Positions 1 to 64,000 of a stretch of 64,000 nt of DNA are shown piece by piece (within the stretch, counting starts at the first letter, position 1; every line of letters starts with the position of its first letter). The notes beneath the pieces were generated by a model. It searched no databases and had not been told where the DNA came from. It worked only from the letters and a program-made list of their open reading frames with translations. Origin of the DNA: Betaproteobacteria bacterium UBA2293 (GTDB taxonomy: Bacteria; Pseudomonadota; Gammaproteobacteria; Burkholderiales; Rhodocyclaceae); assembly GCA_002345845.1 (NCBI GenBank), contig DDWF01000196.1, forward strand, positions 5,478 through 69,477, given 5' to 3'. The translations under genes were made by a program, and so were the position numbers.

Positions 1-2260
1 GAACGATCTGGCGGGCGGTCAGACCACGCAGCGTGACCAGGGGTCGCGCGGCGGCGGGGCCGAAGCCATCGCTGTCGATCTGGATGCTGGCGCCGCCGGT
101 GACATCAACCACGCGGACATGGCCGTTGGCGATGGCGTTGGCCGGAGCCACGCCAACGCTGGCGAGCAGGGCGTTCAGGTCGAGTTTGTCGGCGTAAGGC
201 GTGAAGTCGGTGATGACGTCGCCAGCTTGGCGCAGGCTGGTGTAGACAAAGCGGTCGCCACCGACGCCACCGGTCAGCGTGTCGGTACCGACGCTGGCGT
301 GGATCATGTCGTCACCAGCGCTGCCGGTGATGACATCGCGTCGGGCGGTGCCCTGCAGGGCGGTACCGGGGACGGCGACACCGACCGCCGCGTCGATCAG
401 ACGGCCATGCAGGTCAAAGGCGTTTTCCTCGCCGTACATATTGGCGGTGATGGCCGGGCCATCTGCTGTCGCGGAGCGGCCCAGGCCGCCAGCAGCCTTC
501 GGTGCCTGGATGTAGTTGGCCAGGGCTTCCTGATAGGTGATGCTGAACGGATTGTTTTCGAAGACCACGCCGAGCGCTGCGAACGGATAGCCGTCGCCGC
601 CGTTGGCGGTGAAGTCGATGGTGGCGAAGGAGAAATTGCGCGCACTGTTGACCACCGCGCCGTTGTCGACCAGCAGCGTGCCGTCGTCGAGTTCCAGGCG
701 GCGGACGCGATCGTTGGCAGCGCGGCTGGAGTCATAGACGACCTTGATGCCGGACACTTGGGCGAAGCGGCCTTGAGCGGCGCCGCCCGGGCTGGCGAGG
801 GCAACCGAATGCTCGAGCAGGGCCTTGAGTTGCGTGCCATTCATGCTGGCGGCGCGCTTGACCAGGTTGGTGAAGGGCAGGACGTTGAAGGTATCGCCGA
901 CCGAAACGTCGCCCGGGGCGGCGATGTTGGTCCGGATGCCGCCGCCGTTCTGGATGGCGACATCGGCATTGCCGGCGAAGCGCATGGCATCGGCGACCAG
1001 GTTGCCGAGACCGGTTTCGGCATTGCGCACGCCTTCGACATACTGGCAGGGCGCCGGTGAGCAGGCCACGTGAGTCGGGCCGTTCAGGGCGACGGCGGTC
1101 TGCCCGATGATCTGGGCGTTGAGGGCGGCGATGTAGTTCATCACCGGCTGCACGGCATCGGCGAAGATGGCCGGGTCGGCAGCAACCTTGTCGGCATCGG
1201 CGGCGGCACCACTGACGCGGATCATGCGGGTGGCACCGATGGCGGTGACGGCGCCCGTCGTGTCATCGAGGGTCAGCGTCAGTTCGCCGACATAGCGGTT
1301 GCCGAAGTGGCCGGTAACGACCGGTACCGACTTGCCGTCGGCAGCGGTGGCGTAAGCCGGATGCGTGGTGAAGGTCGGGGCGACGCCGCCGTTGATCAGC
1401 AGGTCGTCAGGGTCGGTCATCAGCTCGTGACCGCCGCCGGAAACCACCAGGTCGACGCCGGTCAGGGCCGGGACAATGGCGCCGATCTCGTTCTGGGCAT
1501 TTTGCAGGTGGCTGAGCAGGATGATCGCCTTGACGCCCTGGTTGTTGCGCAGATCGTCGATCTCAGCCTGGATCAGCGGCACGATGGCCTGCAGATTCTG
1601 CTCGTTGGTGGCGCCCGCATTCCACGACTTCATGATGCCGGTCGGGGGCGAGGAGATGGACGGCAGCAGCGGCGTCGTGGCGCCGACGATGGCGATCTTG
1701 CGGCCACCGGCGGTGGTCACCACCTTGGAGCGGGCGACCTTGCCGGTGGCTTCGAGGGCAGACAGTTCCGAGGTGGCGCTGAAGTCGAGGTTGACTGACA
1801 GGTAGGTCGAGCCAGAAACCTCGGCGAAACGGGCGGCGACCGGGCCGGTGTTGTCGAGGTCGAATTCATGATTGCCGAAGACAGTGGCATCGAAGCCGAT
1901 GGCGCGGGTGGCGATGGCATCGTAGAAATCCTGGCCGCCATCGGCATGGGCGTTGGCCAGATTGGCGAAGCTGGCGTTCAGGCGCGGGCCGGGCAGGAAG
2001 GAGTCGCCAGCGTTGAGGGTGATCACCGAGCGGCCGGCAGCGGTGGCGGCGGCACGGGCATTGGCGACGACGGTGGCGAGGCGGTCGACGCCGCCGTAGA
2101 AGGAAATGGTCTGGGCAGAGGTGTCGCGCAGGTTGCCCTGGGCGGAAATCAGCCAGCTCTCCTGGTCGCCTATGTGCAGGACGGTGACGTCCTCGGCGAT
2201 GGCGAAGCCTGAAAGGGCGAGGGAAAGGGCGACGACGAGCGGCTTGCAGCGAATGCGCAT
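1..2260 (-). CDS. Secreted bifunctional metallophosphatase/5'-nucleotidase with C-terminal RTX-type secretion domain (3' end cut by window)
   Basis: About 753 residues are visible and no stop is reached before the window edge. A Sec signal peptide covers residues 1-22 (hydrophobic core LVVALSLALSGFAIA). The metallophosphatase domain shows NAGDSF (83-88), GNHEFD (129-134), LLSH near 249 and SGGGHE near 275. The 5'-nucleotidase C-domain shows QNGGGIR near 437 and NGGDGYPF. The usual N-D-x-H motif reads GDQE here. Residues from about 640 on carry RTX-like repeats (GSAGDDMI, LTGGVGGDRFVY) and a DVITDF..DKLDL tail typical of type I secretion substrates. The family hydrolyses extracellular nucleotides and releases phosphate. 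The ATG follows an AGGAG ribosome site. It lies 57 bp after a PEP-CTERM gene on the same strand. Confidence 0.9.
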   Translation of the reverse strand, partial: MRIRCKPLVVALSLALSGFAIAEDVTVLHIGDQESWLISAQGNLRDTSAQTISFYGGVDRLATVVANARAAATAAGRSVITLNAGDSFLPGPRLNASFANLANAHADGGQDFYDAIATRAIGFDATVFGNHEFDLDNTGPVAARFAEVSGSTYLSVNLDFSATSELSALEATGKVARSKVVTTAGGRKIAIVGATTPLLPSISSPPTGIMKSWNAGATNEQNLQAIVPLIQAEIDDLRNNQGVKAIILLSHLQNAQNEIGAIVPALTGVDLVVSGGGHELMTDPDDLLINGGVAPTFTTHPAYATAADGKSVPVVTGHFGNRYVGELTLTLDDTTGAVTAIGATRMIRVSGAAADADKVAADPAIFADAVQPVMNYIAALNAQIIGQTAVALNGPTHVACSPAPCQYVEGVRNAETGLGNLVADAMRFAGNADVAIQNGGGIRTNIAAPGDVSVGDTFNVLPFTNLVKRAASMNGTQLKALLEHSVALASPGGAAQGRFAQVSGIKVVYDSSRAANDRVRRLELDDGTLLVDNGAVVNSARNFSFATIDFTANGGDGYPFAALGVVFENNPFSITYQEALANYIQAPKAAGGLGRSATADGPAITANMYGEENAFDLHGRLIDAAVGVAVPGTALQGTARRDVITGSAGDDMIHASVGTDTLTGGVGGDRFVYTSLRQAGDVITDFTPYADKLDLNALLASVGVAPANAIANGHVRVVDVTGGASIQIDSDGFGPAAARPLVTLRGLTARQIV

Positions 2261-2287
2261 GGGATGACTCCTGGGGAAGGGGTAGTA

Positions 2288-2308
2288 CCCCGCGGACCAG
2301 CCGCGGGG
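2288..2308 (-). other. Intergenic hairpin between the PEP-CTERM gene and the 5'-nucleotidase gene
   Basis: Perfect 8-bp inverted repeat CCCCGCGG / CCGCGGGG with a 5-nt loop. It lies between the stop of the upstream gene and the ribosome site of the downstream gene. No T-run follows, so it is not a canonical terminator. An mRNA-processing, stabilising or partial-termination role is inference. Similar hairpins occur at 10005-10032 and 45476-45506. Confidence 0.6.
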
Positions 2309-2317
2309 CGGGGCTGA

Positions 2318-3037
2318 TCAGCGGAAGCGGCGACGGGCGATGAAGCCCAGCATGCCGAGGCCGGCCAGCAACATGGCGTAGTTCTTCGGCTCCGGCACGG
2401 CAGGGATCACGCTGCCGCTGACGGAGACCATGTCGAAGCGCCAGGTGCCGGAGGTGGCGTAGCTCTTGTCGTCTGCAGAGGGGGCATAAGCCACGGTGCT
2501 CGGCGCGAAGCTGGCGACTACCCGCAGGTAGAGGTTGGCGGCATTGGCGACGATGGCGTTGAAGGAACTCAGATCCACTGTGCGGCCGTTGAACCAGGTG
2601 TCGCCGGCATTGCCGTCGAAGGTGGCGGCAGTGGTGAAATTGACGCCGTCGACGCTGTACTGCACGGCTTCGTAACGTGAGCTGGTGTTGCTGTGGCGCA
2701 GGTCGTAGCCGAAGACGATGTTTTCAAAGCCGACCGTGCTGGTGGTGAATTGCACGCCACGCGTCAGGTCGCCAGTGCCTTGCGCGGCATAGGTCGTGGT
2801 CTGCCAGCCGGAGTTGTCGGCGGCGAGGTCGGAGGAGCCGTTGCCGGAGTTGAAGCTGGGGCTGGTGACGCCGCCGACCAGGCTGGCCGTGCCGGTGCCG
2901 GTGGATGGGGTGGAGATGCCGGTGCCGGTGTTGCCATCCGGCGTAGCGGAGTTGAAGTTCCACTGGACGATGGTGTCGGCGGAGGCGGCCTGGGCGCCGA
3001 TGGCGAGCAGGACAGCGAGGGCGGATTGACGAAGCAT
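2318..3037 (-). CDS. PEP-CTERM sorting domain-containing surface protein
   Basis: 239 residues. An N-terminal signal peptide (about 1-20, ending AQAASA) is followed by a Thr/Ser/Gly-rich beta-type extracellular region. The C-terminal sorting tail has VPEP, a hydrophobic stretch (YAMLLAGLGMLGF) and basic ARRRFR. In the known exosortase model the tail is recognised and cleaved by an exosortase, here probably the XrtB at 60891-61802. The start follows an AGGGGAA ribosome site. The gene shares its orientation with the 5'-nucleotidase downstream, and a 7-2-7-type dyad lies 105 bp upstream of its start. The mature domain resembles no enzyme I recognise. Confidence 0.9.
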   Translation of the reverse strand: MLRQSALAVLLAIGAQAASADTIVQWNFNSATPDGNTGTGISTPSTGTGTASLVGGVTSPSFNSGNGSSDLAADNSGWQTTTYAAQGTGDLTRGVQFTTSTVGFENIVFGYDLRHSNTSSRYEAVQYSVDGVNFTTAATFDGNAGDTWFNGRTVDLSSFNAIVANAANLYLRVVASFAPSTVAYAPSADDKSYATSGTWRFDMVSVSGSVIPAVPEPKNYAMLLAGLGMLGFIARRRFR

Positions 3038-3142
3038 TGAAATTCCCCTGACGAGTGTTGTTTGGCGGTCCGCTCTGGGCGGACTGGAACACAGGCTAGG
3101 CTTGGCGAATGACAGGGGTGTGTGATGCGGCGACCGGAAATA

Positions 3143-3158
3143 TGAGCCGTTTGGCTCA
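3143..3158. promoter_or_regulatory. Candidate operator/upstream activator dyad (TGAGCC-N4-GGCTCA)
   Basis: TGAGCCGTTTGGCTCA lies 105 bp upstream of the PEP-CTERM start at 3037. Its hexamer arms are perfect inverted repeats. It matches sites at 8961, 8983, 40571 and 43162 and, less well, 11588. I found no GG-N10-GC sigma-54 element between this site and the gene. Confidence 0.6.
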
Positions 3159-3166
3159 GTGCTTGA

Positions 3167-3466
3167 TCAGCGGCTGCAACATGGATCGTCGAGACGCGCC
3201 CGGGCCTCGGCGCACAGTTGCCACAGGCGGCGCAGTCCGGCCAGACCGCTGTCCTCGCTACTGGCCGCTTCCAGGCGATAGAGCAGAGTCAGCAGGGTGC
3301 GCAGTTCCTGGCGCAGGTCGTCGGTGGTCGTGCCGTCCGGCGCATCGATGAGCTGGCGCAGGGCGCGACGGTCGCCGGAATCGACGCCGCAGAGTGCCGC
3401 CAGTCCGGCGATCAGCTGACGCAAGTGCTCGAGTTCATCGGCCGGAGGGGGCGGGGAGGTAGGCAT
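3167..3466 (-). CDS. Hypothetical small protein
   Basis: About 99 residues from the chosen ATG (MPTSPPPPADELEH). In-frame ATGs further upstream, to 3562, would add up to 32 residues, and none has a strong ribosome site. The body is Leu/Arg-rich and predicted helical (DELEHLRQLIAGLAALCG, LRQELRTLLTLLYRLEA), with no signal peptide or membrane segment. I do not recognise a family. It is divergent from the secretin gene at 3630 and sits between a PEP-CTERM gene and the secretion locus. It could be a cytoplasmic accessory factor; function unknown. High GC makes chance frames common, so its reality is moderately supported. Confidence 0.45.
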   Translation of the reverse strand: MPTSPPPPADELEHLRQLIAGLAALCGVDSGDRRALRQLIDAPDGTTTDDLRQELRTLLTLLYRLEAASSEDSGLAGLRRLWQLCAEARARLDDPCCSR

Positions 3467-3562
3467 CGGTGGCATCCGCAGTATCGAATGGCAAAACAGC
3501 ATGCCGGGTACGTGTTGCATGTTGATGAAGAAAGGATGGCGGAATGTCCAAAGCATGGCCAA

Positions 3563-3596
3563 GCTTCACGAATCTGTAACGCGGCCTTCCTAGCAT
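3563..3596 (+). promoter_or_regulatory. Candidate PhoB/OmpR-type promoter of the secretin operon
   Basis: GCTTCAC (3563-3569), 4 nt, CTGTAAC (3574-3580), 10 nt, then TAGCAT (3591-3596) as a -10-like box. The same architecture recurs at 33558-33591 with high identity (shared TCACG and CTGTAACGCG). A start near 3603 would give a 27-nt leader to the ATG at 3630. Two repeats 11 bp apart, ending 10 nt before a -10 box, are the known layout of PhoB-family activated promoters. Confidence 0.55.
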
Positions 3597-3629
3597 GGGC
3601 GTCTTACCTCAGATAGTCCGCCCCCGCCG

Positions 3630-5891
3630 ATGCCCCTCCGCTTTCGCCGCCATGTGCTGTTGCTGACCCTCCCCGCTTTTCTCGGCGCCTGTGCACATCC
3701 GGCTTTTCGCGATGGCTTGCGCGCCCTGAGCGAGGGACGTACCACCGACGGCATCACCTCGCTGGAAAAGGCGGTGCACGACGAACCGCGCAATCCCGAG
3801 ATGAAGACAGAGCTGATTCGTCAGCGCGAAACGGCGATCGCCGCAGCGCTCGACGAGGCGGGGCGCCACCGTGCCGCTGAACAGCCGGCCGAGGCCGAGG
3901 CTGCCTATCGCCGGGCGCTCGTCCTCGAACCGGCCAATACCCGGGCCCGCCAGGGCCTGGAGCAGATCGTCGTCGATCGTCGCCATGCCGGCATGTTGCA
4001 ACAGGCGGAACAATTGCTGGGGAAAGGCGATCTGCTCGGCGCCGAACGCCTGGTGCGCATCGTTCGTGCCCAGGACCCGCGCCACGGGACGGCACGCCGC
4101 CTGCAGGGGGCGATCGATGCCCACCGTGCCGCCGAAGAGAATCCGCCGGCCAGTCAGGCCATCCGCGCCGCACTGGCCAAGCCGGTGGTCCTCGAATTCC
4201 GCGATGCCTCCCTGAAAAGCGTCTTCGAGGTGCTTTCCCGCTCGTCGGGACTCAATTTCGTCTTCGACAAGGACGTCAAGGGCGACACCAAGGTCACCCT
4301 GTTCGTGCGCAACAGCCCGCTCGAGGACATCCTGCAGCTGATCCTCAGCACCAACCAACTGGCCCGTCGCCAACTCAACGACAACAGCTTCCTCATCTAC
4401 CCGGCGACGGCGGCCAAGGCCAAGGAGTATCAGGAGTTGGTGGTGCGCAGCTTCTATCTGACCAATACCGATGTGAAACAGGCGCAGAGCCTGGTCAAGA
4501 CGGTGGCCAAGAGCAAGGACGTGTTCGCTGATGAGAAGCTGAACCTGCTGATCGTCAAGGACACGCCGGACGCCATCCGCCTGGTCGAACGCCTGATCGA
4601 TTCCCTTGATCTGGCCGAGCCCGAGGTCATGCTGGAGGTCGAGGTGCTGGAAATCACGCGCAGCCGCCTCAACGAATTCGGTGTGGACTGGCCGGATTCG
4701 ATCGGGCTCGGGCGGCTGACCACCGATACGACGACGACCACCACTTCCGCGGGAACCACTGTGGCCGCGGGTACGACCTTCGGTGGCACGTTGACCGCCG
4801 GCTATGTAAATGCCGAGAAGCTTCGCGACCTGACCACCTTCGTCGCCAACCCGGCCTTCCAGCTCAACATCAAGGGCCAGAACGCCGACACCAACGTCCT
4901 GGCCAACCCGCGCATCCGTGTCAAGAACCGGGAAAAGGCGAAGATCCACATCGGCGACAAGTTGCCGGTCTTTACCACGACCTCGACGGCCAATGTCGGC
5001 GTCTCGGCCAATGTCACCTATCTCGATGTCGGTCTCAAGCTCGAGGTCGAGCCCAATGTCACTCTTGATGACGAAGTGTCGATCAAGGTCGCGCTGGAAG
5101 TCAGCAGCATCTCGCGCGAGATCGCCGGACCGTCGAGCTCGCTCGCCTACCAGGTCGGCACGCGCAGCGCCAACACCTCGCTGCGCCTGCGCAATGGCGA
5201 AACCCAGGTGCTCGCCGGCCTGATCAGTGACGAGGAGCGCAAGAGCACCAGTCATGTCCCGGGCCTCGGCGAAATTCCGCTGATCGGCCGCGCCTTCGGC
5301 AGTCATCGCGATACCTCGGTGAAGACCGAGATCGTGCTGCTGATCACGCCGCGCATCGTGCGCAACATCCATCGTCCGGAAATGAGCCAGCCGGCACTCG
5401 CTTCCGGTACCGAAATGGCTGTCGGTGCGTCGCCGCTGAGCGTGCGCACGCCGGGGCCGAAATCCCTTGCCCTGGCTTCGCGTGGCGGCGCCGGTCGGGT
5501 GCCAGCGGCGGCCGAAGAGGCCGTGCCGGCTGCCGTCCCGGTTGCTGCCGCGGCCGGCGGCGCGGCGGTGCCGGTCGTCCAGCTGGCGGCGCCAGGCGAA
5601 GTGGCGGCGGGTGCCGAGGTCGATATTGGCGTTGCCGTCCCCGGCCTCTCCGGGCCGATCCTGGTCGAACTGGTTTACGACACCCAGTTGCTGGAGGCCG
5701 TGCAGCCGCCATCTTCATCGGCCGGGCGGGTGATCGTTCGCGTCGATCAGGGCCAGACCGTGCTGCGGATGAAGGCACGTCCCGGTTCCAGCGGCGATAC
5801 CAACATCGACGTCGTCGGCGCCATGGTCGACGGGGGCGAGGCGCTGGCCGGCGCCACCGCCTCCCGTCCGTTACGTATCGTCGGGCCATGA
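3630..5891 (+). CDS. Secretin (GspD/PilQ-type) lipoprotein with TPR region and C-terminal cohesin-like domain
   Basis: 753 residues. Lipobox LGAC gives a lipidated Cys at 21. Residues about 30-180 look TPR-like (AEAEAAYRRALVLEPANTRAR). An STN/secretin N-terminal domain follows at about 185-250 (LEFRDASLKSVFEVLSRSSG), then N-type domains. The secretin barrel domain spans about 400-600, with NPRIRVKNREKAKIHIGDKL and the conserved end LLITPRIVRN. After an Ala-rich linker, residues about 650-753 form a cohesin-like beta domain (VVQLAAPGEVAAGAEVDIGV). It should form the outer-membrane pore of the split secretion machine completed at 33.6-39.2 kb. The stop overlaps the next ATG by ATGA. I see no ribosome site at the ATG. 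Confidence 0.9.
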   Translation: MPLRFRRHVLLLTLPAFLGACAHPAFRDGLRALSEGRTTDGITSLEKAVHDEPRNPEMKTELIRQRETAIAAALDEAGRHRAAEQPAEAEAAYRRALVLEPANTRARQGLEQIVVDRRHAGMLQQAEQLLGKGDLLGAERLVRIVRAQDPRHGTARRLQGAIDAHRAAEENPPASQAIRAALAKPVVLEFRDASLKSVFEVLSRSSGLNFVFDKDVKGDTKVTLFVRNSPLEDILQLILSTNQLARRQLNDNSFLIYPATAAKAKEYQELVVRSFYLTNTDVKQAQSLVKTVAKSKDVFADEKLNLLIVKDTPDAIRLVERLIDSLDLAEPEVMLEVEVLEITRSRLNEFGVDWPDSIGLGRLTTDTTTTTTSAGTTVAAGTTFGGTLTAGYVNAEKLRDLTTFVANPAFQLNIKGQNADTNVLANPRIRVKNREKAKIHIGDKLPVFTTTSTANVGVSANVTYLDVGLKLEVEPNVTLDDEVSIKVALEVSSISREIAGPSSSLAYQVGTRSANTSLRLRNGETQVLAGLISDEERKSTSHVPGLGEIPLIGRAFGSHRDTSVKTEIVLLITPRIVRNIHRPEMSQPALASGTEMAVGASPLSVRTPGPKSLALASRGGAGRVPAAAEEAVPAAVPVAAAAGGAAVPVVQLAAPGEVAAGAEVDIGVAVPGLSGPILVELVYDTQLLEAVQPPSSSAGRVIVRVDQGQTVLRMKARPGSSGDTNIDVVGAMVDGGEALAGATASRPLRIVGP

Positions 5892-6367
5892 GGCAAGGGC
5901 GGCGGCAAGGTTTCACCCTGGTCGAACTGGTGGTTACCGTCGCCATCGTCGGCATCCTGGCACTGGCCGTCACGCCGCTGGCCGAAATGAGCGCCCGCCG
6001 GCACAAGGAATCCGAGCTGCGTGCCGCCCTGCGCGAGCTTCGTGGCGCCCTCGATGCCTACCGGCGGGCGGTCGACGAAGGCAAGGTCGAGCGCAAGGCC
6101 GATGAATCCGGCTATCCGCGCCGCCTGGAAGATTTGGTGAGCGGCGTGGACAACCGCCTGGAACCGGGCAAGGGGAAACTCTACTTCCTGCGCCGCCTGC
6201 CGCGCGATCCCTTCGTCGCCGATGCCGCCCTGGCCGCCGCAGAAACCTGGGGCAAGCGCAGTTATGACAGCCCGCCCGATGCGCCGCGCGAGGGCTCCGA
6301 TGTTTTCGACGTCTACTCGCTGGCGCCCGGCAGCGGGCTCAACGGCGTCGCCTACAGGGAGTGGTGA
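5888..6367 (+). CDS. Type II secretion-like pseudopilin 1
   Basis: 159 residues. Prepilin peptidase site G8/F9 (RRQG|FTLVELVV) with the conserved Glu at +5 of the mature form and a single hydrophobic helix. The globular part has DAYRRAVDEGKV, FLRRLPRDPF and a GspG-like SDVFDVYSLAPGSGLNG end. Once processed it should assemble into a short periplasmic pseudopilus under the secretin encoded just upstream (ATGA overlap). No prepilin peptidase gene is in the window, so that enzyme must be encoded elsewhere. It resembles GspG/PulG-family proteins but lacks the classic calcium-site sequence. Confidence 0.88.
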   Translation: MRQGRRQGFTLVELVVTVAIVGILALAVTPLAEMSARRHKESELRAALRELRGALDAYRRAVDEGKVERKADESGYPRRLEDLVSGVDNRLEPGKGKLYFLRRLPRDPFVADAALAAAETWGKRSYDSPPDAPREGSDVFDVYSLAPGSGLNGVAYREW

Positions 6368-6370
6368 GCG

Positions 6371-6745
6371 ATGCGCGGCCGCGGCTTCACACTGATCGAA
6401 CTGCTTGTCGTCATGGCCGTCATCGCCACCCTGCTGACCATTGCCGTGCCCCGCTACTTCGATCATATCGACCGGGCGCGCGAGGCGACGCTGCGGACCA
6501 CGCTGGCCACCCTGCGCGACGCCCTCGACAAGTACCGGGCCGATAGCGGGCGCTATCCGGAAACGCTCGATGAACTGGTGCGCAAGAACTACCTGCGGCG
6601 GGTGCCGCTTGATCCATTGACCGACAGCGCCGAGACCTGGGTGCTGGTGCCGGCACCCGAGGGTAACGGCGTTGCGGGCGCCTGGGACGTGCGCAGCGGT
6701 GCCGAGGGCAGCGGCCGCGATGGCAGCGACTTTGCCGCCTGGTAA
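6371..6745 (+). CDS. Type II secretion-like pseudopilin 2
   Basis: 124 residues. Cleavage site RG|FTLIELLVV after G5, with Glu at +5. The body includes TLRDALDKYRADSGRYPETLDELV, close to GspG-family pseudopilins, then LRRVPLDPLTDSAETW. It starts 3 nt after the previous stop and its 3' end overlaps the start of the third pseudopilin, so the genes are co-transcribed. It probably acts as a pseudopilus subunit. The short length and the missing Ca-binding loop of true GspG suggest a minor or specialised subunit; this is inference. Confidence 0.88.
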   Translation: MRGRGFTLIELLVVMAVIATLLTIAVPRYFDHIDRAREATLRTTLATLRDALDKYRADSGRYPETLDELVRKNYLRRVPLDPLTDSAETWVLVPAPEGNGVAGAWDVRSGAEGSGRDGSDFAAW

Positions 6746-7247
6746 GGCGCCCGTCGCCGGGGGCGCCGGCGGCTTTACCTTCATCGGCCTGCTCATCGCC
6801 ATCGCCGTGCTCGGTATCGCGCTCGCAGGCACCGGCGTCGTCTGGCATCTGGAGGCACGGCGCGACAAGGAGCAGGAATTGCTCTTCGCCGGCGAGCAGA
6901 TACGGGCGGCCATCGACCGCTACCGGGATGCTTCGCCGGGTGCCGAAAAACAGTACCCGGAGCGTCTGGAGGACCTGCTGCAGGATCGGCGTTTCCCGAT
7001 GCCGGTACGCCATCTGCGCCGCCTCTACCGCGACCCGATGAGCGCCGAAGGTGCCTGGGGACTGATTCGCGAGCAGGGCCGCATCATCGGCGTGGTCAGC
7101 GAAGCCGAGGGGCGGCCGCTCAAGGTGGCCGGCTTTTCGCCCACCCAGAAGGAGTTCGAGGGGGCTGGCAGCTACGCCGGCTGGCGCTTTGTCGCCCGGC
7201 CAGGGACGCCAGCCAAAGGCAGCGAGGCTGTGGCCGGTGGCGACTAG
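6720..7247 (+). CDS. Type II secretion-like pseudopilin 3 lacking Glu+5
   Basis: 175 residues. Cleavage is expected after G18 (AGG|FTFIGLLIAIAVLG). Position +5 of the mature form is Gly instead of the almost invariant Glu. In known systems the tip pseudopilin GspK is the subunit that lacks Glu+5, but GspK is much larger. The rest carries DRYRDASPGAEKQYPERLEDLL and RHLRRLYRDPM, shared with pseudopilins 1 and 2. The ATG lies inside the end of the previous gene (26-bp overlap). A tip or priming role is inference. Confidence 0.82.
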   Translation: MAATLPPGKAPVAGGAGGFTFIGLLIAIAVLGIALAGTGVVWHLEARRDKEQELLFAGEQIRAAIDRYRDASPGAEKQYPERLEDLLQDRRFPMPVRHLRRLYRDPMSAEGAWGLIREQGRIIGVVSEAEGRPLKVAGFSPTQKEFEGAGSYAGWRFVARPGTPAKGSEAVAGGD

Positions 7248-7270
7248 CGGAATTGTCGTTTGTCATCGAA

Positions 7271-7304
7271 GCGCAACATGCGCGTAATCCTGAATGGGTA
7301 GAGT
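7271..7304 (+). promoter_or_regulatory. Weak copy of the direct-repeat promoter motif before the ankyrin gene
   Basis: GCGCAAC, 4 nt, GCGTAAT, 10 nt, then TAGAGT (7299-7304). Spacing is identical to the sites at 3563 and 33558, but the half-sites are poorer. A start near 7311 would give a 37-nt leader to the ATG at 7348. Confidence 0.3.
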
Positions 7305-7347
7305 CGCCACTCTTCTCGGGCATCGCCCGTTCCGGATCCTCCAAGCC

Positions 7348-8136
7348 ATGCTGCAAAGACTGACTGCCATGCTGCTGCTCGGGTTGGCGACCCTGCCTGC
7401 CCTGGCTTTCGACGATGCCCCGGCGCTGCCCGAACGCCCGCTGCCGGGCGAACTACGGCCGCGCCCGCTGCCCCATCATTTCTCGGCGATCGCCGGTCCG
7501 GCCTGGGCGGCGGAAGCACCAGCCACTCCCGAGCCGACGACCGAGATCATCGCCGCCGCCCGGGCCGGCGACAGCGCTGCCGTACGCCGCCTGCTGGCTG
7601 CCGGCGCCCCACCGAACACCGCTGATGCCGATGGTGAGCGGCCATTGCCGGTCGCCGTGGCGGGCGCTCATGTCGAAAGCGTCCGCTTGCTGTTGCAGGC
7701 TGGTGCCCGGCCTGACGCCCGCGGCGCGGCGGGTCGCCTGCCGCTCGGTCTGGCGGCTGCCGGTGGCCAGTTGTCCATCGTGCGCCAGTTGCTGGCGGCC
7801 GGCGCCAATATCGATGGGCGCAGCGCCAATGGCGCCACGGCGCTGCACGAAGCGGTGCGCTTCGATCATCCCGAGGTGCTGGCCGAGTTGCTGCGCGCCG
7901 GGCCGCGCCCTGAGCTGAGCGACCGCGAAGGCCTGCATCCGCTGGCCCTCGCCGCGGCCCTCGGGCGCGTCCGTTGCCTGGAAGTCCTGCTCGACGGCGG
8001 TATTGCCATCGACCTGCCCGACCGGGCCGGGCTGACGGCACTCTACTGGGCCCGGCGGTACGATCGCCCGCTGGCCGAAGCCCGCCTGCTGGCGCGCGGT
8101 GCCGGCCGCGAGGCCTGGCCGCTCGTTCTCGATTGA
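7348..8136 (+). CDS. Secreted ankyrin-repeat protein
   Basis: 262 residues from the ATG opening MLQRLTAMLLLGLATLPALAF, a clear Sec signal peptide. An in-frame ATG at 7294 would add 18 residues that spoil the signal peptide. After a Pro-rich linker (about 20-60), five to six ankyrin repeats run to the end (RAGDSAAVRRLLAAGAPPN, VRLLLQAGARPD, VRQLLAAGANIDG, LAELLRAG, LEVLLDGG). Such proteins act as periplasmic or surface protein-binding scaffolds; the partner is unknown. It lies 100 bp after the pseudopilin genes and 12 bp before epsA, so it may share a transcript with epsA. Confidence 0.85.
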   Translation: MLQRLTAMLLLGLATLPALAFDDAPALPERPLPGELRPRPLPHHFSAIAGPAWAAEAPATPEPTTEIIAAARAGDSAAVRRLLAAGAPPNTADADGERPLPVAVAGAHVESVRLLLQAGARPDARGAAGRLPLGLAAAGGQLSIVRQLLAAGANIDGRSANGATALHEAVRFDHPEVLAELLRAGPRPELSDREGLHPLALAAALGRVRCLEVLLDGGIAIDLPDRAGLTALYWARRYDRPLAEARLLARGAGREAWPLVLD

Positions 8137-8148
8137 GGCGGCGTGGCG

Positions 8149-8916
8149 ATGGATAGCGTGATCACGCTCAGCGCGGTCGAACTGGAACGCCTGCTGATCA
8201 CGCTGGAGTCTTCGCAACAAGTCCATCGCCGGCACCAGTTCTTCCTGTGGACGCAGGGCGCGTTGCAGGGCTTTCTGCCGCACGACATGCTGGTTTTCGG
8301 CTACGGCGCCTATGGCGCGCCGACCTTTCGCAGCGAAGTCCTGGCCCGGGCCAATACGCTCGAAGACCTGGCGCTGCAGGGCGAACTGCGCCGCCTCGTC
8401 GACCTGATCGTCGACCGCTGGCTCGAAGGCAACTATCAGCCGCTCACTGTCATCCCCAGTGTCGACGGGCGTGGTTGTCCGGCCGGCCAGCTGCTCGCTC
8501 GCCTCGGCCTTGGCCATGCGCTGGCGCATGGCACCCGCGAGTTCTTCGGTGACTGTTCCGGTTTTTTCATCTTCCTGCGCATGCCGGAGGTGCCGGGGCG
8601 GCGGCACAGCTACTTCATCGACATGTTGATGCCCTACCTGCATACCGTGCTCCACCGCATGCTGGCCGAGGAAAGGCTCAGCCAGGAGTGTGCGCCGCGC
8701 TCGGTGCTGCGCCTGAGCGCCCGCGAGTCGCAGGTCATCGGGCTGGTGCGCGACGGCAAGACCAACCAGCAGATCGCCCAGGCGCTCGAACTGAGTCCGC
8801 TGACGGTCAAGAACCATGTCCAGAACATCCTGCGCAAGCTGGAAGTGGCCAATCGCGCCCAGGCCGTCGCCAAGGCCGTCAAGGCACGCCTGATTGGCGA
8901 TCCCGGCGCTTCCTGA
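8149..8916 (+). CDS. epsA: EpsA-type LuxR-family transcriptional regulator (XrtB/PEP-CTERM associated)
   Basis: 255 residues from the ATG, with GAGG 10 nt upstream. An in-frame GTG at 8143 is an alternative. The N-terminal about 180 residues form an autoinducer-domain-like sensor region typical of EpsA. The C-terminal LuxR/FixJ helix-turn-helix is clear: LSARESQVIGLVRDGKTNQQ, then LSPLTVKNHVQNILRKLEV. Members of this family accompany exosortase B exopolysaccharide loci, yet here the gene lies about 45 kb from the eps operon. It directly precedes tandem dyads (8961-8996). LuxR/NarL-type proteins commonly bind 7-2-7 dyads, so it is one candidate for the regulator of those sites; this is inference. 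Confidence 0.88.
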   Translation: MDSVITLSAVELERLLITLESSQQVHRRHQFFLWTQGALQGFLPHDMLVFGYGAYGAPTFRSEVLARANTLEDLALQGELRRLVDLIVDRWLEGNYQPLTVIPSVDGRGCPAGQLLARLGLGHALAHGTREFFGDCSGFFIFLRMPEVPGRRHSYFIDMLMPYLHTVLHRMLAEERLSQECAPRSVLRLSARESQVIGLVRDGKTNQQIAQALELSPLTVKNHVQNILRKLEVANRAQAVAKAVKARLIGDPGAS

Positions 8917-8960
8917 AGACGCCGCGTATTACGCAATGTGACAGACAGGGGCGCTGCGCC

Positions 8961-8996
8961 TGAGCCGATCGGCCCGGGTGACTGAGCCGATCGGCC
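8961..8996. promoter_or_regulatory. Tandem operator: two 14-bp identical copies 22 bp apart
   Basis: TGAGCCGATCGGCC occurs at 8961-8974 and again at 8983-8996. Each copy contains the 10-bp palindrome GCCGATCGGC. Spacing of 22 bp puts both on the same DNA face. They lie about 205-240 bp before the PEP-CTERM start at 9202 and within 80 bp of the end of epsA. The 285-bp gap 8917-9201 also holds a sigma-54-like element and three CTGTCA words. Confidence 0.7.
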
Positions 8997-9135
8997 TGTC
9001 AAATCACCGCCCTGTCACCCTACCGGGCGTCATCTCAGCCACTCAATCTGTCACTCGTCGACATGGCGGCCTTGGGGCGCTGATCGGGTGAAAAATATTC
9101 CGCCGTTCTGGTGAGCGGACACCCAAAACAGCCCC

Positions 9136-9151
9136 TGGCGAGCATGTGGCA
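9136..9151 (+). promoter_or_regulatory. Candidate sigma-54 (-24/-12) promoter of the PEP-CTERM gene
   Basis: TGGCGAGCATGTGGCA matches the sigma-54 consensus TGGCACG-N4-TTGCA at 9 of 12 scored positions, including the GG-N10-GC core. It would start transcription near 9162, 40 nt before the ATG at 9202. The tandem dyads then fall at about -170 and -195, a usual range for enhancer-binding activators. The PrsK/PrsR-RpoN system is known to control PEP-CTERM genes in related bacteria; neither gene is in this window. Confidence 0.5.
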
Positions 9152-9201
9152 CCCGTCCATTCCGGACCTGTGTTCAATTTTTTCGATAGGGGTTTACACA
9201 T

Positions 9202-9996
9202 ATGAAGTTTTCACTCAAGAAGCTTGCTGCCGTCGCCGTTCTGGCCGCTGCCGCGACCGGCGCCAGCGCTGCAATCGACTCCGGCGCCCAGGGCAATGGC
9301 GAACTGTTCTTCAATGCCTGGGATGCCAACACCTCCTTCACCTTCGACCTGAATGTCAGCATCAATGACTTCGATCTGGCCATGGCAGCTCCTGGCCTTC
9401 TCAACCAATCCTGGGGTGCCGCTCAGGGCTTTCTGCCGGCCTTCAGTGACTGGCTGGCGACGACCAACGCAGCTGAACTGCAGTGGAACATCCTGTCCAC
9501 CGATACCTCGGGTCAGCGTCGTATGCTGACGACCGTTGGCCACGAAAACGAATTGCCGGCCACCAATAACGATGCCACATCACTGCGCACTGGCGCTGGC
9601 TCGATTCGCGACTTCGCCACGCAAGCCAGTCTGGTCATGGTTGGCGATGTGGCCATCACCAATTCCAACGCCGCGCCGTCCTACGCCGGCGTGCAGGGTC
9701 CGTATGTCTTCGGTGGTTTCACCTTCGATTCGACCGGTAATCTGGCGGCCAACAGCTACGCCAATGGCCTGGTCTTCCAGAAGACGACTGCGAACGCCAC
9801 CGGTACCGCCCTTGGCATCAACACCGCCTATGTCGATGAAACCTTGGCGGTCAAGAGCTGGCTAGATGCCGACGGTCTCCATATCGCCGCAGTCGATGCC
9901 ATTCCGGCCGTCCCCGAGCCTTCCGAAACCGCCATGCTGCTGGCCGGTCTCGGCCTGATCGGTTTCGCCGCCCGCCGCAAGGCCCGCCGCGCCTAA
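9202..9996 (+). CDS. PEP-CTERM sorting domain-containing surface protein
   Basis: 264 residues. Signal peptide 1-24 (KLAAVAVLAAAATGASA) and a beta-rich extracellular middle, probably about 200 residues, with many Asn/Thr. The sorting tail has VPEP, then ETAMLLAGLGLIGFAA and RRKARRA. The ATG follows AGGGG. It is a probable exosortase substrate, cleaved and attached or released at the cell surface. It is first in a likely two-gene unit with the PstS-like gene at 10057; a strong hairpin separates them. The upstream region carries tandem dyads and a sigma-54-like promoter. Confidence 0.92.
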   Translation: MKFSLKKLAAVAVLAAAATGASAAIDSGAQGNGELFFNAWDANTSFTFDLNVSINDFDLAMAAPGLLNQSWGAAQGFLPAFSDWLATTNAAELQWNILSTDTSGQRRMLTTVGHENELPATNNDATSLRTGAGSIRDFATQASLVMVGDVAITNSNAAPSYAGVQGPYVFGGFTFDSTGNLAANSYANGLVFQKTTANATGTALGINTAYVDETLAVKSWLDADGLHIAAVDAIPAVPEPSETAMLLAGLGLIGFAARRKARRA

Positions 9997-10004
9997 GTTC
10001 CCCG

Positions 10005-10032
10005 GGCCACCGGTGCCTTCGCCCCGGTGGCC
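10005..10032 (+). other. Intergenic hairpin between the PEP-CTERM gene and the PstS-like gene
   Basis: Perfect 9-bp stem GGCCACCGG / CCGGTGGCC with a 10-nt loop (TGCCTTCGCC) and no T-run after it. It sits just after the PEP-CTERM stop and before the AGGAGA ribosome site of the next gene. Partial termination or 3'-end stabilisation is inferred from position. Confidence 0.6.
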
Positions 10033-10056
10033 GTCATTCCCTTTCAGGAGAATCCC

Positions 10057-11493
10057 ATGCAAGTCAAGAAACTTGTTTCCCTGTGCGCCATCGCCTGCGC
10101 CGCCATGGCTGGTAATGCCCACGCCGCGATGAGCGCTGGCGAACAGGCCATCGTCAACGATGCCGTCGCCAATGGTCGCGTCATCTTCATTTCCGGCGCT
10201 TCCGCCACGCAAAAGGGCTTTACCGGCATCATCGCCTCGATGTTCACCGGCACGCCGATCCGCTTCGCCAACACCACCGCTTCCTCGAAGGACTTCGAGG
10301 CGGTCGCCGGCGTGCTGGCCACGGGTGCCGGCCCGTGGTCGGGCCAGAACGTCATCATCATCGACCGCGTCAAGGGCGGTTCGGTCTGGGGCGTCGACCC
10401 GGTTGCCCGTGCCCAGTCCATCGAGTCGTTGAAGGTCACTTCGGCCACCTGCGGCGCCACTGGTTCCGGCACCGCCGCCAGCCCCTATGTCTGTGATGCC
10501 ACGCCGGTCGGTGAATACATGGTGCCGGATGCTGGTATCTCCGATGTCGCCCCGGCCCTGTTCCAGTCGCCGATCAATACCGAAGGCGAAATTGCCGCAC
10601 CGTCGCTGACCGCTGCCGAAATGGCCCTGCTCAAGGCCTACCCGATCTACTCGCTGGCCTTCGGCGTACCGGTTACCAGCAACGTGCCGATGATCGATCT
10701 GAACAAGACCGCCGTTTCCGCCATCATGGCGGGCGGTGTCGGTACCTGGGACGCCGTCGATCCGACGCTGGACGCTGACGACATCGTCGTCTGCCGCCGC
10801 GTGCCGGGTTCCGGTACCCAGGCCGTCGATAACCTGTATTTCGGCAATTTCCCCTGCGGCGTGGCCAACGAACCGGCCGACCGCGACGCCTCGGAAGCTT
10901 GGGATCCGGTTGCCCGCAAGTACACCGTTACCCCCGGTACCGGCGGTCTGGTGGTCATCGAGAACTCGACCTCGGGTGATGTCCGCAACTGTCTGGACAA
11001 GGCGGTCACCGGCGGTACCTACAACACCAAGGATCGCAGCGGCGCTGCCGTCACCGTCGATTTCGGCGCTGGCGGCCACAAGGCCGTTGGTGTCATGTCC
11101 ATGGACAGCCTGAAGGATTCCAAGTCAACCGGCAACTGGCAGTTCCGTTCGCTCGACGGCGCTGGTACCTACACCTGGGACAACACCGCCAACCCGCCGG
11201 TCGCCTCCGGTGATGGCATCTTCCCGACCCTGGAAAACCTGGTCAATGGTAACTGGGACCTGCAGGGCTGGATCTCCTTCAACATCCCGACCCGTACCAC
11301 TGGCAACAAACTGCAAGTGCTCAACAAGTTCCTGACCGAAGCCCGCAAGCCGTCCTTGCTGGCCAGCATCAGTGACCTGAAGAATGTTGCTGGCGCCATC
11401 CCGGGCAATCCGGGCGTTACCGCCGGTGCGCAGACGCTGCGGGTCAAGTACGTTCAAAACAATCAGTGCGGACCGCTGAATCGCGAGTACTGA
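10057..11493 (+). CDS. Secreted PstS-like substrate-binding protein
   Basis: 478 residues from the ATG after CAGGAGA. Signal peptide 1-24 (LVSLCAIACAAMAGNAHA). The fold resembles phosphate/anion-binding periplasmic proteins: VIFISGASATQKGF near the N-terminus, a PVTSNVPMIDLNKTAVSAIM segment, and VCRRVPGSGTQAVDNLYF, which matches the PstS-type SGT anion-binding motif. It has at least six cysteines in the mature part (SATCG, YVCDA, VVCRR, FPCG, RNCLD, NNQCG), unlike cytosol-exported PstS proteins. No PEP-CTERM tail and no ABC permease or ATPase nearby, so it may act as a secreted binding protein. Pairing with a PEP-CTERM gene is noted in related bacteria; the ligand is unproven. Confidence 0.75.
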   Translation: MQVKKLVSLCAIACAAMAGNAHAAMSAGEQAIVNDAVANGRVIFISGASATQKGFTGIIASMFTGTPIRFANTTASSKDFEAVAGVLATGAGPWSGQNVIIIDRVKGGSVWGVDPVARAQSIESLKVTSATCGATGSGTAASPYVCDATPVGEYMVPDAGISDVAPALFQSPINTEGEIAAPSLTAAEMALLKAYPIYSLAFGVPVTSNVPMIDLNKTAVSAIMAGGVGTWDAVDPTLDADDIVVCRRVPGSGTQAVDNLYFGNFPCGVANEPADRDASEAWDPVARKYTVTPGTGGLVVIENSTSGDVRNCLDKAVTGGTYNTKDRSGAAVTVDFGAGGHKAVGVMSMDSLKDSKSTGNWQFRSLDGAGTYTWDNTANPPVASGDGIFPTLENLVNGNWDLQGWISFNIPTRTTGNKLQVLNKFLTEARKPSLLASISDLKNVAGAIPGNPGVTAGAQTLRVKYVQNNQCGPLNREY

Positions 11494-11538
11494 TCGCCTG
11501 GGCCAGCCGGTCGGCAACGACCTGTCTGTCTTAGCTCC

Positions 11539-11569
11539 AAAAGGCCCGCCTTCCGGCGGGCCTTTTTTT
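11539..11569 (+). terminator. Rho-independent terminator
   Basis: GGCCCGCC (11543-11550), TTCC loop, GGCGGGCC (11555-11562), then seven T. It closes the PEP-CTERM/PstS-like unit and isolates it from the two-partner secretion genes. Confidence 0.92.
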
Positions 11570-11587
11570 CGATTGCCCACCGGGCCA

Positions 11588-11603
11588 TAGTCCGATCGGC
11601 GCA
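11588..11603. promoter_or_regulatory. Degenerate dyad of the TGAGCCG-NN-CGGCTCA family before tpsB
   Basis: TAGTCCGATCGGCGCA has a CCGATCGG palindromic core. Its reverse complement, TGCGCCGATCGGACTA, differs at only two positions from the site at 43162 (TGAGCCGAACGGACTA). It lies 59 bp before the chosen tpsB start, closer than the other sites, so repression or direct activation is possible. Confidence 0.4.
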
Positions 11604-11662
11604 TGTTTCGATGACGGCCAAGTCACGGATGGGTCATGTCGTCTGCCCATAATCCGCCGGCC

Positions 11663-13240
11663 ATGCCTATTCCCCGACTCTTCCTGCGGACGGCCGTTGT
11701 CGTCGCCGCGCTGCTTCCCGCCTTTGCCGCCGCCGCCGACAGCTTCGAGCTGCTCGAGTTCGCCGTCGAGGGCAATTCCGTGCTGCCGGCCATCGAGATC
11801 GAACGCGCCGTCTATCCCTCCCTCGGCCCCGGGCGCACGCTGGCCGATATTGAAAAGGCGCGGGCGGCGCTGGAGGCTGCTTACCAGGCCGCCGGTTACC
11901 TGTCGGTGTCGGTGCTGCTGCCCAGTCAGCCGCTGGGCGGGGTCATCCGCCTGGTCGTCGTCGAAGGCGAGGTCGAACGCCTGAAAGTCAGCGGCAATCG
12001 CTATACCTCGCGCAACCAGTTGCGCAGCGAAGTGCCGGAACTGGCGCCGGGTTCGGTGCCGCATTTCCCGACCATGCAGGCCGAACTGGCGCAGGCCGGG
12101 CGCTCGCCGGACCGGCGGGTGACGCCGTTGCTCCGCCCCGGTGCCCGGCCGGGCACCATGGAGGTGGAACTGGCGGTGGAGGACGAACTGCCGGTGCACG
12201 GTTCGCTGGAGCTGAACAACCGGCGCAGCCCGGATACGGAACGGCTGCGCCTGGAAGCCGGTTTGCGCTACACCAACCTGTTCCAGAAGCAGCATTCGGC
12301 CGGCCTCAATTACGTCGTCGCCCCCGAGGATCCGGAGCAGGTCAGCGTCCTCGCCGCCTTTTACAGCTTGCCGCTGGGGCCGCGCACGTCGTTGTCGGCC
12401 TTCGCTCAGTATTCGAACAGCAACATCGCCGCGGCGCTCGGTTCCAACGTCGTCGGCAAGGGCACGACGCTGGGCGCCCGCTTCAGCCTCAGCCTGCCGC
12501 AGGCCGGCGGCAGGCCGGGTTTCTTCCATTCCCTGTCGCTCGGCGCCGACTTCAAGAATCTCGACGAGACGCAGAACGCGCTCGGCGCCGACAGCAAGGA
12601 CACGCCGCTGCGCTACATGCCGCTGGTCGCCCAGTACACCTTCGGCAACTACGGCGAGTCGGCGGAGCTGAGCGGCAATCTCGGGCTGGTCGTCAATACC
12701 GGCAGCCATTCACGGAAGATCGATTGCCAGGGCTATCGTCTCGACCAGTTCGAGTGCCGACGGGCCAATGCCCGGCCGGGCTTCTCGGCGGTGCGCGGTG
12801 ATGTCGGCTATACCGGCCGCTGGTCGGGCTGGGAGGGCTTTGCCCGGCTCGATTTCCAGCTGGCCGGCCAGGCCCTGGTTTCACCGGAGCAGATGCTGCT
12901 CGGTGGTGTGGACAGCGTGCGCGGCTACCTCGCCGGCGAGGCGGCCGGCGATGCCGGCTGGCGCCTGCGTGGCGAAGTGCGCACGCCGGGCCTCTTCGAT
13001 ATTGCGGGCAGCGGCCTGCGCGCCCTGGTCTTCGTCGATCACGGCCAGGTCTGGCTGAACGATGCGCTGCCCGGCCAGGACGAGCGCTTCACGCTGGCCA
13101 GTGCCGGTGTCGGCTTGAGCCTGAAGGGACGGCCGGGCGGCCCGTTGTTCGCCCTCGATCTGGCGCAGACCCTGCGCGATGGACCACGGACCGGACGCGG
13201 CGCCCAGCGCGCGCATTTCCGCCTGGGTTATGAATTCTGA
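11663..13240 (+). CDS. TpsB outer-membrane transporter of a two-partner secretion system (FhaC/ShlB family)
   Basis: 525 residues from the ATG opening MPIPRLFL; the signal peptide ends near AFAAAADS. An in-frame ATG at 11636 is possible but places nine residues before the signal. Two POTRA domains occupy about 25-190 (FAVEGNSVLPAIEIERAVYP, YLSVSVLLPSQPLGGVIRLV, GNRYTSRNQLRSEVPEL). A BamA-like barrel follows with the conserved VRGY motif (GVDSVRGYLAGEAAG) and LVFVDHGQVW. It should export the giant TpsA encoded 30 bp downstream. Two cysteines, about C355 and C365, lie in one barrel-region segment, which is unusual in the family. Confidence 0.92.
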   Translation: MPIPRLFLRTAVVVAALLPAFAAAADSFELLEFAVEGNSVLPAIEIERAVYPSLGPGRTLADIEKARAALEAAYQAAGYLSVSVLLPSQPLGGVIRLVVVEGEVERLKVSGNRYTSRNQLRSEVPELAPGSVPHFPTMQAELAQAGRSPDRRVTPLLRPGARPGTMEVELAVEDELPVHGSLELNNRRSPDTERLRLEAGLRYTNLFQKQHSAGLNYVVAPEDPEQVSVLAAFYSLPLGPRTSLSAFAQYSNSNIAAALGSNVVGKGTTLGARFSLSLPQAGGRPGFFHSLSLGADFKNLDETQNALGADSKDTPLRYMPLVAQYTFGNYGESAELSGNLGLVVNTGSHSRKIDCQGYRLDQFECRRANARPGFSAVRGDVGYTGRWSGWEGFARLDFQLAGQALVSPEQMLLGGVDSVRGYLAGEAAGDAGWRLRGEVRTPGLFDIAGSGLRALVFVDHGQVWLNDALPGQDERFTLASAGVGLSLKGRPGGPLFALDLAQTLRDGPRTGRGAQRAHFRLGYEF

Positions 13241-13270
13241 GGGGCTGCCGATGCCCGGGGGGAGTGCACG

Positions 13271-16200
13271 ATGAACAGCAATCTGTATCGCCTGGTATTC
13301 GATGAGGAGCATGGCAGTTGGGTGCCGGTGGCCGAGCACATCCGCGGCCGCGGCAAGCGGCACACCCGCCGCCGGGCCCTGGCGGCAGCCGTCCTGGCAT
13401 TGGCCATGGGCGCCGCCGAGGCGCAGAGCCGACCACTGCCGGTGCCATCGACGGTGCCTGGTCGCCCCTTCGTCTTCAGCGGCAGCGTCGTCGGCGGGGC
13501 GCCGAGCGTCGTCGGCAACACCATGACCATCAGCACGCCCAGCCGGACGCTGGGGCTGAACTGGGACTCCTTCAATATCGCCAGCAATCACACGGTCAAC
13601 TTCATTCAACCGGATGCCACGTCGCGCGTACTCAACCGCATTTGGTCGGCCGATCCGAGCGTCATCATGGGCCGCCTGGATGCCAACGGTCAGATCTATC
13701 TGATCAACCAGAACGGCATCCTGTTCGGCAACGGCGCCCAGGTGAATGTCGGCGGGCTGGTCGCTTCGGCCCTCAACCTGTCGCCGGAGATGCTCGAACG
13801 CTTGCTCAACCAGGGTCTGCCGGGCAATCGCGGCGACAGCCTGAGCTTCGCCTGGGACGGCGACAATGCCGGCTTTGCCGCCGGTTTCGTCACTGTCGAT
13901 TCGGGGGCGCGCATCGCCAGCGCCGATGGCGGCCGGGTGGTGCTGCTGGCGCCGCGCACGGTGGAAAACAAGGGGACGATCGAAGGCAACGGCATCGAAG
14001 CAATCCTCGCCGCCGGCGGCAAGGTGGTGTTGACCGTACCCGATGACCCCTCCTTGCGCGGCCTGCTGGTCGAAACCGATGCCTTCGCCACGCGCGATGC
14101 GCTCGGCAATGCCGTCAAACTGGACGGCAGCGTCAACCATTCCGGCTCTATCGACGCAGGTAACGGCGGCGTGGTGACGCTGGCGGCCCTCGCCGTCAAC
14201 CAGAAGGGGATGATCAACGCCACCCGGGCGGTCAACCTGAACGGCACCACCATGCTCGTTTCCGGCGAAACGGAAACCAACCGCCTGACCATCCACCAGC
14301 GCGGCAAAAAGGCCGAGATTGACTGGGTTTCGGGATTTTCTGTCGGTGCTGGCAAGACGGTCGAGTTCATTCAGCCGGACAGCGGCTCGGTGGTGTACAA
14401 CTATGTTTACGATGCGGATCGCACGGCTGCCGACGGCAGCTTGCTGAACCGCGCCGGGCGCTCGGTCATCGATGGCATCCTGCGCGCTACCGGCCAGTTC
14501 TTCCTGATCAACGAGCGCGGCGTGCGTTTTGCTGCCGGTGCCGACGTACAGGCAGCGAACGTCGTCGTTTCGGCGCTCGGCGTCAATCCGGCCCTGGTCG
14601 CCAGCGGCCTGTTTGCCATGGATTACGTCGACAAATCCGGAAATGGCCAGCGCGCCTTTTATCTGAACAAGACCCAGTTGTCGGCTGCCTCAGACGCGGA
14701 GTTTGCCGCCCAGGCGGCGGCTGGACAGGCCGCTTTCGACGCGGCACGCATTGATGTCGAGGCCGGGGCGCGCATTGCCGCCAACGTGGACAACGGTCTG
14801 GTCATGCTGTTCGGCGCCGACGTGATGCAGGCCGGGACAGTGACGGCGGACAAGGGGCAGGTGCTGCTTGCCGCCGGTGCGGATGTCTATCTGAAACCGC
14901 CGTTTGCCGCCGGTCTGCGTGGCTTCATGGCCGAGGTCAATCCCCTTTACGTCGTCCGCCGTGATGCCGGCAATGCCTGGAGCGTTGTCGATCACGGCAG
15001 CATCACCAACCGCGGCACCATCGCGGCGGCGCTCGGCAACATTTCGCTGACCGGTTACGACATCGCCCAGCTCGGTACCTTGTGGACCAGTACGTCGGCG
15101 ACGCTCAACGGCTCGATCCGCCTGGTCGCTCGCGACCAGGTGGCGCTTTCCGGCCTGGCCAGCGGCGACGACGAGCCGCCGGTACAGGCCGGCCAACGCA
15201 ACCTCGACGCCGATGGTGTGGCGCCCTATGTCGGCAGCGATTTCTACAATCCGCTGAACAAGGCCGAGCAGCCGGACTTCATCGTCGGCCAGTTCGGTGG
15301 TAGCTTGACTTTCGGCAAGGACAGCGTGACCAAAGTGGCGATCGACGGCAGTAGTGGCAAGACGGTCACCGCCGGGCAGGCTTTCCTGGCCTCCAGCATC
15401 GAGGCGATCGCCCGCCAGATCATTGTCGATGGCGACGGCAGCCGCGGGGCCCTGCTCCAGGCCCAGGGTGGCCACATCGATTTCATGGCCAGCGACCGCT
15501 TCAGCCTGATTCGCGGCTTCATCGGCGACCCGATGGATGCGCCGCAGTCGGCTGCCACTCCGGATGCCGGCGTCGGTATCCATGTCGAAGGCGGCGCGCG
15601 CCTTGACGTTTCCGGTGTCATCGCCAGCAAGTCGGTGGCCGATCTGTTCATGAGCGCTGAACTGCGCGGCGACGAGTTCGCCGGCAACCCGGTACAACGT
15701 ACCGGCGCCCTACGCGGCGAGACGGCGTATGTCGATATCCGGGACAAGGTGGCCATCGCCGATCTTTCCGGATACATCGCCCAGGTCGGGCAGACGGTCG
15801 AAGAGAAGGCAGCGACCGGTGGCAGCATCGCCCTGCAAAGTACCGGCAGCGTCGTCGTCAAGGGGGGCAGCACGCTCGACGTATCCGGCGGCGGTGTCAA
15901 CTACGCGGCGGCGACGGTTACCGAAAGCCGCGTGCTATCGATCGGCGGCCAGAGTTATCGGCTCAACGACGCACCAACGACGGCCATCTACTACGGCTTG
16001 CAGAACATCACGCGCAACGAGGCCGCCTACTACGAAGGGCGCAGTGCCGGCAGCGTGGAAGTCTCCGGCCACAGCCTCGCCGTCGATGGCCACCTGCTGG
16101 CGACGACGACGCGCGGCGTCCGTCAGCGCGAGATCGGCGATCCGCTGAGCAACCATTACGCCTCGCCGCTGGGTGGCCAGTTGATCGTCCGCGACGCCGG

Positions 16201-19200
16201 CCAGCATTTCGTCGTTGGCGACCGCCAGACGGCCAGCGAAGCTGAACGCCTTGCAGCTTATACGCAGGCGCAGATCGCCTTCGTTCGCGGTGCCAGCAAT
16301 AGCGCCGCCGGTCTACAGGCCGGCGATGCCGCCGGTCCGCGCCTGGAGCTGTCGCAATCGCTGGTGGACAACGGTTTCAGCCGTTTCGACCTGCGCAGCG
16401 ACGGGCGTATCGAGATTGCCGCCGATGTCGCGCTCAACCTGCAGCCGGGCGGCAGCTTCAAGGCGGCCGGGCGGCAGCTCGTCGTCGCTGGTGACATCGT
16501 TACGCCGGGCGGCAGCATCGAGCTGACCACGCGCGACATGAGCCTGGCGCCGGGGCTATTCCCGACCGTCGCCGATGCGTCGTTTTCGACCCTGATCCTG
16601 ACCGACGGCGCCGTGCTGTCGACCGCCGGCCGCTGGGCCAACGACGTGCTCGACCGCAGTCTCGCCAGCCGAAAGTTGCTGGCACTCGATGGCGGTTCGG
16701 TGAAGCTCGATTCGGCTTACGACATCGATCTTCGGGCCGGTAGCCGCATCGACGTTTCCGGCGGCGCCCAACTCACGGCCGATGGCAAACTGCTGGCCGG
16801 TGATGCCGGCAAAATCACACTGACCACCGGTGGTATCAAGGCCGCCGGCGCTTTCGCTGCCACCGAGGATCTCGATCGGCGCGATGCCAGTCTCTTCATC
16901 GACGGTACGCTGGCCGGCCAAGCACTGGGCAGCGGCGGCAGCCTGGAGATCAATACCTCGCAGGTCAACGTCGGCAGCGGTACTGTCGTCGACGGGCGCA
17001 GCCTGGATCGGGCCGCGCGTCTGGCCAACGGCCAGGTCGGCATTGCCCTGGCGGCGGATTTCTTTGATCGCGGCGGCTTCTTCGATTTCAAGCTGGTCGG
17101 TCGCGACGGTGTGCACATTGCCGCCGGCACGCGCATCGCGCCGCAGCCATTGAGCTGGACGCTGGACGGCGTCAGCGACTACCGGATGCGGGCGAGCGGC
17201 ACCGCGCTCGGCGCCTTTGCCCGCACCCAGGTACTCCATCCGGACCGGCGCAGCGCCGCCACCAGCCTCGCCTTTGCCACGCGCAGCCTGAACTACGGCG
17301 AGCTGACGGTGGGCGAGGGAGCAACGCTGGCTGTCGCACCGGGCGGCAGCATCGCCCTCGAGTCCTGGGGACAACTGACGGTGCTCGGCACGCTGCAGGC
17401 TAGCGGCGGCACCATCCGCCTGAGCCGGCCGGCGAATCGGATCGATGAGCCCTACAACCGCATACCCATCGAGTACAGTGAAGGCCGCCAGGCCCAGTCC
17501 ATCTACCTGGGCGAGCAGGCGCGCCTGCTAGCCGGCGGCACCACGGTGCTCGCGGCGGATACCCGGCGGGCGCTGGAGGCCGGCATTCCCGCGGCGGTCC
17601 TACGTGCGGGGCAGCGCTACAAGGGCGAAGTGCTGGCCGGCGGCACGGTGGATATCGATGCCGGTCTCGGTTACCTGATCACTCGCGAAGGTTCGCTGAT
17701 CGACGTCTCCGGCGCCACGGACAGCCTCAACGTTGCCGCCGGCAGTGGCAACGGTACCCTGGCCTATCCGCAGGCGACGCTCGGCAGCGCCGGTGGTACG
17801 GTCAGCCTGGCCGCCCGTGAGGGCATGATTCTCGACGGCGAGTATGCCGCCGCCGGGCGCCATGGCGCACCGGCTGGTGCGCTGGCCGTGCATCTCTACG
17901 AAATGGCCAGCAACGCCACCTGGGAGAGCCTCGGCCTGCCCGGCTCGATGCAGGGGCCGCGCAGCCTGACCTTGTTCCAGTCGCTGGCGGGTCATCCGGC
18001 CGCCTGGACGCTGTCTGCCAGCGAGACGGCGCGTTATCTGGCCGGCGAGCATGTTCTCGCCTCCACCGACTATAACGGTCGGGCGGCGCTCGACCTGGCG
18101 CGGGCCGCTGATGGTGGTTTCGGTTCCTGGTATTTGCGCAGCCGCGACGAGATTGTTTTCTCCGGCAACATTGTCGGCGGTGTCGCCAACCAGTTGCAGA
18201 TCAGTGCCCCGGTACTGCGGGCGGCCGACGCAGCCACGCGGATTGACTTGCAGGCAGCAGCCATCCAGCTCGGCAACGCCGCGCCGAGCGGTGCACCGGC
18301 GGCTACGGCGATGGCCGGAGGGGCGACGGCCCGGTTCACGGCACGCGATATCGGTGTCATCGGCAATTTCAGCTGGAACGGCTTTGCCACGACGCAATTG
18401 GTCAGCAGCGGCGAGATCCACTTCGACAGCACCGCCAATTCGGCACCCAACCGCAGTGGTGGTCGCCTGTTCAGCGGCCAGATGACGGCCGCCGGCCGTC
18501 TTGAACTGGCGGCCGCCCGACTTTCGCCATCGACCTACAGTGATTACCGGATTGATCTTTCCAGCGATGCCGGCGGCGAAATCGTCATTTCCCGCCCGGC
18601 TGAGGCCAGCGCCGCCGAGTCGCTGGCCGTTGGTGGCCGCCTGGAGTTTGCCGCGCCCTCGATCACCCACGCCGGTACCGTCACGGCGCCGCTGGGCGAG
18701 ATCGTCTTCAGCGCGCCGGGCGGGCGGGTCGAACTGACGGCTGACAGTGTCACCTCGGTGGCCGGCGGCCGTCTCGCTCTGCTCGGCGAAACCGATCAGT
18801 CCGGACGCTACTGGAAATATGAGTCCGCTTACTGGGATCCGCAGACCGGTACGCTGCGCAGCGCCATTTACGACGTCGAGCGGGCCCCGGCCAAGGCCAT
18901 CGTCGTTGATGCCGCCGACAGCGTCGTCGCGAGTGGGGCGAAGCTCGACCTGTCCGGTGGCGGCGACGCCCTGGCCAGTGAGTTCACTCCCGGCCCGGGC
19001 GGCAAGACAGACATCCTGGCGGCCAGCGACGGTGCCGCGCCGCAGGTCTTCGCCGTACTGCCGGACTGGCAGGGCGCCTTCGCTCCGGTCGATAGCCATG
19101 CCATGGCCTGGTACAACGTGTCGGGCGGTCGCCAGGTCGGCGGCAACTGGCGTTACAGCCCAATTCCCAGCCTGAAGGCGGGCGACCAGGTCTATCTGGC

Positions 19201-22200
19201 CGCCAACGGCAGTGGTCTGGCGGCGGGCAACTACACCTTGCTGCCGGCTGCCTATGCCAAGCTGCCTGGTGCCTATCTGGTCAGCGTCAGCACGCCCAGC
19301 GACAGCGTGGTCGCTGGCGCACGGCCCCAGGCCGACGGCAGTTGGCTGGTCAACGGCAGCCTGCTCGCCCGTAATGCCGACGGGTCGACCAGCGCCTACC
19401 AGCAGGGGACGACGACATTTTCCGTGGCCGGTCAGGCGACTGTCGATGCCCGGGCCCGCTACGAACTGACTTCTCTCAGTCAATTCTTCTTTGACAGTGC
19501 GGGCGCCGTGTTGCCGGGGGATGCCGGTCGCCTGAGTGTGGTCGGCCGCCAGCACCTCACTTTCGATCCGGTCGTCACCGCCATGCGTCAGGCCGAAATC
19601 GCCGCCGCCGATGGGCGCAGCCGGGCCGGTAGCGGCCTGCAGCTCGATCTGGCCGCCCCGCAATTACTGATCGGCGATATCGCGCTGGCGCCGGATGACA
19701 GCTGGTCAGTCATTGATGGCGAGCGGCTGGCCGCCCTCGGGGTCTCCAGCCTGCTGCTCGGTGGCGTCCGCCATGAGGATGGCGGAACGACCCGCATCGA
19801 CACCATCAGCCAGTCCCTGCGCATCGCCAACGACGGTGCGACACAGCCGGCAGCGGCGCTGATCGCACCGGAAATCATGCTGGCCGCCAGCGAGCAGTTG
19901 ACGGTCGATGCCGGTAGCCGCATTGAGGCGGTCGGCGAAGCCGGGGCGCGCAGCCTGGCGTTGAGCGGCGACGGTGCCTTCGTGCGCGTTGCCGAGGGCA
20001 GCCAGGCCGAACTTGAACGAAGCGCCACGCAGCGCCTGGGCGGTGCCCTGACGATCGGCCAGAATGCCGTGCTCGCTGGCCGTTCGGTGATGCTCGACGC
20101 CACCGGCGAGTTGAACCTCGGCGGCGAATTGATGCTCGGTCAGCGGGCGGCCGACGGCAGCCGCACTGGCGGCTCGCTGTCGATCGGTGCGGCGCGCATC
20201 AGCGTGCTCGGCGATGGCGCCAGCGGCGGTAGCGGCCTGGTCCTGCGCGCCGCCGACCTGGCGCGTTTCGCCACGGTCGACCAGTTGCGTCTGGCCAGTT
20301 ATTCGACGCTCGACCTGATCGGTGCCGCCCGCCTCGGGTCGGCCAGTCTGGCCGAACTGGTCATCTCGGCGGCCGGCATCGCCGGCCACGGCGCGGCTGG
20401 CGAGACGGCGCAGATCGCCGCCCGCAGCGTCGTCTTCGCCAACGCCAGCCCACAAGGCTCGGCCTTCGGCAACGCCGCCCTCGGTAGCGGGGCGCTGGCC
20501 GTCAATGCCGAACAGATCACCTTTGCCGACAATGTCGCCGATGCCGAGGCGCGCACGGGCGAACAGACCGGCTTTGCCATCCGCGGCTTCTCCGGTGTCG
20601 ACCTGGCGGCCAGCGGCGATGTCCGTTTCGTCGGTCGCGGCGTCACGCGAATCGACAACGATGTCGCTGCCGGCGGCAACGGCAGCGATCTGGCCCTGCG
20701 CGTCGACACGGCACGGGTGACGACAGTCGGTACGGCCGATCATCTGCTGGTTACGGGTGGCCGGATTGATGTCGTCGGCGGCAGCAGCGGCGGCGCCGAT
20801 ACCGGTTTCGGCGGCGCTCTCGAATTGCGTGGTCGTTCGCTCGAAGTCGCCGGCCGTATCGAAACGCCGGCCGGGCGCCTTTTGCTGACGGCTACCGATG
20901 GTGACGTGAATATCAATGCCGGTGCCCATCTGGCGGCCGCAGGTTATCGCGTCGCCTTCGCCGATACGGCGGCCTATGCCGCAGGTGGCGAGATTCACCT
21001 GAAGGCCGGCCAAGGCGATGTGAACGTTGCCGACGGGGCGACCGTCTCGGTGGCAGCCGCTGCCGGTGGTGGCAATGCTGGCGAGCTTCAGTTGCTGGCA
21101 GAGCAGGGCAAGGTTACCGCCGGGGCCGCTACCTTGCGCGGCGATGCCGCCCAAGGGGCAACGGGCGGTCGCCTGACCGTCGATGCCCGACAACTCGATC
21201 TCGATCAACTGGCCGCCGCCGTGGCGACCGATGGCGAGGGTACGGCCCATTTCGGCGGCGCCTGGGACATCCGGGCACGCAGCGGCGATCTGGCGCTCAA
21301 CCGCACGATCCGTTCCGCCGCGGTGACGGTGGCTGCCGACCAGGGCGGCATCGCCGTCGGTGGCAGCGGCACCATCGACGCTTCCGGTGACAAGGGCGGC
21401 AAGATCGCCCTTTACGGCCGGGATGGCGACGTGGTTCTCGGCGGCCGTCTGCTCGCCCGTGGCGAACAGGTGATCAACGATGCAAACAATGCCGGCACGC
21501 GTGGCCGCGGCGGTGAAGTACTGCTGGCGACCAGCGGCAATGGCCGCGTGCAAACCCTGGCCGGCAGCCTGATTGACGTCGGCGTTGCTGACGGCAGCCT
21601 TGCCGAGGGCGGCAAGGTGATCTTCCGCGCCGACGGCAGCGCCAGCATGGCGACGGCCGACGATCTCAATATTCGTCTGGCCGGCAGCGTACGCGGTGCC
21701 CGCGACGTCTCTGCCGAGCTGGTCAGCCACTACACGGCCTCCGCCTTGCGGTCGACGACGACGGCCGGCACGACGCTTGGCCTGGCGAGCTTGAACAGCC
21801 AGTTGGCAGCCACCTATACGGCCGACGTGATCAACCAGTTGCGTGGCTTCTTCGGTTTCGACAGCGCCGTGCAGCACGTCCGGCCCAGCATCGAGATCGC
21901 CAGCAGCGGCGATTTCACCATCACCAACGACCTCAATCTTGGCACCCTGCGCTACGGCGATCAGGCTGAGGCCGGCACGCTGACCATCCGCAGCGATGGC
22001 GACCTGCTGGTCAACGGCACGGTCAGCGACGGCTTCATCGCCAACGGCAGCAATTCGGCCGTGTCGCGCGATGCGAAACTGGCCACCAGCGGCGACAGCT
22101 GGTCCTATACGCTGGTTGCCGGTGCCGACCAGGGCGCTGCGCGGACCAACGCCACCAAGGACGACGGCTTTGGCGATCTGCAAGTGGCCGAAAACAAGCT

Positions 22201-24622
22201 GATCCGTACTGGTAGCGGCGCCATTGATCTGGCCGCCGCCGGCGACATCCGTCTGCTCGACCGTGCTGCGGTCTATACCGCCGGACGTGCGGCGGCAGTC
22301 CATCCAGCCGGCTTCGCACCGATTACCTCGGGGACGGCGGTGAGCAGCATCTATTCCGCTTTCCCGATCGGCGGTGGCGATGTTTCGCTGCGCGCCGGTG
22401 GCGATATCGCCATGCTCGATGTCTACGGTGACCCGGCGAGCCAGCGCCACATCAATCAGTGGCTGTTCCGTGCCGGCGGCAATATCCGGAACCTGCAATG
22501 GTGGCCGCGCATCGCCTCCTTCCAGCAGGGGGTGGCGGCTTTTGGCGGTGGTGACGTCACGGTCGAAGCCGGGCGGAACATCAACCATCTGCAGGTTGCC
22601 CTGCCGACCAGCGGCCGGGTGCCGACGGTCGATGGCACGCGGCGTCCCGAGGATGCCGTCATCACCGGCGGCGGCGATCTCGTCGTGCGTGCTGGCGGGG
22701 ATGTCAATGGTGGGCTCTACTATGCGGAAACCGGCCGCCTCGATATCGCCGCCGATAGTCTGAGCAACAAGGTCAGCCTGGCCCTGGGCAATACGGCAGC
22801 CAGCGTGCGCAGCGAGGGTGACCTATCGCTGGGTAACGTCTTCAATCCGCTCTGGGTGGCCGCTACCGGCTACCGTTCTTCCACCGGTGCGCAGATTGGC
22901 TCCGGCAGCGAATACACCATCCGCATCGGCAGCTATGGCGTGGAGAGTTCGCTTGAGGCGGTTGCCGCCCAGGGTGACGTACAGATATCCCCGCTGGCCG
23001 AGTTCTTCGGCGTCACTGACGAGGAAGCGCATCGCGTGGCACCAGCCCGGGTGCGCGTGGCGGCCCTCAACGGCAGCATCGAAGGCAGCCTGGTCCAGGC
23101 GCCGGGCGAACGGGGACAGCTCGACCTGCTGGCCGCCGAATCGATCACCCTCGGCAGCGATTCCGTCAAGCAGCTTGACCTGCCGGCCAGTTCCTTGCCC
23201 AGCCTGGTCAACCCGATCCGCGACAGCGGCTTCCTGCTGCTCGGCCTGAGTGGTGGCAATGCCACCATTGCTCACGCCGCCACGCCCTGGCATGCTGGGG
23301 ACGACGAGGTCAGCCGGCTGGTTGCCCGCGACGGCAACATCACCGGCCAGAGTGGTTCGAGCAGCCTGGCCGTGTTCAACGAGCCGGTAAAGATAGCGGC
23401 CGGCGGCGACATCACCGATCTCAGCCTGTCCGTCCAGCACCTGGCGGCCGACGACGTCAGTTCGTTGAGCGCCGGCGGCAAGTTTGCCTACACCGTCAAT
23501 GGCACCATCTTCCCCAGCCAGGGCATCGTGGTAAATGGACCGGGGCTCCTGGAAGTGATGGCCGGCAAGGGCATCGATCTCGGCGACAGCAAGGGCATCG
23601 TCAGCAAGGGCAATCTGGCCAATCCCTATCTGCCGGCAGGCGGTGCCGACATCGTGGCCATCGCCGGCACGACGGCGCCGGATTACGCCGGCTTTCTCAG
23701 CCATCTGGCGGCGAACGGCTTGGCTGCCGGCAACGACAACACCGCGCAAGGTCTGCTCGGCCGCTTCTTTGAACTGCTCGTGCAGTTCGGTCTGGAAGCA
23801 GAAGCTGGCGGCGGCCAGGCCGCCTATGCCAAGGGTTCGGCGCTGGCTGCTGCGCTGTTCCCGAATGTCAGCCCGGCCGATATCGACCTCTTCTACAGCA
23901 GTATCAAGACCGAGCAGGGTGGCGGCATCAAACTGCTGGCACCGGATGGCAGCATTAATGTCGGCATCGCCAATCCATCGGCCAGCATTCCGCAGAAGAA
24001 GGCCGCCGATCAGGGCTTGTTCACCTTCCGCGGTGGCGCCATCGAGGCTTACACGCAGAACAACTTCCTGGTCAACCAGTCGCGGGTATTCACCCTCGAT
24101 GGTGGCGATATCGTGGTTTGGGCCAACCTCGGCAATATCGATGCCGGCACCGGTGCCAAGACCGTCAGCGCGACGCCGCCACCGGTACTGGTGGTGCGTG
24201 ACGGGCAGATCGTGCTTGATGCGTCGAATTCGGTGGCTGGCTCGGGCATCGGTGCGCTGGCCTCGCGTGACGACACGCCGCCAGCCAACATGTATCTGTT
24301 CGCCCCGCAGGGTGCGATCGACGCCGGCGATGCCGGGCTGCGCAGTAGCGGCAACATCACCCTCGGCGCCCAGGTCATCCTCAACGCCAGCAACATCCAG
24401 GCCGGTGGCGCTGTCAGCGGGGCGCCGGCGGCCACCACGGCCGCTGCCCCGGTGGCGGCGATCAGTACGACGAACAACGAGAACCGCCTGCTGGAGGAGG
24501 CGCCGACTGCAGCCGGCCGCCGTGACGACGCTTCCGGTCTGCTGACCGTCGAAGTGCTCGAGTGCGGCGAGACGCGCGACGGCAAGCGAGGCGAATGCAA
24601 TGAAAGCGCCACTCCTGGCTGA
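13271..24622 (+). CDS. TpsA: giant filamentous-haemagglutinin-like secreted protein (3,783 residues)
   Basis: The start has an extended signal peptide: MNSNLYRLVFDEEHGSWVPV at 1-20 is an ESPR-like region, then a basic stretch and hydrophobic core to about 52. The TPS/haemagglutination-activity domain lies at about 66-310 (NWDSFNIAS, NFIQPD, and INQNG at 145-149 for the usual NPNG). A second, diverged copy follows at about 340-650 (FIQPD, INERG at 413-417). A long beta-helical repeat region runs to about 2900. The C-terminal third has DUF3739 hallmarks (RNLQWWPRIASFQQGVAAFG; GGDIVVWANLGNIDAGTGAK; IDAGDAGLRSSGNI). The end carries a Cys pair at 3765 and 3776. No PEP-CTERM tail. Likely a surface fibre or adhesin exported by the adjacent TpsB; GGGGGGAGTG is the ribosome site. 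Confidence 0.93.
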   Translation: MNSNLYRLVFDEEHGSWVPVAEHIRGRGKRHTRRRALAAAVLALAMGAAEAQSRPLPVPSTVPGRPFVFSGSVVGGAPSVVGNTMTISTPSRTLGLNWDSFNIASNHTVNFIQPDATSRVLNRIWSADPSVIMGRLDANGQIYLINQNGILFGNGAQVNVGGLVASALNLSPEMLERLLNQGLPGNRGDSLSFAWDGDNAGFAAGFVTVDSGARIASADGGRVVLLAPRTVENKGTIEGNGIEAILAAGGKVVLTVPDDPSLRGLLVETDAFATRDALGNAVKLDGSVNHSGSIDAGNGGVVTLAALAVNQKGMINATRAVNLNGTTMLVSGETETNRLTIHQRGKKAEIDWVSGFSVGAGKTVEFIQPDSGSVVYNYVYDADRTAADGSLLNRAGRSVIDGILRATGQFFLINERGVRFAAGADVQAANVVVSALGVNPALVASGLFAMDYVDKSGNGQRAFYLNKTQLSAASDAEFAAQAAAGQAAFDAARIDVEAGARIAANVDNGLVMLFGADVMQAGTVTADKGQVLLAAGADVYLKPPFAAGLRGFMAEVNPLYVVRRDAGNAWSVVDHGSITNRGTIAAALGNISLTGYDIAQLGTLWTSTSATLNGSIRLVARDQVALSGLASGDDEPPVQAGQRNLDADGVAPYVGSDFYNPLNKAEQPDFIVGQFGGSLTFGKDSVTKVAIDGSSGKTVTAGQAFLASSIEAIARQIIVDGDGSRGALLQAQGGHIDFMASDRFSLIRGFIGDPMDAPQSAATPDAGVGIHVEGGARLDVSGVIASKSVADLFMSAELRGDEFAGNPVQRTGALRGETAYVDIRDKVAIADLSGYIAQVGQTVEEKAATGGSIALQSTGSVVVKGGSTLDVSGGGVNYAAATVTESRVLSIGGQSYRLNDAPTTAIYYGLQNITRNEAAYYEGRSAGSVEVSGHSLAVDGHLLATTTRGVRQREIGDPLSNHYASPLGGQLIVRDAGQHFVVGDRQTASEAERLAAYTQAQIAFVRGASNSAAGLQAGDAAGPRLELSQSLVDNGFSRFDLRSDGRIEIAADVALNLQPGGSFKAAGRQLVVAGDIVTPGGSIELTTRDMSLAPGLFPTVADASFSTLILTDGAVLSTAGRWANDVLDRSLASRKLLALDGGSVKLDSAYDIDLRAGSRIDVSGGAQLTADGKLLAGDAGKITLTTGGIKAAGAFAATEDLDRRDASLFIDGTLAGQALGSGGSLEINTSQVNVGSGTVVDGRSLDRAARLANGQVGIALAADFFDRGGFFDFKLVGRDGVHIAAGTRIAPQPLSWTLDGVSDYRMRASGTALGAFARTQVLHPDRRSAATSLAFATRSLNYGELTVGEGATLAVAPGGSIALESWGQLTVLGTLQASGGTIRLSRPANRIDEPYNRIPIEYSEGRQAQSIYLGEQARLLAGGTTVLAADTRRALEAGIPAAVLRAGQRYKGEVLAGGTVDIDAGLGYLITREGSLIDVSGATDSLNVAAGSGNGTLAYPQATLGSAGGTVSLAAREGMILDGEYAAAGRHGAPAGALAVHLYEMASNATWESLGLPGSMQGPRSLTLFQSLAGHPAAWTLSASETARYLAGEHVLASTDYNGRAALDLARAADGGFGSWYLRSRDEIVFSGNIVGGVANQLQISAPVLRAADAATRIDLQAAAIQLGNAAPSGAPAATAMAGGATARFTARDIGVIGNFSWNGFATTQLVSSGEIHFDSTANSAPNRSGGRLFSGQMTAAGRLELAAARLSPSTYSDYRIDLSSDAGGEIVISRPAEASAAESLAVGGRLEFAAPSITHAGTVTAPLGEIVFSAPGGRVELTADSVTSVAGGRLALLGETDQSGRYWKYESAYWDPQTGTLRSAIYDVERAPAKAIVVDAADSVVASGAKLDLSGGGDALASEFTPGPGGKTDILAASDGAAPQVFAVLPDWQGAFAPVDSHAMAWYNVSGGRQVGGNWRYSPIPSLKAGDQVYLAANGSGLAAGNYTLLPAAYAKLPGAYLVSVSTPSDSVVAGARPQADGSWLVNGSLLARNADGSTSAYQQGTTTFSVAGQATVDARARYELTSLSQFFFDSAGAVLPGDAGRLSVVGRQHLTFDPVVTAMRQAEIAAADGRSRAGSGLQLDLAAPQLLIGDIALAPDDSWSVIDGERLAALGVSSLLLGGVRHEDGGTTRIDTISQSLRIANDGATQPAAALIAPEIMLAASEQLTVDAGSRIEAVGEAGARSLALSGDGAFVRVAEGSQAELERSATQRLGGALTIGQNAVLAGRSVMLDATGELNLGGELMLGQRAADGSRTGGSLSIGAARISVLGDGASGGSGLVLRAADLARFATVDQLRLASYSTLDLIGAARLGSASLAELVISAAGIAGHGAAGETAQIAARSVVFANASPQGSAFGNAALGSGALAVNAEQITFADNVADAEARTGEQTGFAIRGFSGVDLAASGDVRFVGRGVTRIDNDVAAGGNGSDLALRVDTARVTTVGTADHLLVTGGRIDVVGGSSGGADTGFGGALELRGRSLEVAGRIETPAGRLLLTATDGDVNINAGAHLAAAGYRVAFADTAAYAAGGEIHLKAGQGDVNVADGATVSVAAAAGGGNAGELQLLAEQGKVTAGAATLRGDAAQGATGGRLTVDARQLDLDQLAAAVATDGEGTAHFGGAWDIRARSGDLALNRTIRSAAVTVAADQGGIAVGGSGTIDASGDKGGKIALYGRDGDVVLGGRLLARGEQVINDANNAGTRGRGGEVLLATSGNGRVQTLAGSLIDVGVADGSLAEGGKVIFRADGSASMATADDLNIRLAGSVRGARDVSAELVSHYTASALRSTTTAGTTLGLASLNSQLAATYTADVINQLRGFFGFDSAVQHVRPSIEIASSGDFTITNDLNLGTLRYGDQAEAGTLTIRSDGDLLVNGTVSDGFIANGSNSAVSRDAKLATSGDSWSYTLVAGADQGAARTNATKDDGFGDLQVAENKLIRTGSGAIDLAAAGDIRLLDRAAVYTAGRAAAVHPAGFAPITSGTAVSSIYSAFPIGGGDVSLRAGGDIAMLDVYGDPASQRHINQWLFRAGGNIRNLQWWPRIASFQQGVAAFGGGDVTVEAGRNINHLQVALPTSGRVPTVDGTRRPEDAVITGGGDLVVRAGGDVNGGLYYAETGRLDIAADSLSNKVSLALGNTAASVRSEGDLSLGNVFNPLWVAATGYRSSTGAQIGSGSEYTIRIGSYGVESSLEAVAAQGDVQISPLAEFFGVTDEEAHRVAPARVRVAALNGSIEGSLVQAPGERGQLDLLAAESITLGSDSVKQLDLPASSLPSLVNPIRDSGFLLLGLSGGNATIAHAATPWHAGDDEVSRLVARDGNITGQSGSSSLAVFNEPVKIAAGGDITDLSLSVQHLAADDVSSLSAGGKFAYTVNGTIFPSQGIVVNGPGLLEVMAGKGIDLGDSKGIVSKGNLANPYLPAGGADIVAIAGTTAPDYAGFLSHLAANGLAAGNDNTAQGLLGRFFELLVQFGLEAEAGGGQAAYAKGSALAAALFPNVSPADIDLFYSSIKTEQGGGIKLLAPDGSINVGIANPSASIPQKKAADQGLFTFRGGAIEAYTQNNFLVNQSRVFTLDGGDIVVWANLGNIDAGTGAKTVSATPPPVLVVRDGQIVLDASNSVAGSGIGALASRDDTPPANMYLFAPQGAIDAGDAGLRSSGNITLGAQVILNASNIQAGGAVSGAPAATTAAAPVAAISTTNNENRLLEEAPTAAGRRDDASGLLTVEVLECGETRDGKRGECNESATPG
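13466..15220 (+). repeat. Internal duplication of the TPS domain in tpsA
   Basis: Protein-level repeat. The first unit (from about 13466) has FIQPD, VIMGRLDANGQIYLINQNG and LRGLLVETDAFATRDALGNA. The second unit (from about 14288) has FIQPD, VIDGILRATGQFFLINERG and LRGFMAEVNPLYVVRRDAGNA in the same order. The unit is about 250-300 residues. Typical TpsA proteins have a single TPS domain. Confidence 0.7.
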
Positions 24623-24670
24623 TTTCCCGACAACCCCGACCGATTCCCCAAGAAACCACGAGTACTGTTC

Positions 24671-26404
24671 ATGAAAAAGCGAATCCTTTCCCTGCTGGCT
24701 GTCGCCGGTCTGCTTTGTGCAGGCCCGGCGGCTGCCCAGTCCTTTGCTCCCGACGACTGGGAGCATGCCCGGAAAACGGTGATCGACACCTCGGCCGACG
24801 GGGTGGAGCTGAAACAAGGCGCCGCCCAGGTGCCGATTGCCGTACGCCTGCATTCCGGCAATTTCCCGTTTGCCGAGGCGCGGCCGGATGGCAGCGACCT
24901 GCGCGTTTCCGCTGCCGATGGCAAGACGCCTTTGCCCTTTCATCTGGAGAAGTTCGATGCCGTCAATGAACTGGCGGTGATCTGGCTGCAGCAGCCGAAA
25001 TTGGTGCCGCTGGCGCGCAGCGATGCCTTCCACCTGCATTGGGGCAATGACAAGGCAGAACCGGCCGGCGATGCCAAGGCCAGCTACGACCGGCAGCAGA
25101 CGCTGGTGCTGCATTTCTCGGAAAGCGAGGGGTCGCCGCGCGACGCCACCGCCCACGGGCATCATCCCGGCGAATTTGCGGCACCGCGCGTCGCCGGCCC
25201 GCTCGGCGATGCCCTGCGTTTCGCGGGTGGAGAGCCGCTGGTCGTGCCGGCAGCGCCGGCCCTCAAGCTGGTTGCCGCCAACGGCTTCACCTTCACCGCC
25301 TGGGTCAAGCCGGCGGTCGGCAGCAGTGCCGGGGACGGCCTGCTCTTCGCCCAGGGCGAGGGTGGCCGCGGCCTCAGCCTCGGCCTGCGCGCCGGCAAGC
25401 TGACGGCGACGGCGGACGGCAAGGAAATTGCAGTGGCCACGCAACTGCTTGAGGATACCTGGCAGCACGTGGCGCTGACCGTCATCGGCAGCAAATTGAC
25501 GCTCTACGTCGATGGCCTGGAGGCGGTAGCCGGCGAGGTGGCGCTGGCTGATGTCGAGGGCGACCTGCGCATCGGCGGCGGTTTCCGCGGCGACATCGAC
25601 GAAGTCACCCTGGCGGCCACAGCCCGTTCCAGCGATTACCTGCTCGCCCTTTACGGCAGCCAGCAGCCCGATACGCCGATGCTGAGCGGCGATGCCGAGC
25701 CCGCCGAGGAACTGTCCTACATGAGCATCCTGCTCAGTGCAGTGACTATCGACGGCTGGATCGTCATCATCATCCTCGGCGTCATGTTCGTCATCAGCGT
25801 CATCGTCATGGTCGGCAAGACCCGCTTCCTGGCCGTGGTCAAATCGGCCAACAACCGCTTCATCGATCGCTTCCGCCAGGAGGCTGACCGCCTGCTCGAT
25901 CCGGATACGGCGGAGGCGAAGGCGATGCATGGCGATCCCTCGGTCGTCAACTCGCCGATATATCGCCTGTACGCCATCGGCATCCAGGAAATGGCCCAGC
26001 GTTTCCGTGCTCGCGGCCGCGAGGACGGCCTCTCCGGTGCCTCGCTCGATGCCATCCGCGCCTCGATGGATGCCGGCATGGTGCGCGAGAACCAGCGCCT
26101 GAACAGCCAGATCGTGCTGCTCACCATCGCCATTTCCGGCGGCCCCTTCCTTGGCCTGCTCGGCACCGTGGTCGGCGTCATGATCACCTTCGCGGCCATT
26201 GCCGCCGCCGGTGACGTCAACGTGAATTCGATCGCGCCCGGTATCGCCGCTGCCCTGGTCGCCACCGTCGCCGGTCTTGCCGTCGCCATCCCGGCGCTGT
26301 TTGGCTACAACTGGCTGGCCAGCCAGATCAAGAACGTCTCGGCCGACGTGCAGGTGTTCGCCGACGAGTTCGTGACGCGTGCCGCCGAGCTGTACTCGCG
26401 GTGA
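24671..26404 (+). CDS. DUF2341-LamG-ExbB/TolQ fusion proton-channel protein
   Basis: 577 residues. Signal peptide 1-22 (LLAVAGLLCAGPAAAQ). A DUF2341-like domain at about 30-130 (PIAVRLHSGNFPFAEARPDG) is followed by a LamG/concanavalin-like domain at about 140-330 (FTFTAWVKPAVGSS, TWQHVALTVIGSKLTLYVDG, GDIDEVTLAATARSS). The last 200 residues are a MotA/TolQ/ExbB channel with three membrane segments (DGWIVIIILGVMFVISVIVM; GPFLGLLGTVVGVMITFAAI; AAALVATVAGLAVAIPALFG). Ordinary ExbB is only about 240 residues. The fusion places two sugar- or protein-binding folds in the periplasm on a proton-driven motor. It is co-directional with two exbD and a tonB-like gene, and follows tpsA by 48 bp. Its task is unproven. 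Confidence 0.9.
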   Translation: MKKRILSLLAVAGLLCAGPAAAQSFAPDDWEHARKTVIDTSADGVELKQGAAQVPIAVRLHSGNFPFAEARPDGSDLRVSAADGKTPLPFHLEKFDAVNELAVIWLQQPKLVPLARSDAFHLHWGNDKAEPAGDAKASYDRQQTLVLHFSESEGSPRDATAHGHHPGEFAAPRVAGPLGDALRFAGGEPLVVPAAPALKLVAANGFTFTAWVKPAVGSSAGDGLLFAQGEGGRGLSLGLRAGKLTATADGKEIAVATQLLEDTWQHVALTVIGSKLTLYVDGLEAVAGEVALADVEGDLRIGGGFRGDIDEVTLAATARSSDYLLALYGSQQPDTPMLSGDAEPAEELSYMSILLSAVTIDGWIVIIILGVMFVISVIVMVGKTRFLAVVKSANNRFIDRFRQEADRLLDPDTAEAKAMHGDPSVVNSPIYRLYAIGIQEMAQRFRARGREDGLSGASLDAIRASMDAGMVRENQRLNSQIVLLTIAISGGPFLGLLGTVVGVMITFAAIAAAGDVNVNSIAPGIAAALVATVAGLAVAIPALFGYNWLASQIKNVSADVQVFADEFVTRAAELYSR

Positions 26405-26414
26405 GGGCCTAGTC

Positions 26415-26822
26415 ATGCAGCTGCAGGAAGAAAACCAGCCCTACGACGACATCAACGTGACGCCGATGCTCGACCTGGCCTACGTGCTGCTGGTCATCTT
26501 CATCATCATGACCACGGCTTCGGTCCAGGGCGTCAAGGTCGATCTGCCGAAGACGCAGGCGGTCACCAGCCTGGCCAAGCCGCAGACCAAGGCGGTGACG
26601 GTGGCCGGCAACGGCGATCTGTTCCTTGATGCCTATCCGGTCACCATGGAGCAGCTGGAGACCCGCATCGTCCAGTACAAGGCGGCCAGCCCCCAGTTGT
26701 CCATCGTCATCAAGGGCGATGCCCGGGTGCAGTACGCCCGGGTGATGGAGATCATGGAGCTGCTCAAGCGCAACGACATCACCGACCTCGGCCTCGCCAC
26801 GACGCGGGCCACACCGGGCTAA
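26415..26822 (+). CDS. exbD: ExbD/TolR biopolymer transport protein, copy 1
   Basis: 135 residues from the ATG opening MQLQEENQPYDDINVTPMLD. One N-terminal membrane helix (LAYVLLVIFIIMTTASVQG) carries the conserved Asp (PMLD) that takes part in proton flow. The periplasmic domain has LPKTQAV and VVIKGDARVQYARVMEIME-type ExbD sequence. It starts 10 bp after the ExbB fusion. It works as a dimer inside the ExbB pentamer and transmits proton-motive force. Its first 40 residues are nearly identical to those of the next gene, while the periplasmic halves differ. Confidence 0.92.
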   Translation: MQLQEENQPYDDINVTPMLDLAYVLLVIFIIMTTASVQGVKVDLPKTQAVTSLAKPQTKAVTVAGNGDLFLDAYPVTMEQLETRIVQYKAASPQLSIVIKGDARVQYARVMEIMELLKRNDITDLGLATTRATPG

Positions 26823-26826
26823 GAGC

Positions 26827-27231
26827 ATGCACGTCCAGACCGAATCCAAACCCTACGACACCATCAACGTGACGCCGATGCTTGATCTGGCCTACGTGCT
26901 GCTGGTCATTTTCATCATCATGACGACTGCCTCGGTGCAGGGCTTGTCGATCAGCCTGCCCAAGCCCTCGGCCAAGCCGAGTACCGAGCAGCACGAAATC
27001 CGCATCATCCAGATCCGCGCCGACGGCGGCCTGATGCTCAACGGCGTCGGCGTCTCCGTGGCAGAGCTGGAAAGCCAGCTGAAGGCGACGCTGGCCCGCG
27101 ACCCCAAGGCCTCTGTCGTGCTCAAGGGCGATCCGGCGGTCAATTACGCTCGCGTCGTCGAAGTCCTTGATCTGACCGGGGCCATGGGCATCGGTGCGGT
27201 CGGCCTGGTCACTGCCCGGATCGGCAACTGA
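26827..27231 (+). CDS. exbD: ExbD/TolR biopolymer transport protein, copy 2
   Basis: 134 residues. It shares INVTPMLDLAYVLLVIFIIM with copy 1, including the membrane-helix Asp. The periplasmic domain is different in detail (LPKPSAKPSTEQHEIRIIQI, SVVLKGDPAVNYARVVEVLD). It lies 4 bp after copy 1 and its stop overlaps the next start (TGATG). A tandem pair suggests a heterodimeric stator unit, as proposed for other double-ExbD systems; this is inference. DNA of the first about 80 bp also remains highly similar, pointing to recent duplication or gene conversion. Confidence 0.92.
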   Translation: MHVQTESKPYDTINVTPMLDLAYVLLVIFIIMTTASVQGLSISLPKPSAKPSTEQHEIRIIQIRADGGLMLNGVGVSVAELESQLKATLARDPKASVVLKGDPAVNYARVVEVLDLTGAMGIGAVGLVTARIGN

Positions 27232-27875
27232 TGGCAACGGAAAGCCGTGCCCGCTGGCCCCTGGTGCTTGCCGTCCTGGCCGGCATTGGCGTGCTGGTGC
27301 TGATCGGCTGGGCGGTGTCCGGCCTGTTCGACAGCAAGCCGGTCAAGGTGCGCAAGCAACCGACGGTGACCCTGCTGCCCGACAAGCCGCCGCCACCGCC
27401 ACCGCCGAAGGAGGAGAAGCCGCCACCGCCGAAGGACCTCAAGGAAGCCAAGATCGAGCCGCCAAAGATGGACGCGCCACAACCGGCGCCGAACGAGCCG
27501 CTGAAGATGGAAGGCGCTGCCGGCGATGGCGATGGACCTTTCGCTGCCGGTTCAGTCAGCAGCGACTATGTCGGCGGCAATGTCGGCCTGGGCGGCATGC
27601 AGCAGGGCTTGTACGCCAGCCGCCTGCAACGCCACCTGCAGGAACAGTTGAGCCGCAATCGCCGCTTGCGCGAGGCCGATTACCGCATCGTCGTCCGCCT
27701 GTGGCTGCGCCAGGACGGCTCGATCGAGCGCGCCGAACTGGGGCAGAGCACCGGCAACGAGTCGGTGGACGGCCTGTTGCGCCAAGCCCTGATGCAGATG
27801 CCGCCGATCCGTGAGGCCCCCCCCGACAACGTGCCGCAACCCTGGCGCATCCGCATCACCAGCCGGGGCGCCTGA
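27231..27875 (+). CDS. TonB-like energy transducer
   Basis: 214 residues. An N-terminal membrane anchor at about 10-32 (WPLVLAVLAGIGVLVLIGWA) is followed by a Pro/Lys-rich periplasmic spacer (PPPPPPPKEEKPPPPKDLKE) and a Gly-rich stretch. The C-terminal TonB-type domain is at about 120-214 (LYASRLQRHLQEQLSRNRRL, IVVRLWLRQDGSIERAEL). It overlaps exbD copy 2 and completes an ExbB-ExbD-TonB module. The likely target is an outer-membrane protein encoded nearby, TpsB or the porin at 27908, but I see no TonB box in either and no TonB-dependent receptor plug in the window. Confidence 0.85.
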   Translation: MATESRARWPLVLAVLAGIGVLVLIGWAVSGLFDSKPVKVRKQPTVTLLPDKPPPPPPPKEEKPPPPKDLKEAKIEPPKMDAPQPAPNEPLKMEGAAGDGDGPFAAGSVSSDYVGGNVGLGGMQQGLYASRLQRHLQEQLSRNRRLREADYRIVVRLWLRQDGSIERAELGQSTGNESVDGLLRQALMQMPPIREAPPDNVPQPWRIRITSRGA

Positions 27876-27907
27876 GCCCCACCGAATTCGAAAGCAGAGA
27901 GGACTTC

Positions 27908-29551
27908 ATGAAACCGATGTTCACCCCCAAGCGCCGTCTCATTGCCGGCTTGCTGGCGCTGGCCCTGGTCGGCAACGCAGCGGCCGCCAGCGCCAGCGAT
28001 GAGCGCGAATCGCTGGAAATGCTGCGCGAAACGACGCTCAACCTGATCGACGCCCTGGTCGACGGTGGTGTGTTCACCCGCGAAAAGGCCGATGAACTGG
28101 TCAAGGCTGCCCAGGCCAGCGCCGCCCGGAGCGCTGCCAAGCAGAAAGCGGCGACGCCGGCCACCGTGCGCGTCCAGTACGTGCCGGAAACGGTGAAGAA
28201 CGAAATCCGCGAGCAACTGCGCCAGGAGGTGCTGGCCCAGGCCAAACAGGAACGCTGGGCGGAGCCCAATGCGGTGCCGTCCTGGCTCGATCGCATCAAG
28301 TGGGAAGGCGACCTGCGGCTGCGTTACCAGAACGAAGAGTACGGGGACAGCAACGCCGATCCGCTGGCCTACATTTTTGCAACGCTTGGCGGCACCACCC
28401 GGGCGACCGGATTTCTCGCCGCCGACAACACCCGCGGGACGACGGCCAATACCCAGGATGACCGCGACCGCCTGCGCTTGCGTGCCCGGCTCGGCATGCA
28501 GGCGCGGGTTTCCGAGGAATGGTCGGCGGGCATCCGGCTGGCTACCGGCTCGGAGACCGACCGCGTGTCGACCAACCAGACCCTCGGTCAGGACTTCAAC
28601 AAGTATTCCCTGTATGTCGACCGCGCCTATCTCAAATACGATCCCGCCGAATGGCTTTCCTTGTCCGGTGGCCGGATTCCCAACCCGTGGTTTTCGACCG
28701 ATCTCGTCTGGGACGAGGATCTCAGTTTCGAAGGGGTCGCCGCCACTTTCAAACCGGTCTTCGCCGAAGGTGCCGTGCGTCCCTTCCTGACCATCGGTGC
28801 CTTCCCCATCCGCGAAAGCAATCCAACGGCCTCGGACAGCCGCTGGATGCAGGGTGTGCAGGCCGGCGCCCGGCTCAAGCTCGGTCATCGCAGCCAGCTG
28901 ACCCTCGGCGCCGCCATGTATCGCTTCGATGGTATCGAAGGCGAGCTGGAAGCCGATCCGGCGCTTAATTTCGTGCCCGAGTTCGGTCAGTACGAGTACG
29001 GTCGCGGTCTGCGCCAGAAGGGCAATACCCTGTTTTACACCGACCGCAACCGCACCGATGGCACGGCACCAAATATCTGGGGCCTGGCCTCGCGCTTCCG
29101 CCCGGTCAACCTGACCGCTTCGCTTGATTTGGCCCATTTCGACCCGGTGCACGTGATCCTGACCGCCGATTACGTCAAGAACACCCAGTTCGACCGCGGC
29201 GAAATGCAGCGCCGCACCGGCCTGAGCATCACCGACGGCAAGGATTACGGCTACCAGTACCGGCTGACCGTCGGCATGCCCAAGCTGGAGAACCTGCACG
29301 ACTGGCAGGCCAGCTTCTCCTACCGCTATCTGGGTTCGGACGCCGTGCTCGACGCCTTCACCGATTCCGATTTCGGTCTCGGCGGCACTAACCTCAAGGG
29401 CTACCAGATCGGCTTCCAGTACGGCGTGCAGCAGAACGCCTGGCTGGGTATGCGCTGGCTCTCCGCCGAATCGATCGATTCCTTCGCTCCCAACACCAGT
29501 TACCGCTATGCGGTCGATGTTCTGCAGGCTGACGTCAATGTGCGCTTCTAA
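27908..29551 (+). CDS. Putative outer-membrane porin with N-terminal helical periplasmic segment
   Basis: 547 residues. Signal peptide 1-28 (LIAGLLALALVGNAAAASA). Residues about 30-115 are helical and charged (ESLEMLRETTLNLIDALVDG; KADELVKAAQASAARSAAKQ), as in 'putative porin' family proteins. A beta barrel follows, rich in alternating aromatics (DLRLRYQNEEYGDSN, FSYRYLGSDAVL), ending in the C-terminal Phe (VNVRF) that signals BAM-dependent insertion. It lies 32 bp after the tonB-like gene with an AGAGAGGA ribosome site. It could be the passive or TonB-linked outer-membrane channel of this cluster; the solute is unknown, although phosphate-related genes nearby make anions worth testing. Confidence 0.85.
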   Translation: MKPMFTPKRRLIAGLLALALVGNAAAASASDERESLEMLRETTLNLIDALVDGGVFTREKADELVKAAQASAARSAAKQKAATPATVRVQYVPETVKNEIREQLRQEVLAQAKQERWAEPNAVPSWLDRIKWEGDLRLRYQNEEYGDSNADPLAYIFATLGGTTRATGFLAADNTRGTTANTQDDRDRLRLRARLGMQARVSEEWSAGIRLATGSETDRVSTNQTLGQDFNKYSLYVDRAYLKYDPAEWLSLSGGRIPNPWFSTDLVWDEDLSFEGVAATFKPVFAEGAVRPFLTIGAFPIRESNPTASDSRWMQGVQAGARLKLGHRSQLTLGAAMYRFDGIEGELEADPALNFVPEFGQYEYGRGLRQKGNTLFYTDRNRTDGTAPNIWGLASRFRPVNLTASLDLAHFDPVHVILTADYVKNTQFDRGEMQRRTGLSITDGKDYGYQYRLTVGMPKLENLHDWQASFSYRYLGSDAVLDAFTDSDFGLGGTNLKGYQIGFQYGVQQNAWLGMRWLSAESIDSFAPNTSYRYAVDVLQADVNVRF

Positions 29552-30125
29552 GCTACTTACCTTGCTGCTCGCCGCCGTTATGGCCGGCTTGCCCGTCGTC
29601 GCTGCTGCCCAGCAACCGGCCGATGCCAACAAGGCGCAGCTGCGCCGCCTGCAACAGGTGCAGCGTCAGTTGCAACAGGAAAAGCAGCAATTGAGCACTG
29701 ACAAGGCACGCATCGAGTTGGAACTCGAAAGCAGCCGGAGCCAGGCGGCTGACGATGCGCGGCGGGCGGCGGGCCTCGGTCGCGAGGTGGCCAGCCTGCG
29801 TAGCCGGGAAAGCGAATTGAGCGCCCGGGTGGCGAGGCTGGAAGCCGATCTGGCCGCCGCTCAGGAGCAGCTGCGTAGCAGTGGCGCCGAAAATCGCCAG
29901 TTGCAGGCGCAGCTGGGCGAACGCACGCAGCAGCATGCCGCGTGTACGGCGCAGGTCGCCGGCTTGCGCGAAACCGGGACGGAAGTGCTGACGCTCTACG
30001 AGAACAAGGGTTGCTTCGATGCCCTCCGCCAGCGTGAGCCGCTGACCGGCCTGGGCCGGGTCGCCGTCGAGAACGCTGTCGAGGATTTGCGCGACCGTCT
30101 GGCCAACGACACGTCGCGGCCATGA
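29538..30125 (+). CDS. Periplasmic coiled-coil protein of unknown function
   Basis: 195 residues from the ATG opening MCASKLLTLLLAAVMAGLPV. The signal peptide ends near AAA/QQ. Residues about 25-145 form a long, heptad-rich coiled coil (LRRLQQVQRQLQQEKQQLST; LEADLAAAQEQLRSSGAENR). A C-terminal region with two cysteines (ACTAQ, GCFDAL) follows. The start overlaps the porin stop by 14 bp and its end overlaps the CAAX protease start (ATGA), so it is translationally coupled to both. It could act as a spacer or adaptor between inner and outer membrane parts; this is inference. Confidence 0.8.
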   Translation: MCASKLLTLLLAAVMAGLPVVAAAQQPADANKAQLRRLQQVQRQLQQEKQQLSTDKARIELELESSRSQAADDARRAAGLGREVASLRSRESELSARVARLEADLAAAQEQLRSSGAENRQLQAQLGERTQQHAACTAQVAGLRETGTEVLTLYENKGCFDALRQREPLTGLGRVAVENAVEDLRDRLANDTSRP

Positions 30126-30820
30126 TTGCCGGCGTCACTGCCAAGCCGTTCGCCATCGGCCCGGCTGCCGCCCGCCTGCTGCCATTTGCCGCCTTCATCG
30201 GGCTGATGATGGCGGAGCCGCTGCTGGCCGGCCTGCTCGGCGAGCGGTTCGACCCGCGCTGGCTTTACGGCCTGCGCAGTGGGGTGGCGGCGCTGCTCCT
30301 GCTGCTCTTCTGGCGCCATTACGAAGAGCTGCACGCGGTGCGCTGCCGGCCGGCGGCGCTGCTGCTGACCGCGCCATTGGCCGGTCTCGGTGTGCTGATC
30401 GTCTGGCTGACACTGGATGGCGGACCTTTCGTCCTCGGGGGCGGCGGTTCGGGTTTCGTGCCGCTGGCCGCCGACGGCAGCCTGCTGTGGCCGCTAGCTA
30501 TCGTCCGCTTGCTCGGTTCGGCCCTGGTCGTACCCTTGATCGAAGAGCTGTTCTGGCGTTCGCTGGTGATGCGCTGGCTGGAGCGCAGCGATTTTGCCAC
30601 CCTGGCACCGGCGGCAGTCGGCCTGCGAGCGGTGCTGCTGTCGAGCCTCGCTTTCGGCTTTGAGCACAGTCTGTGGGCCGCCGGTATCGTCGCCGGCCTG
30701 GTCTATGCCTTGCTCTATCGGCGCACCGGTTGTTTGTGGTCAGCAGTCGTTGCCCATGCGGTGACCAATGGCAGTCTGGGTCTCTGGGTCTTGTACGCCG
30801 GTGCCTGGCAGTACTGGTGA
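30122..30820 (+). CDS. CAAX prenyl protease-related (CPBP) membrane protease, PEP-CTERM-associated type
   Basis: 232 residues with about seven hydrophobic segments. The CPBP/Abi catalytic motifs are intact: EELFWR (E141, E142, R146), FGFEHS (H182) and HAVTN (H212, N216). A related family is repeatedly found with exosortase systems, where its substrate is not established. It overlaps the coiled-coil gene by ATGA, so it belongs to the ExbB/ExbD/TonB/porin transcript. It may process a lipid-anchored or membrane component of that module. This is the last gene before an intergenic gap of 69 bp. Confidence 0.88.
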   Translation: MIAGVTAKPFAIGPAAARLLPFAAFIGLMMAEPLLAGLLGERFDPRWLYGLRSGVAALLLLLFWRHYEELHAVRCRPAALLLTAPLAGLGVLIVWLTLDGGPFVLGGGGSGFVPLAADGSLLWPLAIVRLLGSALVVPLIEELFWRSLVMRWLERSDFATLAPAAVGLRAVLLSSLAFGFEHSLWAAGIVAGLVYALLYRRTGCLWSAVVAHAVTNGSLGLWVLYAGAWQYW

Positions 30821-30843
30821 CGGTGGCATGCCAGGAAATCTAA

Positions 30844-30877
30844 ACATCATCTTCCCGTAACCTCCGCCGCTTATTCT
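30844..30877 (+). promoter_or_regulatory. Weak copy of the direct-repeat promoter motif before the response regulator
   Basis: ACATCAT, 4 nt, CCGTAAC (30855-30861), 10 nt, TATTCT (30872-30877). Spacing fits the motif at 3563 and 33558. Caution: a start near 30884 would exclude the GGAGG ribosome site at 30879-30883, so either the box is not a promoter or the mRNA has an almost absent leader. Confidence 0.25.
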
Positions 30878-30889
30878 CGGAGGCTGTCC

Positions 30890-31609
30890 ATGACCGAATC
30901 GGCCAAGCCCATGTCCGCACGAATACTCCTCGTTGAAGATGAACCGGACGTCAGCGAGCTGATCCTGGTCAACCTGCGGCATGCCGGCTTCGTCGTCAAT
31001 GCGGTAGACGATGCCGAAAAAGCCTGGAAGCTGCTGCGTGAGGAGCGGCCGGAAGCCGTCTTGCTCGACTGGTTGCTGCCGGGGATGTCGGGCTTCCAGC
31101 TGATCCGTCACATGCGCGCCGACCAGCGTTGTCGCGAGGTGCCGGTCATCATGCTGACGGCACGCAGTGCGGAGGTCGACAAGATTGCCGCCCTCGAGGC
31201 GGGCGCTGACGACTACGTGACCAAACCGTTTTCGCCGCGCGAACTGGTTGCCCGCGTCAAGGCCGTGCTGCGCCGTCGCGACGCCAAGTCGGTCGACGAG
31301 GGTGTCGAGCTGGGCGGTCTGCGCCTGATGCCGCACACGCGTAAGGCGCTGGCCGGCAAGACGCCGATCGTTCTGGGACCCACCGAGTTCCGCTTGCTGC
31401 ATTTCCTGATGACACACGCCGAGCGGGTGCACAGCCGCGGACAGCTGCTGGATTATGTCTGGGGTGGCCGTCTGCACATCGAAGAGCGTACGGTCGATGT
31501 GCATATCCGGCGCCTGCGCTGCGTTCTCGAGGATCACCAGCTGGACGCCATGGTGCAGACGGTGCGCGGCATTGGCTATCGCTTTTCGACCGGGCCCAGC
31601 GACGCCTGA
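30890..31609 (+). CDS. PhoB/OmpR-type response regulator (orphan)
   Basis: 239 residues; ATG after CGGAGG. Receiver domain about 8-125: acidic pocket VEDEPD, phosphoacceptor Asp in AVLLDWLLPGMSG, and the TKPFSPRELVARVKAVLRR end. The winged-helix DNA-binding domain occupies about 140-235 (LGPTEFRLLHFLMTHAERVH, ERTVDVHIRRLRCVLE, TVRGIGYRFS). It is close to PhoB in layout. No histidine kinase is next to it or elsewhere in the window. Winged-helix regulators of this family bind 11-bp direct repeats, as found before the secretion operons, making it the obvious candidate for them; this is inference. A second in-frame ATG at 30911 lacks a ribosome site. Confidence 0.92.
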   Translation: MTESAKPMSARILLVEDEPDVSELILVNLRHAGFVVNAVDDAEKAWKLLREERPEAVLLDWLLPGMSGFQLIRHMRADQRCREVPVIMLTARSAEVDKIAALEAGADDYVTKPFSPRELVARVKAVLRRRDAKSVDEGVELGGLRLMPHTRKALAGKTPIVLGPTEFRLLHFLMTHAERVHSRGQLLDYVWGGRLHIEERTVDVHIRRLRCVLEDHQLDAMVQTVRGIGYRFSTGPSDA

Positions 31610-31618
31610 CCACCCTCC

Positions 31619-31642
31619 GGCGGCTCCCGCAGCAGAGCCGCC
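31619..31642 (+). other. Hairpin just upstream of the epsL start
   Basis: Perfect 8-bp stem GGCGGCTC / GAGCCGCC with an 8-nt loop. Only three bases separate it from the ATG at 31646, and no Shine-Dalgarno sequence is visible there. It may control translation of EpsL or uncouple it from the regulator gene. No T-run follows. Confidence 0.5.
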
Positions 31643-31645
31643 AAG

Positions 31646-32860
31646 ATGACAATGATCAATTTTCCCCGAATCCGACACTCCGTCTGCCTGATCGTCCTGG
31701 CTTGGGCTGGCGGCGCGCTGGCCGATAGCGCCGATACATTCAATGTGTACCTCGGCATGGGCCTGCTTGCCGACAGCAATCTGTTCCGCACGGACAACTC
31801 CCCCGAGCGCGATACCATTCTCACCAGTTCGCTGAACCTGTCGCTGAACAAGCCGCTGGCGCAGCAACGCTTCGTCATCGATGTCTCGCTGATCGACTAT
31901 CGCTACGATCGCAACAGCTATCTCGACTTCACCGCCCGCAATCTCAATGCGCTCTGGCAGTGGACGTTCACACCAGCGTTGGTCGGTCAGCTTTCGCACG
32001 TGCGCACCGAAAATCTGAATAGTTTCGTCGATTACACCGCCGTCCAGCCGGAACTGCGCCGCAACATCCGCGAGAACGAGAACAGTCGCTTCGATGCCGA
32101 CTGGCATGCCGGTGGCGGGCTGCATCTGCTGGCGGCGATCAGTCGCCAGAAACAACAGAACAGCGAGTTCTTCCGCCAGGAGAGCAGCTACGAACTTGAC
32201 GGCGGCGATCTCGGCGCGCGCTACATCTGGCGCTCCGGTGCCAGTCTGCAACTGGTCCAGCGCTCGGGCAGGGGGGAGTACACCGGCCGCAAGCGCGTCG
32301 GCTTCGATGTCGTGCCGGCGCCCTTCAATTCGCAATACGACACGGCTTTTCGGCAGCGCGAGCTGGAAATGCGCCTGAGCGTGCCGCTGACCGGCAAGTC
32401 GACGCTCAGTGCGCGGCTGGCCCGGCAGAAGCGAACGCACGACTACTTTTATCAACGCGATTACGCCGAAACCATCGGTCGGCTGGAGCACACCTGGCAG
32501 CCGAGCGGACGGCTCAGTCTGACGACCGCCGTGCGGCGCGAGGTCGGCGTCTATCAGGATTTCGCCAGCAGCTATTACCTGAGCGATGGCGTCAGTCTGC
32601 AGCCGGCCTGGCAGATGACCAACCGGGTCAGCGCCCGGCTCGCTTACGACTGGCAACGACGGCGTTACGAAGGGGCGATCTTCCCCGGCCTGCCGCAACG
32701 CCGGGAAGATCTGCAGAGTGCCCGCGCCTCAGTCGACTGGCTGCCGGACGACCGGCTGGCCGTCAATCTGGCCTATCAGCGCGACGAGCGCGACGCCAAC
32801 CAGAGGGGTCGCGATTTCGTGTCCGATCAATGGTCGCTGAACCTGCGCCTGAACTTCTGA
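31646..32860 (+). CDS. epsL: EpsL-type outer-membrane beta-barrel protein (XrtB-associated exopolysaccharide locus)
   Basis: 404 residues. The signal peptide ends near GGALADS. The remainder is a beta barrel with alternating strands (FNVYLGMGLLADSNLFRTDN, FVIDVSLIDYRYDRNSYLDF, LSARLARQKRTHDYFYQRDY) and a C-terminal Phe (LNLRLNF). EpsL-family proteins are predicted exopolysaccharide export or assembly factors of the outer membrane in exosortase B loci. It lies 36 bp after the response regulator and ends 7 bp from a convergent transglycosylase gene, 28 kb from the eps operon. Family assignment rests on the DSNLFR-type start and overall pattern; the transport role is inferred. Confidence 0.8.
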   Translation: MTMINFPRIRHSVCLIVLAWAGGALADSADTFNVYLGMGLLADSNLFRTDNSPERDTILTSSLNLSLNKPLAQQRFVIDVSLIDYRYDRNSYLDFTARNLNALWQWTFTPALVGQLSHVRTENLNSFVDYTAVQPELRRNIRENENSRFDADWHAGGGLHLLAAISRQKQQNSEFFRQESSYELDGGDLGARYIWRSGASLQLVQRSGRGEYTGRKRVGFDVVPAPFNSQYDTAFRQRELEMRLSVPLTGKSTLSARLARQKRTHDYFYQRDYAETIGRLEHTWQPSGRLSLTTAVRREVGVYQDFASSYYLSDGVSLQPAWQMTNRVSARLAYDWQRRRYEGAIFPGLPQRREDLQSARASVDWLPDDRLAVNLAYQRDERDANQRGRDFVSDQWSLNLRLNF

Positions 32861-32867
32861 TCCGCCG

Positions 32868-33488
32868 TCAATCGCTCAGGGTACCGCCGAGCTGGCGGTA
32901 GTGGGCGACGACCAGGGGTACGTAGCGGCGGGTTTCGGCGTACGGCGGAATCCGCCGGCCGTGGCGCAGGACGGCGTTTTCCCCGGCATTGTAGGCAGCC
33001 AGGGCCAGTTCGAGGTCGTTGCCGAACAGGCGCAGGAGGTCGCGCAGGTAACGGGCGCCGGCCTGGACGTTGGCCCCCGGGTCGAAAAGCTTGCTCGTGC
33101 CATAGCGTCGTGCCGTTCCCGGCAGCAATTGCATCAGGCCGCTGGCCCCCTTGGGCGACACGGCATCCCGCCGATAGCCGGACTCCACGGCAATCACCGC
33201 ATGCAGCAATTCGATGGCGACGCCGGTATCCAGGCTGGCCCGGGCAATCTCCTCGTGAAAGGGGCGCTTTTCCGCCGGCAGGGCGAAGATGCCGCGCGGC
33301 CGGCGCAAGGCCTCGCGCGCCGGGGCCAGGCGGTCGGGCAGGAACATCCGGTAGCGTCCGTCGTTCGGAATATTGCTGAAATGCTCGACGCCATCATCGT
33401 CGGTGAAGGCGAAGATGCCAGCCGGTGCAGCCGAGGCGCCGACGCAGACAAGGCCGAGCAGAAGTGAGAGCAGGGGGCGGTGCGGCAT
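32868..33488 (-). CDS. Secreted lytic transglycosylase (SLT family) with DUF4124-like N-terminus
   Basis: 206 residues from the ATG opening MPHRPLLSLLLGLVCVGASA. A DUF4124-like segment (IFAFTDDDGVEHFSNIPNDG) precedes a soluble lytic transglycosylase domain at about 85-200: catalytic Glu in [10 protein letters not shown], then SPKGASGLMQLLPGTARRYG, VQAGARYLRDLL and [10 protein letters not shown]. Such enzymes cleave peptidoglycan and often open the wall for secretion machines. It is divergent from gspG at 33626 across a 137-bp promoter region. A paralogue occurs at 40538-41155. An upstream in-frame start would add 15 residues. Confidence 0.92.
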   Translation of the reverse strand: MPHRPLLSLLLGLVCVGASAAPAGIFAFTDDDGVEHFSNIPNDGRYRMFLPDRLAPAREALRRPRGIFALPAEKRPFHEEIARASLDTGVAIELLHAVIAVESGYRRDAVSPKGASGLMQLLPGTARRYGTSKLFDPGANVQAGARYLRDLLRLFGNDLELALAAYNAGENAVLRHGRRIPPYAETRRYVPLVVAHYRQLGGTLSD

Positions 33489-33557
33489 CGGGAAAATGGC
33501 CCAGGGTGAGAGCCCGACTCTAACGGGCGTCAATTACAGGGATGTAACAGCTTACCG

Positions 33558-33591
33558 GCGTCACGTTGCTGTAACGCGTCCTGCATAAGAT
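33558..33591 (+). promoter_or_regulatory. Candidate PhoB/OmpR-type promoter of the gspG operon
   Basis: GCGTCAC (33558-33564), 4 nt, CTGTAAC (33569-33575), 10 nt, TAAGAT (33586-33591), a good -10 box. It shares TCACG and CTGTAACGCG with the site at 3563. A start near 33598 gives a 28-nt leader containing the ACGGAAAG ribosome site before the GTG at 33626. This is the best copy of the motif. Confidence 0.6.
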
Positions 33592-33625
33592 TTCGGGTCC
33601 GATCTGTAACCTACGGAAAGCCCCC

Positions 33626-34066
33626 GTGCCACTTCTCCCGTTCCGTCGTTCCGTCGCCAGCTTTCGCCAGTTCGGCTTCACGCTGCTCGAATTGCTGGTT
33701 GTCATGGTCATCATCGGCTTGCTCGCCGGCTATGTCGGGCCCAAGTATTTCTCCCAGGTCGGCAAGTCGGAAATCAAAGCCGTGCGGGCACAGATCGATG
33801 CCCTGGAAAAAGCGCTCGATCAGTATCGCCTGGACGTTGGCCGCTATCCGACCAGCGAACAGGGACTGGCGGCACTGAACAAGCGCCCGGCCGGCGAGAA
33901 CCGCTGGCAGGGACCCTACCTGCGCAAGGATGTGCCGAACGACCCGTGGGGTGGCGCTTACCAGTACCGCTCGCCCGGCGAAAACGGCGATTTCGACCTC
34001 TATTCCTTCGGCAAGGACGGTCGCGCCGGCGGCGAGGGCGATGCCGCCGACATCACCAACTGGTGA
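33626..34066 (+). CDS. gspG: Type II secretion major pseudopilin GspG
   Basis: 146 residues with a GTG start preceded by ACGGAAAG. Prepilin peptidase site G17/F18 (FRQFG|FTLLELLVVM) with Glu+5. Classic GspG features follow: KALDQYRLDVGRYPTSEQGL and a C-terminal calcium-site loop (DPWGGAYQYRSPGENGDF, then DLYSFGKDGRAGGE). It forms the shaft of the periplasmic pseudopilus. First gene of the second secretion operon, under the best copy of the direct-repeat promoter. The three pseudopilins at 5888-7247 are its probable partners, 26 kb away. Confidence 0.95.
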   Translation: MPLLPFRRSVASFRQFGFTLLELLVVMVIIGLLAGYVGPKYFSQVGKSEIKAVRAQIDALEKALDQYRLDVGRYPTSEQGLAALNKRPAGENRWQGPYLRKDVPNDPWGGAYQYRSPGENGDFDLYSFGKDGRAGGEGDAADITNW

Positions 34067-34077
34067 GCGCGCCCGGC

Positions 34078-35259
34078 ATGGAATTCGAGGTGACGGCGAT
34101 CCTTCCCGGTCAAGGAGTGACGCGCCTGCGCCTGGCCGCCGCTTCGGCCGAAGCCCTGGCCGAGTTGCCGGCCCTGCGTGACGCTGTCGTCGTTTCCTCG
34201 CGCCAGCTCGGTGGCCGGCGCAGCCGACGCCGCGGTGTCTTTCCGTTGCCGCTGTTCACCCGCCAATTACTGGCCCTGCAGCGCGCCGGCCTGACCGTCT
34301 TCGAAGGCCTGGAAACCCTGGCCGCCCAGGACAGCGATCCGCTCACCGCCGAGGTGCTGGAGGCCTTGCTCGGCCACCTGCGCGAGGGCTTGTCGTTGTC
34401 GGCGGCGCTGCAGCGCCATCCCGAAGCCTTTCCCGATCTCTACGTGGCGACCGTCCGGGCCAGCGAACGGACTGGTGACCTGAGCGAGGCACTGGAACGC
34501 TATCTGGCCTTCCACGAGAAACTGGCCGAACTGAAGAAGAAAATCGTCAGCGCTGCCATCTACCCTGTGCTGCTGATTGCCATCGGCGGTCTGGTGACCC
34601 TCTTCCTGCTCGGCTATGTGGTCCCGCGCTTCGCCCTGGTCTTCGCCGACAGCGGCCGCGAACCGGAGGGTCTGTCGAGTCTCCTGTTTGCCTGGGGCGG
34701 CTTCATCAACGAGCACGCTGGCAGCCTCGCCATCGCCAGCGTGCTGGCCGTCGGCGGTCTGGTCGTCATCGCTTCAATGCCGGCCGTGCGTGCCGCCGCC
34801 GCCCGGGCCGTGTGGCGGGTGCCGGCGCTGGGCAAGCATATCCGTCTGGTGTACCTGGCACGTTTCTACCGCACCACGGGCATGCTGCTGCGCGCTGGTA
34901 TTCCCCTGAAAACCGCGCTCGGCATGATTGCCGAGATCCTGCCCGTGGCGCTACGTGCCGGGCTGGCCCGCAGCGTCGCCGATATCGAGCAAGGGCGCAG
35001 CTTCTCGCAGGCCGCCGAGGGCGGCGGGCTGACCACGCCCGTAGCCCTGCGCATGATTGCGGTCGGTGAGCGGAGCGGCCAGTTGGGCGAGATGCTGGAA
35101 TCGGTCGCCGGCTTCTACGACGAAGAAATCAACCGCCTGGTCGATACCTTCACCCGGCTGTTCGAGCCGCTGCTGATGACGGTGATCGGCGGCGTCATTG
35201 GCGGCATCGTGCTCTTGCTCTACATGCCGATCTTCGAACTGGCCGGCAATTTCCAGTAA
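34078..35259 (+). CDS. gspF: Type II secretion inner-membrane platform protein GspF
   Basis: 393 residues from the ATG opening MEFEVTAILPGQGVTRLRLA. An in-frame GTG at 34063, overlapping the gspG stop, is a possible alternative. Two GspF/PilC domains are present: TRQLLALQRAGLTVFEGLET with RASERTGDLSEALERY, and YLARFYRTTGMLLRAGIPLK with IAVGERSGQLGEMLESV. Three membrane segments are clear near residues 165-185, 215-240 and 365-388. It is the platform that the ATPase GspE, encoded next, acts on to build the pseudopilus. Length is usual for the family. Confidence 0.94.
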   Translation: MEFEVTAILPGQGVTRLRLAAASAEALAELPALRDAVVVSSRQLGGRRSRRRGVFPLPLFTRQLLALQRAGLTVFEGLETLAAQDSDPLTAEVLEALLGHLREGLSLSAALQRHPEAFPDLYVATVRASERTGDLSEALERYLAFHEKLAELKKKIVSAAIYPVLLIAIGGLVTLFLLGYVVPRFALVFADSGREPEGLSSLLFAWGGFINEHAGSLAIASVLAVGGLVVIASMPAVRAAAARAVWRVPALGKHIRLVYLARFYRTTGMLLRAGIPLKTALGMIAEILPVALRAGLARSVADIEQGRSFSQAAEGGGLTTPVALRMIAVGERSGQLGEMLESVAGFYDEEINRLVDTFTRLFEPLLMTVIGGVIGGIVLLLYMPIFELAGNFQ

Positions 35260-35266
35260 GGGCGCC

Positions 35267-36952
35267 ATGAACTCACCAATCGAACGACTCCCCGATCTGC
35301 AGCAAGCCGCCACCTCTCTCGTTGCTGAGGGCCATGGCCTGCCGGCCGTCGCCGCCGCCCTGCAGCAGGCGCACGGTCTTGACGAGGAGGCCGCCCATGC
35401 CGCCGCGGCCATTCCCTTCGGCCTGCAGGCCATTCGTCTCGAGGCCCTGGCGCCGGATGCGCTGGTCCGCTCGCTGGCACCGTTCGCCGAATTCGTCCGC
35501 CGCCAGGTGTTGCTGCTTGAGCACGATGACGGCTATCTGGTGGTTGCCCCCGATCCTTTCTCGCTGGCCCTGCGCGACTGGCTGGAAGGCATCGTGCCGT
35601 TCGGTCGCCGCATGCTCTGGCGCCCGGCGCCGGCCAGCGTGGTGGCGGCCTATCTGGCCCGCGAGGAATCGCATGTGCGCGCCCTCGACGGCAGCATCGG
35701 CGGCGAAGGCGGCGCCCAGGCCACCGGTCATGTGGCCGAGGACCTGTCGTTGCAGCGCATTTCCGAGGATGGCAGCGCCGTTGTCCGCCTCGTTCGCTCG
35801 ACTCTGCACGACGGGCTCAAGGCGGGCGCCTCGGACATCCACATCGAGGCCCATGCCCGCGGTTTGGCCATCAAGTACCGCATCGACGGCGTCCTCAACT
35901 ATGCCGGCTCGATCGACGGCCAGGAGAATGCCGAGCAGGTGGTTTCGCGCATCAAGGTCTTGTCCGAGCTCGACATTGCCGAGCGCCGGGTGCCGCAGGA
36001 CGGCCGCTTCAAAGTCAACTGGCAGGGCCGCGAGGTCGACATCCGGGTGTCGGTGATGCCCAGCATCTGGGGCGAGGACGCCGTGCTGCGCGTGCTCGAC
36101 AAGCAGGCGCTGACCGATCACCTGGACGGCTTGCGCCTCGACGCCATGGGCTTCGATGCCGACACCATGAGCCGTATCCGCCGCCTGGCCGCCGAGCCCT
36201 ACGGCATGGTCCTGGTCACCGGGCCGACCGGTAGCGGCAAGACGACCACGCTGTACGCGGCGCTCTCCGAGATCAATCGCGGTGAGGACAAGATCGTCAC
36301 CATTGAGGATCCCGTCGAATACCAGTTGTCCGGAGTCCTGCAGATTCCCGTCAATGAGAAGAAGGGGCTGACCTTCGCCCGCGGCCTGCGCTCCATCCTG
36401 CGCCACGATCCGGACAAGATCATGGTCGGCGAAATCCGCGATGCCGAAACGGCGCAGATTGCCGTGCAGGCCGCGTTGACTGGCCACCTCGTGTTCACCA
36501 CCGTGCATGCCAACAACGTCTTCGACGTCATCGGCCGCTTTTTGCACATGGAAGTCGATCCCTACAACCTGGTCTCGGCGCTCAATGGCGTCGTCGCCCA
36601 GCGCCTGATCCGCACTCTGTGCCCGGCCTGTGCCCGGCCTGTGCAGCCGACCGCCGAGGTCTTGAGCGATGCCGACATCGCGCCGGCCGCCGCGGCCAGC
36701 TGGCAGTTCCGCCAGGCGGTGGGTTGCGGCACCTGCCGGGGCACCGGTTACAAGGGGCGGCGCGCGATCGCCGAACTGCTCGTGCTCAATGACGAAATCC
36801 GCGAGCTGATCATCGGCCGGGCGCCAATCCGCCAGCTCAAGGAGGCCGCCCGCCGTGGCGGCACCCGCTCGCTGCGCGAAAGTGCGCTCGATCTCGTACG
36901 CGACGGCATCACCAGTCTGGAGGAGGCGAACCGTGTCACTTTCGTGGCTTGA
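35267..36952 (+). CDS. gspE: Type II secretion/pilus assembly ATPase GspE
   Basis: 561 residues. The N-terminal about 150 residues form a GspE-N/MshEN-like region. The ATPase core has Walker A GPTGSGKTTT near 318-327, Asp box TIEDPVEYQ, Walker B (DKIMVGEIRDAETA) and a His box (TGHLVFTTVHANN). The zinc-binding tetracysteine is intact: CPAC near 450 and CGTC near 487. The C-terminal end SLEEANRVTFVA is typical. It powers pseudopilus growth in the cytoplasm. It starts 7 bp after gspF, and its 3' end overlaps the start of the PilM-like gene by 20 bp. Confidence 0.95.
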   Translation: MNSPIERLPDLQQAATSLVAEGHGLPAVAAALQQAHGLDEEAAHAAAAIPFGLQAIRLEALAPDALVRSLAPFAEFVRRQVLLLEHDDGYLVVAPDPFSLALRDWLEGIVPFGRRMLWRPAPASVVAAYLAREESHVRALDGSIGGEGGAQATGHVAEDLSLQRISEDGSAVVRLVRSTLHDGLKAGASDIHIEAHARGLAIKYRIDGVLNYAGSIDGQENAEQVVSRIKVLSELDIAERRVPQDGRFKVNWQGREVDIRVSVMPSIWGEDAVLRVLDKQALTDHLDGLRLDAMGFDADTMSRIRRLAAEPYGMVLVTGPTGSGKTTTLYAALSEINRGEDKIVTIEDPVEYQLSGVLQIPVNEKKGLTFARGLRSILRHDPDKIMVGEIRDAETAQIAVQAALTGHLVFTTVHANNVFDVIGRFLHMEVDPYNLVSALNGVVAQRLIRTLCPACARPVQPTAEVLSDADIAPAAAASWQFRQAVGCGTCRGTGYKGRRAIAELLVLNDEIRELIIGRAPIRQLKEAARRGGTRSLRESALDLVRDGITSLEEANRVTFVA

Positions 36953-37679
36953 TCAACTGGTCCTGCTCGTGCATCCGCGGCAGGTCGTGCTGGAACACTT
37001 TCCCTGGCGTGGCGAACGCTCGCGTCAGCAGGCCGAAGTGGCGCTGCCAACGCCTGGCCAGGCGGAATGGCAGCCCGCCCTAGATGCCGCTGCCGAGCTT
37101 CTCGCCAATGCCCCGCGCGGCGCCGCGCTGCGCATTGTCGTTGCCGATGCGCTGGTGCGTTACGCGCTGCTGCCGTGGAACGAAACCCTGCTCGGCCGGA
37201 AGGATCGCCAGGCCATGGCGCTTGCCCTGCTGCGCAACAGTCTGGGGGAAAAGGCTGGCACCCTGGAAATTGCCGTCGACGACCCGTGCTTCGAGCAGAA
37301 CGGTGTAGCGGCCGGAATCGAGCGCGAACTGCTCGATGGTCTGCGGCGGATCGCCAAGGGGCGCCACCAGCGCCTGGGCAGCATCCGGCCCCGGCTGCTG
37401 GCGGAACTCGCTGCCCGCCGCCAGCAGCTCGGCGACGGCTGGTTCGCCTGCGTCGACGACGACTGGATCAGCCTGCTCGGCCTGGCTGGCGGCTCACCGG
37501 TGCGCCTGCGCAACCACCGGGCGACACCGGCAGAACTGGCTGGCCTGCTGGCCGCCGAAGCGGCGGCGATTGCCGGGCGCCGTGTCGACATCATCGGCCA
37601 GGCCGGGGTAGCGCCGCCTGTCGCTGCCTGGGATGTCCGCCAACAGGACTTTTGCCTGTGCGGAGCTGCTGGTGCGTGA
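36933..37679 (+). CDS. PilM/GspL-like cytoplasmic assembly protein
   Basis: 248 residues from a GTG with a strong GGAGGAGG ribosome site, inside the end of gspE. The sequence shows an actin-fold-like pattern: LRIVVADALVRYALLPWNET, KDRQAMALALLRNSLGEKAG and GDGWFACVDDDWISLLGLAG. No membrane segment. In type IV pilus-like systems, PilM sits on the cytoplasmic tail of PilN and couples the ATPase to the inner-membrane ring. Identification relies on gene order before PilN-, PilO- and PilP-like genes as much as on sequence. It overlaps the PilN-like gene by 47 bp. Confidence 0.72.
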   Translation: MSLSWLDQLVLLVHPRQVVLEHFPWRGERSRQQAEVALPTPGQAEWQPALDAAAELLANAPRGAALRIVVADALVRYALLPWNETLLGRKDRQAMALALLRNSLGEKAGTLEIAVDDPCFEQNGVAAGIERELLDGLRRIAKGRHQRLGSIRPRLLAELAARRQQLGDGWFACVDDDWISLLGLAGGSPVRLRNHRATPAELAGLLAAEAAAIAGRRVDIIGQAGVAPPVAAWDVRQQDFCLCGAAGA

Positions 37680-38199
37680 TCCCGGACTGGATTTCCAGCC
37701 GCGTCGCCCCAGCTTGCTGGTCGGCGTCCTGCTGCTTGCCGCGGTCGTCCTCGGGAGCGATGCCGTGTTTGAGTACACGCGTCTCGGTGAAGCGCTGGGC
37801 GAAGCCGAAAGTCGCCTGGCACAAAGCGAGCGGCGGCTTGAGCGCCTGCGCGCCAGCGAGCGCCAGGAGCAGCCCGGACAATTGCTCAACCCGGAAGAGA
37901 ACCGCTCCCTGCAGCTAGCCGTGTCGGCGATCACCGTCGATTGGGAGGGACTGTATCGGCGCATCGATGCCGCCAGCGGCGAGGAGGTCAGCCTGCTTGC
38001 CGTCAGTCCCAACCTGGCCGGCAGCACCGTCCATATCAGCGGCGAGGCGCGCGACATGAAGGCAGCCCTGGCTTTCGTCGAGTCCCTGAAGCAGCCACCC
38101 CTGGTACGCGTCGTCCTGGTCTCCCACCAGATTCGCCAGAGCGATCCGCAACGTCCGGTCTTTTTCGAGATTTCCGCCGCATGGTCTCCCGCTTCCTGA
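37633..38199 (+). CDS. PilN-like inner-membrane assembly protein
   Basis: 188 residues. A short cytoplasmic N-terminus precedes a membrane helix at about 28-46 (LLVGVLLLAAVVLGSDAVF), a coiled coil (LAQSERRLERLRASERQEQP) and a periplasmic PilN-type domain (LYRRIDAASGEEVSLLAVSP, VHISGEARDMKAALAFVESL). It probably pairs with the following PilO-like protein. It overlaps genes on both sides, a sign of tight translational coupling. Sequence match to PilN is moderate; topology and order are strong. Confidence 0.75.
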   Translation: MSANRTFACAELLVRDPGLDFQPRRPSLLVGVLLLAAVVLGSDAVFEYTRLGEALGEAESRLAQSERRLERLRASERQEQPGQLLNPEENRSLQLAVSAITVDWEGLYRRIDAASGEEVSLLAVSPNLAGSTVHISGEARDMKAALAFVESLKQPPLVRVVLVSHQIRQSDPQRPVFFEISAAWSPAS

Positions 38200-38750
38200 A
38201 GGCGGCGCCGCTGCGGCTGCGCTTCGCCCTTGCCAACCTGCGGCCGCTGCCCCTGCTCGCCTTTGTTCTGGTGCTGGCCGTCGTCGTCTGCCAGGTGGTA
38301 CTCATGCCCAGCCGCGAGCGGGCGCTTGCCGAGGCCGAGGAAAGCCTGACGCAGAGCGAACGCGCCGTGCGTCGCCAGCAGATTGCCCGTCAGGAACAGG
38401 CCGCATCGCCGGCCGAGGCGCGGCAACGCCTGCTCGACCGTTTTCCCGGCGAGCAGGGGCTGAACGCCGAGCTCGGACGCGTGCTGGAACTGGCCGGCAC
38501 GCACGGGCTGACTCTGCCCGAGGGCGAATATCGTCTGGTTGCCGGCAAGGACGGCCTGTTCGACCGTTACGTGCTGAACCTGCCGGTGAGTGGAGGCTAT
38601 CAGGCCATTCGCGGCTACGCCCGTGCCATCCGCCAGGAGTTTCCCGAAATGGCCATTGATGACCTGACCATCCGCCGGCCCAACATCGGCGCCGGCCAGG
38701 TTGATGCACAGTTGCGCCTGATCCTGTTCGCGCGGAAAGGAGCGGCATGA
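38181..38750 (+). CDS. PilO-like inner-membrane assembly protein
   Basis: 189 residues. Membrane helix at about 24-42 (LPLLAFVLVLAVVVCQVVLM), then a coiled coil (ERALAEAEESLTQSERAVRR) and a ferredoxin-like periplasmic domain (LGRVLELAGTHGLTLPEGEY, YQAIRGYARAIRQEFPEMAI). This is the PilO/GspM layout. It should form a heterodimer with the PilN-like protein and contact the PilP/GspC-like protein encoded by the next, ATGA-overlapping gene. Confidence 0.75.
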   Translation: MVSRFLKAAPLRLRFALANLRPLPLLAFVLVLAVVVCQVVLMPSRERALAEAEESLTQSERAVRRQQIARQEQAASPAEARQRLLDRFPGEQGLNAELGRVLELAGTHGLTLPEGEYRLVAGKDGLFDRYVLNLPVSGGYQAIRGYARAIRQEFPEMAIDDLTIRRPNIGAGQVDAQLRLILFARKGAA

Positions 38751-39238
38751 AACCCACCCCGGGGCAGCGCTGGATGGCGCTTGGAGGGCTGCTGCTGGCG
38801 ACCCTGGCAGCCGGCATGATGATCGAGGAAGAAGCCGCTGATGAGCCGGAGCCGCGCCGCCCGCGCAGCGAACGGCCGGCTACGCCGACGGCCGGCGCGC
38901 TGCCGCCCGCTCCCGTCGCGGCGCAGCCACTGCCAGAGAAAGCTGACGCAGCACCCTTGCCCGACCCGTTCCGCACGCACAGCTGGTACATCGCCCCGCC
39001 GCCACCACCACCGGCACAGCCGGTAGCGCCGCCGCTGCCCTTCAGCTATCTCGGCAAGGTCGTCGAGGATGAAGAAATCCGCGTCTTCCTCTCACATCAG
39101 GGCCGCCACCTGATCGTCCGTCAGGGCGACAAGCTCGATCGCAACTACGTGGTTGAAGCCATCGAAGGCAACCGGATGCGCATCCGCTACCTGCCCCTGA
39201 ATGAAGAGCAGGAACTGGCGATCGGCGGCGAGAGCTGA
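38747..39238 (+). CDS. PilP/GspC-like secretin-linking protein
   Basis: 163 residues. N-terminal hydrophobic anchor at about 10-25 (MALGGLLLATLAAGMM), then a long acidic and Pro-rich spacer (PPPPPPAQPVAPPLPF) and a small beta domain at about 95-163 (FSYLGKVVEDEEIRVFLSHQ, GRHLIVRQGDKLDRNYVVEA). This layout matches proteins that link the inner-membrane ring to the secretin. It is the last gene of the operon that starts at gspG. The expected partner, the secretin, is encoded at 3630. Confidence 0.75.
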   Translation: MKPTPGQRWMALGGLLLATLAAGMMIEEEAADEPEPRRPRSERPATPTAGALPPAPVAAQPLPEKADAAPLPDPFRTHSWYIAPPPPPPAQPVAPPLPFSYLGKVVEDEEIRVFLSHQGRHLIVRQGDKLDRNYVVEAIEGNRMRIRYLPLNEEQELAIGGES

Positions 39239-39267
39239 GTGATCGCCGGGATGCGATTGTCATCGTT

Positions 39268-39301
39268 TCTTCACCGCCGGGTAACACGCTCCCCTTACAT
39301 T
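39268..39301 (+). promoter_or_regulatory. Copy of the direct-repeat promoter motif before a small unknown gene
   Basis: TCTTCAC, 4 nt, GGGTAAC (39279-39285), 10 nt, TACATT (39296-39301). A start near 39308 gives a 22-nt leader with GGGAGAG before the ATG at 39330. Layout equals the sites before the secretin and gspG operons. Confidence 0.45.
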
Positions 39302-39329
39302 GACAGTCCAGCTTATCGGGAGAGTCACC

Positions 39330-39614
39330 ATGAAGCGTGAGGAAATGATTCGGCTCCTGGTGCTCGATCGCCTTGAGCACCGCGAGGACATGCGTCGCTA
39401 TATGCACCTGCATCATGTGCTGGAAAACGGATTCCGTGGATTCCGCAATCTGTCGGACGCCGAATTGCTGGCCGAAATACGGGCTCTTGGGCTTGACCGG
39501 CCTATCGATGCGGAGGCGGATGGCGACCTTGCCGATGACGACTGCGCCTTCGATTCCAGCTCGCTGGCCGGCTTCGGTCTGGCCATCGAGACGCTGGCCG
39601 ACCGCCTTCGCTGA
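39330..39614 (+). CDS. Small acidic protein of unknown function
   Basis: 94 residues with GGGAGAG before the ATG. No signal peptide or membrane segment. Helical, charged sequence (MKREEMIRLLVLDRLEHRED, LSDAELLAEIRALGLDRPID) and an acidic centre (EADGDLADDDCAFDSS). I recognise no family. It follows the secretion operon by 91 bp, has its own copy of the operon's promoter motif, and ends at a strong bidirectional terminator. That makes a cytoplasmic regulator or adaptor of the secretion machine plausible, but this is inference. Confidence 0.7.
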   Translation: MKREEMIRLLVLDRLEHREDMRRYMHLHHVLENGFRGFRNLSDAELLAEIRALGLDRPIDAEADGDLADDDCAFDSSSLAGFGLAIETLADRLR

Positions 39615-39633
39615 TCGTAGGGCTAGCAAACGA

Positions 39634-39666
39634 CGAAAGGCCCGCCAATCGGCGGGCCTTTCGTTT
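39634..39666. terminator. Bidirectional Rho-independent terminator
   Basis: CGAAAGGCCCGCC (39634-39646), AATC loop, GGCGGGCCTTTCG (39651-39663), with A- and T-tracts on either side. It separates the plus-strand small gene from the convergent PEP-CTERM gene. Confidence 0.88.
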
Positions 39667-39685
39667 AGTCCTGCGGGAGCGCGAA

Positions 39686-40459
39686 TCAGGCGCGGCGGCG
39701 CAGGCTCATGGCACCGATCATGCCCAGGCCGGCCAGCAGCATGGCCAGCGACTTCGGTTCCGGAACGGCGGCCAGGATCAGGTCGCCATCGGCGACATAG
39801 AGCAGGTTGCCGGCAGTGCTGACGCCTTGCACGCTGTTGATCGTGCTGAGGAAGGTGGCATCGAACGGTGCACCCAGACGCAGCGAAAAGGTGCTGTTGC
39901 CGCCGGCGATGGTGGCCGGAGAAAACACGCTGCTGTCGTAGCCGGTGACTGTCAGGTCGAGCGTCGCGCCACCGAACTGCATGGTGTTGCCGACATAGCC
40001 GAGGCTGCCGCCGCCACTGCTGATGCTGCCTTCCATGATCTTCACGCCGTCCATAAAGCCGCTGTCGGTGCCGAAGTTGAGATTCGGCGTGGTGTCCAGG
40101 TAGAGGGCGAAGCTGCCGCTGTTGACGCCGAAGGTTTCACCAAAGGCACTGACCGAGGTACGGCTGCTGCTGAAGTCGGCGACGATAGTGAGTTCGTAAT
40201 TGTTGGCCGCCAGGCCGGGGCTTTGAACACCCTCGCCGTTGAGCAGGTGGGCGGTGACGGAGGACTGATAGTAGCCGTGGGCATCGGTGGCGTTTTGCGG
40301 GTCGAGCAGCAGGACGCCAGCCGAGGACAGGTCGTAGGTGTTGAAGGGACCGACCGTCTCCACACCGTAATCGGCGGTGCCGATCCAGTTGGGGGCGGCC
40401 AGCGCCGGTGCTGCGGCGAGCGCGGCAACGGTGGCTAGGGCGAAGTGAGTGATTTTCAT
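39686..40459 (-). CDS. PEP-CTERM sorting domain-containing surface protein
   Basis: 257 residues from the ATG opening MKITHFALATVAALAAAPAL; an upstream in-frame start would add 24 residues before the signal peptide and is rejected. The signal peptide ends near ALAA/P. The mature part is beta-rich with Asn/Ser/Thr (ELTIVADFSSSRTSVSAFGE). The tail has VPEP, KSLAMLLAGLGMIGAMS and LRRRA. Likely processed by XrtB. It follows the transglycosylase gene by 78 bp on the same strand. A perfect 7-2-7 dyad lies 112 bp upstream, inside the transglycosylase 3' end. Confidence 0.92.
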   Translation of the reverse strand: MKITHFALATVAALAAAPALAAPNWIGTADYGVETVGPFNTYDLSSAGVLLLDPQNATDAHGYYQSSVTAHLLNGEGVQSPGLAANNYELTIVADFSSSRTSVSAFGETFGVNSGSFALYLDTTPNLNFGTDSGFMDGVKIMEGSISSGGGSLGYVGNTMQFGGATLDLTVTGYDSSVFSPATIAGGNSTFSLRLGAPFDATFLSTINSVQGVSTAGNLLYVADGDLILAAVPEPKSLAMLLAGLGMIGAMSLRRRA

Positions 40460-40537
40460 GGGGGTTCTCTTGGTTGTCGGGTTGCGGGGGCGGCGCCACA
40501 GGCGGGGCGCCAGCCTCACCAGATTAGTCACCCAATG

Positions 40538-41155
40538 TTAGAAAACCGTGATGCTGGAGCGATGATTTGCTGAGCCGTTCGGCTCATGCCGCTGCCATGC
40601 TGGCTGCCCGGTGAGCTGATGTCGGCTGGCGGCTTTTCCCGCCTGCCCTTGCAGGGTGGCCAGGTGGCGGAGCACGGCGGGTACGTAGGCCTGGGTTTCC
40701 GGATAGGGGGGGATTCCGCCGTGGCGGGTGACAGCACCTTCGCCGGCGTTATAGGCGGCGAGGGCCAGATCTTTCCGGGCGGGAAAACGGTCAATCAGGA
40801 AACGCAAATAACGGGTGCCGGCCTGCAGGTTGGCCTGTAGGTCATGGGGATCGTCGGTACCGAAGCGGCGGGCCGTGGCCGGCATCAGCTGCATCAGGCC
40901 GATGGCGCCGCGCGGCGAGACGGCATCCGCCCGGTAGCCCGACTCGACGGCGATCACGGCATGGACCAGGGCAGCATCGACACCCGCCTTGCGGGCGGCG
41001 GCGGCGATCTCGGCGGCATAGGGCAGGCTGGCCGCGGCCGGCGCCGTGGTGGCCAGCCGATAGGCAGGCGCATCGTCCAGTTGCAGGCGATAGGGCGAGG
41101 CCCCGGCGCTACCTGCCAGCAACAGGCTGCAACAGAGCGCTATCAGGCGCGCCAT
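40538..41155 (-). CDS. Secreted lytic transglycosylase (SLT family)
   Basis: 205 residues. Signal peptide 1-19 ([16 protein letters not shown]). SLT domain about 60-165: catalytic Glu in [17 protein letters not shown], then [29 protein letters not shown] and [17 protein letters not shown]. It is a paralogue of the enzyme at 32868 and lacks that enzyme's DUF4124-like segment. It overlaps the VanZ-like gene by 13 bp. Its last codons overlap the dyad at 40571-40586, so the operator for the next gene constrains its C-terminus. Confidence 0.92.
40571..40586. promoter_or_regulatory. Perfect 7-2-7 dyad upstream of the PEP-CTERM gene
   Basis: TGAGCCGTTCGGCTCA: arms TGAGCCG and CGGCTCA, centre TT. 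It lies in the 3' end of the transglycosylase gene, 112 bp before the PEP-CTERM start at 40459. This is the cleanest copy of the motif. A weak GG-N10-GC element for the minus strand lies at 40507-40521. Confidence 0.65.
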
Positions 41156-41511
41156 GCCGGATTTCTGGCCAGGTGGCGGGTCAGCAATGGCCGGACCAGC
41201 AGCCCGAGAGCGATGCCCGCCATATCGGCCACGCCATCCTCCCAGGAGGGATCCCGGCCCGGTACCCAGAGCTGGTTCAGTTCGTCGGCGACGGCGACGC
41301 TCAGGCCGATGCCGATGATCACGGTCAGCGGCACGCGTGGCAGCGCCAGACGCAAGGCGACCGCCAGCAGGGCGAAGACACCGATGTGCGCCAGCTTGTC
41401 CCAGGGGGAGGCAACCAGACCGGCCGATGCTTCGGTGCTGCCGAAGCCAAAGAGCAGGGCGGAAATGCCGCTCAGGATCACCATGCCGAGCAGGCGCGGC
41501 TCAATAGGCAT
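41143..41511 (-). CDS. VanZ-like small membrane protein
   Basis: 122 residues with about four hydrophobic segments and the VanZ pattern: [20 protein letters not shown], then [20 protein letters not shown] and [13 protein letters not shown]. VanZ-like proteins are often found in exopolysaccharide and exosortase loci; the molecular role is not established. It overlaps the glycosyltransferase gene upstream by 11 bp and the transglycosylase downstream by 13 bp, so the three form one unit. Confidence 0.85.
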
Positions 41512-42955
41512 GACGATCGCGGACGACGACGGCGACCGTTTTGGCGATGATGTAGATGTCCAGGCCGAGCGACCAGTTGCGCAGATAATCGAGATCGAAG
41601 TCGATACGCGCCTTCATCTTGTCCAGCGTGTCGGTCTCGCCGCGCAGGCCGTTGATCTGCGCCCAGCCGGTGATGCCCGGCTTGACCTTGTGGCGGACCA
41701 TGTAGCCCTTGATCAGCTTGCGGTACTGCTCGTTGTGGGCCACCGCATGCGGGCGCGGGCCGACGATGCTCATCCGTCCCTGCAGGACATTGACGAACTG
41801 AGGCAGTTCGTCAAGCGAGGTCTTGCGCAGGATGGCGCCCAAGCGGGTGATGCGCTGGTCACCCTGGCGCGCCTGGACGATGCTGGCGCCGTCTTCGCAG
41901 ACGGTCATCGAACGGAACTTGTAGACCACGATTTCCTGGCCATCCAGCCCGTAACGGCGTTGCTTGAAGATCACCGGGCCGGGCGACGAGAGCTTGACGC
42001 CGATGGCCAGCAGCAGCAGCAGCGGCGAGATCAGGAGCAGGATCAGCGAGCCCAGGAGCAGGTCCTCGGTCCGCTTGATCAGGCCGTTGACGCCGGTGAA
42101 CGGTGTCTCGCAGACGGAGACGACCGGCATGTCGCAGACTGATTCCGTCCGGCTCTGGATCATGTCGGTGACGAACAGGTCGGGCACGAAGTAGATTGAG
42201 GCCGTGGTGTCGCGCAGATCGTCCAACAGGCGCAGGATGCGCGGCTGGGTGGCCATCGGCAGCGAAATGTAGATGTGGTTGATGCCCTGCGCCTTGGTGT
42301 ACGCGGCCACCTCGTCGATGCGGCCGAGCAGTGGCCGCTCATGGCCGGCGGTGCGCAGGCGGTCGATGCTGCGATCGTCGAAGAAGCCGCGCATCTGGAG
42401 ATCGGTGTAGGGACTGCAGACCAGGCGGTGGGCCAGTTCGGCGCCCTGTTCGTTCAAGCCGACGACAATCGCCCGCTTGCTGCCCTGAGCCTTCAACAGC
42501 CAGGGGGCGGCGAGGCGGAAAACGGCATGGCCGGCGACCAGGGCCACGGGCGTGGCCCACAGCCAGGTGACGATGGCGTGTTGGGAGAACAGCCCCAGGC
42601 TGCGCGTGGCGTAGCCGAAGAACAGGAAGAGCAGGGTGATGAACAGCCAGCTGCTCAGAATGCCCAGCAGACTGCGGCCGAAAGATTCCTGCAGGCGTGG
42701 ATGGGCCGGAAAGGTGAGGGCGAAGGCCATCAGCGAGACGATCATGTAGGGCAGCGAAATCTCGCCATCCTCGAACAGGGCGATCAGCCAGATCGTGCTG
42801 GTCAGAATGGCCGGTTCCAGGATGATCTCGACCAGGTTGATCAGGTTGTCGCGGCCGATGTGCAGGCTCGTCGCCCGGTGGAAACGCGACGGGCTGCCGA
42901 TGTACTGGGCGGCTGCCGGTGGGGCGGTTTCGCAGAAGGAGGCGACGGTGTTCAT
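41501..42955 (-). CDS. wcaJ: Undecaprenyl-phosphate glucose phosphotransferase (WcaJ-type priming glycosyltransferase)
   Basis: 484 residues from the ATG opening MNTVASFCETAPP; an upstream start near 43027 is possible but lacks a ribosome site. Four to five N-terminal membrane helices and a CoA-binding-like domain precede a bacterial sugar transferase domain at about 300-484: GVNGLIKRTEDLLLGSLILL, SSPGPVIFKQRRYGLDGQEI, VYKFRSMTVCEDG, RKTSLDELPQFVNVLQGRMS, VGPRPHAVAHNEQYRKLI and VKPGITGWAQINGLRGETDT. It transfers a sugar phosphate to undecaprenyl phosphate and so starts each exopolysaccharide repeat unit. The main polymer operon at 46-64 kb lacks such an enzyme, so this gene very likely serves it. 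Confidence 0.93.
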   Translation of the reverse strand: MNTVASFCETAPPAAAQYIGSPSRFHRATSLHIGRDNLINLVEIILEPAILTSTIWLIALFEDGEISLPYMIVSLMAFALTFPAHPRLQESFGRSLLGILSSWLFITLLFLFFGYATRSLGLFSQHAIVTWLWATPVALVAGHAVFRLAAPWLLKAQGSKRAIVVGLNEQGAELAHRLVCSPYTDLQMRGFFDDRSIDRLRTAGHERPLLGRIDEVAAYTKAQGINHIYISLPMATQPRILRLLDDLRDTTASIYFVPDLFVTDMIQSRTESVCDMPVVSVCETPFTGVNGLIKRTEDLLLGSLILLLISPLLLLLAIGVKLSSPGPVIFKQRRYGLDGQEIVVYKFRSMTVCEDGASIVQARQGDQRITRLGAILRKTSLDELPQFVNVLQGRMSIVGPRPHAVAHNEQYRKLIKGYMVRHKVKPGITGWAQINGLRGETDTLDKMKARIDFDLDYLRNWSLGLDIYIIAKTVAVVVRDRHAY

Positions 42956-43161
42956 GGGCAGTCGATTGAGGTGGTTAACAACCGGGGGCAAGGCGCTACC
43001 GGGAAACGCAGCGTATGCCGAATTCATTAAATAAATATGACGGGCAGCGGCTCTCGGTAAATCGTAGCGGCCGTTTGCAGACAGTCACCATGGCCCATCC
43101 GTATTACGGCAATGCGAAAGAGAGTGTTTTTTTGTGCCGGATTACAAATGCTCGGTGCCAA

Positions 43162-43177
43162 TGAGCCGAACGGACTA
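43162..43177. promoter_or_regulatory. Dyad of the TGAGCCG family upstream of phoX
   Basis: TGAGCCGAACGGACTA, 117 bp before the phoX ATG. The left arm is perfect, the right arm has two changes. It is about 95 bp upstream of the start predicted from the sigma-54-like element at 43240. Confidence 0.5.
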
Positions 43178-43239
43178 ATTTCGTGACCGGGGTGCAAGCG
43201 AACCGATGTCATAAAGCGCCGGCAGACTCGTTTATCCAA

Positions 43240-43255
43240 GGGCAGCTCGTCTGCT
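43240..43255 (+). promoter_or_regulatory. Candidate sigma-54 promoter of phoX
   Basis: GGGCAGCTCGTCTGCT keeps the GG-N10-GC core plus GGCA and TGCT of the consensus, 8 of 12 scored positions. A start near 43266 gives a leader of about 29 nt. The dyad at 43162 then falls near -96. Confidence 0.4.
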
Positions 43256-43294
43256 TCTTTCGCCACCCCTGAATCCTGAACAGAGAGGTTTTCC

Positions 43295-45469
43295 ATGAAA
43301 GGCATCAAGCATCCCACGAACGATCTGACGGTCAATCCGTCGGGTAACGACTCCATCATCGACATCATTGGTCGTCTCGACATTTCCCGTCGTCGCTTCG
43401 TCCAGGGCACGACCAGTGCTGGCGTTCTGGCAGCTGCCGGCGGCGTCACCCTGTCCGGCCTCGTCGGCACTGTCGAAGCTGCCCAACCGGGCAATATGGC
43501 CGTCGGTATCGGCTTTGAAGGCATTCCGCCGGCCGTCCGGGGGGCCAATGGGATGGTCGCCGATCTTGTCGCCGTGCCCAACGGCTATACCGCCAAACTG
43601 CTCGTCGCCTGGGGCGATCCGATCATGCCCGGGGCGCCGGCCTACAAGGCGGATGCCTCCAACAGCGCTGCCGATCAGCAAAAACAGTACGGCATGCACA
43701 CCGACGGCATGCATTTCTTCCCCTTCCCGAGTCGTGGCCGGGAACTCAGCGATCGCGGCATTCTTTGCGCCAACAATGAGTACACCCACGAGGACATCCT
43801 GTTCCCGGATGGCCAAGTCGGCGCCGGTTATACCATCGAAAAGTGCCGCAAGTCGCAGTCGGCACACGGTGTTTCCATCCTTGAAATCCGCCGCGTCAAT
43901 GGCAAGTGGTCGGTGGTTGGCAATTCGATTTACGGCCGTCGCCTGACCTCCAACACGCCGATGCGCATTTCCGGCCCGGCCGCCGGCCACGCGTTGATGA
44001 AGACCAAGGGCTACAACATCACGCCGACCGGTTCCCTGCCGACCGGCCAGATGACCGACGGCTACTCGGCCAACGGCACCATCAACAACTGCGCGCACGG
44101 CATCACGCCGTGGGGTACCTACCTGACCTGCGAAGAAAACTGGAACGGCAACTTCGGCGCCAATGCCCCCCTGCCGGGCGCCGGCACCGAGGCCGGCAAG
44201 CTCTACAACCGCTACGGTGTGACCGCTGGTGGTTTCGGCTACCGCTGGCATACAGTTGATCCGCGCTTCGATCTAGCGGAGAACCCGAACGAAACCAACC
44301 TGTTCGGCTGGGTCGTCGAAGTCGATCCGCTCGATCCGAAGTCGGTTCCGGTCAAGCGCACCGCCCTCGGTCGCATCAAGCATGAGAGCGCCCAGTACGT
44401 TGTTGATCGTACCAACCGCCTGGCCTTCTACATGGGCGACGACGAACGCAACGAATACATCTACAAGTTTGTTTGTGCCGGCAAGTACAACCCGGGCAAC
44501 AAGGCCGCCAACCGCAATCTGCTCGACGAAGGCACCCTCTACGTTGCCCGCTTCAACGAGGACATGACTGGCGTCTGGCTGGCTCTGCGTCCGGAAACCA
44601 TCGGCGTGGACGGCTTCGCCCTGCGCGACAACCCGAATTTCGCCGCTGCCGACGACGCCGAAGTGATGGCCAAGATCCTCATCAAGACCCGCATGGCAGC
44701 CGATGCCGTCGGCGCCACGATGATGGACCGTCCGGAATGGACCGGCGCCCGTCCGCGCCTCAACGCCAACGACGAGGTTGAGGTCTATTGCACCCTGACC
44801 AACAACAACCGTCGTGGCACCTCGCCGGCCTCCGCCAACAAGGCCGACGGCACCACCACCGCCGCATCTGCCCGGCCGGCGGTCGATGCCGCCAACCCGA
44901 GCGAAGACAACATCTACGGCCACATCATCCGCTGGCGTGAAGATGACAAGTCGGTTGCCGCTGTCGGCTTCACCTGGGACATCTTCGTCCAGTGCGGCGA
45001 TACGAAAACCACGCGTACCGCCAAGCCGACCAATGACTACAAGGGCAACATCATTGCCGACCCGGTCGGCAGCGCCGACCTGGGTGCGCCGGATGGCCTG
45101 TGGTTCGACCAGTTTGGTCGTCTCTGGGTGCAGACCGACCAGGCCGGCACTGGCGGTGGTGAATGGATCAACATCGGTGCCAACAGCCTTTCCTGTGCCG
45201 ATCCGGTCACCAAGGAGTTCCGCCGTTTCCTGACCGGCCCGAACGGCTGCGAAGTCACCGGCATCACCATGACGCCGGATGGCAAGGCAGTTTTCGTCGG
45301 CGTCCAGCACCCCGGTGAAGGCGCCACCGCCGCCAACCCGACCCAGCACTCGGACTGGCCGGCCAGCCAGTGGTCCACCCGCGACGATGGCACGCCGCTG
45401 CCGGCAGGCCGTCCGCGTTCCAGCGTCGTCGTCATCACCAAGGACGATGGCGGCATCATCGGCACCTGA
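43295..45469 (+). CDS. phoX: PhoX-family secreted alkaline phosphatase (DUF839)
   Basis: 724 residues. A twin-arginine signal is clear: SRRRFVQG at 31-38, then a hydrophobic segment (AGVLAAAGGVTLSGLVG). PhoX-family blocks follow: ILCANNEYTHEDILFPDG, ISGPAAGHALMKTKGYN, NNCAHGITPWGTYLTCEENW, GRIKHESAQYVVDRTNRLAF, YMGDDERNEYIYKFV, GAPDGLWFDQFGRLWVQTDQ and FVGVQHPGEG. Known PhoX enzymes are calcium- and iron-dependent phosphomonoesterases folded before Tat export. It is paired with a PEP-CTERM gene 63 bp downstream across a strong hairpin. It is transcribed against the flanking polysaccharide genes. Confidence 0.95.
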   Translation: MKGIKHPTNDLTVNPSGNDSIIDIIGRLDISRRRFVQGTTSAGVLAAAGGVTLSGLVGTVEAAQPGNMAVGIGFEGIPPAVRGANGMVADLVAVPNGYTAKLLVAWGDPIMPGAPAYKADASNSAADQQKQYGMHTDGMHFFPFPSRGRELSDRGILCANNEYTHEDILFPDGQVGAGYTIEKCRKSQSAHGVSILEIRRVNGKWSVVGNSIYGRRLTSNTPMRISGPAAGHALMKTKGYNITPTGSLPTGQMTDGYSANGTINNCAHGITPWGTYLTCEENWNGNFGANAPLPGAGTEAGKLYNRYGVTAGGFGYRWHTVDPRFDLAENPNETNLFGWVVEVDPLDPKSVPVKRTALGRIKHESAQYVVDRTNRLAFYMGDDERNEYIYKFVCAGKYNPGNKAANRNLLDEGTLYVARFNEDMTGVWLALRPETIGVDGFALRDNPNFAAADDAEVMAKILIKTRMAADAVGATMMDRPEWTGARPRLNANDEVEVYCTLTNNNRRGTSPASANKADGTTTAASARPAVDAANPSEDNIYGHIIRWREDDKSVAAVGFTWDIFVQCGDTKTTRTAKPTNDYKGNIIADPVGSADLGAPDGLWFDQFGRLWVQTDQAGTGGGEWINIGANSLSCADPVTKEFRRFLTGPNGCEVTGITMTPDGKAVFVGVQHPGEGATAANPTQHSDWPASQWSTRDDGTPLPAGRPRSSVVVITKDDGGIIGT

Positions 45470-45475
45470 TCGACC

Positions 45476-45506
45476 TGGCCCGCACCGGCAGCTGCCGGGC
45501 GGGCCA
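45476..45506 (+). other. Long intergenic hairpin between phoX and the PEP-CTERM gene
   Basis: TGGCCCGC (45476-45483), one unpaired A, the 14-bp palindrome CCGGCAGCTGCCGG (45485-45498), then GCGGGCCA (45499-45506). Nearly all 31 nt pair. No T-run follows. The upper strand continues to the AAAGGA ribosome site of the next gene, so it probably tunes relative expression; this is inference. Confidence 0.65.
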
Positions 45507-45532
45507 ACCTGCATAACAGAAAGGATTTGTAC

Positions 45533-46186
45533 ATGCTCAACCGCAATCTCATCACCGGCCTCATCCTGGCCGCCACCACCGTCGGCGCCCAGGCTGCCGG
45601 CGTCATTGTTGACCGCGCCAACGTCCCGGCCAACGCCATCGTCATTGATTTCGAAAACTACGACGGCCTCGTCGTCAACGCCGGCGACAGCCTCGCCATC
45701 GGTGGTGTCACCTTCACCCCGGGCGAGCAGCTGACCGTTGGTCAGAACATCGCCGATCTTGGCGAAAATGGCATCTGGGGCGCCGGCAACAGGTTCGTCT
45801 CCTTCGATAACATCGGCAACATGACGCTGGACATCAGCTTCAACGGCCACAGCACCATGGGCGTTGCCTTCGACTACAGCGTCTGGGACACCGATCTCGA
45901 CGGCTCGGCCTTCCTGACCGCCCGCTATTTCGACCTGGGCAACAACCTGATCAAGACCACGAAGTTCATCTTCTCGCCCTTCGGTGCCGACACCTACAAC
46001 CAGTTCCAGAGCTTCGGCTACGTCAGCGACAGCGCCAACATCGCCCGTGTCACCCTGACCGGCGACGGCGTCGTCTTCGACAACCTCACCTACACCCAGC
46101 CGGTCCCCGAGCCGCACAGCATCGCCATGCTGCTCGCCGGCCTCGGCCTGGTTGGTGCAGTGGCCCGTCGTCGCCAGCGCGTCTGA
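45533..46186 (+). CDS. PEP-CTERM sorting domain-containing surface protein
   Basis: 217 residues from the ATG after AAAGGA (a TTG two codons upstream is less likely). Signal peptide 1-21 (LITGLILAATTVGAQA). The middle region begins ANAIVIDFENYDGLVVNAGD and has a beta-sandwich look (FNGHSTMGVAFDYSVWDTDL). The tail has VPEP, HSIAMLLAGLGLVGAVA and RRRQRV. Probable XrtB substrate and likely co-transcribed with phoX. A bidirectional terminator follows. Confidence 0.92.
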   Translation: MLNRNLITGLILAATTVGAQAAGVIVDRANVPANAIVIDFENYDGLVVNAGDSLAIGGVTFTPGEQLTVGQNIADLGENGIWGAGNRFVSFDNIGNMTLDISFNGHSTMGVAFDYSVWDTDLDGSAFLTARYFDLGNNLIKTTKFIFSPFGADTYNQFQSFGYVSDSANIARVTLTGDGVVFDNLTYTQPVPEPHSIAMLLAGLGLVGAVARRRQRV

Positions 46187-46208
46187 TTCGGAAATATCTC
46201 AGAAGGAC

Positions 46209-46240
46209 AAAAGGCCGGGGGATTGCCCGGCCTTTTCTTT
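46209..46240. terminator. Bidirectional Rho-independent terminator
   Basis: AAAAGGCCGGG (46209-46219), short loop, CCCGGCCTTTT (46226-46236), then CTTT. It separates the convergent phoX unit and the exopolysaccharide operon. Confidence 0.88.
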
Positions 46241-46260
46241 GCCTCGCCAACCCGCCGGGC

Positions 46261-47364
46261 CTATCCCCGCGAATCACCCCAGCGCAGCTTGCACTGGTCA
46301 TCGCCGACGTAGGTTGTTTCCCCGGCGCGATCGACGCAATAGCGTGGCGAAACGATCATTTCGGAGAATTCCATGCCCTCGCCGATGCGTGTGTATTCGA
46401 AGAGCACGCTGCGAATGACCTTGGCCCCCTTGCGCAGGTGGCTGCCATGGCCGATCCAGGCCGGGCCGATCACCGAACAGCCGGGCTCGATCCTGACATT
46501 CGAACCGATATAGGCCGGGCCGACGATCTTGCAACTGCCCCAGGCAATGGAAGTATTCGGCCCGACCCGGACGCCCGGTTCGATCTCCTTGCCCGGCATG
46601 TCCATCTGCGCCACCTCGCCACGCAGTACGCGCTGCAGCACCGACCAGTAATCAGTCACGCGGCCGATGTCGATCCAGTTGAAGAAGCGGTTCTGGACAT
46701 AGAAGGGCATGCCGTTTTCCGCCATCAGCGGGAACAGCTGGCTGCCGATGTCGAACTCGACACCGGAGGGAACCAGATCCAGCACCGGCGGCTCGAAAAT
46801 ATAGATGCCGGTACTCGCCAGTGAGGACTTCGCCTCGGCCGGTTTCGGCTTTTCCTGAAAGGATTCGATCCGGCCGTCCGCGTTGGCCACCACGATGCCA
46901 TAGTTCTGCACCTGATCCTTCGGCACCTCCAGCGCCACCACGCTGGCCATCGCGCCCTTGTCGCGGTGCTCAGCCAGGGCCGCATCGAGATCGAGATCGA
47001 TGATCGCATCGCCGCAGATGACCAACGTCGTTTCGTCGAAGAAACCGCCGAAATCCTGGATCGCCTTCATGCCGCCGGCCGAACCCTTGGGCTTGGGCAC
47101 GATGTCGCCGTGATCGTGGATGCCCTCGTACGAGTAACCGATACTCGCTCCCCAGCGCCGGCCGTCACCGAAATAATCCTCGATCTTCCGGTGGTGATAA
47201 GCCACATTCACCATGATCTCGGTAATCCCGTAACGCACCAGATGCTCGATCAGGTACTCCATCACCGGCTTGCCGAGAATCGGCACCATCGGCTTCGGCA
47301 AATCCTTGGTCAGTGGTCGTACACGCGTTCCCTGGCCGGCGGCCAGGATCATTCCTTTTGCCAT
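46261..47364 (-). CDS. NDP-sugar pyrophosphorylase, probably mannose-1-phosphate guanylyltransferase
   Basis: 367 residues from the ATG opening MAKGMILAAGQG, preceded by GAGGAAAA; longer in-frame starts reach into the upstream gene and are rejected. Nucleotidyltransferase domain about 1-235: GMILAAGQGTRVRPLTKDLP, KPMVPILGKP, VICGDAIID, FQEKPKP and NWIDIGRVTDYW. A left-handed beta-helix of hexapeptides follows (IGSNVRIEPGCSVIGPAWIG). The layout resembles GDP-mannose pyrophosphorylase. That would feed the gmd and fcl enzymes at the other end of the operon. It is the last gene of the eps operon. Exact nucleotide specificity cannot be read by eye. Confidence 0.82.
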   Translation of the reverse strand: MAKGMILAAGQGTRVRPLTKDLPKPMVPILGKPVMEYLIEHLVRYGITEIMVNVAYHHRKIEDYFGDGRRWGASIGYSYEGIHDHGDIVPKPKGSAGGMKAIQDFGGFFDETTLVICGDAIIDLDLDAALAEHRDKGAMASVVALEVPKDQVQNYGIVVANADGRIESFQEKPKPAEAKSSLASTGIYIFEPPVLDLVPSGVEFDIGSQLFPLMAENGMPFYVQNRFFNWIDIGRVTDYWSVLQRVLRGEVAQMDMPGKEIEPGVRVGPNTSIAWGSCKIVGPAYIGSNVRIEPGCSVIGPAWIGHGSHLRKGAKVIRSVLFEYTRIGEGMEFSEMIVSPRYCVDRAGETTYVGDDQCKLRWGDSRG

Positions 47365-48158
47365 GAGTTTTCCTCGACTTTTTGTCCCGTCAGTAGTTGC
47401 CATGTCGCGCCAACAATGAACAAGGTGTTTGTCACCAGATAGCGCCGCCACAACCTTTTGGGTTCGGAGGCGAAGCGGTGCAGCCATTCAAGGCCGTTGC
47501 TCCGCATCCATTCGGGAGCGCGAGAGATTGTCCCGGCATGAAAGTCGAAGGCGGCACCGACGCCGATCATTACCGCCTGCACTCGACCGCGGTGGGCTGC
47601 CATCCAGCGCTCTTGCTTCGGGCAGCCCAGGCCAACAAAAACGATACCCGCCTCGCTGGCATTGATTGCCGCCACATCGGCCGTATCCTCCATGGCGCTC
47701 AACGGGCGAAACGGCGGGGATGCCGTGCCGGCGATGCGCAGGCCGGGGAAACTGGCGAGCAAGCGGTGCTCAAGTCGTTGCAGGATTTCCGGCGTACTTC
47801 CATAGAAATAGACGGGTACGCTGTTGCGCTGGCACTGATCCAGCAGGTCCCACATCAGGTCCGGCCCGCTTACCCGATGCTGCCCGGCAAAGCCTTGTCG
47901 GCGCAGCATCCAGGCGACCGGGGCGCCATCCGGCGTCGCCATGTCGGAGCCGGCGATCACTTCGCGATAGACCGGCTCCCGGCTGGCGGTGACCACGACA
48001 TGGGCGTTGCAGATAGTCACATAGCGGCTCTCACGGTCGCGCGCCCAGCACATGATGCGGCCAATGGCTTCTTCATTTTTCAATGCGTCGATCGGAACAC
48101 CGAGCACGGAACCCGTGCGGCGTCCTGCAGTCAGGGCTTCTTCGGCGTGGCCAGGCAT
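47349..48158 (-). CDS. WecG/TagA/CpsF-family glycosyltransferase
   Basis: 269 residues from the ATG opening MPGHAEEALTAGRRTGSVLG, with AAGGA upstream. Family hallmarks: ICNAHVVVTASREPVYREVI, SDMATPDGAPVAWMLRRQG, VSGPDLMWDLLDQC, YFYGSTPEILQRL, VFVGLGCPKQERWMAAHRG and IGVGAAFDFHAGTISRAPEW. Known members add N-acetylmannosamine-type residues to lipid-linked sugars at the inner membrane. It overlaps both neighbours (16 and 28 bp), so it is firmly within the operon. The sugar transferred here is unknown. Confidence 0.93.
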   Translation of the reverse strand: MPGHAEEALTAGRRTGSVLGVPIDALKNEEAIGRIMCWARDRESRYVTICNAHVVVTASREPVYREVIAGSDMATPDGAPVAWMLRRQGFAGQHRVSGPDLMWDLLDQCQRNSVPVYFYGSTPEILQRLEHRLLASFPGLRIAGTASPPFRPLSAMEDTADVAAINASEAGIVFVGLGCPKQERWMAAHRGRVQAVMIGVGAAFDFHAGTISRAPEWMRSNGLEWLHRFASEPKRLWRRYLVTNTLFIVGATWQLLTGQKVEENSWQKE

Positions 48159-49279
48159 TTTTCGATTCCTTGGGCAAAGCGTTCGCACATGTTGGCCAGC
48201 GTGTAGCGGCTGGCATCGGCGTGGGCACTTTCTTGCATTCGCCGGTAACGAGCAGTGTTCGTGAGGAGGGCAATGACGGCATCCGCGTAGGCGCAGGGGT
48301 TGCCCTCGGCGATCAGGCTATTTTCTCCATTCCGGAGGTAAGCGATTTCAGGGCCGTGTCGCGAGTCCGCCATAGTGGCCATTGGTGCTCCTGCGCAGAA
48401 TGCGTCAAGTACATGCAGCCCCACCGCTCCCGGATTGATGACAATGTTGGCCAAGCGAAAATAGGCAGCCTTCTCTGGTCCCTTGCGGACGCCGACGGCA
48501 TGCAGCCAGGGACGACTGACCGACGCCTGATGTATCACTCCGGCATCTGGTCCATCACCCACCACGATCAGATGAAAGGCCGGTATGGCAGCATGTATCC
48601 GATCTGCTGCCGCGATCATTTCCGGCAGTCGTTTGTCGGCATAAAGCGAACCGCAAAACAGTCCGACCGGGGCATTGTCGCCGATGCCAAGCTCGCTGCG
48701 CAGGGCGGTGAGTTGCTCGGTCGAACAGACCGCCAGATCAGCCAGAAAGCCCTCATTGTCGATGGCGTTGTCAAGTACCGTGATGCGCTCTTCCGGATAG
48801 CCATCCCCCAGGAGAATGTCACGCGTCAGGTCCGTATAGGCGAACCACCAGTCCACCTGTCCGACCAGCATCCGTTTCCAGCGCTCACGCAGACCGTCCG
48901 GACGGTCTGCCTGAAAATTTCGGCCGTGGCCCCAGAAGGCGACGCGGGTATGCTGGAAGCGTCGCCGGATCAGCCAGCCGTAGTTGGCCAGCAGCTTGTT
49001 TTCCTGGGTCAGGATGATCAGGTCGGGGGCCGTGAGTTGCTGTGGGAGGCTCTGCCAGACAGCGGTCTGGCTACCCAGCGCGATGTAGCGGTTCTCGATG
49101 GCATGTGCCCAGGTCAGGACACCGGCATCTCGCTTCTTCATGGCCGCCCCGTCGGGTTGGCCATGTACGAGGTCGAAGGTGATGCCTAGCCGGGCCAGGG
49201 AGTGGCGCAGATCGTCGAACAGGCGCTCCCGGTAGTGGGTCAGGCGCTGCTGTACGCAAACCACATGCCGTTCGTTCAT
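48131..49279 (-). CDS. Glycosyltransferase family 4 protein
   Basis: 382 residues. GT-B fold: N-terminal domain with VCVQQRLTHYRERLFDDLRH and a C-terminal donor-binding domain with VGLFCGSLYADKRLPEMIAA, FHLIVVGDGPD, and NPGAVGLHVLDAFCAGAPMA containing the family's loop before the acidic site. No membrane segment. It should add one sugar of the repeat unit on the cytoplasmic face. ATGA overlap with the upstream glycosyltransferase gene. Confidence 0.88.
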   Translation of the reverse strand: MNERHVVCVQQRLTHYRERLFDDLRHSLARLGITFDLVHGQPDGAAMKKRDAGVLTWAHAIENRYIALGSQTAVWQSLPQQLTAPDLIILTQENKLLANYGWLIRRRFQHTRVAFWGHGRNFQADRPDGLRERWKRMLVGQVDWWFAYTDLTRDILLGDGYPEERITVLDNAIDNEGFLADLAVCSTEQLTALRSELGIGDNAPVGLFCGSLYADKRLPEMIAAADRIHAAIPAFHLIVVGDGPDAGVIHQASVSRPWLHAVGVRKGPEKAAYFRLANIVINPGAVGLHVLDAFCAGAPMATMADSRHGPEIAYLRNGENSLIAEGNPCAYADAVIALLTNTARYRRMQESAHADASRYTLANMCERFAQGIEKCLATPKKP

Positions 49280-50445
49280 GCGTTACCTCCCTGGCGAGCA
49301 AGGATGGCTTCGTCGTAGATGTCCACCAATTTCCGGTAATTGGCCTCGGGTGAGTAGTGAGTTTCGTATGCCGCGCGCGCGTTGCGCCCCATCGTCGCCA
49401 TCGCTTCTGGATGGTCAACTGCCCAGCGCAGCTTCTTCGCCAGGTCATCCGGGTTGCCGGGATCAAACAGGAGACCGGTGTTGTTGTCCTCGATGATAGT
49501 GGCGAGTGCCCCCAGTCTGCTGCCAATTACTGGTAACCCATGGGCATAGGCTTCGATTGCAACAAGTCCAAAAGTTTCAAGACAGATACTGGGCATCAAC
49601 AGCGCGAAGGCCTCCTGCATTTGCCGATCAACAGCACTGCCATTCAGCCAGCCCAGTTGGATGGCATTGGGTAGTGCGGATAGCTCAGCTGCTTCCGGCC
49701 CATCACCGGCGATGCGCACATCGATGTCTGGGTGTATCCCTAAGGCATCACGCAAGGTGGTTATCCCTTTTTCCGGCGACAGGCGCCCGACGAATAGGAA
49801 ATGCTTCTGGTGCCGCGAGGCGAGGGAGGCTGCCGGTGCAGCGACAAAATTGGGTTTGACCCGGATTCGGTCGGCAGGAAGGCCACCGGCCACCAGCTTG
49901 TCACGCCCGAATTCGGTCAGCGCGATGTAGCGGTCGACCCGGCGACGATAGGTGCCCAGACTCCGATGCAGGGTCAGCATGGCGGCCAACACGCTGCTCT
50001 GCAATCGAGAATCTCGATAGCAGCCCCGCCAGGCACCCCGCCAGGGCAACTTGCCCACACAGTCTTCGCAGATCCGGCCATCGCGCAGTAGCATGCCCTG
50101 CGGACAGATCAGGCGGTAGTTGTGCACGGTCTGTACAACTGCCACGCCGAACCTGTGCGCCGTCCAATAGGCCGCCGGTGAGATCAGCGGAAAGGTGTTG
50201 TGGACATGCATGACATCCGGTCGCTCCTGTGCGATCAGCGCACCGAGCTCCGCAGCTGAGCGCTGGGCCCACAGCGTGCTGGCAGCCGCCTCGGCGCGAT
50301 TCATCCCGGTGAGTTCATGGTTGCTCCGCCGGTACTCAATGACGCTGTGCCCGTTGTCGCGCAGCAAGGCAGTCTCGGCGTCAACCACAGCATCCTCGCC
50401 GCCGGCCTGCTGATAGCTGTTATGCACTATCAGAACCTTAGGCAC
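49276..50445 (-). CDS. Glycosyltransferase family 4 protein
   Basis: 389 residues from the GTG that gives MPKVLIVHNSYQQAGGEDAV; a TTG eight codons upstream is possible. The N-terminal GT4 pattern (VVDAETALLRDNGHSVIEYR, DVMHVHNTFPLISPAAY) is followed by the donor domain: FLFVGRLSPEKGITTLRDAL, RIAGDGPEAAELSAL and the conserved LLMPSICLETFGLVAIEAYA with the E-x7-E acid pair. A Cys-rich stretch (ICPQGMLLRDGRICEDCVGK) is typical of one GT4 subgroup. It overlaps the GT2 gene by 8 bp. Confidence 0.92.
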   Translation of the reverse strand: MPKVLIVHNSYQQAGGEDAVVDAETALLRDNGHSVIEYRRSNHELTGMNRAEAAASTLWAQRSAAELGALIAQERPDVMHVHNTFPLISPAAYWTAHRFGVAVVQTVHNYRLICPQGMLLRDGRICEDCVGKLPWRGAWRGCYRDSRLQSSVLAAMLTLHRSLGTYRRRVDRYIALTEFGRDKLVAGGLPADRIRVKPNFVAAPAASLASRHQKHFLFVGRLSPEKGITTLRDALGIHPDIDVRIAGDGPEAAELSALPNAIQLGWLNGSAVDRQMQEAFALLMPSICLETFGLVAIEAYAHGLPVIGSRLGALATIIEDNNTGLLFDPGNPDDLAKKLRWAVDHPEAMATMGRNARAAYETHYSPEANYRKLVDIYDEAILARQGGNA

Positions 50446-51325
50446 GACGCTGTCTCGCGTGATCAGCAAGCAGGCGAATGTAAGGCCACGCGAAATGCAG
50501 AGGCCAGAGCAAGCCCCCGTGCCGGCGGGTGAAATGTCGCCAGGAACGGGGGGGCAGTCCCTTGCGCGATAACATTTTGCGCCAGCGCTCGGTTAGGGGC
50601 AGGCGCTTGTCGCGATAGGTGCCATCGGTGGGGTTGTTGGTGCATTCGCCAAGATGTCCGGGGGCGACGTAAACCTGGAAGCCTGCCCGACGGGCGCGCA
50701 ATGCGTAGTCAGTATCGCCCATGGCGTGTTCGAACACCGGATCGAGATTGCCGATGGACTGAACGACTGCCGCTGGAATCAGTACGATGTTGCCATTCAT
50801 TGCGTGGCATTCGACCGGTTCGGTGGTGCGACCGAGACGCCGGTAGTTGAAGGGGCGCCAGCGGGAATGGGCAATGTCTCCGCCATAGCTGGTCTGGCCC
50901 GTCAATGGGTCGGCCGTGGCGCCGACGACGATGCACGGTTTGTCATGTCGCTTGTCGACGATCTCGGCGGTTTCAAGCAGTCGGCCGATCGCCTCGGGAT
51001 GGAGACGGGTGTCGTCATTGAGCCACAGCAGATAGTCGTGGGGATATGCCATGGCCCGGGCCTGAGCCATGTGCATTCCCCGGTTCCAGAACAGGCTGCC
51101 ATCGCCGTCGATAACTTCGGTCCAGGGATACGCGGCTCGGACGGCGGCAGCGGTGTCATCCGTGCTGCCATCGTCCACGAGAACGGCTCGCGGCACGATG
51201 CCAGCGTACCGGCAACTGACCTCCAGACGGGCCAATGCGTCGAGGGTTGAAGTGCGCCGGTTGAAGGCCGTGAGAACTCCGATGACGATGGGTGGCTCCG
51301 TTGCCGATGGCGAAGTGTCGGTCAT
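50438..51325 (-). CDS. Glycosyltransferase family 2 protein (rhamnosyltransferase-like)
   Basis: 295 residues from the ATG opening MTDTSPSATEPPIVIGVLTA. GT-A fold with AVLVDDGSTDDTAAAVRAAY, nucleotide-sugar DxD-type motif LLWLNDDTRLHP, and EHAMGDTDYALRARRAGFQV, the GT2 E/D-D-x-D catalytic region. No membrane helix. The C-terminus (RKMLSRKGLPPRSWRHFTRR) is basic. ATGA overlap with the glycoside hydrolase-like gene upstream. The N-terminal extension seen further upstream lies inside that gene and is not used. Confidence 0.9.
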   Translation of the reverse strand: MTDTSPSATEPPIVIGVLTAFNRRTSTLDALARLEVSCRYAGIVPRAVLVDDGSTDDTAAAVRAAYPWTEVIDGDGSLFWNRGMHMAQARAMAYPHDYLLWLNDDTRLHPEAIGRLLETAEIVDKRHDKPCIVVGATADPLTGQTSYGGDIAHSRWRPFNYRRLGRTTEPVECHAMNGNIVLIPAAVVQSIGNLDPVFEHAMGDTDYALRARRAGFQVYVAPGHLGECTNNPTDGTYRDKRLPLTERWRKMLSRKGLPPRSWRHFTRRHGGLLWPLHFAWPYIRLLADHARQRRA

Positions 51326-52659
51326 GGCGTTGTGGTCCGTTCGAAGCTGATCAAGGTAGGATTTGGGCCGACTGTCAGAGGGAGGGTTGGCCTTTCGTCG
51401 GTTTGTTCCGGCCAACGCGTCACAGCAGATTGCCAGTTCACAGGGTGCAGCCCTTGCGGTAGTGGGAGTTGTAGTCGTGGACCTGGATGCGGGTTCCAGG
51501 CGATGGCGACTGGCAGACCTTCTCTTTCCCCCCAGCAGACAGTCGGACGTCCAGGCCCACTGCTGCAATGCTTGGGTTGCAGGCCATCGAGCCAGCGCAT
51601 GGTCAGCAGGATCGCGTCGCGGGCGGGATGGGCTTGTCCCGCGCGATCAACCATGCCCGAAAGGTCATTGTCCCAGGCGTAGTAAATGTAACGGTCGAGT
51701 CCCGCGAAGGCTGCCAGAACGATTTGCCGGGCCAGCATCGCGGCGGCATCCTGGCGGTTGATTCGCCGCCCAATCCCCGGGGGCAGGGGCTCATTGTCCG
51801 GGTATACCTCGACACCTGCTTCCGTGCTCCATAGGGGTAGGTGGGCGATGCCATGCTGGCGCATCACTTCGCGCACGGTCTGGATTTCCCGCTGCATCCG
51901 GCGTTCGTCTTGCCATGCATAGAAATGGTAGGCGACGGCGTCTATATGCTGCCCGCCGCCAGCAGCCAGCCACGGGGCAAGCCGGTTATGTACGCCATTG
52001 ACGAAACCCGGGCTGAGCAGCAAGGCTTCCGGGTCTTCGGCCTGCAGCACCTCGCGGGCGATGCGGGTCATTTCCACCAGGGTTTCGACGGTGCCCGTGT
52101 AGAAGCCGCCATGAACGCGCGGTGGCTTGGGTGGGCCGGAAAAATCCGGTTCGTTCCAGACTTCGTAGCAGCAGATGCGACCCCGATAGCGGCGGGCTAC
52201 CGTGCGTACGTAGTCCTCCCAATCGGCCAGCGAGCGCGGTTCGGCGGCGCAGCCGTGACCGTAGCTGCAGGGCTCGCCCGGGCGAGCCGAGGCCCAGGCA
52301 GGGGTGGAGCCCAGTGTGTAGAGGACGCGCGTACCCTGCGACCAGGCTTCGTTGACGTAGAGGTCGAGGCGTCCGAATTGCCAGTCACCTTTTCGCGGTT
52401 CGATGTCGGCCCAACGGGTGCGGCTGTCCCACAAGCGGAGCAGACCGAAACCGAGCGGCGGCCAGGCGGTGGGGATCGCCTTTTCGCCCGGCGCCAGCAG
52501 TAGGCGGTGGAAATGGATGCCGAGAAAATCGCGGCTCAGGGGGCCTTTGCCGGACGGGTAAGTCAGACGTTCCCCGGACTGGGCCTGTACGGCAGGAAAA
52601 CCGATTGCCAGCAGCGCAAGCGTCAGGGCAAGCAGTAGTGTCCGGATCAGGGGACTCAT
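51322..52659 (-). CDS. Secreted glycoside hydrolase, GH39/GH5-like clan-A fold
   Basis: 445 residues from the ATG opening MSPLIRTLLLALTLALLAIG, a signal peptide ending near VQAQS. TIM-barrel hydrolase features: FGLLRLWDSRTRWADIEPRK, the acid/base site CYEVWNEPDFSG (Glu near 170), AVAYHFYAW, and a nucleophile-like LPLWSTEAGV (Glu near 280). It resembles family 39-type enzymes that act on polysaccharides. Position inside the eps operon, ATGA-coupled to the polymerase and a glycosyltransferase, suggests trimming or release of the polymer in the periplasm. Substrate unknown. Confidence 0.85.
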   Translation of the reverse strand: MSPLIRTLLLALTLALLAIGFPAVQAQSGERLTYPSGKGPLSRDFLGIHFHRLLLAPGEKAIPTAWPPLGFGLLRLWDSRTRWADIEPRKGDWQFGRLDLYVNEAWSQGTRVLYTLGSTPAWASARPGEPCSYGHGCAAEPRSLADWEDYVRTVARRYRGRICCYEVWNEPDFSGPPKPPRVHGGFYTGTVETLVEMTRIAREVLQAEDPEALLLSPGFVNGVHNRLAPWLAAGGGQHIDAVAYHFYAWQDERRMQREIQTVREVMRQHGIAHLPLWSTEAGVEVYPDNEPLPPGIGRRINRQDAAAMLARQIVLAAFAGLDRYIYYAWDNDLSGMVDRAGQAHPARDAILLTMRWLDGLQPKHCSSGPGRPTVCWGEREGLPVAIAWNPHPGPRLQLPLPQGLHPVNWQSAVTRWPEQTDERPTLPLTVGPNPTLISFERTTTP

Positions 52660-54020
52660 GGCGTGACAAAAGACTGGCGGGCAACGAACGGCCGGCTCAC
52701 GCTGTTCGCTGCCCGTGCCGGCGCCAGAAGCGCGATCAGGAAACCGTAGAGGGCGCCATGAAAATAGAAGCCCTGGTAAGGAATGTAGTAGGCCAGGCTG
52801 GCAGCAAGAACCGCCAGCAGTACGATCTCCAGCAGTGGCGGGGCATCGTTGCGCTGACGGTCGTGAAGCAGTTTGCGGCGCAGGTGGAAATGGATCCAGA
52901 GCAGTGCGGCGAGGCCGATCACGCCTAGGCGGAGCAGGATTTGCACATAGAAGTTGTGCGGCGCGTATTCCACCTCCCGACCGAGGACATGGCGCTTGTA
53001 GCCGGTGCCGTAGGGCTTGCCCAGCAGCCACTCGCGGGGTGAGGCGCCAGCGTGGCCGGCCAGCAGTTCACGCCAACCCTCAATGCGGTCGGTGTGCGTA
53101 CCCCGGGCTTCTCCAACCGCCGTGACGGAGCGGGTCAGGGTTTCCGCCAGCCGGTTTCCTGGGGAAAGGATCAACATCGCTGTTCCGGCACTGATCAGTG
53201 CGATGCCCAATCCGATCAGGGGTAACGCCCTGACAGCCAGGGTGGTGCGCAGGTGCCAGGCGACAACGGCGAGGGCGACTAGCGTGGCCACCCATACTGA
53301 ACGATGTTGCAGGACGACGGCAAAGGCGAGCAGGGTGCCAGCGGATAGCAGGTGCTTCCAGCCATCGTGGCGCAGCCAATGGGCAAGATGGGCGACGCCG
53401 ACCATGGCCAGGAACAGGGCCTGGTGCGACCCCACCGTGCGGAACTCGCTGCTAGCGCCGGCCAGTTCGACGACATGGGCGGAGACGAAGCCGTATTTCA
53501 GTCCGATCCAGCGGTAGACGACGACGGCCGCGATCAGCCAGGCTGTCCACCGAAGCATGTGCCAGAGGCGAGACAGAGGCTCTGGCGAATAACTGAAACT
53601 GGCGAAATACAGGCCAGCCATCCAGAAATAGGCGTTCCCCCGCGCCTCGACGCCGGCGCTGCTGCCGAACTGGACCAGACCCACAAGCAATGAATAGAAG
53701 AGCACCATGCCCAGAAGCAGCCAGCTGCGCCAGGCGGCGGACCACTGGGGTACGCCGATGAAGGCCATGCGAAATGCCAGGGCAGCCATCAGCAGCAGGA
53801 AGGCCAGGTCGTTGGTACTGACGTTGATGCCCAGCGGCAGGGCCGGTGCCGCCACGAAAACGGTTTCGACAACGAAGGCCAGGGCGACGATCCAGGCGCC
53901 CACCCAGACTCGCGCTGCGGCATTGACCAGCACCCACCAGCTGCCTAGGGCCAAGCCTATGGCCAGGATGAACGGCAAGGTCAGCATTCCGTAGCCGAGC
54001 AGGGTCATCATGACCTTCAT
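52656..54020 (-). CDS. O-antigen ligase/Wzy-like polymerase membrane protein
   Basis: 454 residues with about ten to twelve membrane segments. A large periplasmic loop near 290-355 contains RIEGWRELLAGHAG and the Wzy_C hallmark EYAPHNFYVQILLRLGVIGL. This family polymerises undecaprenyl-linked repeat units or ligates them. With a flippase and chain-length proteins in the same operon, a polymerase role in a Wzx/Wzy pathway is most likely. ATGA overlaps on both sides. Confidence 0.87.
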   Translation of the reverse strand: MKVMMTLLGYGMLTLPFILAIGLALGSWWVLVNAAARVWVGAWIVALAFVVETVFVAAPALPLGINVSTNDLAFLLLMAALAFRMAFIGVPQWSAAWRSWLLLGMVLFYSLLVGLVQFGSSAGVEARGNAYFWMAGLYFASFSYSPEPLSRLWHMLRWTAWLIAAVVVYRWIGLKYGFVSAHVVELAGASSEFRTVGSHQALFLAMVGVAHLAHWLRHDGWKHLLSAGTLLAFAVVLQHRSVWVATLVALAVVAWHLRTTLAVRALPLIGLGIALISAGTAMLILSPGNRLAETLTRSVTAVGEARGTHTDRIEGWRELLAGHAGASPREWLLGKPYGTGYKRHVLGREVEYAPHNFYVQILLRLGVIGLAALLWIHFHLRRKLLHDRQRNDAPPLLEIVLLAVLAASLAYYIPYQGFYFHGALYGFLIALLAPARAANSVSRPFVARQSFVTP

Positions 54021-55120
54021 CGATGCGTTTTCCCAGCTTGGCGATATACGTCAACATATTCGCGCACCCCGCGTTCAACGCCGAAACGTTCGGCAACCAG
54101 TCCGGGATAGGGAGCGGCTCGAGCACGCCAGGTGGGTGCCGGCGTTGCGCAGAAATGGCTTAATGCATTTGCAATACTCGTGGCATCGGGTTCAGCGTAA
54201 ATCAGATGCGGGATGATGTTCCGCAGATCGCGCAAACCATCGACATCGGCCAGTAGGGCGGGAAGTCCGACCGAAAGCGCCTCCACTGCTGCAAGTCCCA
54301 GTCCCTCGTAGAGGGATGGCATCAGGTATAGATCCGCCGCCGCGAAGGCAGGTCGAGGCTCGGTCCAGCCGCAGAAGGTTACGCGCTCGGAGACGCCAAG
54401 CTGGATCGCCAGTTGGCGTTCGTCAGCATCGTTCGTTTCGGTGCCTACATGCAGATAGCGCAGTGTTGGTATGTCTGGAAGTTTCGCCAGTGCCTCGATG
54501 ACGGCGTGGTGATTCTTGACGGGCGAGCAATTGCCGACGGTGACCAGTACGATATCGTGCTCACTAAAACCCCAGGATTCCCTGGCGGCTTGACGTTCTA
54601 AAGGCGTAACAGGAGCAAAACGCGCAGTGTCGATCCAGTTCCAGACCAGTTCTGACGAGATGCCGAACCGGGATTTCTCGTTGTCATGCACACCCGGCGC
54701 GATTGCTACATAGCGAACGCCCAGGGCGGCCAGATGGCGGCGTTGGAGGGCTCTTCGCCAGCGCAGGTTGCCATTGAAGGCGAAATTGTTATGTACGGTA
54801 CGTACCACGCGGGCGCCTGCCGCCAGTGATGCCAGTCCGAACCAGTAACTGGCACCTTCGGCGTGCTGATGGACAACGTCGTAGCCACCAGTACGGACCA
54901 GATTGCGGAATTGCATGAAGAAACCCGGTGAGCGTTTGGCCGGCAGATGGTGAATCTGATAGCCCGCCGAGCGCAACGCGGTGGCATAGCTACCTTCTTC
55001 CGGGCCCGTACTGAGTAGTTCGCTCGTTACACCGTGTGCCTGCCAGAACGGTGCGGCGCAACGCAGCATGGTTTCGGCACCGGAGGGTTTCAGTTCATTG
55101 AGAACGTGGAGCACTTTCAT
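54017..55120 (-). CDS. Glycosyltransferase family 4 protein
   Basis: 367 residues. MKVLHVLNELKPSGAETMLR is the typical GT4 opening. VVHQHAEGASYWFGL and VVRTVHNNFAFNGNLRW follow in the acceptor half. The donor half has LVTVGNCSPVKNHHAVIEAL, YLHVGTETND and LYLMPSLYEGLGLAAVEALS with the E-x7-E pair. Cytoplasmic. It starts 6 bp after the next GT4 gene and shares ATGA with the polymerase gene downstream. Confidence 0.92.
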   Translation of the reverse strand: MKVLHVLNELKPSGAETMLRCAAPFWQAHGVTSELLSTGPEEGSYATALRSAGYQIHHLPAKRSPGFFMQFRNLVRTGGYDVVHQHAEGASYWFGLASLAAGARVVRTVHNNFAFNGNLRWRRALQRRHLAALGVRYVAIAPGVHDNEKSRFGISSELVWNWIDTARFAPVTPLERQAARESWGFSEHDIVLVTVGNCSPVKNHHAVIEALAKLPDIPTLRYLHVGTETNDADERQLAIQLGVSERVTFCGWTEPRPAFAAADLYLMPSLYEGLGLAAVEALSVGLPALLADVDGLRDLRNIIPHLIYAEPDATSIANALSHFCATPAPTWRARAAPYPGLVAERFGVERGVREYVDVYRQAGKTHR

Positions 55121-55126
55121 GGTGGG

Positions 55127-56356
55127 TCAGGCTGCCTTGGCGATTGAGGATTTTCCGAATAGGGCTTGTTGGTAGCGTTCGACATAGGCTCGGGCTACGG
55201 CATCGGGTGCAAAGCGTTCGCTGGCAAGGTGAAGGCCGCGTCGGGAGCAGCTCGCATAACGCTCGGCATCGTCGAGCAGGGCCAGGATGCCTGCGGCGAT
55301 TTCTTCGCTGGAGCGGACATCGACGAGTTGGCCGCCGCCATCGTTGCCGCCCAGCACCCAGGGTACGGCGCCACTGTCGCGACCGGCGACCACCGGCAGG
55401 CCGAGCGCCATCGCTTCGCCCAGGGTCATGCCGAAGGACTCCTCGATGGCCGGGTGCACAAGCAGATCCATGTCGGCCAGTTGCCGCATCGCTTCCGCAT
55501 GCGCGGTCCAGCCATGGAAGACGAAGGCCTCGCCAAGACCCTGCTGGCGGACCCACTGCTCGGCAGCCTCGCCCGGCCCGTAACCGCTGCCGAACAGGTG
55601 CATCGACGCCTCCGGATGACGCTGCCGGACATTCTGCATGGCCAGCATGGCCGGCTTGGGATTCTTGCGATCAGACCAGTCGCTGAGCAGCATGGCCAGG
55701 CGGGGGGCTGGGCGGGGTGCTGTTCGTGGCTGGCCCAGCGCAAAAAGCTGCTCAGGGATGGGATTGGGGACTACGTGCAGTTCGGCCTGAGTCATCCGCT
55801 TCAACTCGTCGATCAGGTAGGGCGAGACGACGGTCGCATGTTGGGTTCGTGCCAGCGCTTGGCGGGCCATCCAGAGGCGGCCCAGGCGATAGAGATCGCT
55901 CTGGATGCGCAGGATGGTCCACGGGGCGTCGTGGCAGGTGAGCAGGTAAGGGATTCCCGAGTCCTGGGCGGCCAGGGCGAATTCATAACTCCAGTGGGCG
56001 TGGACGATATCGGGTGGATCACGGCGCATGGCGGCTGCCAGCGCCCGGCGCTCAAGCGCGAAGAAATCCAGCATTCGCCCGCGGGTGCCGCGGTCCCCGC
56101 GGAAACCGCGACGGCGCAAGGGTACGTAATGAATCTTCAGGCGCGGGCCGCTGGCGATGACGTGATTGTCCGGATGTGGCTGTAGAGAGCCATCGGTCGT
56201 GTAGGCGGATACCTGGTGCCCGGCCTTGAGCAAGGCGGCAATCAGCGTTGCCAGCAAAGTGGCACCCTTCATTTCGCGAGGCAGGTGCTGCGTATCACCA
56301 TCGAGAAGATGCTCGATGTCGCTGGTGGCGAGGGGGCCGGCGATGCCGATGTGCAT
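55127..56356 (-). CDS. Glycosyltransferase family 4 protein
   Basis: 409 residues. N-terminal MHIGIAGPLATSDIEHLLDG, then LLATLIAALLKAGHQVSAYT and DIVHAHWSYEFALAAQDSGI. The donor half has LAMLLSDWSDRKNPKPAMLA, LFGSGYGPGEAAEQWV, FHGWTAHAEAMRQLADMDLL and VHPAIEESFGMTLGEAMALG with the acid pair. A C-terminal ERYQQALFGK helix follows. An 81-bp gap separates it from the flippase gene upstream, the largest gap within this operon apart from the gene ends. Confidence 0.92.
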   Translation of the reverse strand: MHIGIAGPLATSDIEHLLDGDTQHLPREMKGATLLATLIAALLKAGHQVSAYTTDGSLQPHPDNHVIASGPRLKIHYVPLRRRGFRGDRGTRGRMLDFFALERRALAAAMRRDPPDIVHAHWSYEFALAAQDSGIPYLLTCHDAPWTILRIQSDLYRLGRLWMARQALARTQHATVVSPYLIDELKRMTQAELHVVPNPIPEQLFALGQPRTAPRPAPRLAMLLSDWSDRKNPKPAMLAMQNVRQRHPEASMHLFGSGYGPGEAAEQWVRQQGLGEAFVFHGWTAHAEAMRQLADMDLLVHPAIEESFGMTLGEAMALGLPVVAGRDSGAVPWVLGGNDGGGQLVDVRSSEEIAAGILALLDDAERYASCSRRGLHLASERFAPDAVARAYVERYQQALFGKSSIAKAA

Positions 56357-56437
56357 GGTCTGGTTCCGGGAGGGGGCAAGGGTTGGGAAGCAGTCTAAGC
56401 GGAGGATGTTGCAGGCATATTGTGCTGGGGGCGCTTG

Positions 56438-57949
56438 TCAGCCGCCGGCCGCTTCGCTTGCACCCTTGCGCCATAGGAGGCTTTCCAGGCGGCGAAGCCA
56501 GGGCAGGTAGTCCCGTATTCCCAGAAAGGCAGGAAGATGACGCAGCCAGGACCAGCTGAGCAGTAGCCCGGTGAGGAAGGCCAGGCCGCCGCCCAGGCCT
56601 TCGGCAATCAGCCGGAAGAGGTGTGGCCAGGCATGGCCATCGAGCAGCAGGGCTGTTTGCCAGACGGCCAGAGTGGTTCCACCCGCGATTGTGGCGACGG
56701 CCAGGTTGACCAGGACAAAAGCCCGGAAGTCGATGGGCAGCAGACGGAAATGCAGGATGACGTAGAGCACCAGGCGAAATGCCTCGGCAATGACCATGGC
56801 CTTGGCGAAGCCTGTGTTCCCTTCCGCGCGCAGCAGCAGGATGGCTGCAACCAGTACGGCCAGCGTTGCGAATTGAATGGCCAGCTTGGGCCAGAGGATG
56901 CCCTGGGCGTCGCAGACGCTGCCCGTGAGTACGGTGAGAAAGGCGAAGGGGACGGCCATGGCGGCGATCTGCACGACGGGAACGATGCTGGTCCAGCGTT
57001 CGCCGAGCAGGGTGTATACGGCGTCGGTGGCTGCCGGGATGAGGGCGAGGCTGATGGAGCCGGCGACACAACCGATCAGGAACCATCCCGCCAGGAAGGC
57101 TTGCGCCAGTTTCGGCTTGTCGGACTGGGTGCTGCTGAGTACGGGAAAGATCACCTTGGCCAGCATGTTGGCGACGTGGTGGACCGGCAGGCGAACCAGC
57201 ATCTGTGCACGGTTGTAGTAGCCCAGGGCTGTGTCGCCAAGCCAGCGGCCGATGAGGATCGAGTCGAGATTGCCGCCGATGTATTCCATGAAGCCGATGA
57301 CGGAATACTTGCTGCCGAAGCGCACGAAATGCCCGAAGTGCCTTGCCGAGAGCAAGGGGCGCAAGCTGTGCCGGGTCATGGCATAGGCCAGCGCCAGGGT
57401 GACGGCTTCCTGGCCGAGTACGGCAAACACCAGGCTCCAGACGCCCAGGCCGGACAAGGCGCAGCCGATGCCTACCACGCCGTATCCGATGGCATAGCCC
57501 GTAGTCTCGATGATCGCCAGTTGCTTGAAGCGCAGGTTCCGCCGTAACAGATGAACGGGAACGACCGAAATGCCGCTGAACAGGAAGGCTGCGCACAGGC
57601 CGCGGAGGATGGGGACGATTTCCGGGTTATGGAAAAAGACGCCGGCAAGCGGCGCGCCCAGCCACATGATGGCAAACAGGCTGCCATTGACCATCACCGA
57701 CAGTGTCAGGGCGGCCCGGATATCCTCTTCGGTCAGGGTTTCCTTCTGTACGAGGGCGGGGCCGACACCGAGTTGGGCAAAATAGCTGAGAAAACGGATG
57801 GCGATCTGGGCCATGGCGATCAGCCCGAATGCCGAAGGTGCGAGGAGGCGGGCCATGATGGCCGTGTAGCCGAGATTGATGACGATGGTTGTGCCGGTGG
57901 CCAGTGCCCCCCAGCGCATGCCGCTCAGCGCCTTGGCAATGAGGCTCAT
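56438..57949 (-). CDS. Wzx-type lipopolysaccharide/exopolysaccharide flippase (MOP superfamily)
   Basis: 503 residues with about fourteen membrane helices. N-terminal ALSGMRWGALATGTTIVINL and LLAPSAFGLIAMAQIAIRFL match the WzxC-type subgroup, followed by QLGVGPALVQKETLTEEDIR, FFHNPEIVPILRGLCAAFLF and FGSKYSVIGFMEYIGGNLDS. It should move the undecaprenyl-linked repeat unit across the inner membrane for polymerisation by the Wzy-like protein. It follows fcl by 34 bp. Confidence 0.92.
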   Translation of the reverse strand: MSLIAKALSGMRWGALATGTTIVINLGYTAIMARLLAPSAFGLIAMAQIAIRFLSYFAQLGVGPALVQKETLTEEDIRAALTLSVMVNGSLFAIMWLGAPLAGVFFHNPEIVPILRGLCAAFLFSGISVVPVHLLRRNLRFKQLAIIETTGYAIGYGVVGIGCALSGLGVWSLVFAVLGQEAVTLALAYAMTRHSLRPLLSARHFGHFVRFGSKYSVIGFMEYIGGNLDSILIGRWLGDTALGYYNRAQMLVRLPVHHVANMLAKVIFPVLSSTQSDKPKLAQAFLAGWFLIGCVAGSISLALIPAATDAVYTLLGERWTSIVPVVQIAAMAVPFAFLTVLTGSVCDAQGILWPKLAIQFATLAVLVAAILLLRAEGNTGFAKAMVIAEAFRLVLYVILHFRLLPIDFRAFVLVNLAVATIAGGTTLAVWQTALLLDGHAWPHLFRLIAEGLGGGLAFLTGLLLSWSWLRHLPAFLGIRDYLPWLRRLESLLWRKGASEAAGG

Positions 57950-57983
57950 CGTGCTGCCGCGGCCGTTCGCTGAACTTGCCCGT

Positions 57984-59051
57984 TCAGGGGCAAGAGCCCT
58001 GGGCCAGGTAGTCGCTGTAAGCGCGCGCTATTCCTTCGCCAAGGATGGTGGAGGCTCGCCAGCCGGATTTGGCGAGGCGCGATACATCAAGCAGCTTTCT
58101 TTTCGTGCCATCCGGCTTGCTGGCGTCAAAGCTCAGCTGTCCTGGGAAGCCGACAATATCCATGACCGTTTCCGCGAGTTCGCGGATGGTGACGTCGGTG
58201 CCGGTGCCGACATTGACCAGCGGGCCGTCGTAGCCCTGTTCCATGAGGAAGACGCAGGCTTGGGCGAGATCGTCGACGTAGAGGAATTCGCGCATTGGTG
58301 TGCCGCTGCCCCAGACGAGCATTTCTGGCTGGGCGGGGGCGTGCTGCGTCAGCAGACCCTCGGCGTTGCAGGTGCAGCCTAGGCGAGCTAGAAGGTCATC
58401 CGGTATGTCGCCGTAGCGGGCTGCGTCCAGGCGGATACCCGCAATGTCGCCGGCCAGGGCCAACTTGCCAAGATGCGCCTTGCGGATCAGCGCTGGCAGG
58501 ACATGACTATTGGCAAGATCGTAGTTGTCGTTGGGGCCGTAAAGGTTGGTCGGCATTGCCGCGATGTACTGCCGCCCGTACTGCCGGTTGTAGCTTTCGC
58601 AGAGTTTGACCCCGGCGATCTTGGCGATGGCGTAGGGTTCGTTGGTCTGTTCCAGCGGACCGGTCAGGAGGTAGTCCTCGCGAATCGGTTGCGGGCAGTC
58701 GCGTGGGTAGATGCAGCTTGATCCAAGGAAACACAGGCGCTGGATGCCGGCACGGTGCGCACCGTGAATCAGGTTGTTCTGGATGGCCAGGTTTTCGTAC
58801 AGGAAGTCGGCGCGATAGACGTTGTTGGCGTGAATGCCGCCAACCTTGGCGGCGGCGACGAAGATGTAGTCTGGCCGCTGCGTGGCGAGAAAGTCGAAGA
58901 CGGCGGCCTGGTCAAGCAGATTCAGTTGGCCACGGCTGCGTGTCAGTATCTCTGAATATCCGCGCCGCTCCAGTTCGCGGACGATGGCTGAGCCAACCAT
59001 GCCGCGATGGCCGGCGACGAAGATTCGGGCGTGAAGGGAGGGCGTGGGCAT
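57984..59051 (-). CDS. fcl: GDP-L-fucose synthase
   Basis: 355 residues. Rossmann motif VAGHRGMVGSAIVRELERRG, DYIFVAAAKVGGIHANNVYR, catalytic Ser in CFLGSSCIYPRDCPQPIRED and the YxxxK pair in NEPYAIAKIAGVKLCESYNR, then TNLYGPNDNYDL and GTPMREFLYVDDLAQACVFL. It carries out epimerisation and reduction of GDP-4-keto-6-deoxymannose, the product of the adjacent gmd, to GDP-L-fucose. It is longer than usual (about 320), mainly through a Cys-containing insert near 225-255 (RLDAARYGDIPDDLLARLGC). It starts 17 bp after gmd. Confidence 0.95.
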   Translation of the reverse strand: MPTPSLHARIFVAGHRGMVGSAIVRELERRGYSEILTRSRGQLNLLDQAAVFDFLATQRPDYIFVAAAKVGGIHANNVYRADFLYENLAIQNNLIHGAHRAGIQRLCFLGSSCIYPRDCPQPIREDYLLTGPLEQTNEPYAIAKIAGVKLCESYNRQYGRQYIAAMPTNLYGPNDNYDLANSHVLPALIRKAHLGKLALAGDIAGIRLDAARYGDIPDDLLARLGCTCNAEGLLTQHAPAQPEMLVWGSGTPMREFLYVDDLAQACVFLMEQGYDGPLVNVGTGTDVTIRELAETVMDIVGFPGQLSFDASKPDGTKRKLLDVSRLAKSGWRASTILGEGIARAYSDYLAQGSCP

Positions 59052-59068
59052 GTTGGCGTGGCCGAGGA

Positions 59069-60181
59069 TTATTCGTGGTAATCGTACGCCTGGAATCCGT
59101 GGTGCTTTACCAGGGAGTCGCGGCGGGCGGATTTGAGGTCTTCACGCATCATTTCGGCCACCAGATCGACGAAACTGGTTTGGGGAACCCAGCCCAGCTT
59201 CTCGCGGGCCTTGGTCGGATCGCCGAGCAGGGTTTCCACCTCGGTGGGCCGGAAGTAGCGGGGATCGACGCGAACGACCACCTGCCCGGGCTGAAGATGT
59301 GTGTCTCCACGCGTGCTGGCGACGATGCCGCATTCGTCGACGCCGTGGCCTGTCCAGTCAAGCGTGATGCCCAGTTCGCCGGCGGCAGCATTGACGAAGT
59401 CGCGCACGCTGAACTGGATGCCGGTGGCGATGACAAAATCTTCCGGTTGTTCCTGCTGCAGCATCATCCATTGCATCTCCACGTAGTCACGGGCATGTCC
59501 CCAGTCGCGCAGGGAATCCATGTTGCCGAGGTGGAGGCAGTCCTGCAGGCCGAGGAAGAGGCGAGCCATGGCACGGGTGATCTTGCGGGTGACGAAGGTT
59601 TCGCCACGCAGCGGCGATTCGTGATTGAAGAGGATGCCATTGCAGGCATACATGCCATAGGCCTCCCGGTAATTGACGGTGATCCAGTAGCCGTACAGCT
59701 TGGCTACCGCATAAGGACTGCGCGGGTAGAAGGGGGTGCTTTCCTTCTGCGGAATTTCCTGGACCAGACCATACAGTTCGCTGGTACTGGCCTGGTAGAA
59801 GCGGGTCTTTTTTTCCAGGCCGAGGATGCGGATGGCTTCAAGGAGGCGCAGGGTGCCGATGCCGTCGGCATTGGCGGTGTATTCCGGCGTTTCGAAGCTG
59901 ACTGCGACATGGCTCATGGCGGCCAGATTGTAGATCTCGTCGGGCTGCACCAGTTGGATGATGCGGATCAGGTTGGTGGAATCGGTGAGGTCGCCGTAAT
60001 GCAGCACGAAATTGCGATGGCTGACATGGGGGTCCTGGTAGAGATGGTCGATCCGGTCGGTGTTAAAGAGCGAGGCGCGGCGTTTGATGCCATGCACTTC
60101 GTAACCTTTGCTCAGCAGGAATTCGGCGAGGTAGGCGCCGTCCTGGCCGGTGATGCCGGTGATTAGGGCTTTTTTGGTCAT
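59069..60181 (-). CDS. gmd: GDP-mannose 4,6-dehydratase
   Basis: 370 residues. NADP-binding [75 protein letters not shown], catalytic [20 protein letters not shown] and [20 protein letters not shown], then [20 protein letters not shown]. It converts GDP-mannose to GDP-4-keto-6-deoxy-D-mannose. Together with fcl it commits the operon to GDP-fucose. It follows epsI by 29 bp. Length is usual for the family. Confidence 0.97.
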
Positions 60182-60210
60182 GGCTGTTCCGGGATGGTAT
60201 TTGTTGATCT

Positions 60211-60894
60211 TCAGTGAGTCAGGGCGCCGAGCAAGCGGGCGCGGTCCGGTTCGGATACGGCATCCAGCATGGTGCGGATGAAATCGTCCTGCAGTTGGAA
60301 GGCCTTTTTCTCGTCGCGGTCTATGGTCGACACCCGAATCAGCATGCCGTCGGGTATGCGGCCGGTCAGGCCGTACTTGAGCGTGGTCAGCTTGTGTTTG
60401 ATGCCAAACTCGGTCAGCTCGTTGCCCACGACCAGCCAGTAGGAAATCGGTTCGGTCCGCATGCCTTGTGCCGCGACAATTCGATGCAAGGGAAGCGGGC
60501 GGCCATGGATCTGGATCTGATCAAGCGAGGACGAACGCAGTTGAAAGCCCTGCGCCGGGTAACAGACCTCCGGCCGATGGGTATTCATACCTTCGTGCTG
60601 GGCACCGCCGTAGGCGATGGAAAGCATCAAGCGGCGCCCCCTGTCGTCGACGTAGGTTCGGGACAGTGTCTGGTCATAGGTCATGTCAATGACGCGCTGA
60701 AGGTCCGGTGTTGGCTGAATCGGTACGATCGTTTCATCGAGTCGCCATTCGCCGAAGCTGCGGGGGATCATGGAATCGAGATCGATTTTTGGCGAGTCGT
60801 CCATGGTTAGTGCTGTGGGACGGAGTGCAACGGCCATGCCGGATGCACTGACCATCAATAACAGCAGGAAGAAGTGACGGAAAACTGATTTCAC
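60211..60894 (-). CDS. epsI: EpsI: exosortase-associated protein
   Basis: 227 residues. One N-terminal hydrophobic segment ([18 protein letters not shown]) anchors it or acts as a signal. The EpsI hallmark [20 protein letters not shown], with its single Cys, is present along with [20 protein letters not shown] and [20 protein letters not shown]. EpsI is found as a separate gene or as a C-terminal part of exosortases and is thought to assist sorting or polymer assembly. ATGA overlap with xrtB just upstream. Confidence 0.93.
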
Positions 60895-61802
60895 GATGCG
60901 CTCGCTTCCTGCGTCGTGGAACGTCGGGTCCGCCAGCGCACCCCGGCCTGCAGCAGCGAATCCACCCCGATGATCAGCAGCAGGGCGCTGATGAACAGGA
61001 CCATGCCGGCGAAGTCGTGCAGGAAGCCCTGGCCGGCTTCATCGCCGAAGTGGTAGGTGATCAGCGTCAGGACCATGACGCGGATGACGTTGGCGGTGAA
61101 GGAGATGGGGACGATCAGGATGGCCAGGGCGGTGTTGCGGAACAGCGAGTCGTGGCGGACCAGGTTGAGGTAGAGCAGGCCCAGGGCTTCCAGCGTGAAC
61201 AGGGTGTGCAGGCCGGCGCAGGCGTCGGCGACCAGCAGCTTGTACTGGCCGATCTGCAGGATCACGCCCTGGCGGGCGATGGGGTAGCCAAAGCCGTACA
61301 GCACATGCTCGGCAACGTAGGAGACGGCCATCTTCATCGGCATGGTCAGGGCATCGACGACTGGCCCGGGCAGAGGGATCATGAAGAGCATGAAGAACAG
61401 CGTGAACCACTGCGCCTTGAGCGCCTGGCTGCCGCGTTGCAGCAACAGGATGGCGGCGAGCAGCCAGATCAGCGAGCCGATCTCGAAGATCAGAATGTCC
61501 TGCGAGCGGCCAAGAACGTAGAGCAGCAGGCCGCAGGCGAACAGCGGCCAGCCCCAGGGCGAGGGCCGGGCGTCGCGGCTGGCTTCCCACATGGCCGGCC
61601 ACTTGCGGTACATCAGCCACAGGGAAATGGCGAAGACGATGGGGCCGTGGGCCTGGGCGTCGGTGCTCCAGATGCCGCGGAAGAGGTCGACGAAGCTCGG
61701 TATGTACATCGCCGCCAGACCAAGGGCGAGGATGGCCCAGCCGTACCAGACGGGCGGCGGTCCAAGGCGCAGGGCGCTGGGTGGGGCGGTGAAGGAACGC
61801 AT
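60891..61802 (-). CDS. xrtB: Exosortase B (EpsH-type membrane transpeptidase)
   Basis: 303 residues from the ATG opening MRSFTAPPSALRLGPPPVWY. About eight membrane helices. The exosortase active-site triad is intact: Cys195 in LVADACAGLHTLFTLEALGL, Arg241 in FTANVIRVMVLTLITY, and His262 in GFLHDFAGMVLFISALL. It recognises PEP-CTERM tails, cleaving and probably transferring them to a surface acceptor. Its association with epsF, epsG, epsI and the EpsA/EpsL proteins places it in the XrtB class. Four likely substrates are encoded in this window. It starts 10 bp after epsG. Confidence 0.95.
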   Translation of the reverse strand: MRSFTAPPSALRLGPPPVWYGWAILALGLAAMYIPSFVDLFRGIWSTDAQAHGPIVFAISLWLMYRKWPAMWEASRDARPSPWGWPLFACGLLLYVLGRSQDILIFEIGSLIWLLAAILLLQRGSQALKAQWFTLFFMLFMIPLPGPVVDALTMPMKMAVSYVAEHVLYGFGYPIARQGVILQIGQYKLLVADACAGLHTLFTLEALGLLYLNLVRHDSLFRNTALAILIVPISFTANVIRVMVLTLITYHFGDEAGQGFLHDFAGMVLFISALLLIIGVDSLLQAGVRWRTRRSTTQEASAS

Positions 61803-61812
61803 GGATGGGCGG

Positions 61813-62715
61813 TCAGAAGTCGTTGAGGACCGTGCCGATGACCCTGGCGCCACCGGATTGCAGGGCGCTGACGAGATCGACCAGGCGGTGGGTGGCGGTG
61901 TGGTTGCGGCGGCCGATGGCGACGGCGGCGCCGGCACGGGCGGCGACGACGAAGGCGTCGGCGGCGGCGTGGGCCGGGGTGTCGATGAGGACGACGTCGA
62001 AGTGGCTCTGGGCGTAATCGAGTACCTGGCTGAAGGCGGGCCGGTTGAGCAGTTCCTGGGGGTTGGGCGGGATGGCGCCGGCGGGCAGGATGGAAAGATC
62101 GAGCAGGCTGTCGACGCGGCAGATGGCGCTGGCGGTGTCGCAGCGGCCGGCAAGTAAGGATGACAGGCCGGGCTGGCTGCCGAGGCGGAAGAGTTCTTGC
62201 TGACGGGGATGGCGCATGTCGGCGTCGATCAGCAGGGTGCGTTCGCCGAGTTGCGAGAAGACGACGGCCAGGTTGGCGGCCAGATAGCTGCGACCTTCGC
62301 CGCGTTGTGGGCTGACGATGGCCAGGCAGCGGTGGCCGGATTCGGGGTCGAGGCAGCGCACCATCAACTGGCTACGCAGCGCTCGCAGCCGCTCGACCGA
62401 TGCCGAGAAGGGCTTGAAGGCGGCGATCACTTCCTCGCTGATGCTGGTGTCGCCGGCGATCAGGTAGGGGTAGTCGAACTGGCGGGAGAGGGCGAACTGG
62501 ATGTCGTCTTCGCTGAGCAGACCAAGTTGGATGGCCGCCTCGCCGAAGCGCAGGCCGCTATCCTTCTGCAGCTTGAGGATGCTTTCCGTGGCTTCCGGCG
62601 TCAGGCGGCCGGCGTCCATCAGCAGGGCGCCGATGTAGCGGCCGGTGCCGCCGCCGTGCAGGGCGCGGGCGAGGATGGTTTCGGGCGAACTGGGCATGTT
62701 CATGGTATGGCTCAT
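61813..62715 (-). CDS. epsG: EpsG: chain-length determinant tyrosine-kinase-like ATPase
   Basis: 300 residues from the ATG that overlaps the epsF stop (ATGA); in-frame ATGs at 62703 and 62697 are alternatives. An N-terminal MshEN-like domain lies at about 28-85 (LLMDAGRLTPEATESILKLQ, LGLLSEDDIQFALSRQFDYP). The BY-kinase/ParA-like domain has a Walker A-like SPQRGEGRSY with Arg in place of the usual Lys, LLIDADMRHP as Walker A', and a VLIDTP Walker B. No C-terminal tyrosine cluster is present (end GTVLNDF). It should pair with EpsF to set polymer length. Confidence 0.92.
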   Translation of the reverse strand: MSHTMNMPSSPETILARALHGGGTGRYIGALLMDAGRLTPEATESILKLQKDSGLRFGEAAIQLGLLSEDDIQFALSRQFDYPYLIAGDTSISEEVIAAFKPFSASVERLRALRSQLMVRCLDPESGHRCLAIVSPQRGEGRSYLAANLAVVFSQLGERTLLIDADMRHPRQQELFRLGSQPGLSSLLAGRCDTASAICRVDSLLDLSILPAGAIPPNPQELLNRPAFSQVLDYAQSHFDVVLIDTPAHAAADAFVVAARAGAAVAIGRRNHTATHRLVDLVSALQSGGARVIGTVLNDF

Positions 62716-64000
62716 GCGAGTTGCGGACGGCGGATGGCGAACAGGCGCAGCAGGCGGTCGCGCAGCGGGCGCGGCCGGCTTTCCGGCTCGAGAACGGCGA
62801 GCACCGGCAGGTCGAGGGCCTGGACCAGGTCGTCGCTCGAACGCACGCGGCGCTGCAGCAGTTCCAGGGCGAGTGCCGCGCCGACGCCGAGCAGGGTGCC
62901 GACGAAGACGGCGAGCAGGATGTTCAGGAAGACGCGGGGTTTCGATGCTTGGAGCGGCTCGGTTGCCGGATTGAGCACGGCGACGTTGGTCTGCACGCTC
63001 TGGGCTTCCATCCGGCTTTGTGTGGTGCGTTGCGAAATAGCATCGTAGGCGCGCTGGGAGGCTTCGACTTCGCGTACCAGCAGGGTGATTTCGTCGCGTT
63101 GGCGCTTGAGTTCGAGAATCTTGGTTTTCTGCGCCTCGATCGCGGCCAGTAGTTCGGTTCCCTTCTGCCGGCTGATGTTGCCGGCGGTACCGATGGCGTT
63201 GTTGATCTGGCCGATCTCGCTGTTCAGCCGGCTGCGCAGTTCGTTGATCTCGGCTTTGGCCCGCTGGTATTGCGGATGGTTTTCGCCGAGGTTGCCGGCG
63301 AGTTCCTTGAGCCGCCCTTCGCGGATGGCGATATCGGCCTTCAGTTGATTGACCAGGCCGCTCTGCATGACTTCCGGCAGGGTGTCGGCGTTGCCGGCGC
63401 TGCGCCGCTTGCTCGAGGCATCGGTGCCCTGGGCCTGGGCCATGGTCAGTTGCATGGAGAGCTCGTTGAGCTTTTGTGTTTCGTAATCCAGGCGCTCGTC
63501 GGTGGCAACGATGCCGGTTTTCTGCTGGTAGTCGGACAGCGCTTTCTGCGTGGCGTCCAGGCGTTCGCGGGCCAGGTTGTTCTGCGCGTCGAACCACTGG
63601 GCGTTTTGCCGTGCGGGCTCCAGGCGCAGTTCGAGATTGACGTCGATGTAGGCCTGGGCGAAGGCGTTGGCAAAGGTGGCGGCAAAGGCCGGGTTGGCGC
63701 CGGAGTAACTGATGGCGATGACGTTGCTTTCGCGCGAGGGTTTGACGTCCAGCTTCTTCTTCAGCAGGGTAGCCAGCCAGGGGGTCAGCTGTCCTTTGCC
63801 CTCGGTGGCCTCTTGCCACTGTTCGCGGATATTCGGGTTTTCTTCAAGGCGCAGCGCCTTGACTACCCTCGTGGCCACCCGTTCGCTGGTGATGATGTCC
63901 AGCTGCGTGGCCATGTAACCCGGGCTCATCAGGCCGGGCAGCACGATGCCGGCAATCGGGTCGGGCGATTTGACGTCGAGGACCAGGGCGGTGGTCGCCG
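62712..64000 (-). CDS. epsF: EpsF: chain-length determinant protein (Wzz/PCP family), 5' end outside the window
   Basis: At least 429 residues are visible; the reading frame stays open to the window edge (ALVLDVKSPDPIAGIVLPGL). The N-terminal Wzz part (LDIITSERVATRVVKALRLE) and long periplasmic coiled coils (RERLDATQKALSDYQQKTGI, EIAREGRLKEL-like regions, KTKILELKRQRDEITLLVRE) are followed by the PCP proline-rich site and second membrane helix (SKPRVFLNILLAVFVGTLLG). The N-terminal about 30-50 residues, with the first membrane helix, are missing. It controls exopolysaccharide length with EpsG. Start of the visible part of the operon. Confidence 0.93.
   Translation of the reverse strand, partial: ATTALVLDVKSPDPIAGIVLPGLMSPGYMATQLDIITSERVATRVVKALRLEENPNIREQWQEATEGKGQLTPWLATLLKKKLDVKPSRESNVIAISYSGANPAFAATFANAFAQAYIDVNLELRLEPARQNAQWFDAQNNLARERLDATQKALSDYQQKTGIVATDERLDYETQKLNELSMQLTMAQAQGTDASSKRRSAGNADTLPEVMQSGLVNQLKADIAIREGRLKELAGNLGENHPQYQRAKAEINELRSRLNSEIGQINNAIGTAGNISRQKGTELLAAIEAQKTKILELKRQRDEITLLVREVEASQRAYDAISQRTTQSRMEAQSVQTNVAVLNPATEPLQASKPRVFLNILLAVFVGTLLGVGAALALELLQRRVRSSDDLVQALDLPVLAVLEPESRPRPLRDRLLRLFAIRRPQLA

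Follow-up and report, generated by a model that had tools for sequence, protein, structure and literature searches.

Introduction

Descriptions of two-partner secretion (TPS) give this route no energy source, and the known clients of TonB motors are plugged receptors. In HMW1 a C-terminal cysteine pair serves in the retention of TpsA, and a passage in PMC7616799 describes a cysteine hook for CdrA. For P. aeruginosa, passages in two papers (PMC2729926, PMC7035377) give the order pdtB-exbB2-exbD2-tonB4-PA0696(porin)-PA0697 under the control of sigma-VreI/PhoB and call the TonB system of this operon 'still uncharacterized'. The operon requires PhoB according to a passage in PMC4971064, and PdtA, PA0696 and PA0698 appear in a passage of PMC9769906 among the most enriched proteins under phosphate limitation. 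Transposon mutants in tpsA, tpsB, tonB (PA0695) and PA0696 are reported, in a part of PMC2729926, to be as virulent as the wild type in zebrafish, so this assay gave the motor no phenotype. DUF2341 is named in a passage of PMC12505986 as a domain of unknown function appended N-terminally to Exb/Tol-type A subunits.

On gene order and published description, this phosphate-starvation operon, whose motor is without an assigned job, is the nearest studied relative of the locus presented here. A sequence-only reading of the same DNA had put the locus forward as its best candidate for an undescribed system. That claim falls, as work printed between 2009 and 2020 had already described the P. aeruginosa counterpart and reported its conservation in other genera (passages in PMC2729926 and PMC7035377).

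Gene organization of the locus

The window is the whole stretch of 64,000 nucleotides that we analysed, from a Rhodocyclaceae-related bacterium. Checks of open reading frames and domains gave a block of nine co-directional genes, all on the + strand, in the order tpsB, tpsA, ExbB fusion, two exbD, tonB, N-extended Porin_5, coiled coil and CPBP protease. Adjacent genes overlap or are at most 48 bp apart. The sequence-only reading was right about the common direction and the short gaps or overlaps; it counted eight consecutive genes instead of nine and overlooked a PstS-like gene directly upstream of the block. The genes are as follows:

10027..11493, + strand: PstS-like secreted/periplasmic substrate-binding protein, 488 aa (nine-sequence profile A5, RxxGSGT)
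11636..13240, + strand: TpsB outer-membrane transporter, 534 aa (ShlB 74 bits, POTRA_2 50 bits, over cut-off)
13271..24622, + strand: TpsA giant exoprotein, 3783 aa (ESPR, TPS domain, DUF3739)
24671..26404, + strand: ExbB fusion, 577 aa (DUF2341 34.8 bits, Laminin_G_3 56.8, MotA_ExbB 99.3)
26379..26822, + strand: ExbD1, GTG start (PF02472 92 bits)
26827..27231, + strand: ExbD2 (PF02472 93 bits)
27231..27875, + strand: TonB (TonB_2 28.8 bits, cut-off 22)
27908..29551, + strand: N-extended Porin_5 porin (Porin_5 E 1e-170)
29508..30125, + strand: coiled-coil protein with signal peptide and conserved C-terminus
30122..30820, + strand: CPBP protease (TIGR03008 195.6 bits, cut-off 81)
30890..31609, + strand: PhoB-type response regulator adjoining the block (TIGR02154 311 bits, cut-off 296)

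Judged by eye, the signal peptide suits the ATG at 11663, which may therefore be the true start of tpsB. In exbD1 an in-frame ATG at 26415 starts the conserved portion. Between the PstS-like gene and tpsB we read by eye a GC-rich hairpin followed by a T-run (~11543-11569).

Among solved structures, profile A5 found phosphate-binding proteins (best E 9.3e-8), and most of its matches bore that name; the PstS-like protein as a single sequence gave no match. The RxxGSGT site is present in 9/9 aligned PstS-like sequences, and we assigned 10027-11493 to the PstS type on this site and the profile match to solved PstS. The gene lies immediately upstream of TpsB in nine of the 11 module genomes having a match. 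Pho box control of the window operon found no support: the best site upstream of tpsB in the window had p 0.24, and the pooled relatives showed no enrichment (Fisher 0.067 upstream of ExbB, 0.47 for TpsA and 0.55 for TpsB). The window also contains T2SS, PhoX and PhoB. In only 2/22 genomes was a second PhoB found near the module, and PhoX was rarely found there. Within 10 kb of the block we found PhoB-like genes in 10/80, PhoX in 3/80 and GspE in 6/80 loci (best 80 of at least 248), 'PhoB' being our own profile, which may include other response regulators. The scanned window ORFs (part of all ORFs) contained no vreA-ECF sigma-FecR-like genes; vreA-ECF sigma-FecR genes are present in loci L132 and L133, and a FecR gene also in L058. 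The module set was found on plasmids with sigma-factor regulators. Other bacteria carry much the same gene set, again as a unit, and the ExbB fusion is also present in Dechloromonas denitrificans.

Conservation of the gene set

We compared the best 80 of at least 248 confirmed related loci. These were picked by similarity to this ExbB and are therefore biased, which makes the genome samples described below the less biased test. Within these best 80 of at least 248, the order ExbB-ExbD(1-3)-TonB-porin-coiled coil is retained in 70/80, the porin comes straight after tonB in at least 75/80, the coiled-coil protein occurs in 73/80 and a TPS gene lies at most 400 bp upstream in 64/80. Eight of the 80 are without a TPS gene (L012, L026, L042, L043, L047, L051, L064, L068), and in four of these (L012, L043, L051, L068) less than 3.6 kb of contig is left upstream. 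The CPBP protease, which the sequence-only reading had included in the block, is peripheral: we rejected it as a core part, as it occurs in 9/80 and accompanies EpsL, all six loci with EpsL carrying it as well (again among the best 80 of at least 248).

The genome samples comprised 274 genomes of one class and 190 of another (464 in total), each including its seed genome. We defined 'full-length' Porin_5 as our own class (profile positions about 1-535, at least 460 bits). In the first class DUF3739 was over its cut-off in 18/274 genomes and full-length Porin_5 was found in 19/274, with an overlap of 18 (Fisher 2.8e-27). DUF2341 occurred in 24/274, 17 of them in common with DUF3739 (Fisher 1.3e-20); the Fisher values ignore shared ancestry. 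Eighteen other genomes have partial Porin_5 matches only. In the other class DUF3739, DUF2341 and N-extended Porin_5 mark the same 3/190 genomes, where the porin match of G368, cut at profile position 306 by the contig end, was counted as N-extended. With the seeds removed, 16/17 DUF3739 genomes have DUF2341 and 17/17 the full porin (2/2 in the other class).

G231 was left out of the 18 with its DUF3739 below the cut-off, and G208, where DUF3739 stands at a contig end, has no DUF2341 match. In G109 the DUF2341 match is in a 1632-aa frame on a separate contig and may be something other than the fusion. The porin is present in G112, as is DUF2341 in a 620-aa frame, with DUF3739 absent. DUF2341 is found without DUF3739 in 7/24 genomes, in five of these seven in frames >1000 aa. 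In G018, G144 and G257 a distance of 14-24 kb separates the DUF3739 match from the DUF2341 match, yet both are in the genome. TPS in general is unlinked to the set: of 94 TPS genomes 78 are without an over-cut-off DUF3739, and only one of these 78 has the full porin.

The co-occurrence of TPS with the ExbB-TonB-porin genes, proposed as a check by the sequence-only reading, was thus confirmed in the genome samples as nearly one to one, but only for DUF3739 TpsA; rare co-occurrence, which this reading had named as a refuting outcome, was not observed. A chance neighbourhood is rejected by the conserved gene order in the loci and the co-occurrence in the genomes. As judged from sequence, the module has these parts in this order and with near-obligate co-occurrence, and the block very probably forms one functional unit. 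Overall, the sequence-only reading kept its co-occurrence and lost 'undescribed' and the protease as a member.

The motor and its candidate contact sites

Besides its signal peptide, the ExbB fusion consists of DUF2341 (73-159), LamG (196-321) and a TolQ/ExbB part (about 350-575); its AlphaFold2 model has a mean pLDDT of 89.3. The top fold matches of the lectin-like head were clostridial neurotoxin complex proteins and the arabinanase AbnA, with tied Z, and the sequence profile placed AbnA best (E 2.8e-11). The neurotoxin-complex matches are no sign of toxicity, the jelly-roll fold being shared and often deposited. The sites discussed below are as follows:

24101..24427, + strand: DUF3739 domain of TpsA, residues 3611-3719 (109 bits, cut-off 27; module marker)
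24539..24559, + strand: TpsA C-terminal tail motif LLTVEVL, residues 3757-3763
24563..24598, + strand: TpsA C-terminal cysteine pair C3765, C3776 (from sequence)
26249..26251, + strand: Ala527 of the ExbB fusion, at the conserved TM3 glutamate position of ExbB/TolQ (alignment to solved TolQ and ExbB)
28166..28189, + strand: porin N-terminal motif VRVQYVPE, residues 87-94

The TM3 glutamate position is occupied by Ala in 38/39 and by Gly in 1/39 aligned fusions, the window included; this alignment (A4) took in 39 of 81 fusions. The two TM threonines of ExbB/TolQ and the ExbD aspartate are retained in the alignment, and 117/118 ExbD ORFs of 100-240 aa (loci and window) have the TM motif with Asp. 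As the motor lacks the glutamate kept by ExbB and TolQ, the proton coupling itself is only putative.

The TPS domain on TpsA, together with POTRA and the ShlB barrel on TpsB, identifies a two-partner (type Vb) system, and the nearest solved relative of TpsB is CdiB 6wim (E 3.2e-11). In the window's TpsB the signal peptide is immediately followed by POTRA1 (domain search and by eye), and by eye neither a TonB box nor a plug helix is visible ahead of it. This leaves no space for either at the N-terminus; a TonB box on TpsB was therefore rejected, and the TpsA tail and the porin would be the likelier targets. The linkers of TpsB relatives vary in length and many are A/P-rich by eye.

The usual family form of the TpsA tail motif is FLTVEVLGFG. 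A strict regular expression matched just 33/58 tails, and hence we used a trained profile. In a split-half test 48/56 module tails outscored all 17 control TpsA tails (20 were fetched, three ran off the contig end and were dropped, and two of the 17 are near-identical). One half-model (22/28) missed the variant NLLLEFLGFG of several Burkholderiales; the other scored 26/28. The window's TpsA has two cysteines in all, both within the last 20 residues. The pair is present in a subset of relatives, and the TAAG sequence in the window's TpsA is not conserved among them.

The porin model shows N-terminal helices and a barrel of 16 strands (counted in the model). As modelled, this outer-membrane protein of the operon is an ordinary porin without a plug and not a plugged 22-strand TonB-dependent receptor. 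Identification as a phosphate porin was rejected: Foldseek placed OmpM1, MOMP, PorB, chitoporin and AlgE ahead of OprO, each with low identity, and the fold therefore does not tell which ligand the porin takes. The porin motif ranks among the most conserved parts of the N-terminal extension (Y91 in 47/47, R88 and P93 each in 43/47; alignment A3 took in 47 of 78 porins). It was found in 18/19 module porins of the genome sample and in 0/11 short family porins, whose loci were drawn from the 18 genomes with short matches only and include L105, which starts at a contig end and misses the N-terminus. Both linear motifs adjoin low-complexity linkers and are module-specific.

Interpretation

The explanation we prefer, at a little short of even confidence, is that the genes form one functional module at the surface, which is related to the PdtAB-ExbB2D2-TonB4-PA0696 operon and set in a context of phosphate scavenging, with the motor acting on the TpsA tail and the porin. 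TpsA would be exported by TpsB via the ordinary two-partner route. Its C-terminal tail would remain periplasmic, in the window pinned by a two-cysteine hook, and present the conserved strand motif LLTVEVL. The periplasmic lectin-like DUF2341-LamG head of the ExbB/ExbD proton motor may grip this tail, and TonB may dock on the N-extended porin at its conserved VRVPYVPE segment. The motor would thereby link the fibre to the porin and either move a captured ligand or alter fibre tension or release. The ligand would probably be phosphate or a phosphorylated compound, passed on by the PstS-like protein. In favour of this explanation are the co-occurrence of DUF3739 with DUF2341 and the full porin, the lack of such a link for TPS in general, the plasmid-borne sets with sigma-factor regulators, the two module-specific motifs, the PstS-type profile with RxxGSGT, and the PhoB requirement and phosphate-limitation proteins reported for P. 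aeruginosa. Against it count the zebrafish result, the missing Pho box support, the rarity of a second PhoB and of PhoX near the module, a cysteine pair confined to a subset of relatives, DUF2341 outside the module and the lost TM3 glutamate. This contact map in full is tentative. Equally so is the broader proposal, in which the two-partner system would be driven by protons: with its lectin-like head, an Exb/TonB-type motor would grip the giant fibre's periplasmic tail and also dock on a dedicated porin, the fibre being an energised capture-and-transfer or retraction device and not a passive adhesin, with DUF3739 as the mark of the class.

An unlikely alternative is that TonB powers the porin alone, with TpsA as an extracellular capture scaffold untouched by the motor and the ligand passing from TpsA via the porin to the PstS-like protein. 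It agrees with the porin following tonB directly (at least 75 of the best 80 of at least 248 loci), with a strongly conserved porin motif that none of the 11 short porins has and with a PstS-like gene belonging to the set. However, the conserved TpsA tail motif is left unexplained, and so is the presence of DUF2341 with over-cut-off DUF3739 across 464 genomes, the sole exception being the contig-edge G208 (the G109 match may be another protein); the modelled plugless 16-strand barrel is also no TonB-dependent receptor.

It is less likely still that the motor directly drives or finishes the secretion or release of TpsA, via TpsB or the emerging tail. The link of the motor to one TpsA class, the tail motif and a TpsB without visible plug helix ahead of POTRA1 would suit such a role, but FHA-type proteins of comparable size are not known to need TonB for their export, and no TonB box is seen in TpsB by eye. 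TPS translocation is moreover documented without energy input, a passage in PMC5422565 describing its reconstitution in vitro with no energy added, which counts against the preferred explanation as well. Mere co-regulation of phosphate-starvation or biofilm functions in a common regulon, with no physical coupling, is very improbable: it would fit the joint sigma-VreI/PhoB control in P. aeruginosa (passages in PMC2729926, PMC4971064) and the T2SS, PhoX and PhoB of the window, but PhoB-like, PhoX and GspE genes are not conserved with the block within 10 kb (10, 3 and 6 of the best 80 of at least 248 loci), and motor, porin and DUF3739 TpsA stay together even where DUF3739 and DUF2341 are 14-24 kb apart.

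In our samples DUF3739 TpsA is almost always accompanied by a TonB-type motor of its own and by a porin without a plug, which fits neither the TPS nor the TonB picture. The orphan TonB4/ExbB2 system of P. aeruginosa gains candidate clients and two short candidate peptides from this, and DUF3739, DUF2341 and N-extended Porin_5 gain a common context.

Comparison with known systems

The block has the PUMA3-type order of TpsB/TpsA, ExbB, ExbD, TonB, porin and a further helical protein. According to passages in PMC2729926, PMC7035377 and PMC4971064, the P. aeruginosa PUMA3/sigma-VreI locus has the same order from TpsB through ExbB, ExbD, TonB and porin to the next protein, and shares with the window an adjoining T2SS (Hxc) and a phosphate-control setting. 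The window differs in that it has two ExbD, that tpsA follows tpsB in one run, that the PstS-like gene precedes the block and CPBP/PhoB come downstream, and that the scanned ORFs include no vreAIR-like genes. Plasmid loci bridge the two: a K. quasipneumoniae plasmid carries a homologous ExbB fusion (36.8% identity, 97% query coverage) in the same order as the P. aeruginosa locus, continuing through YbjN, PPIase and LysR.

With the classical TonB-ExbB-ExbD system the motor shares the three protein families, the two TM threonines and the ExbD aspartate, whereas it has a periplasmic DUF2341-LamG head and alanine for the TM3 glutamate, and the operon has a porin and no plugged TonB-dependent receptor. 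HxuCBA of Haemophilus influenzae likewise combines a TPS pair with an outer-membrane uptake protein in an operon (passage in PMC5422565), but there the uptake protein, HxuC, is a TonB-dependent receptor, and the operon of three genes is without its own motor. The window's TpsA carries a C-terminal cysteine pair and the sequence TAAG, a protease site of CdrA-type TpsA, which may point to retention of the CdrA/HMW1 type; in contrast, TAAG is unconserved in its relatives, the cysteines occur in a subset, and DUF3739 and the strand motif are extra. For generic ion transporters with DUF2341 or DUF3450 heads, the passages found in PMC12505986 mention neither TPS nor the porin, and its main text does not contain 'LamG' or 'laminin'. 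The neighbourhood itself is already known from P. aeruginosa. New here, against the open-access literature searched for a DUF2341/DUF3739/TpsA-ExbB/TonB link, are the linkage specific to DUF3739 TpsA, the TpsA tail motif, the porin N-terminal motif and the loss of the ExbB TM3 glutamate.

Gene content of the block

The ORF check of the window placed nine plus-strand genes with minimal gaps at 11636-30820, to which Pfam and NCBIfam assign TpsB, TpsA, ExbB, two ExbD, TonB, Porin_5, a coiled-coil protein and a CPBP protease. The sequence-only reading had described this tight co-directional run as eight genes and had omitted the PstS-like gene before tpsB; the run itself stands.

Features of the block and its surroundings (window positions)
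3630-7247: T2SS secretin and pseudopilins, upstream of the block
7294-8136: ankyrin-repeat protein, near the module
8143-9996 and 31646-32860: XrtB/PEP-CTERM parts (EpsA regulator, PEP-CTERM protein, EpsL)
10027-11493: PstS-like gene, directly before tpsB (nine-sequence profile and RxxGSGT)
Block, plus strand: TpsA, 3783 residues (ESPR, TPS domain, C-terminal DUF3739; Pfam/NCBIfam)
Block, plus strand: ExbB fusion with DUF2341 and LamG (Pfam/NCBIfam)
Block, plus strand: CPBP protease, TIGR03008 type (Pfam/NCBIfam)
33626-38750: GspG, GspF, GspE and a weak GspM (T2SS), downstream of the block
43295-45469: PhoX alkaline phosphatase (Pfam, 547 bits)
48131-57949: sugar-polymer genes (glycosyltransferase-like, flippase-like)

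The CPBP protease seems to belong with the XrtB/PEP-CTERM parts. In a related Sulfuricella locus (L018) an ankyrin-repeat protein lies between the porin and coiled-coil genes (14428-15177).

Conservation and co-occurrence

The nearest relatives of the ExbB fusion are at most 95% identical and come from Betaproteobacteria, the named ones being mostly of Rhodocyclaceae type. Related loci were collected via this protein, and among the best 80 of at least 248, picked by similarity, ExbD was present in 80, TonB in 79, the porin in 77 and the coiled coil in 73. Gene order was conserved in 70 of these 80; 64 had a TPS gene at most 400 bp upstream, 8 had one at another place in the locus, and in the last 8 none was seen. 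Four module loci (L023, L071, L076, L078) are on contigs labelled Verrucomicrobia/Spartobacteria, possibly through transfer or binning error. In genome G018 (L089/L119/L120) TpsA is flanked by the ExbB fusion on one side and the porin on the other, with a broken PhoX-like stretch between ExbB fusion and TpsA.

As the loci had been chosen by similarity, we asked for co-occurrence genome-wide, in 274 genomes from the class of a Rhodocyclaceae MAG and 190 from the class of a Methylosinus. In the first sample DUF3739 exceeded the cut-off in 18 genomes and DUF2341 in 24, and 19 had a full-length Porin_5 (profile positions about 1-535, at least 460 bits). All 18 DUF3739 genomes carried this porin and 17 carried DUF2341, counting G109, where the match may be another protein. 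DUF2341 occurred without DUF3739 in 7 genomes, in 5 of them in a frame of more than 1000 aa. In the second sample DUF3739, DUF2341 and the N-extended Porin_5 mark the same 3 of 190 genomes, one of the three porins being cut by the contig end. TPS domains in general were found in 94 of the 274 genomes, and just one (G112) of the 78 TPS genomes without over-cut-off DUF3739 had a full-length porin; therefore the motor accompanies one TpsA class and not TPS as such. The co-occurrence of the TPS pair with the ExbB-TonB-porin genes elsewhere, on which the sequence-only reading had staked its proposal, is found for DUF3739 TpsA. The genes form one unit, whose linkage is genuine and goes far beyond adjacency.

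Three contigs (G127:C3, G144:C1, G158:C3) hold a second DUF2341 frame in the same genome, at 587-645 aa of ExbB-fusion size.

The motor and two linear motifs

The structure model of the ExbB fusion is good (mean pLDDT 89.3) and runs from a signal peptide through two beta domains and a low-confidence hinge (343-349) to the TolQ/ExbB helices; fold and sequence matches assign the head to the ConA/LamG type of jelly roll. Two threonines align with solved TolQ and ExbB. Those proteins carry a glutamate in TM3, at what we take to be E176 of E. coli ExbB, whereas this position is alanine in 38 of 39 aligned fusions, the window's included, and glycine in one. The ExbD aspartate is conserved.

The N-terminal extension of the porin consists of an A/P-rich linker followed by VRVPYVPExVK, with the tyrosine kept in 47, the arginine in 43 and the proline in 43 of 47 aligned porins. 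Of the 19 module porins in the genome sample 18 carried the motif; the 11 short porins examined from this Pfam family, one of them missing its N-terminus, all lacked it. The C-terminus of TpsA consists of a low-complexity linker followed by a strand-like motif (typically FLTVEVLGFG) and, as a rule, a charged tail. With profiles trained on either half of 56 tails and applied to the other, 22 and 26 of the 28 tails held out scored above all 17 controls, which were tails of TpsA without DUF3739, 4 of them from module genomes. The only two cysteines in the 3783 residues of the window's TpsA both lie within this tail, and the pair resembles the cysteine hook of CdrA as given in part of PMC7616799.

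The sequence-only reading had proposed an energised surface system. Its observation holds with corrections, and its interpretation is borne out in part, for the linkage; the mechanism of the module we infer, and two concrete peptide motifs make it testable.

Possible phosphate setting

PhoB adjoins the block, and EpsL, T2SS genes and the PhoX phosphatase also lie in the window. A promoter scan of the window gave no significant Pho box, and in other genomes the module seldom has a second PhoB close by (2 of 22). Searched against solved structures, the PstS-like protein gave no match as a single sequence, and its nine-sequence profile matches phosphate-binding proteins (E 9.3e-8). RxxGSGT, presumably the phosphate site of PstS, is kept in 9/9 sequences. 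A homologue was found in 11 of 22 module genomes. In 9 of these 11 it immediately precedes TpsB and is read from the same strand, and in G158, the tenth, both genes are close to contig ends. The two genes also adjoin in L015 and L022.

Comparison with known systems

The sequence-only reading had taken the block for an undescribed system, yet excerpts of PMC2729926 show that TPS, ExbBD and PA0696 had been described as associated in other genera as early as 2009. According to portions of PMC2729926 and PMC7035377, the P. aeruginosa sigma-VreI regulon comprises the Hxc T2SS, pdtA, pdtB, exbB2, exbD2, tonB4, PA0696 ('putative outer membrane porin') and PA0697. In zebrafish, mutations in tpsA, tpsB, PA0695 or PA0696 left virulence unchanged, as stated in the former excerpt, and the latter, from 2020, calls the TonB system of the locus 'still uncharacterized'. 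Extracts of two further papers report that PhoB binds the promoters (PMC4971064) and that PdtA and PA0696 are much more abundant when phosphate is limiting (PMC9769906).

The module also occurs on Klebsiella and Cupriavidus plasmids (L131, L133, L134), with arsenic genes and insertion sequences nearby in L133. On a K. quasipneumoniae plasmid the order is VreA-like, ECF sigma, DUF4880, TpsA, TpsB, ExbB fusion, ExbD, TonB and porin, followed by a hypothetical gene, YbjN, PPIase, a hypothetical gene and LysR; a Methylosinus plasmid is arranged similarly, with a substrate-binding gene after tpsA. These plasmid loci form a bridge between the window's family and the P. aeruginosa sigma-VreI locus.
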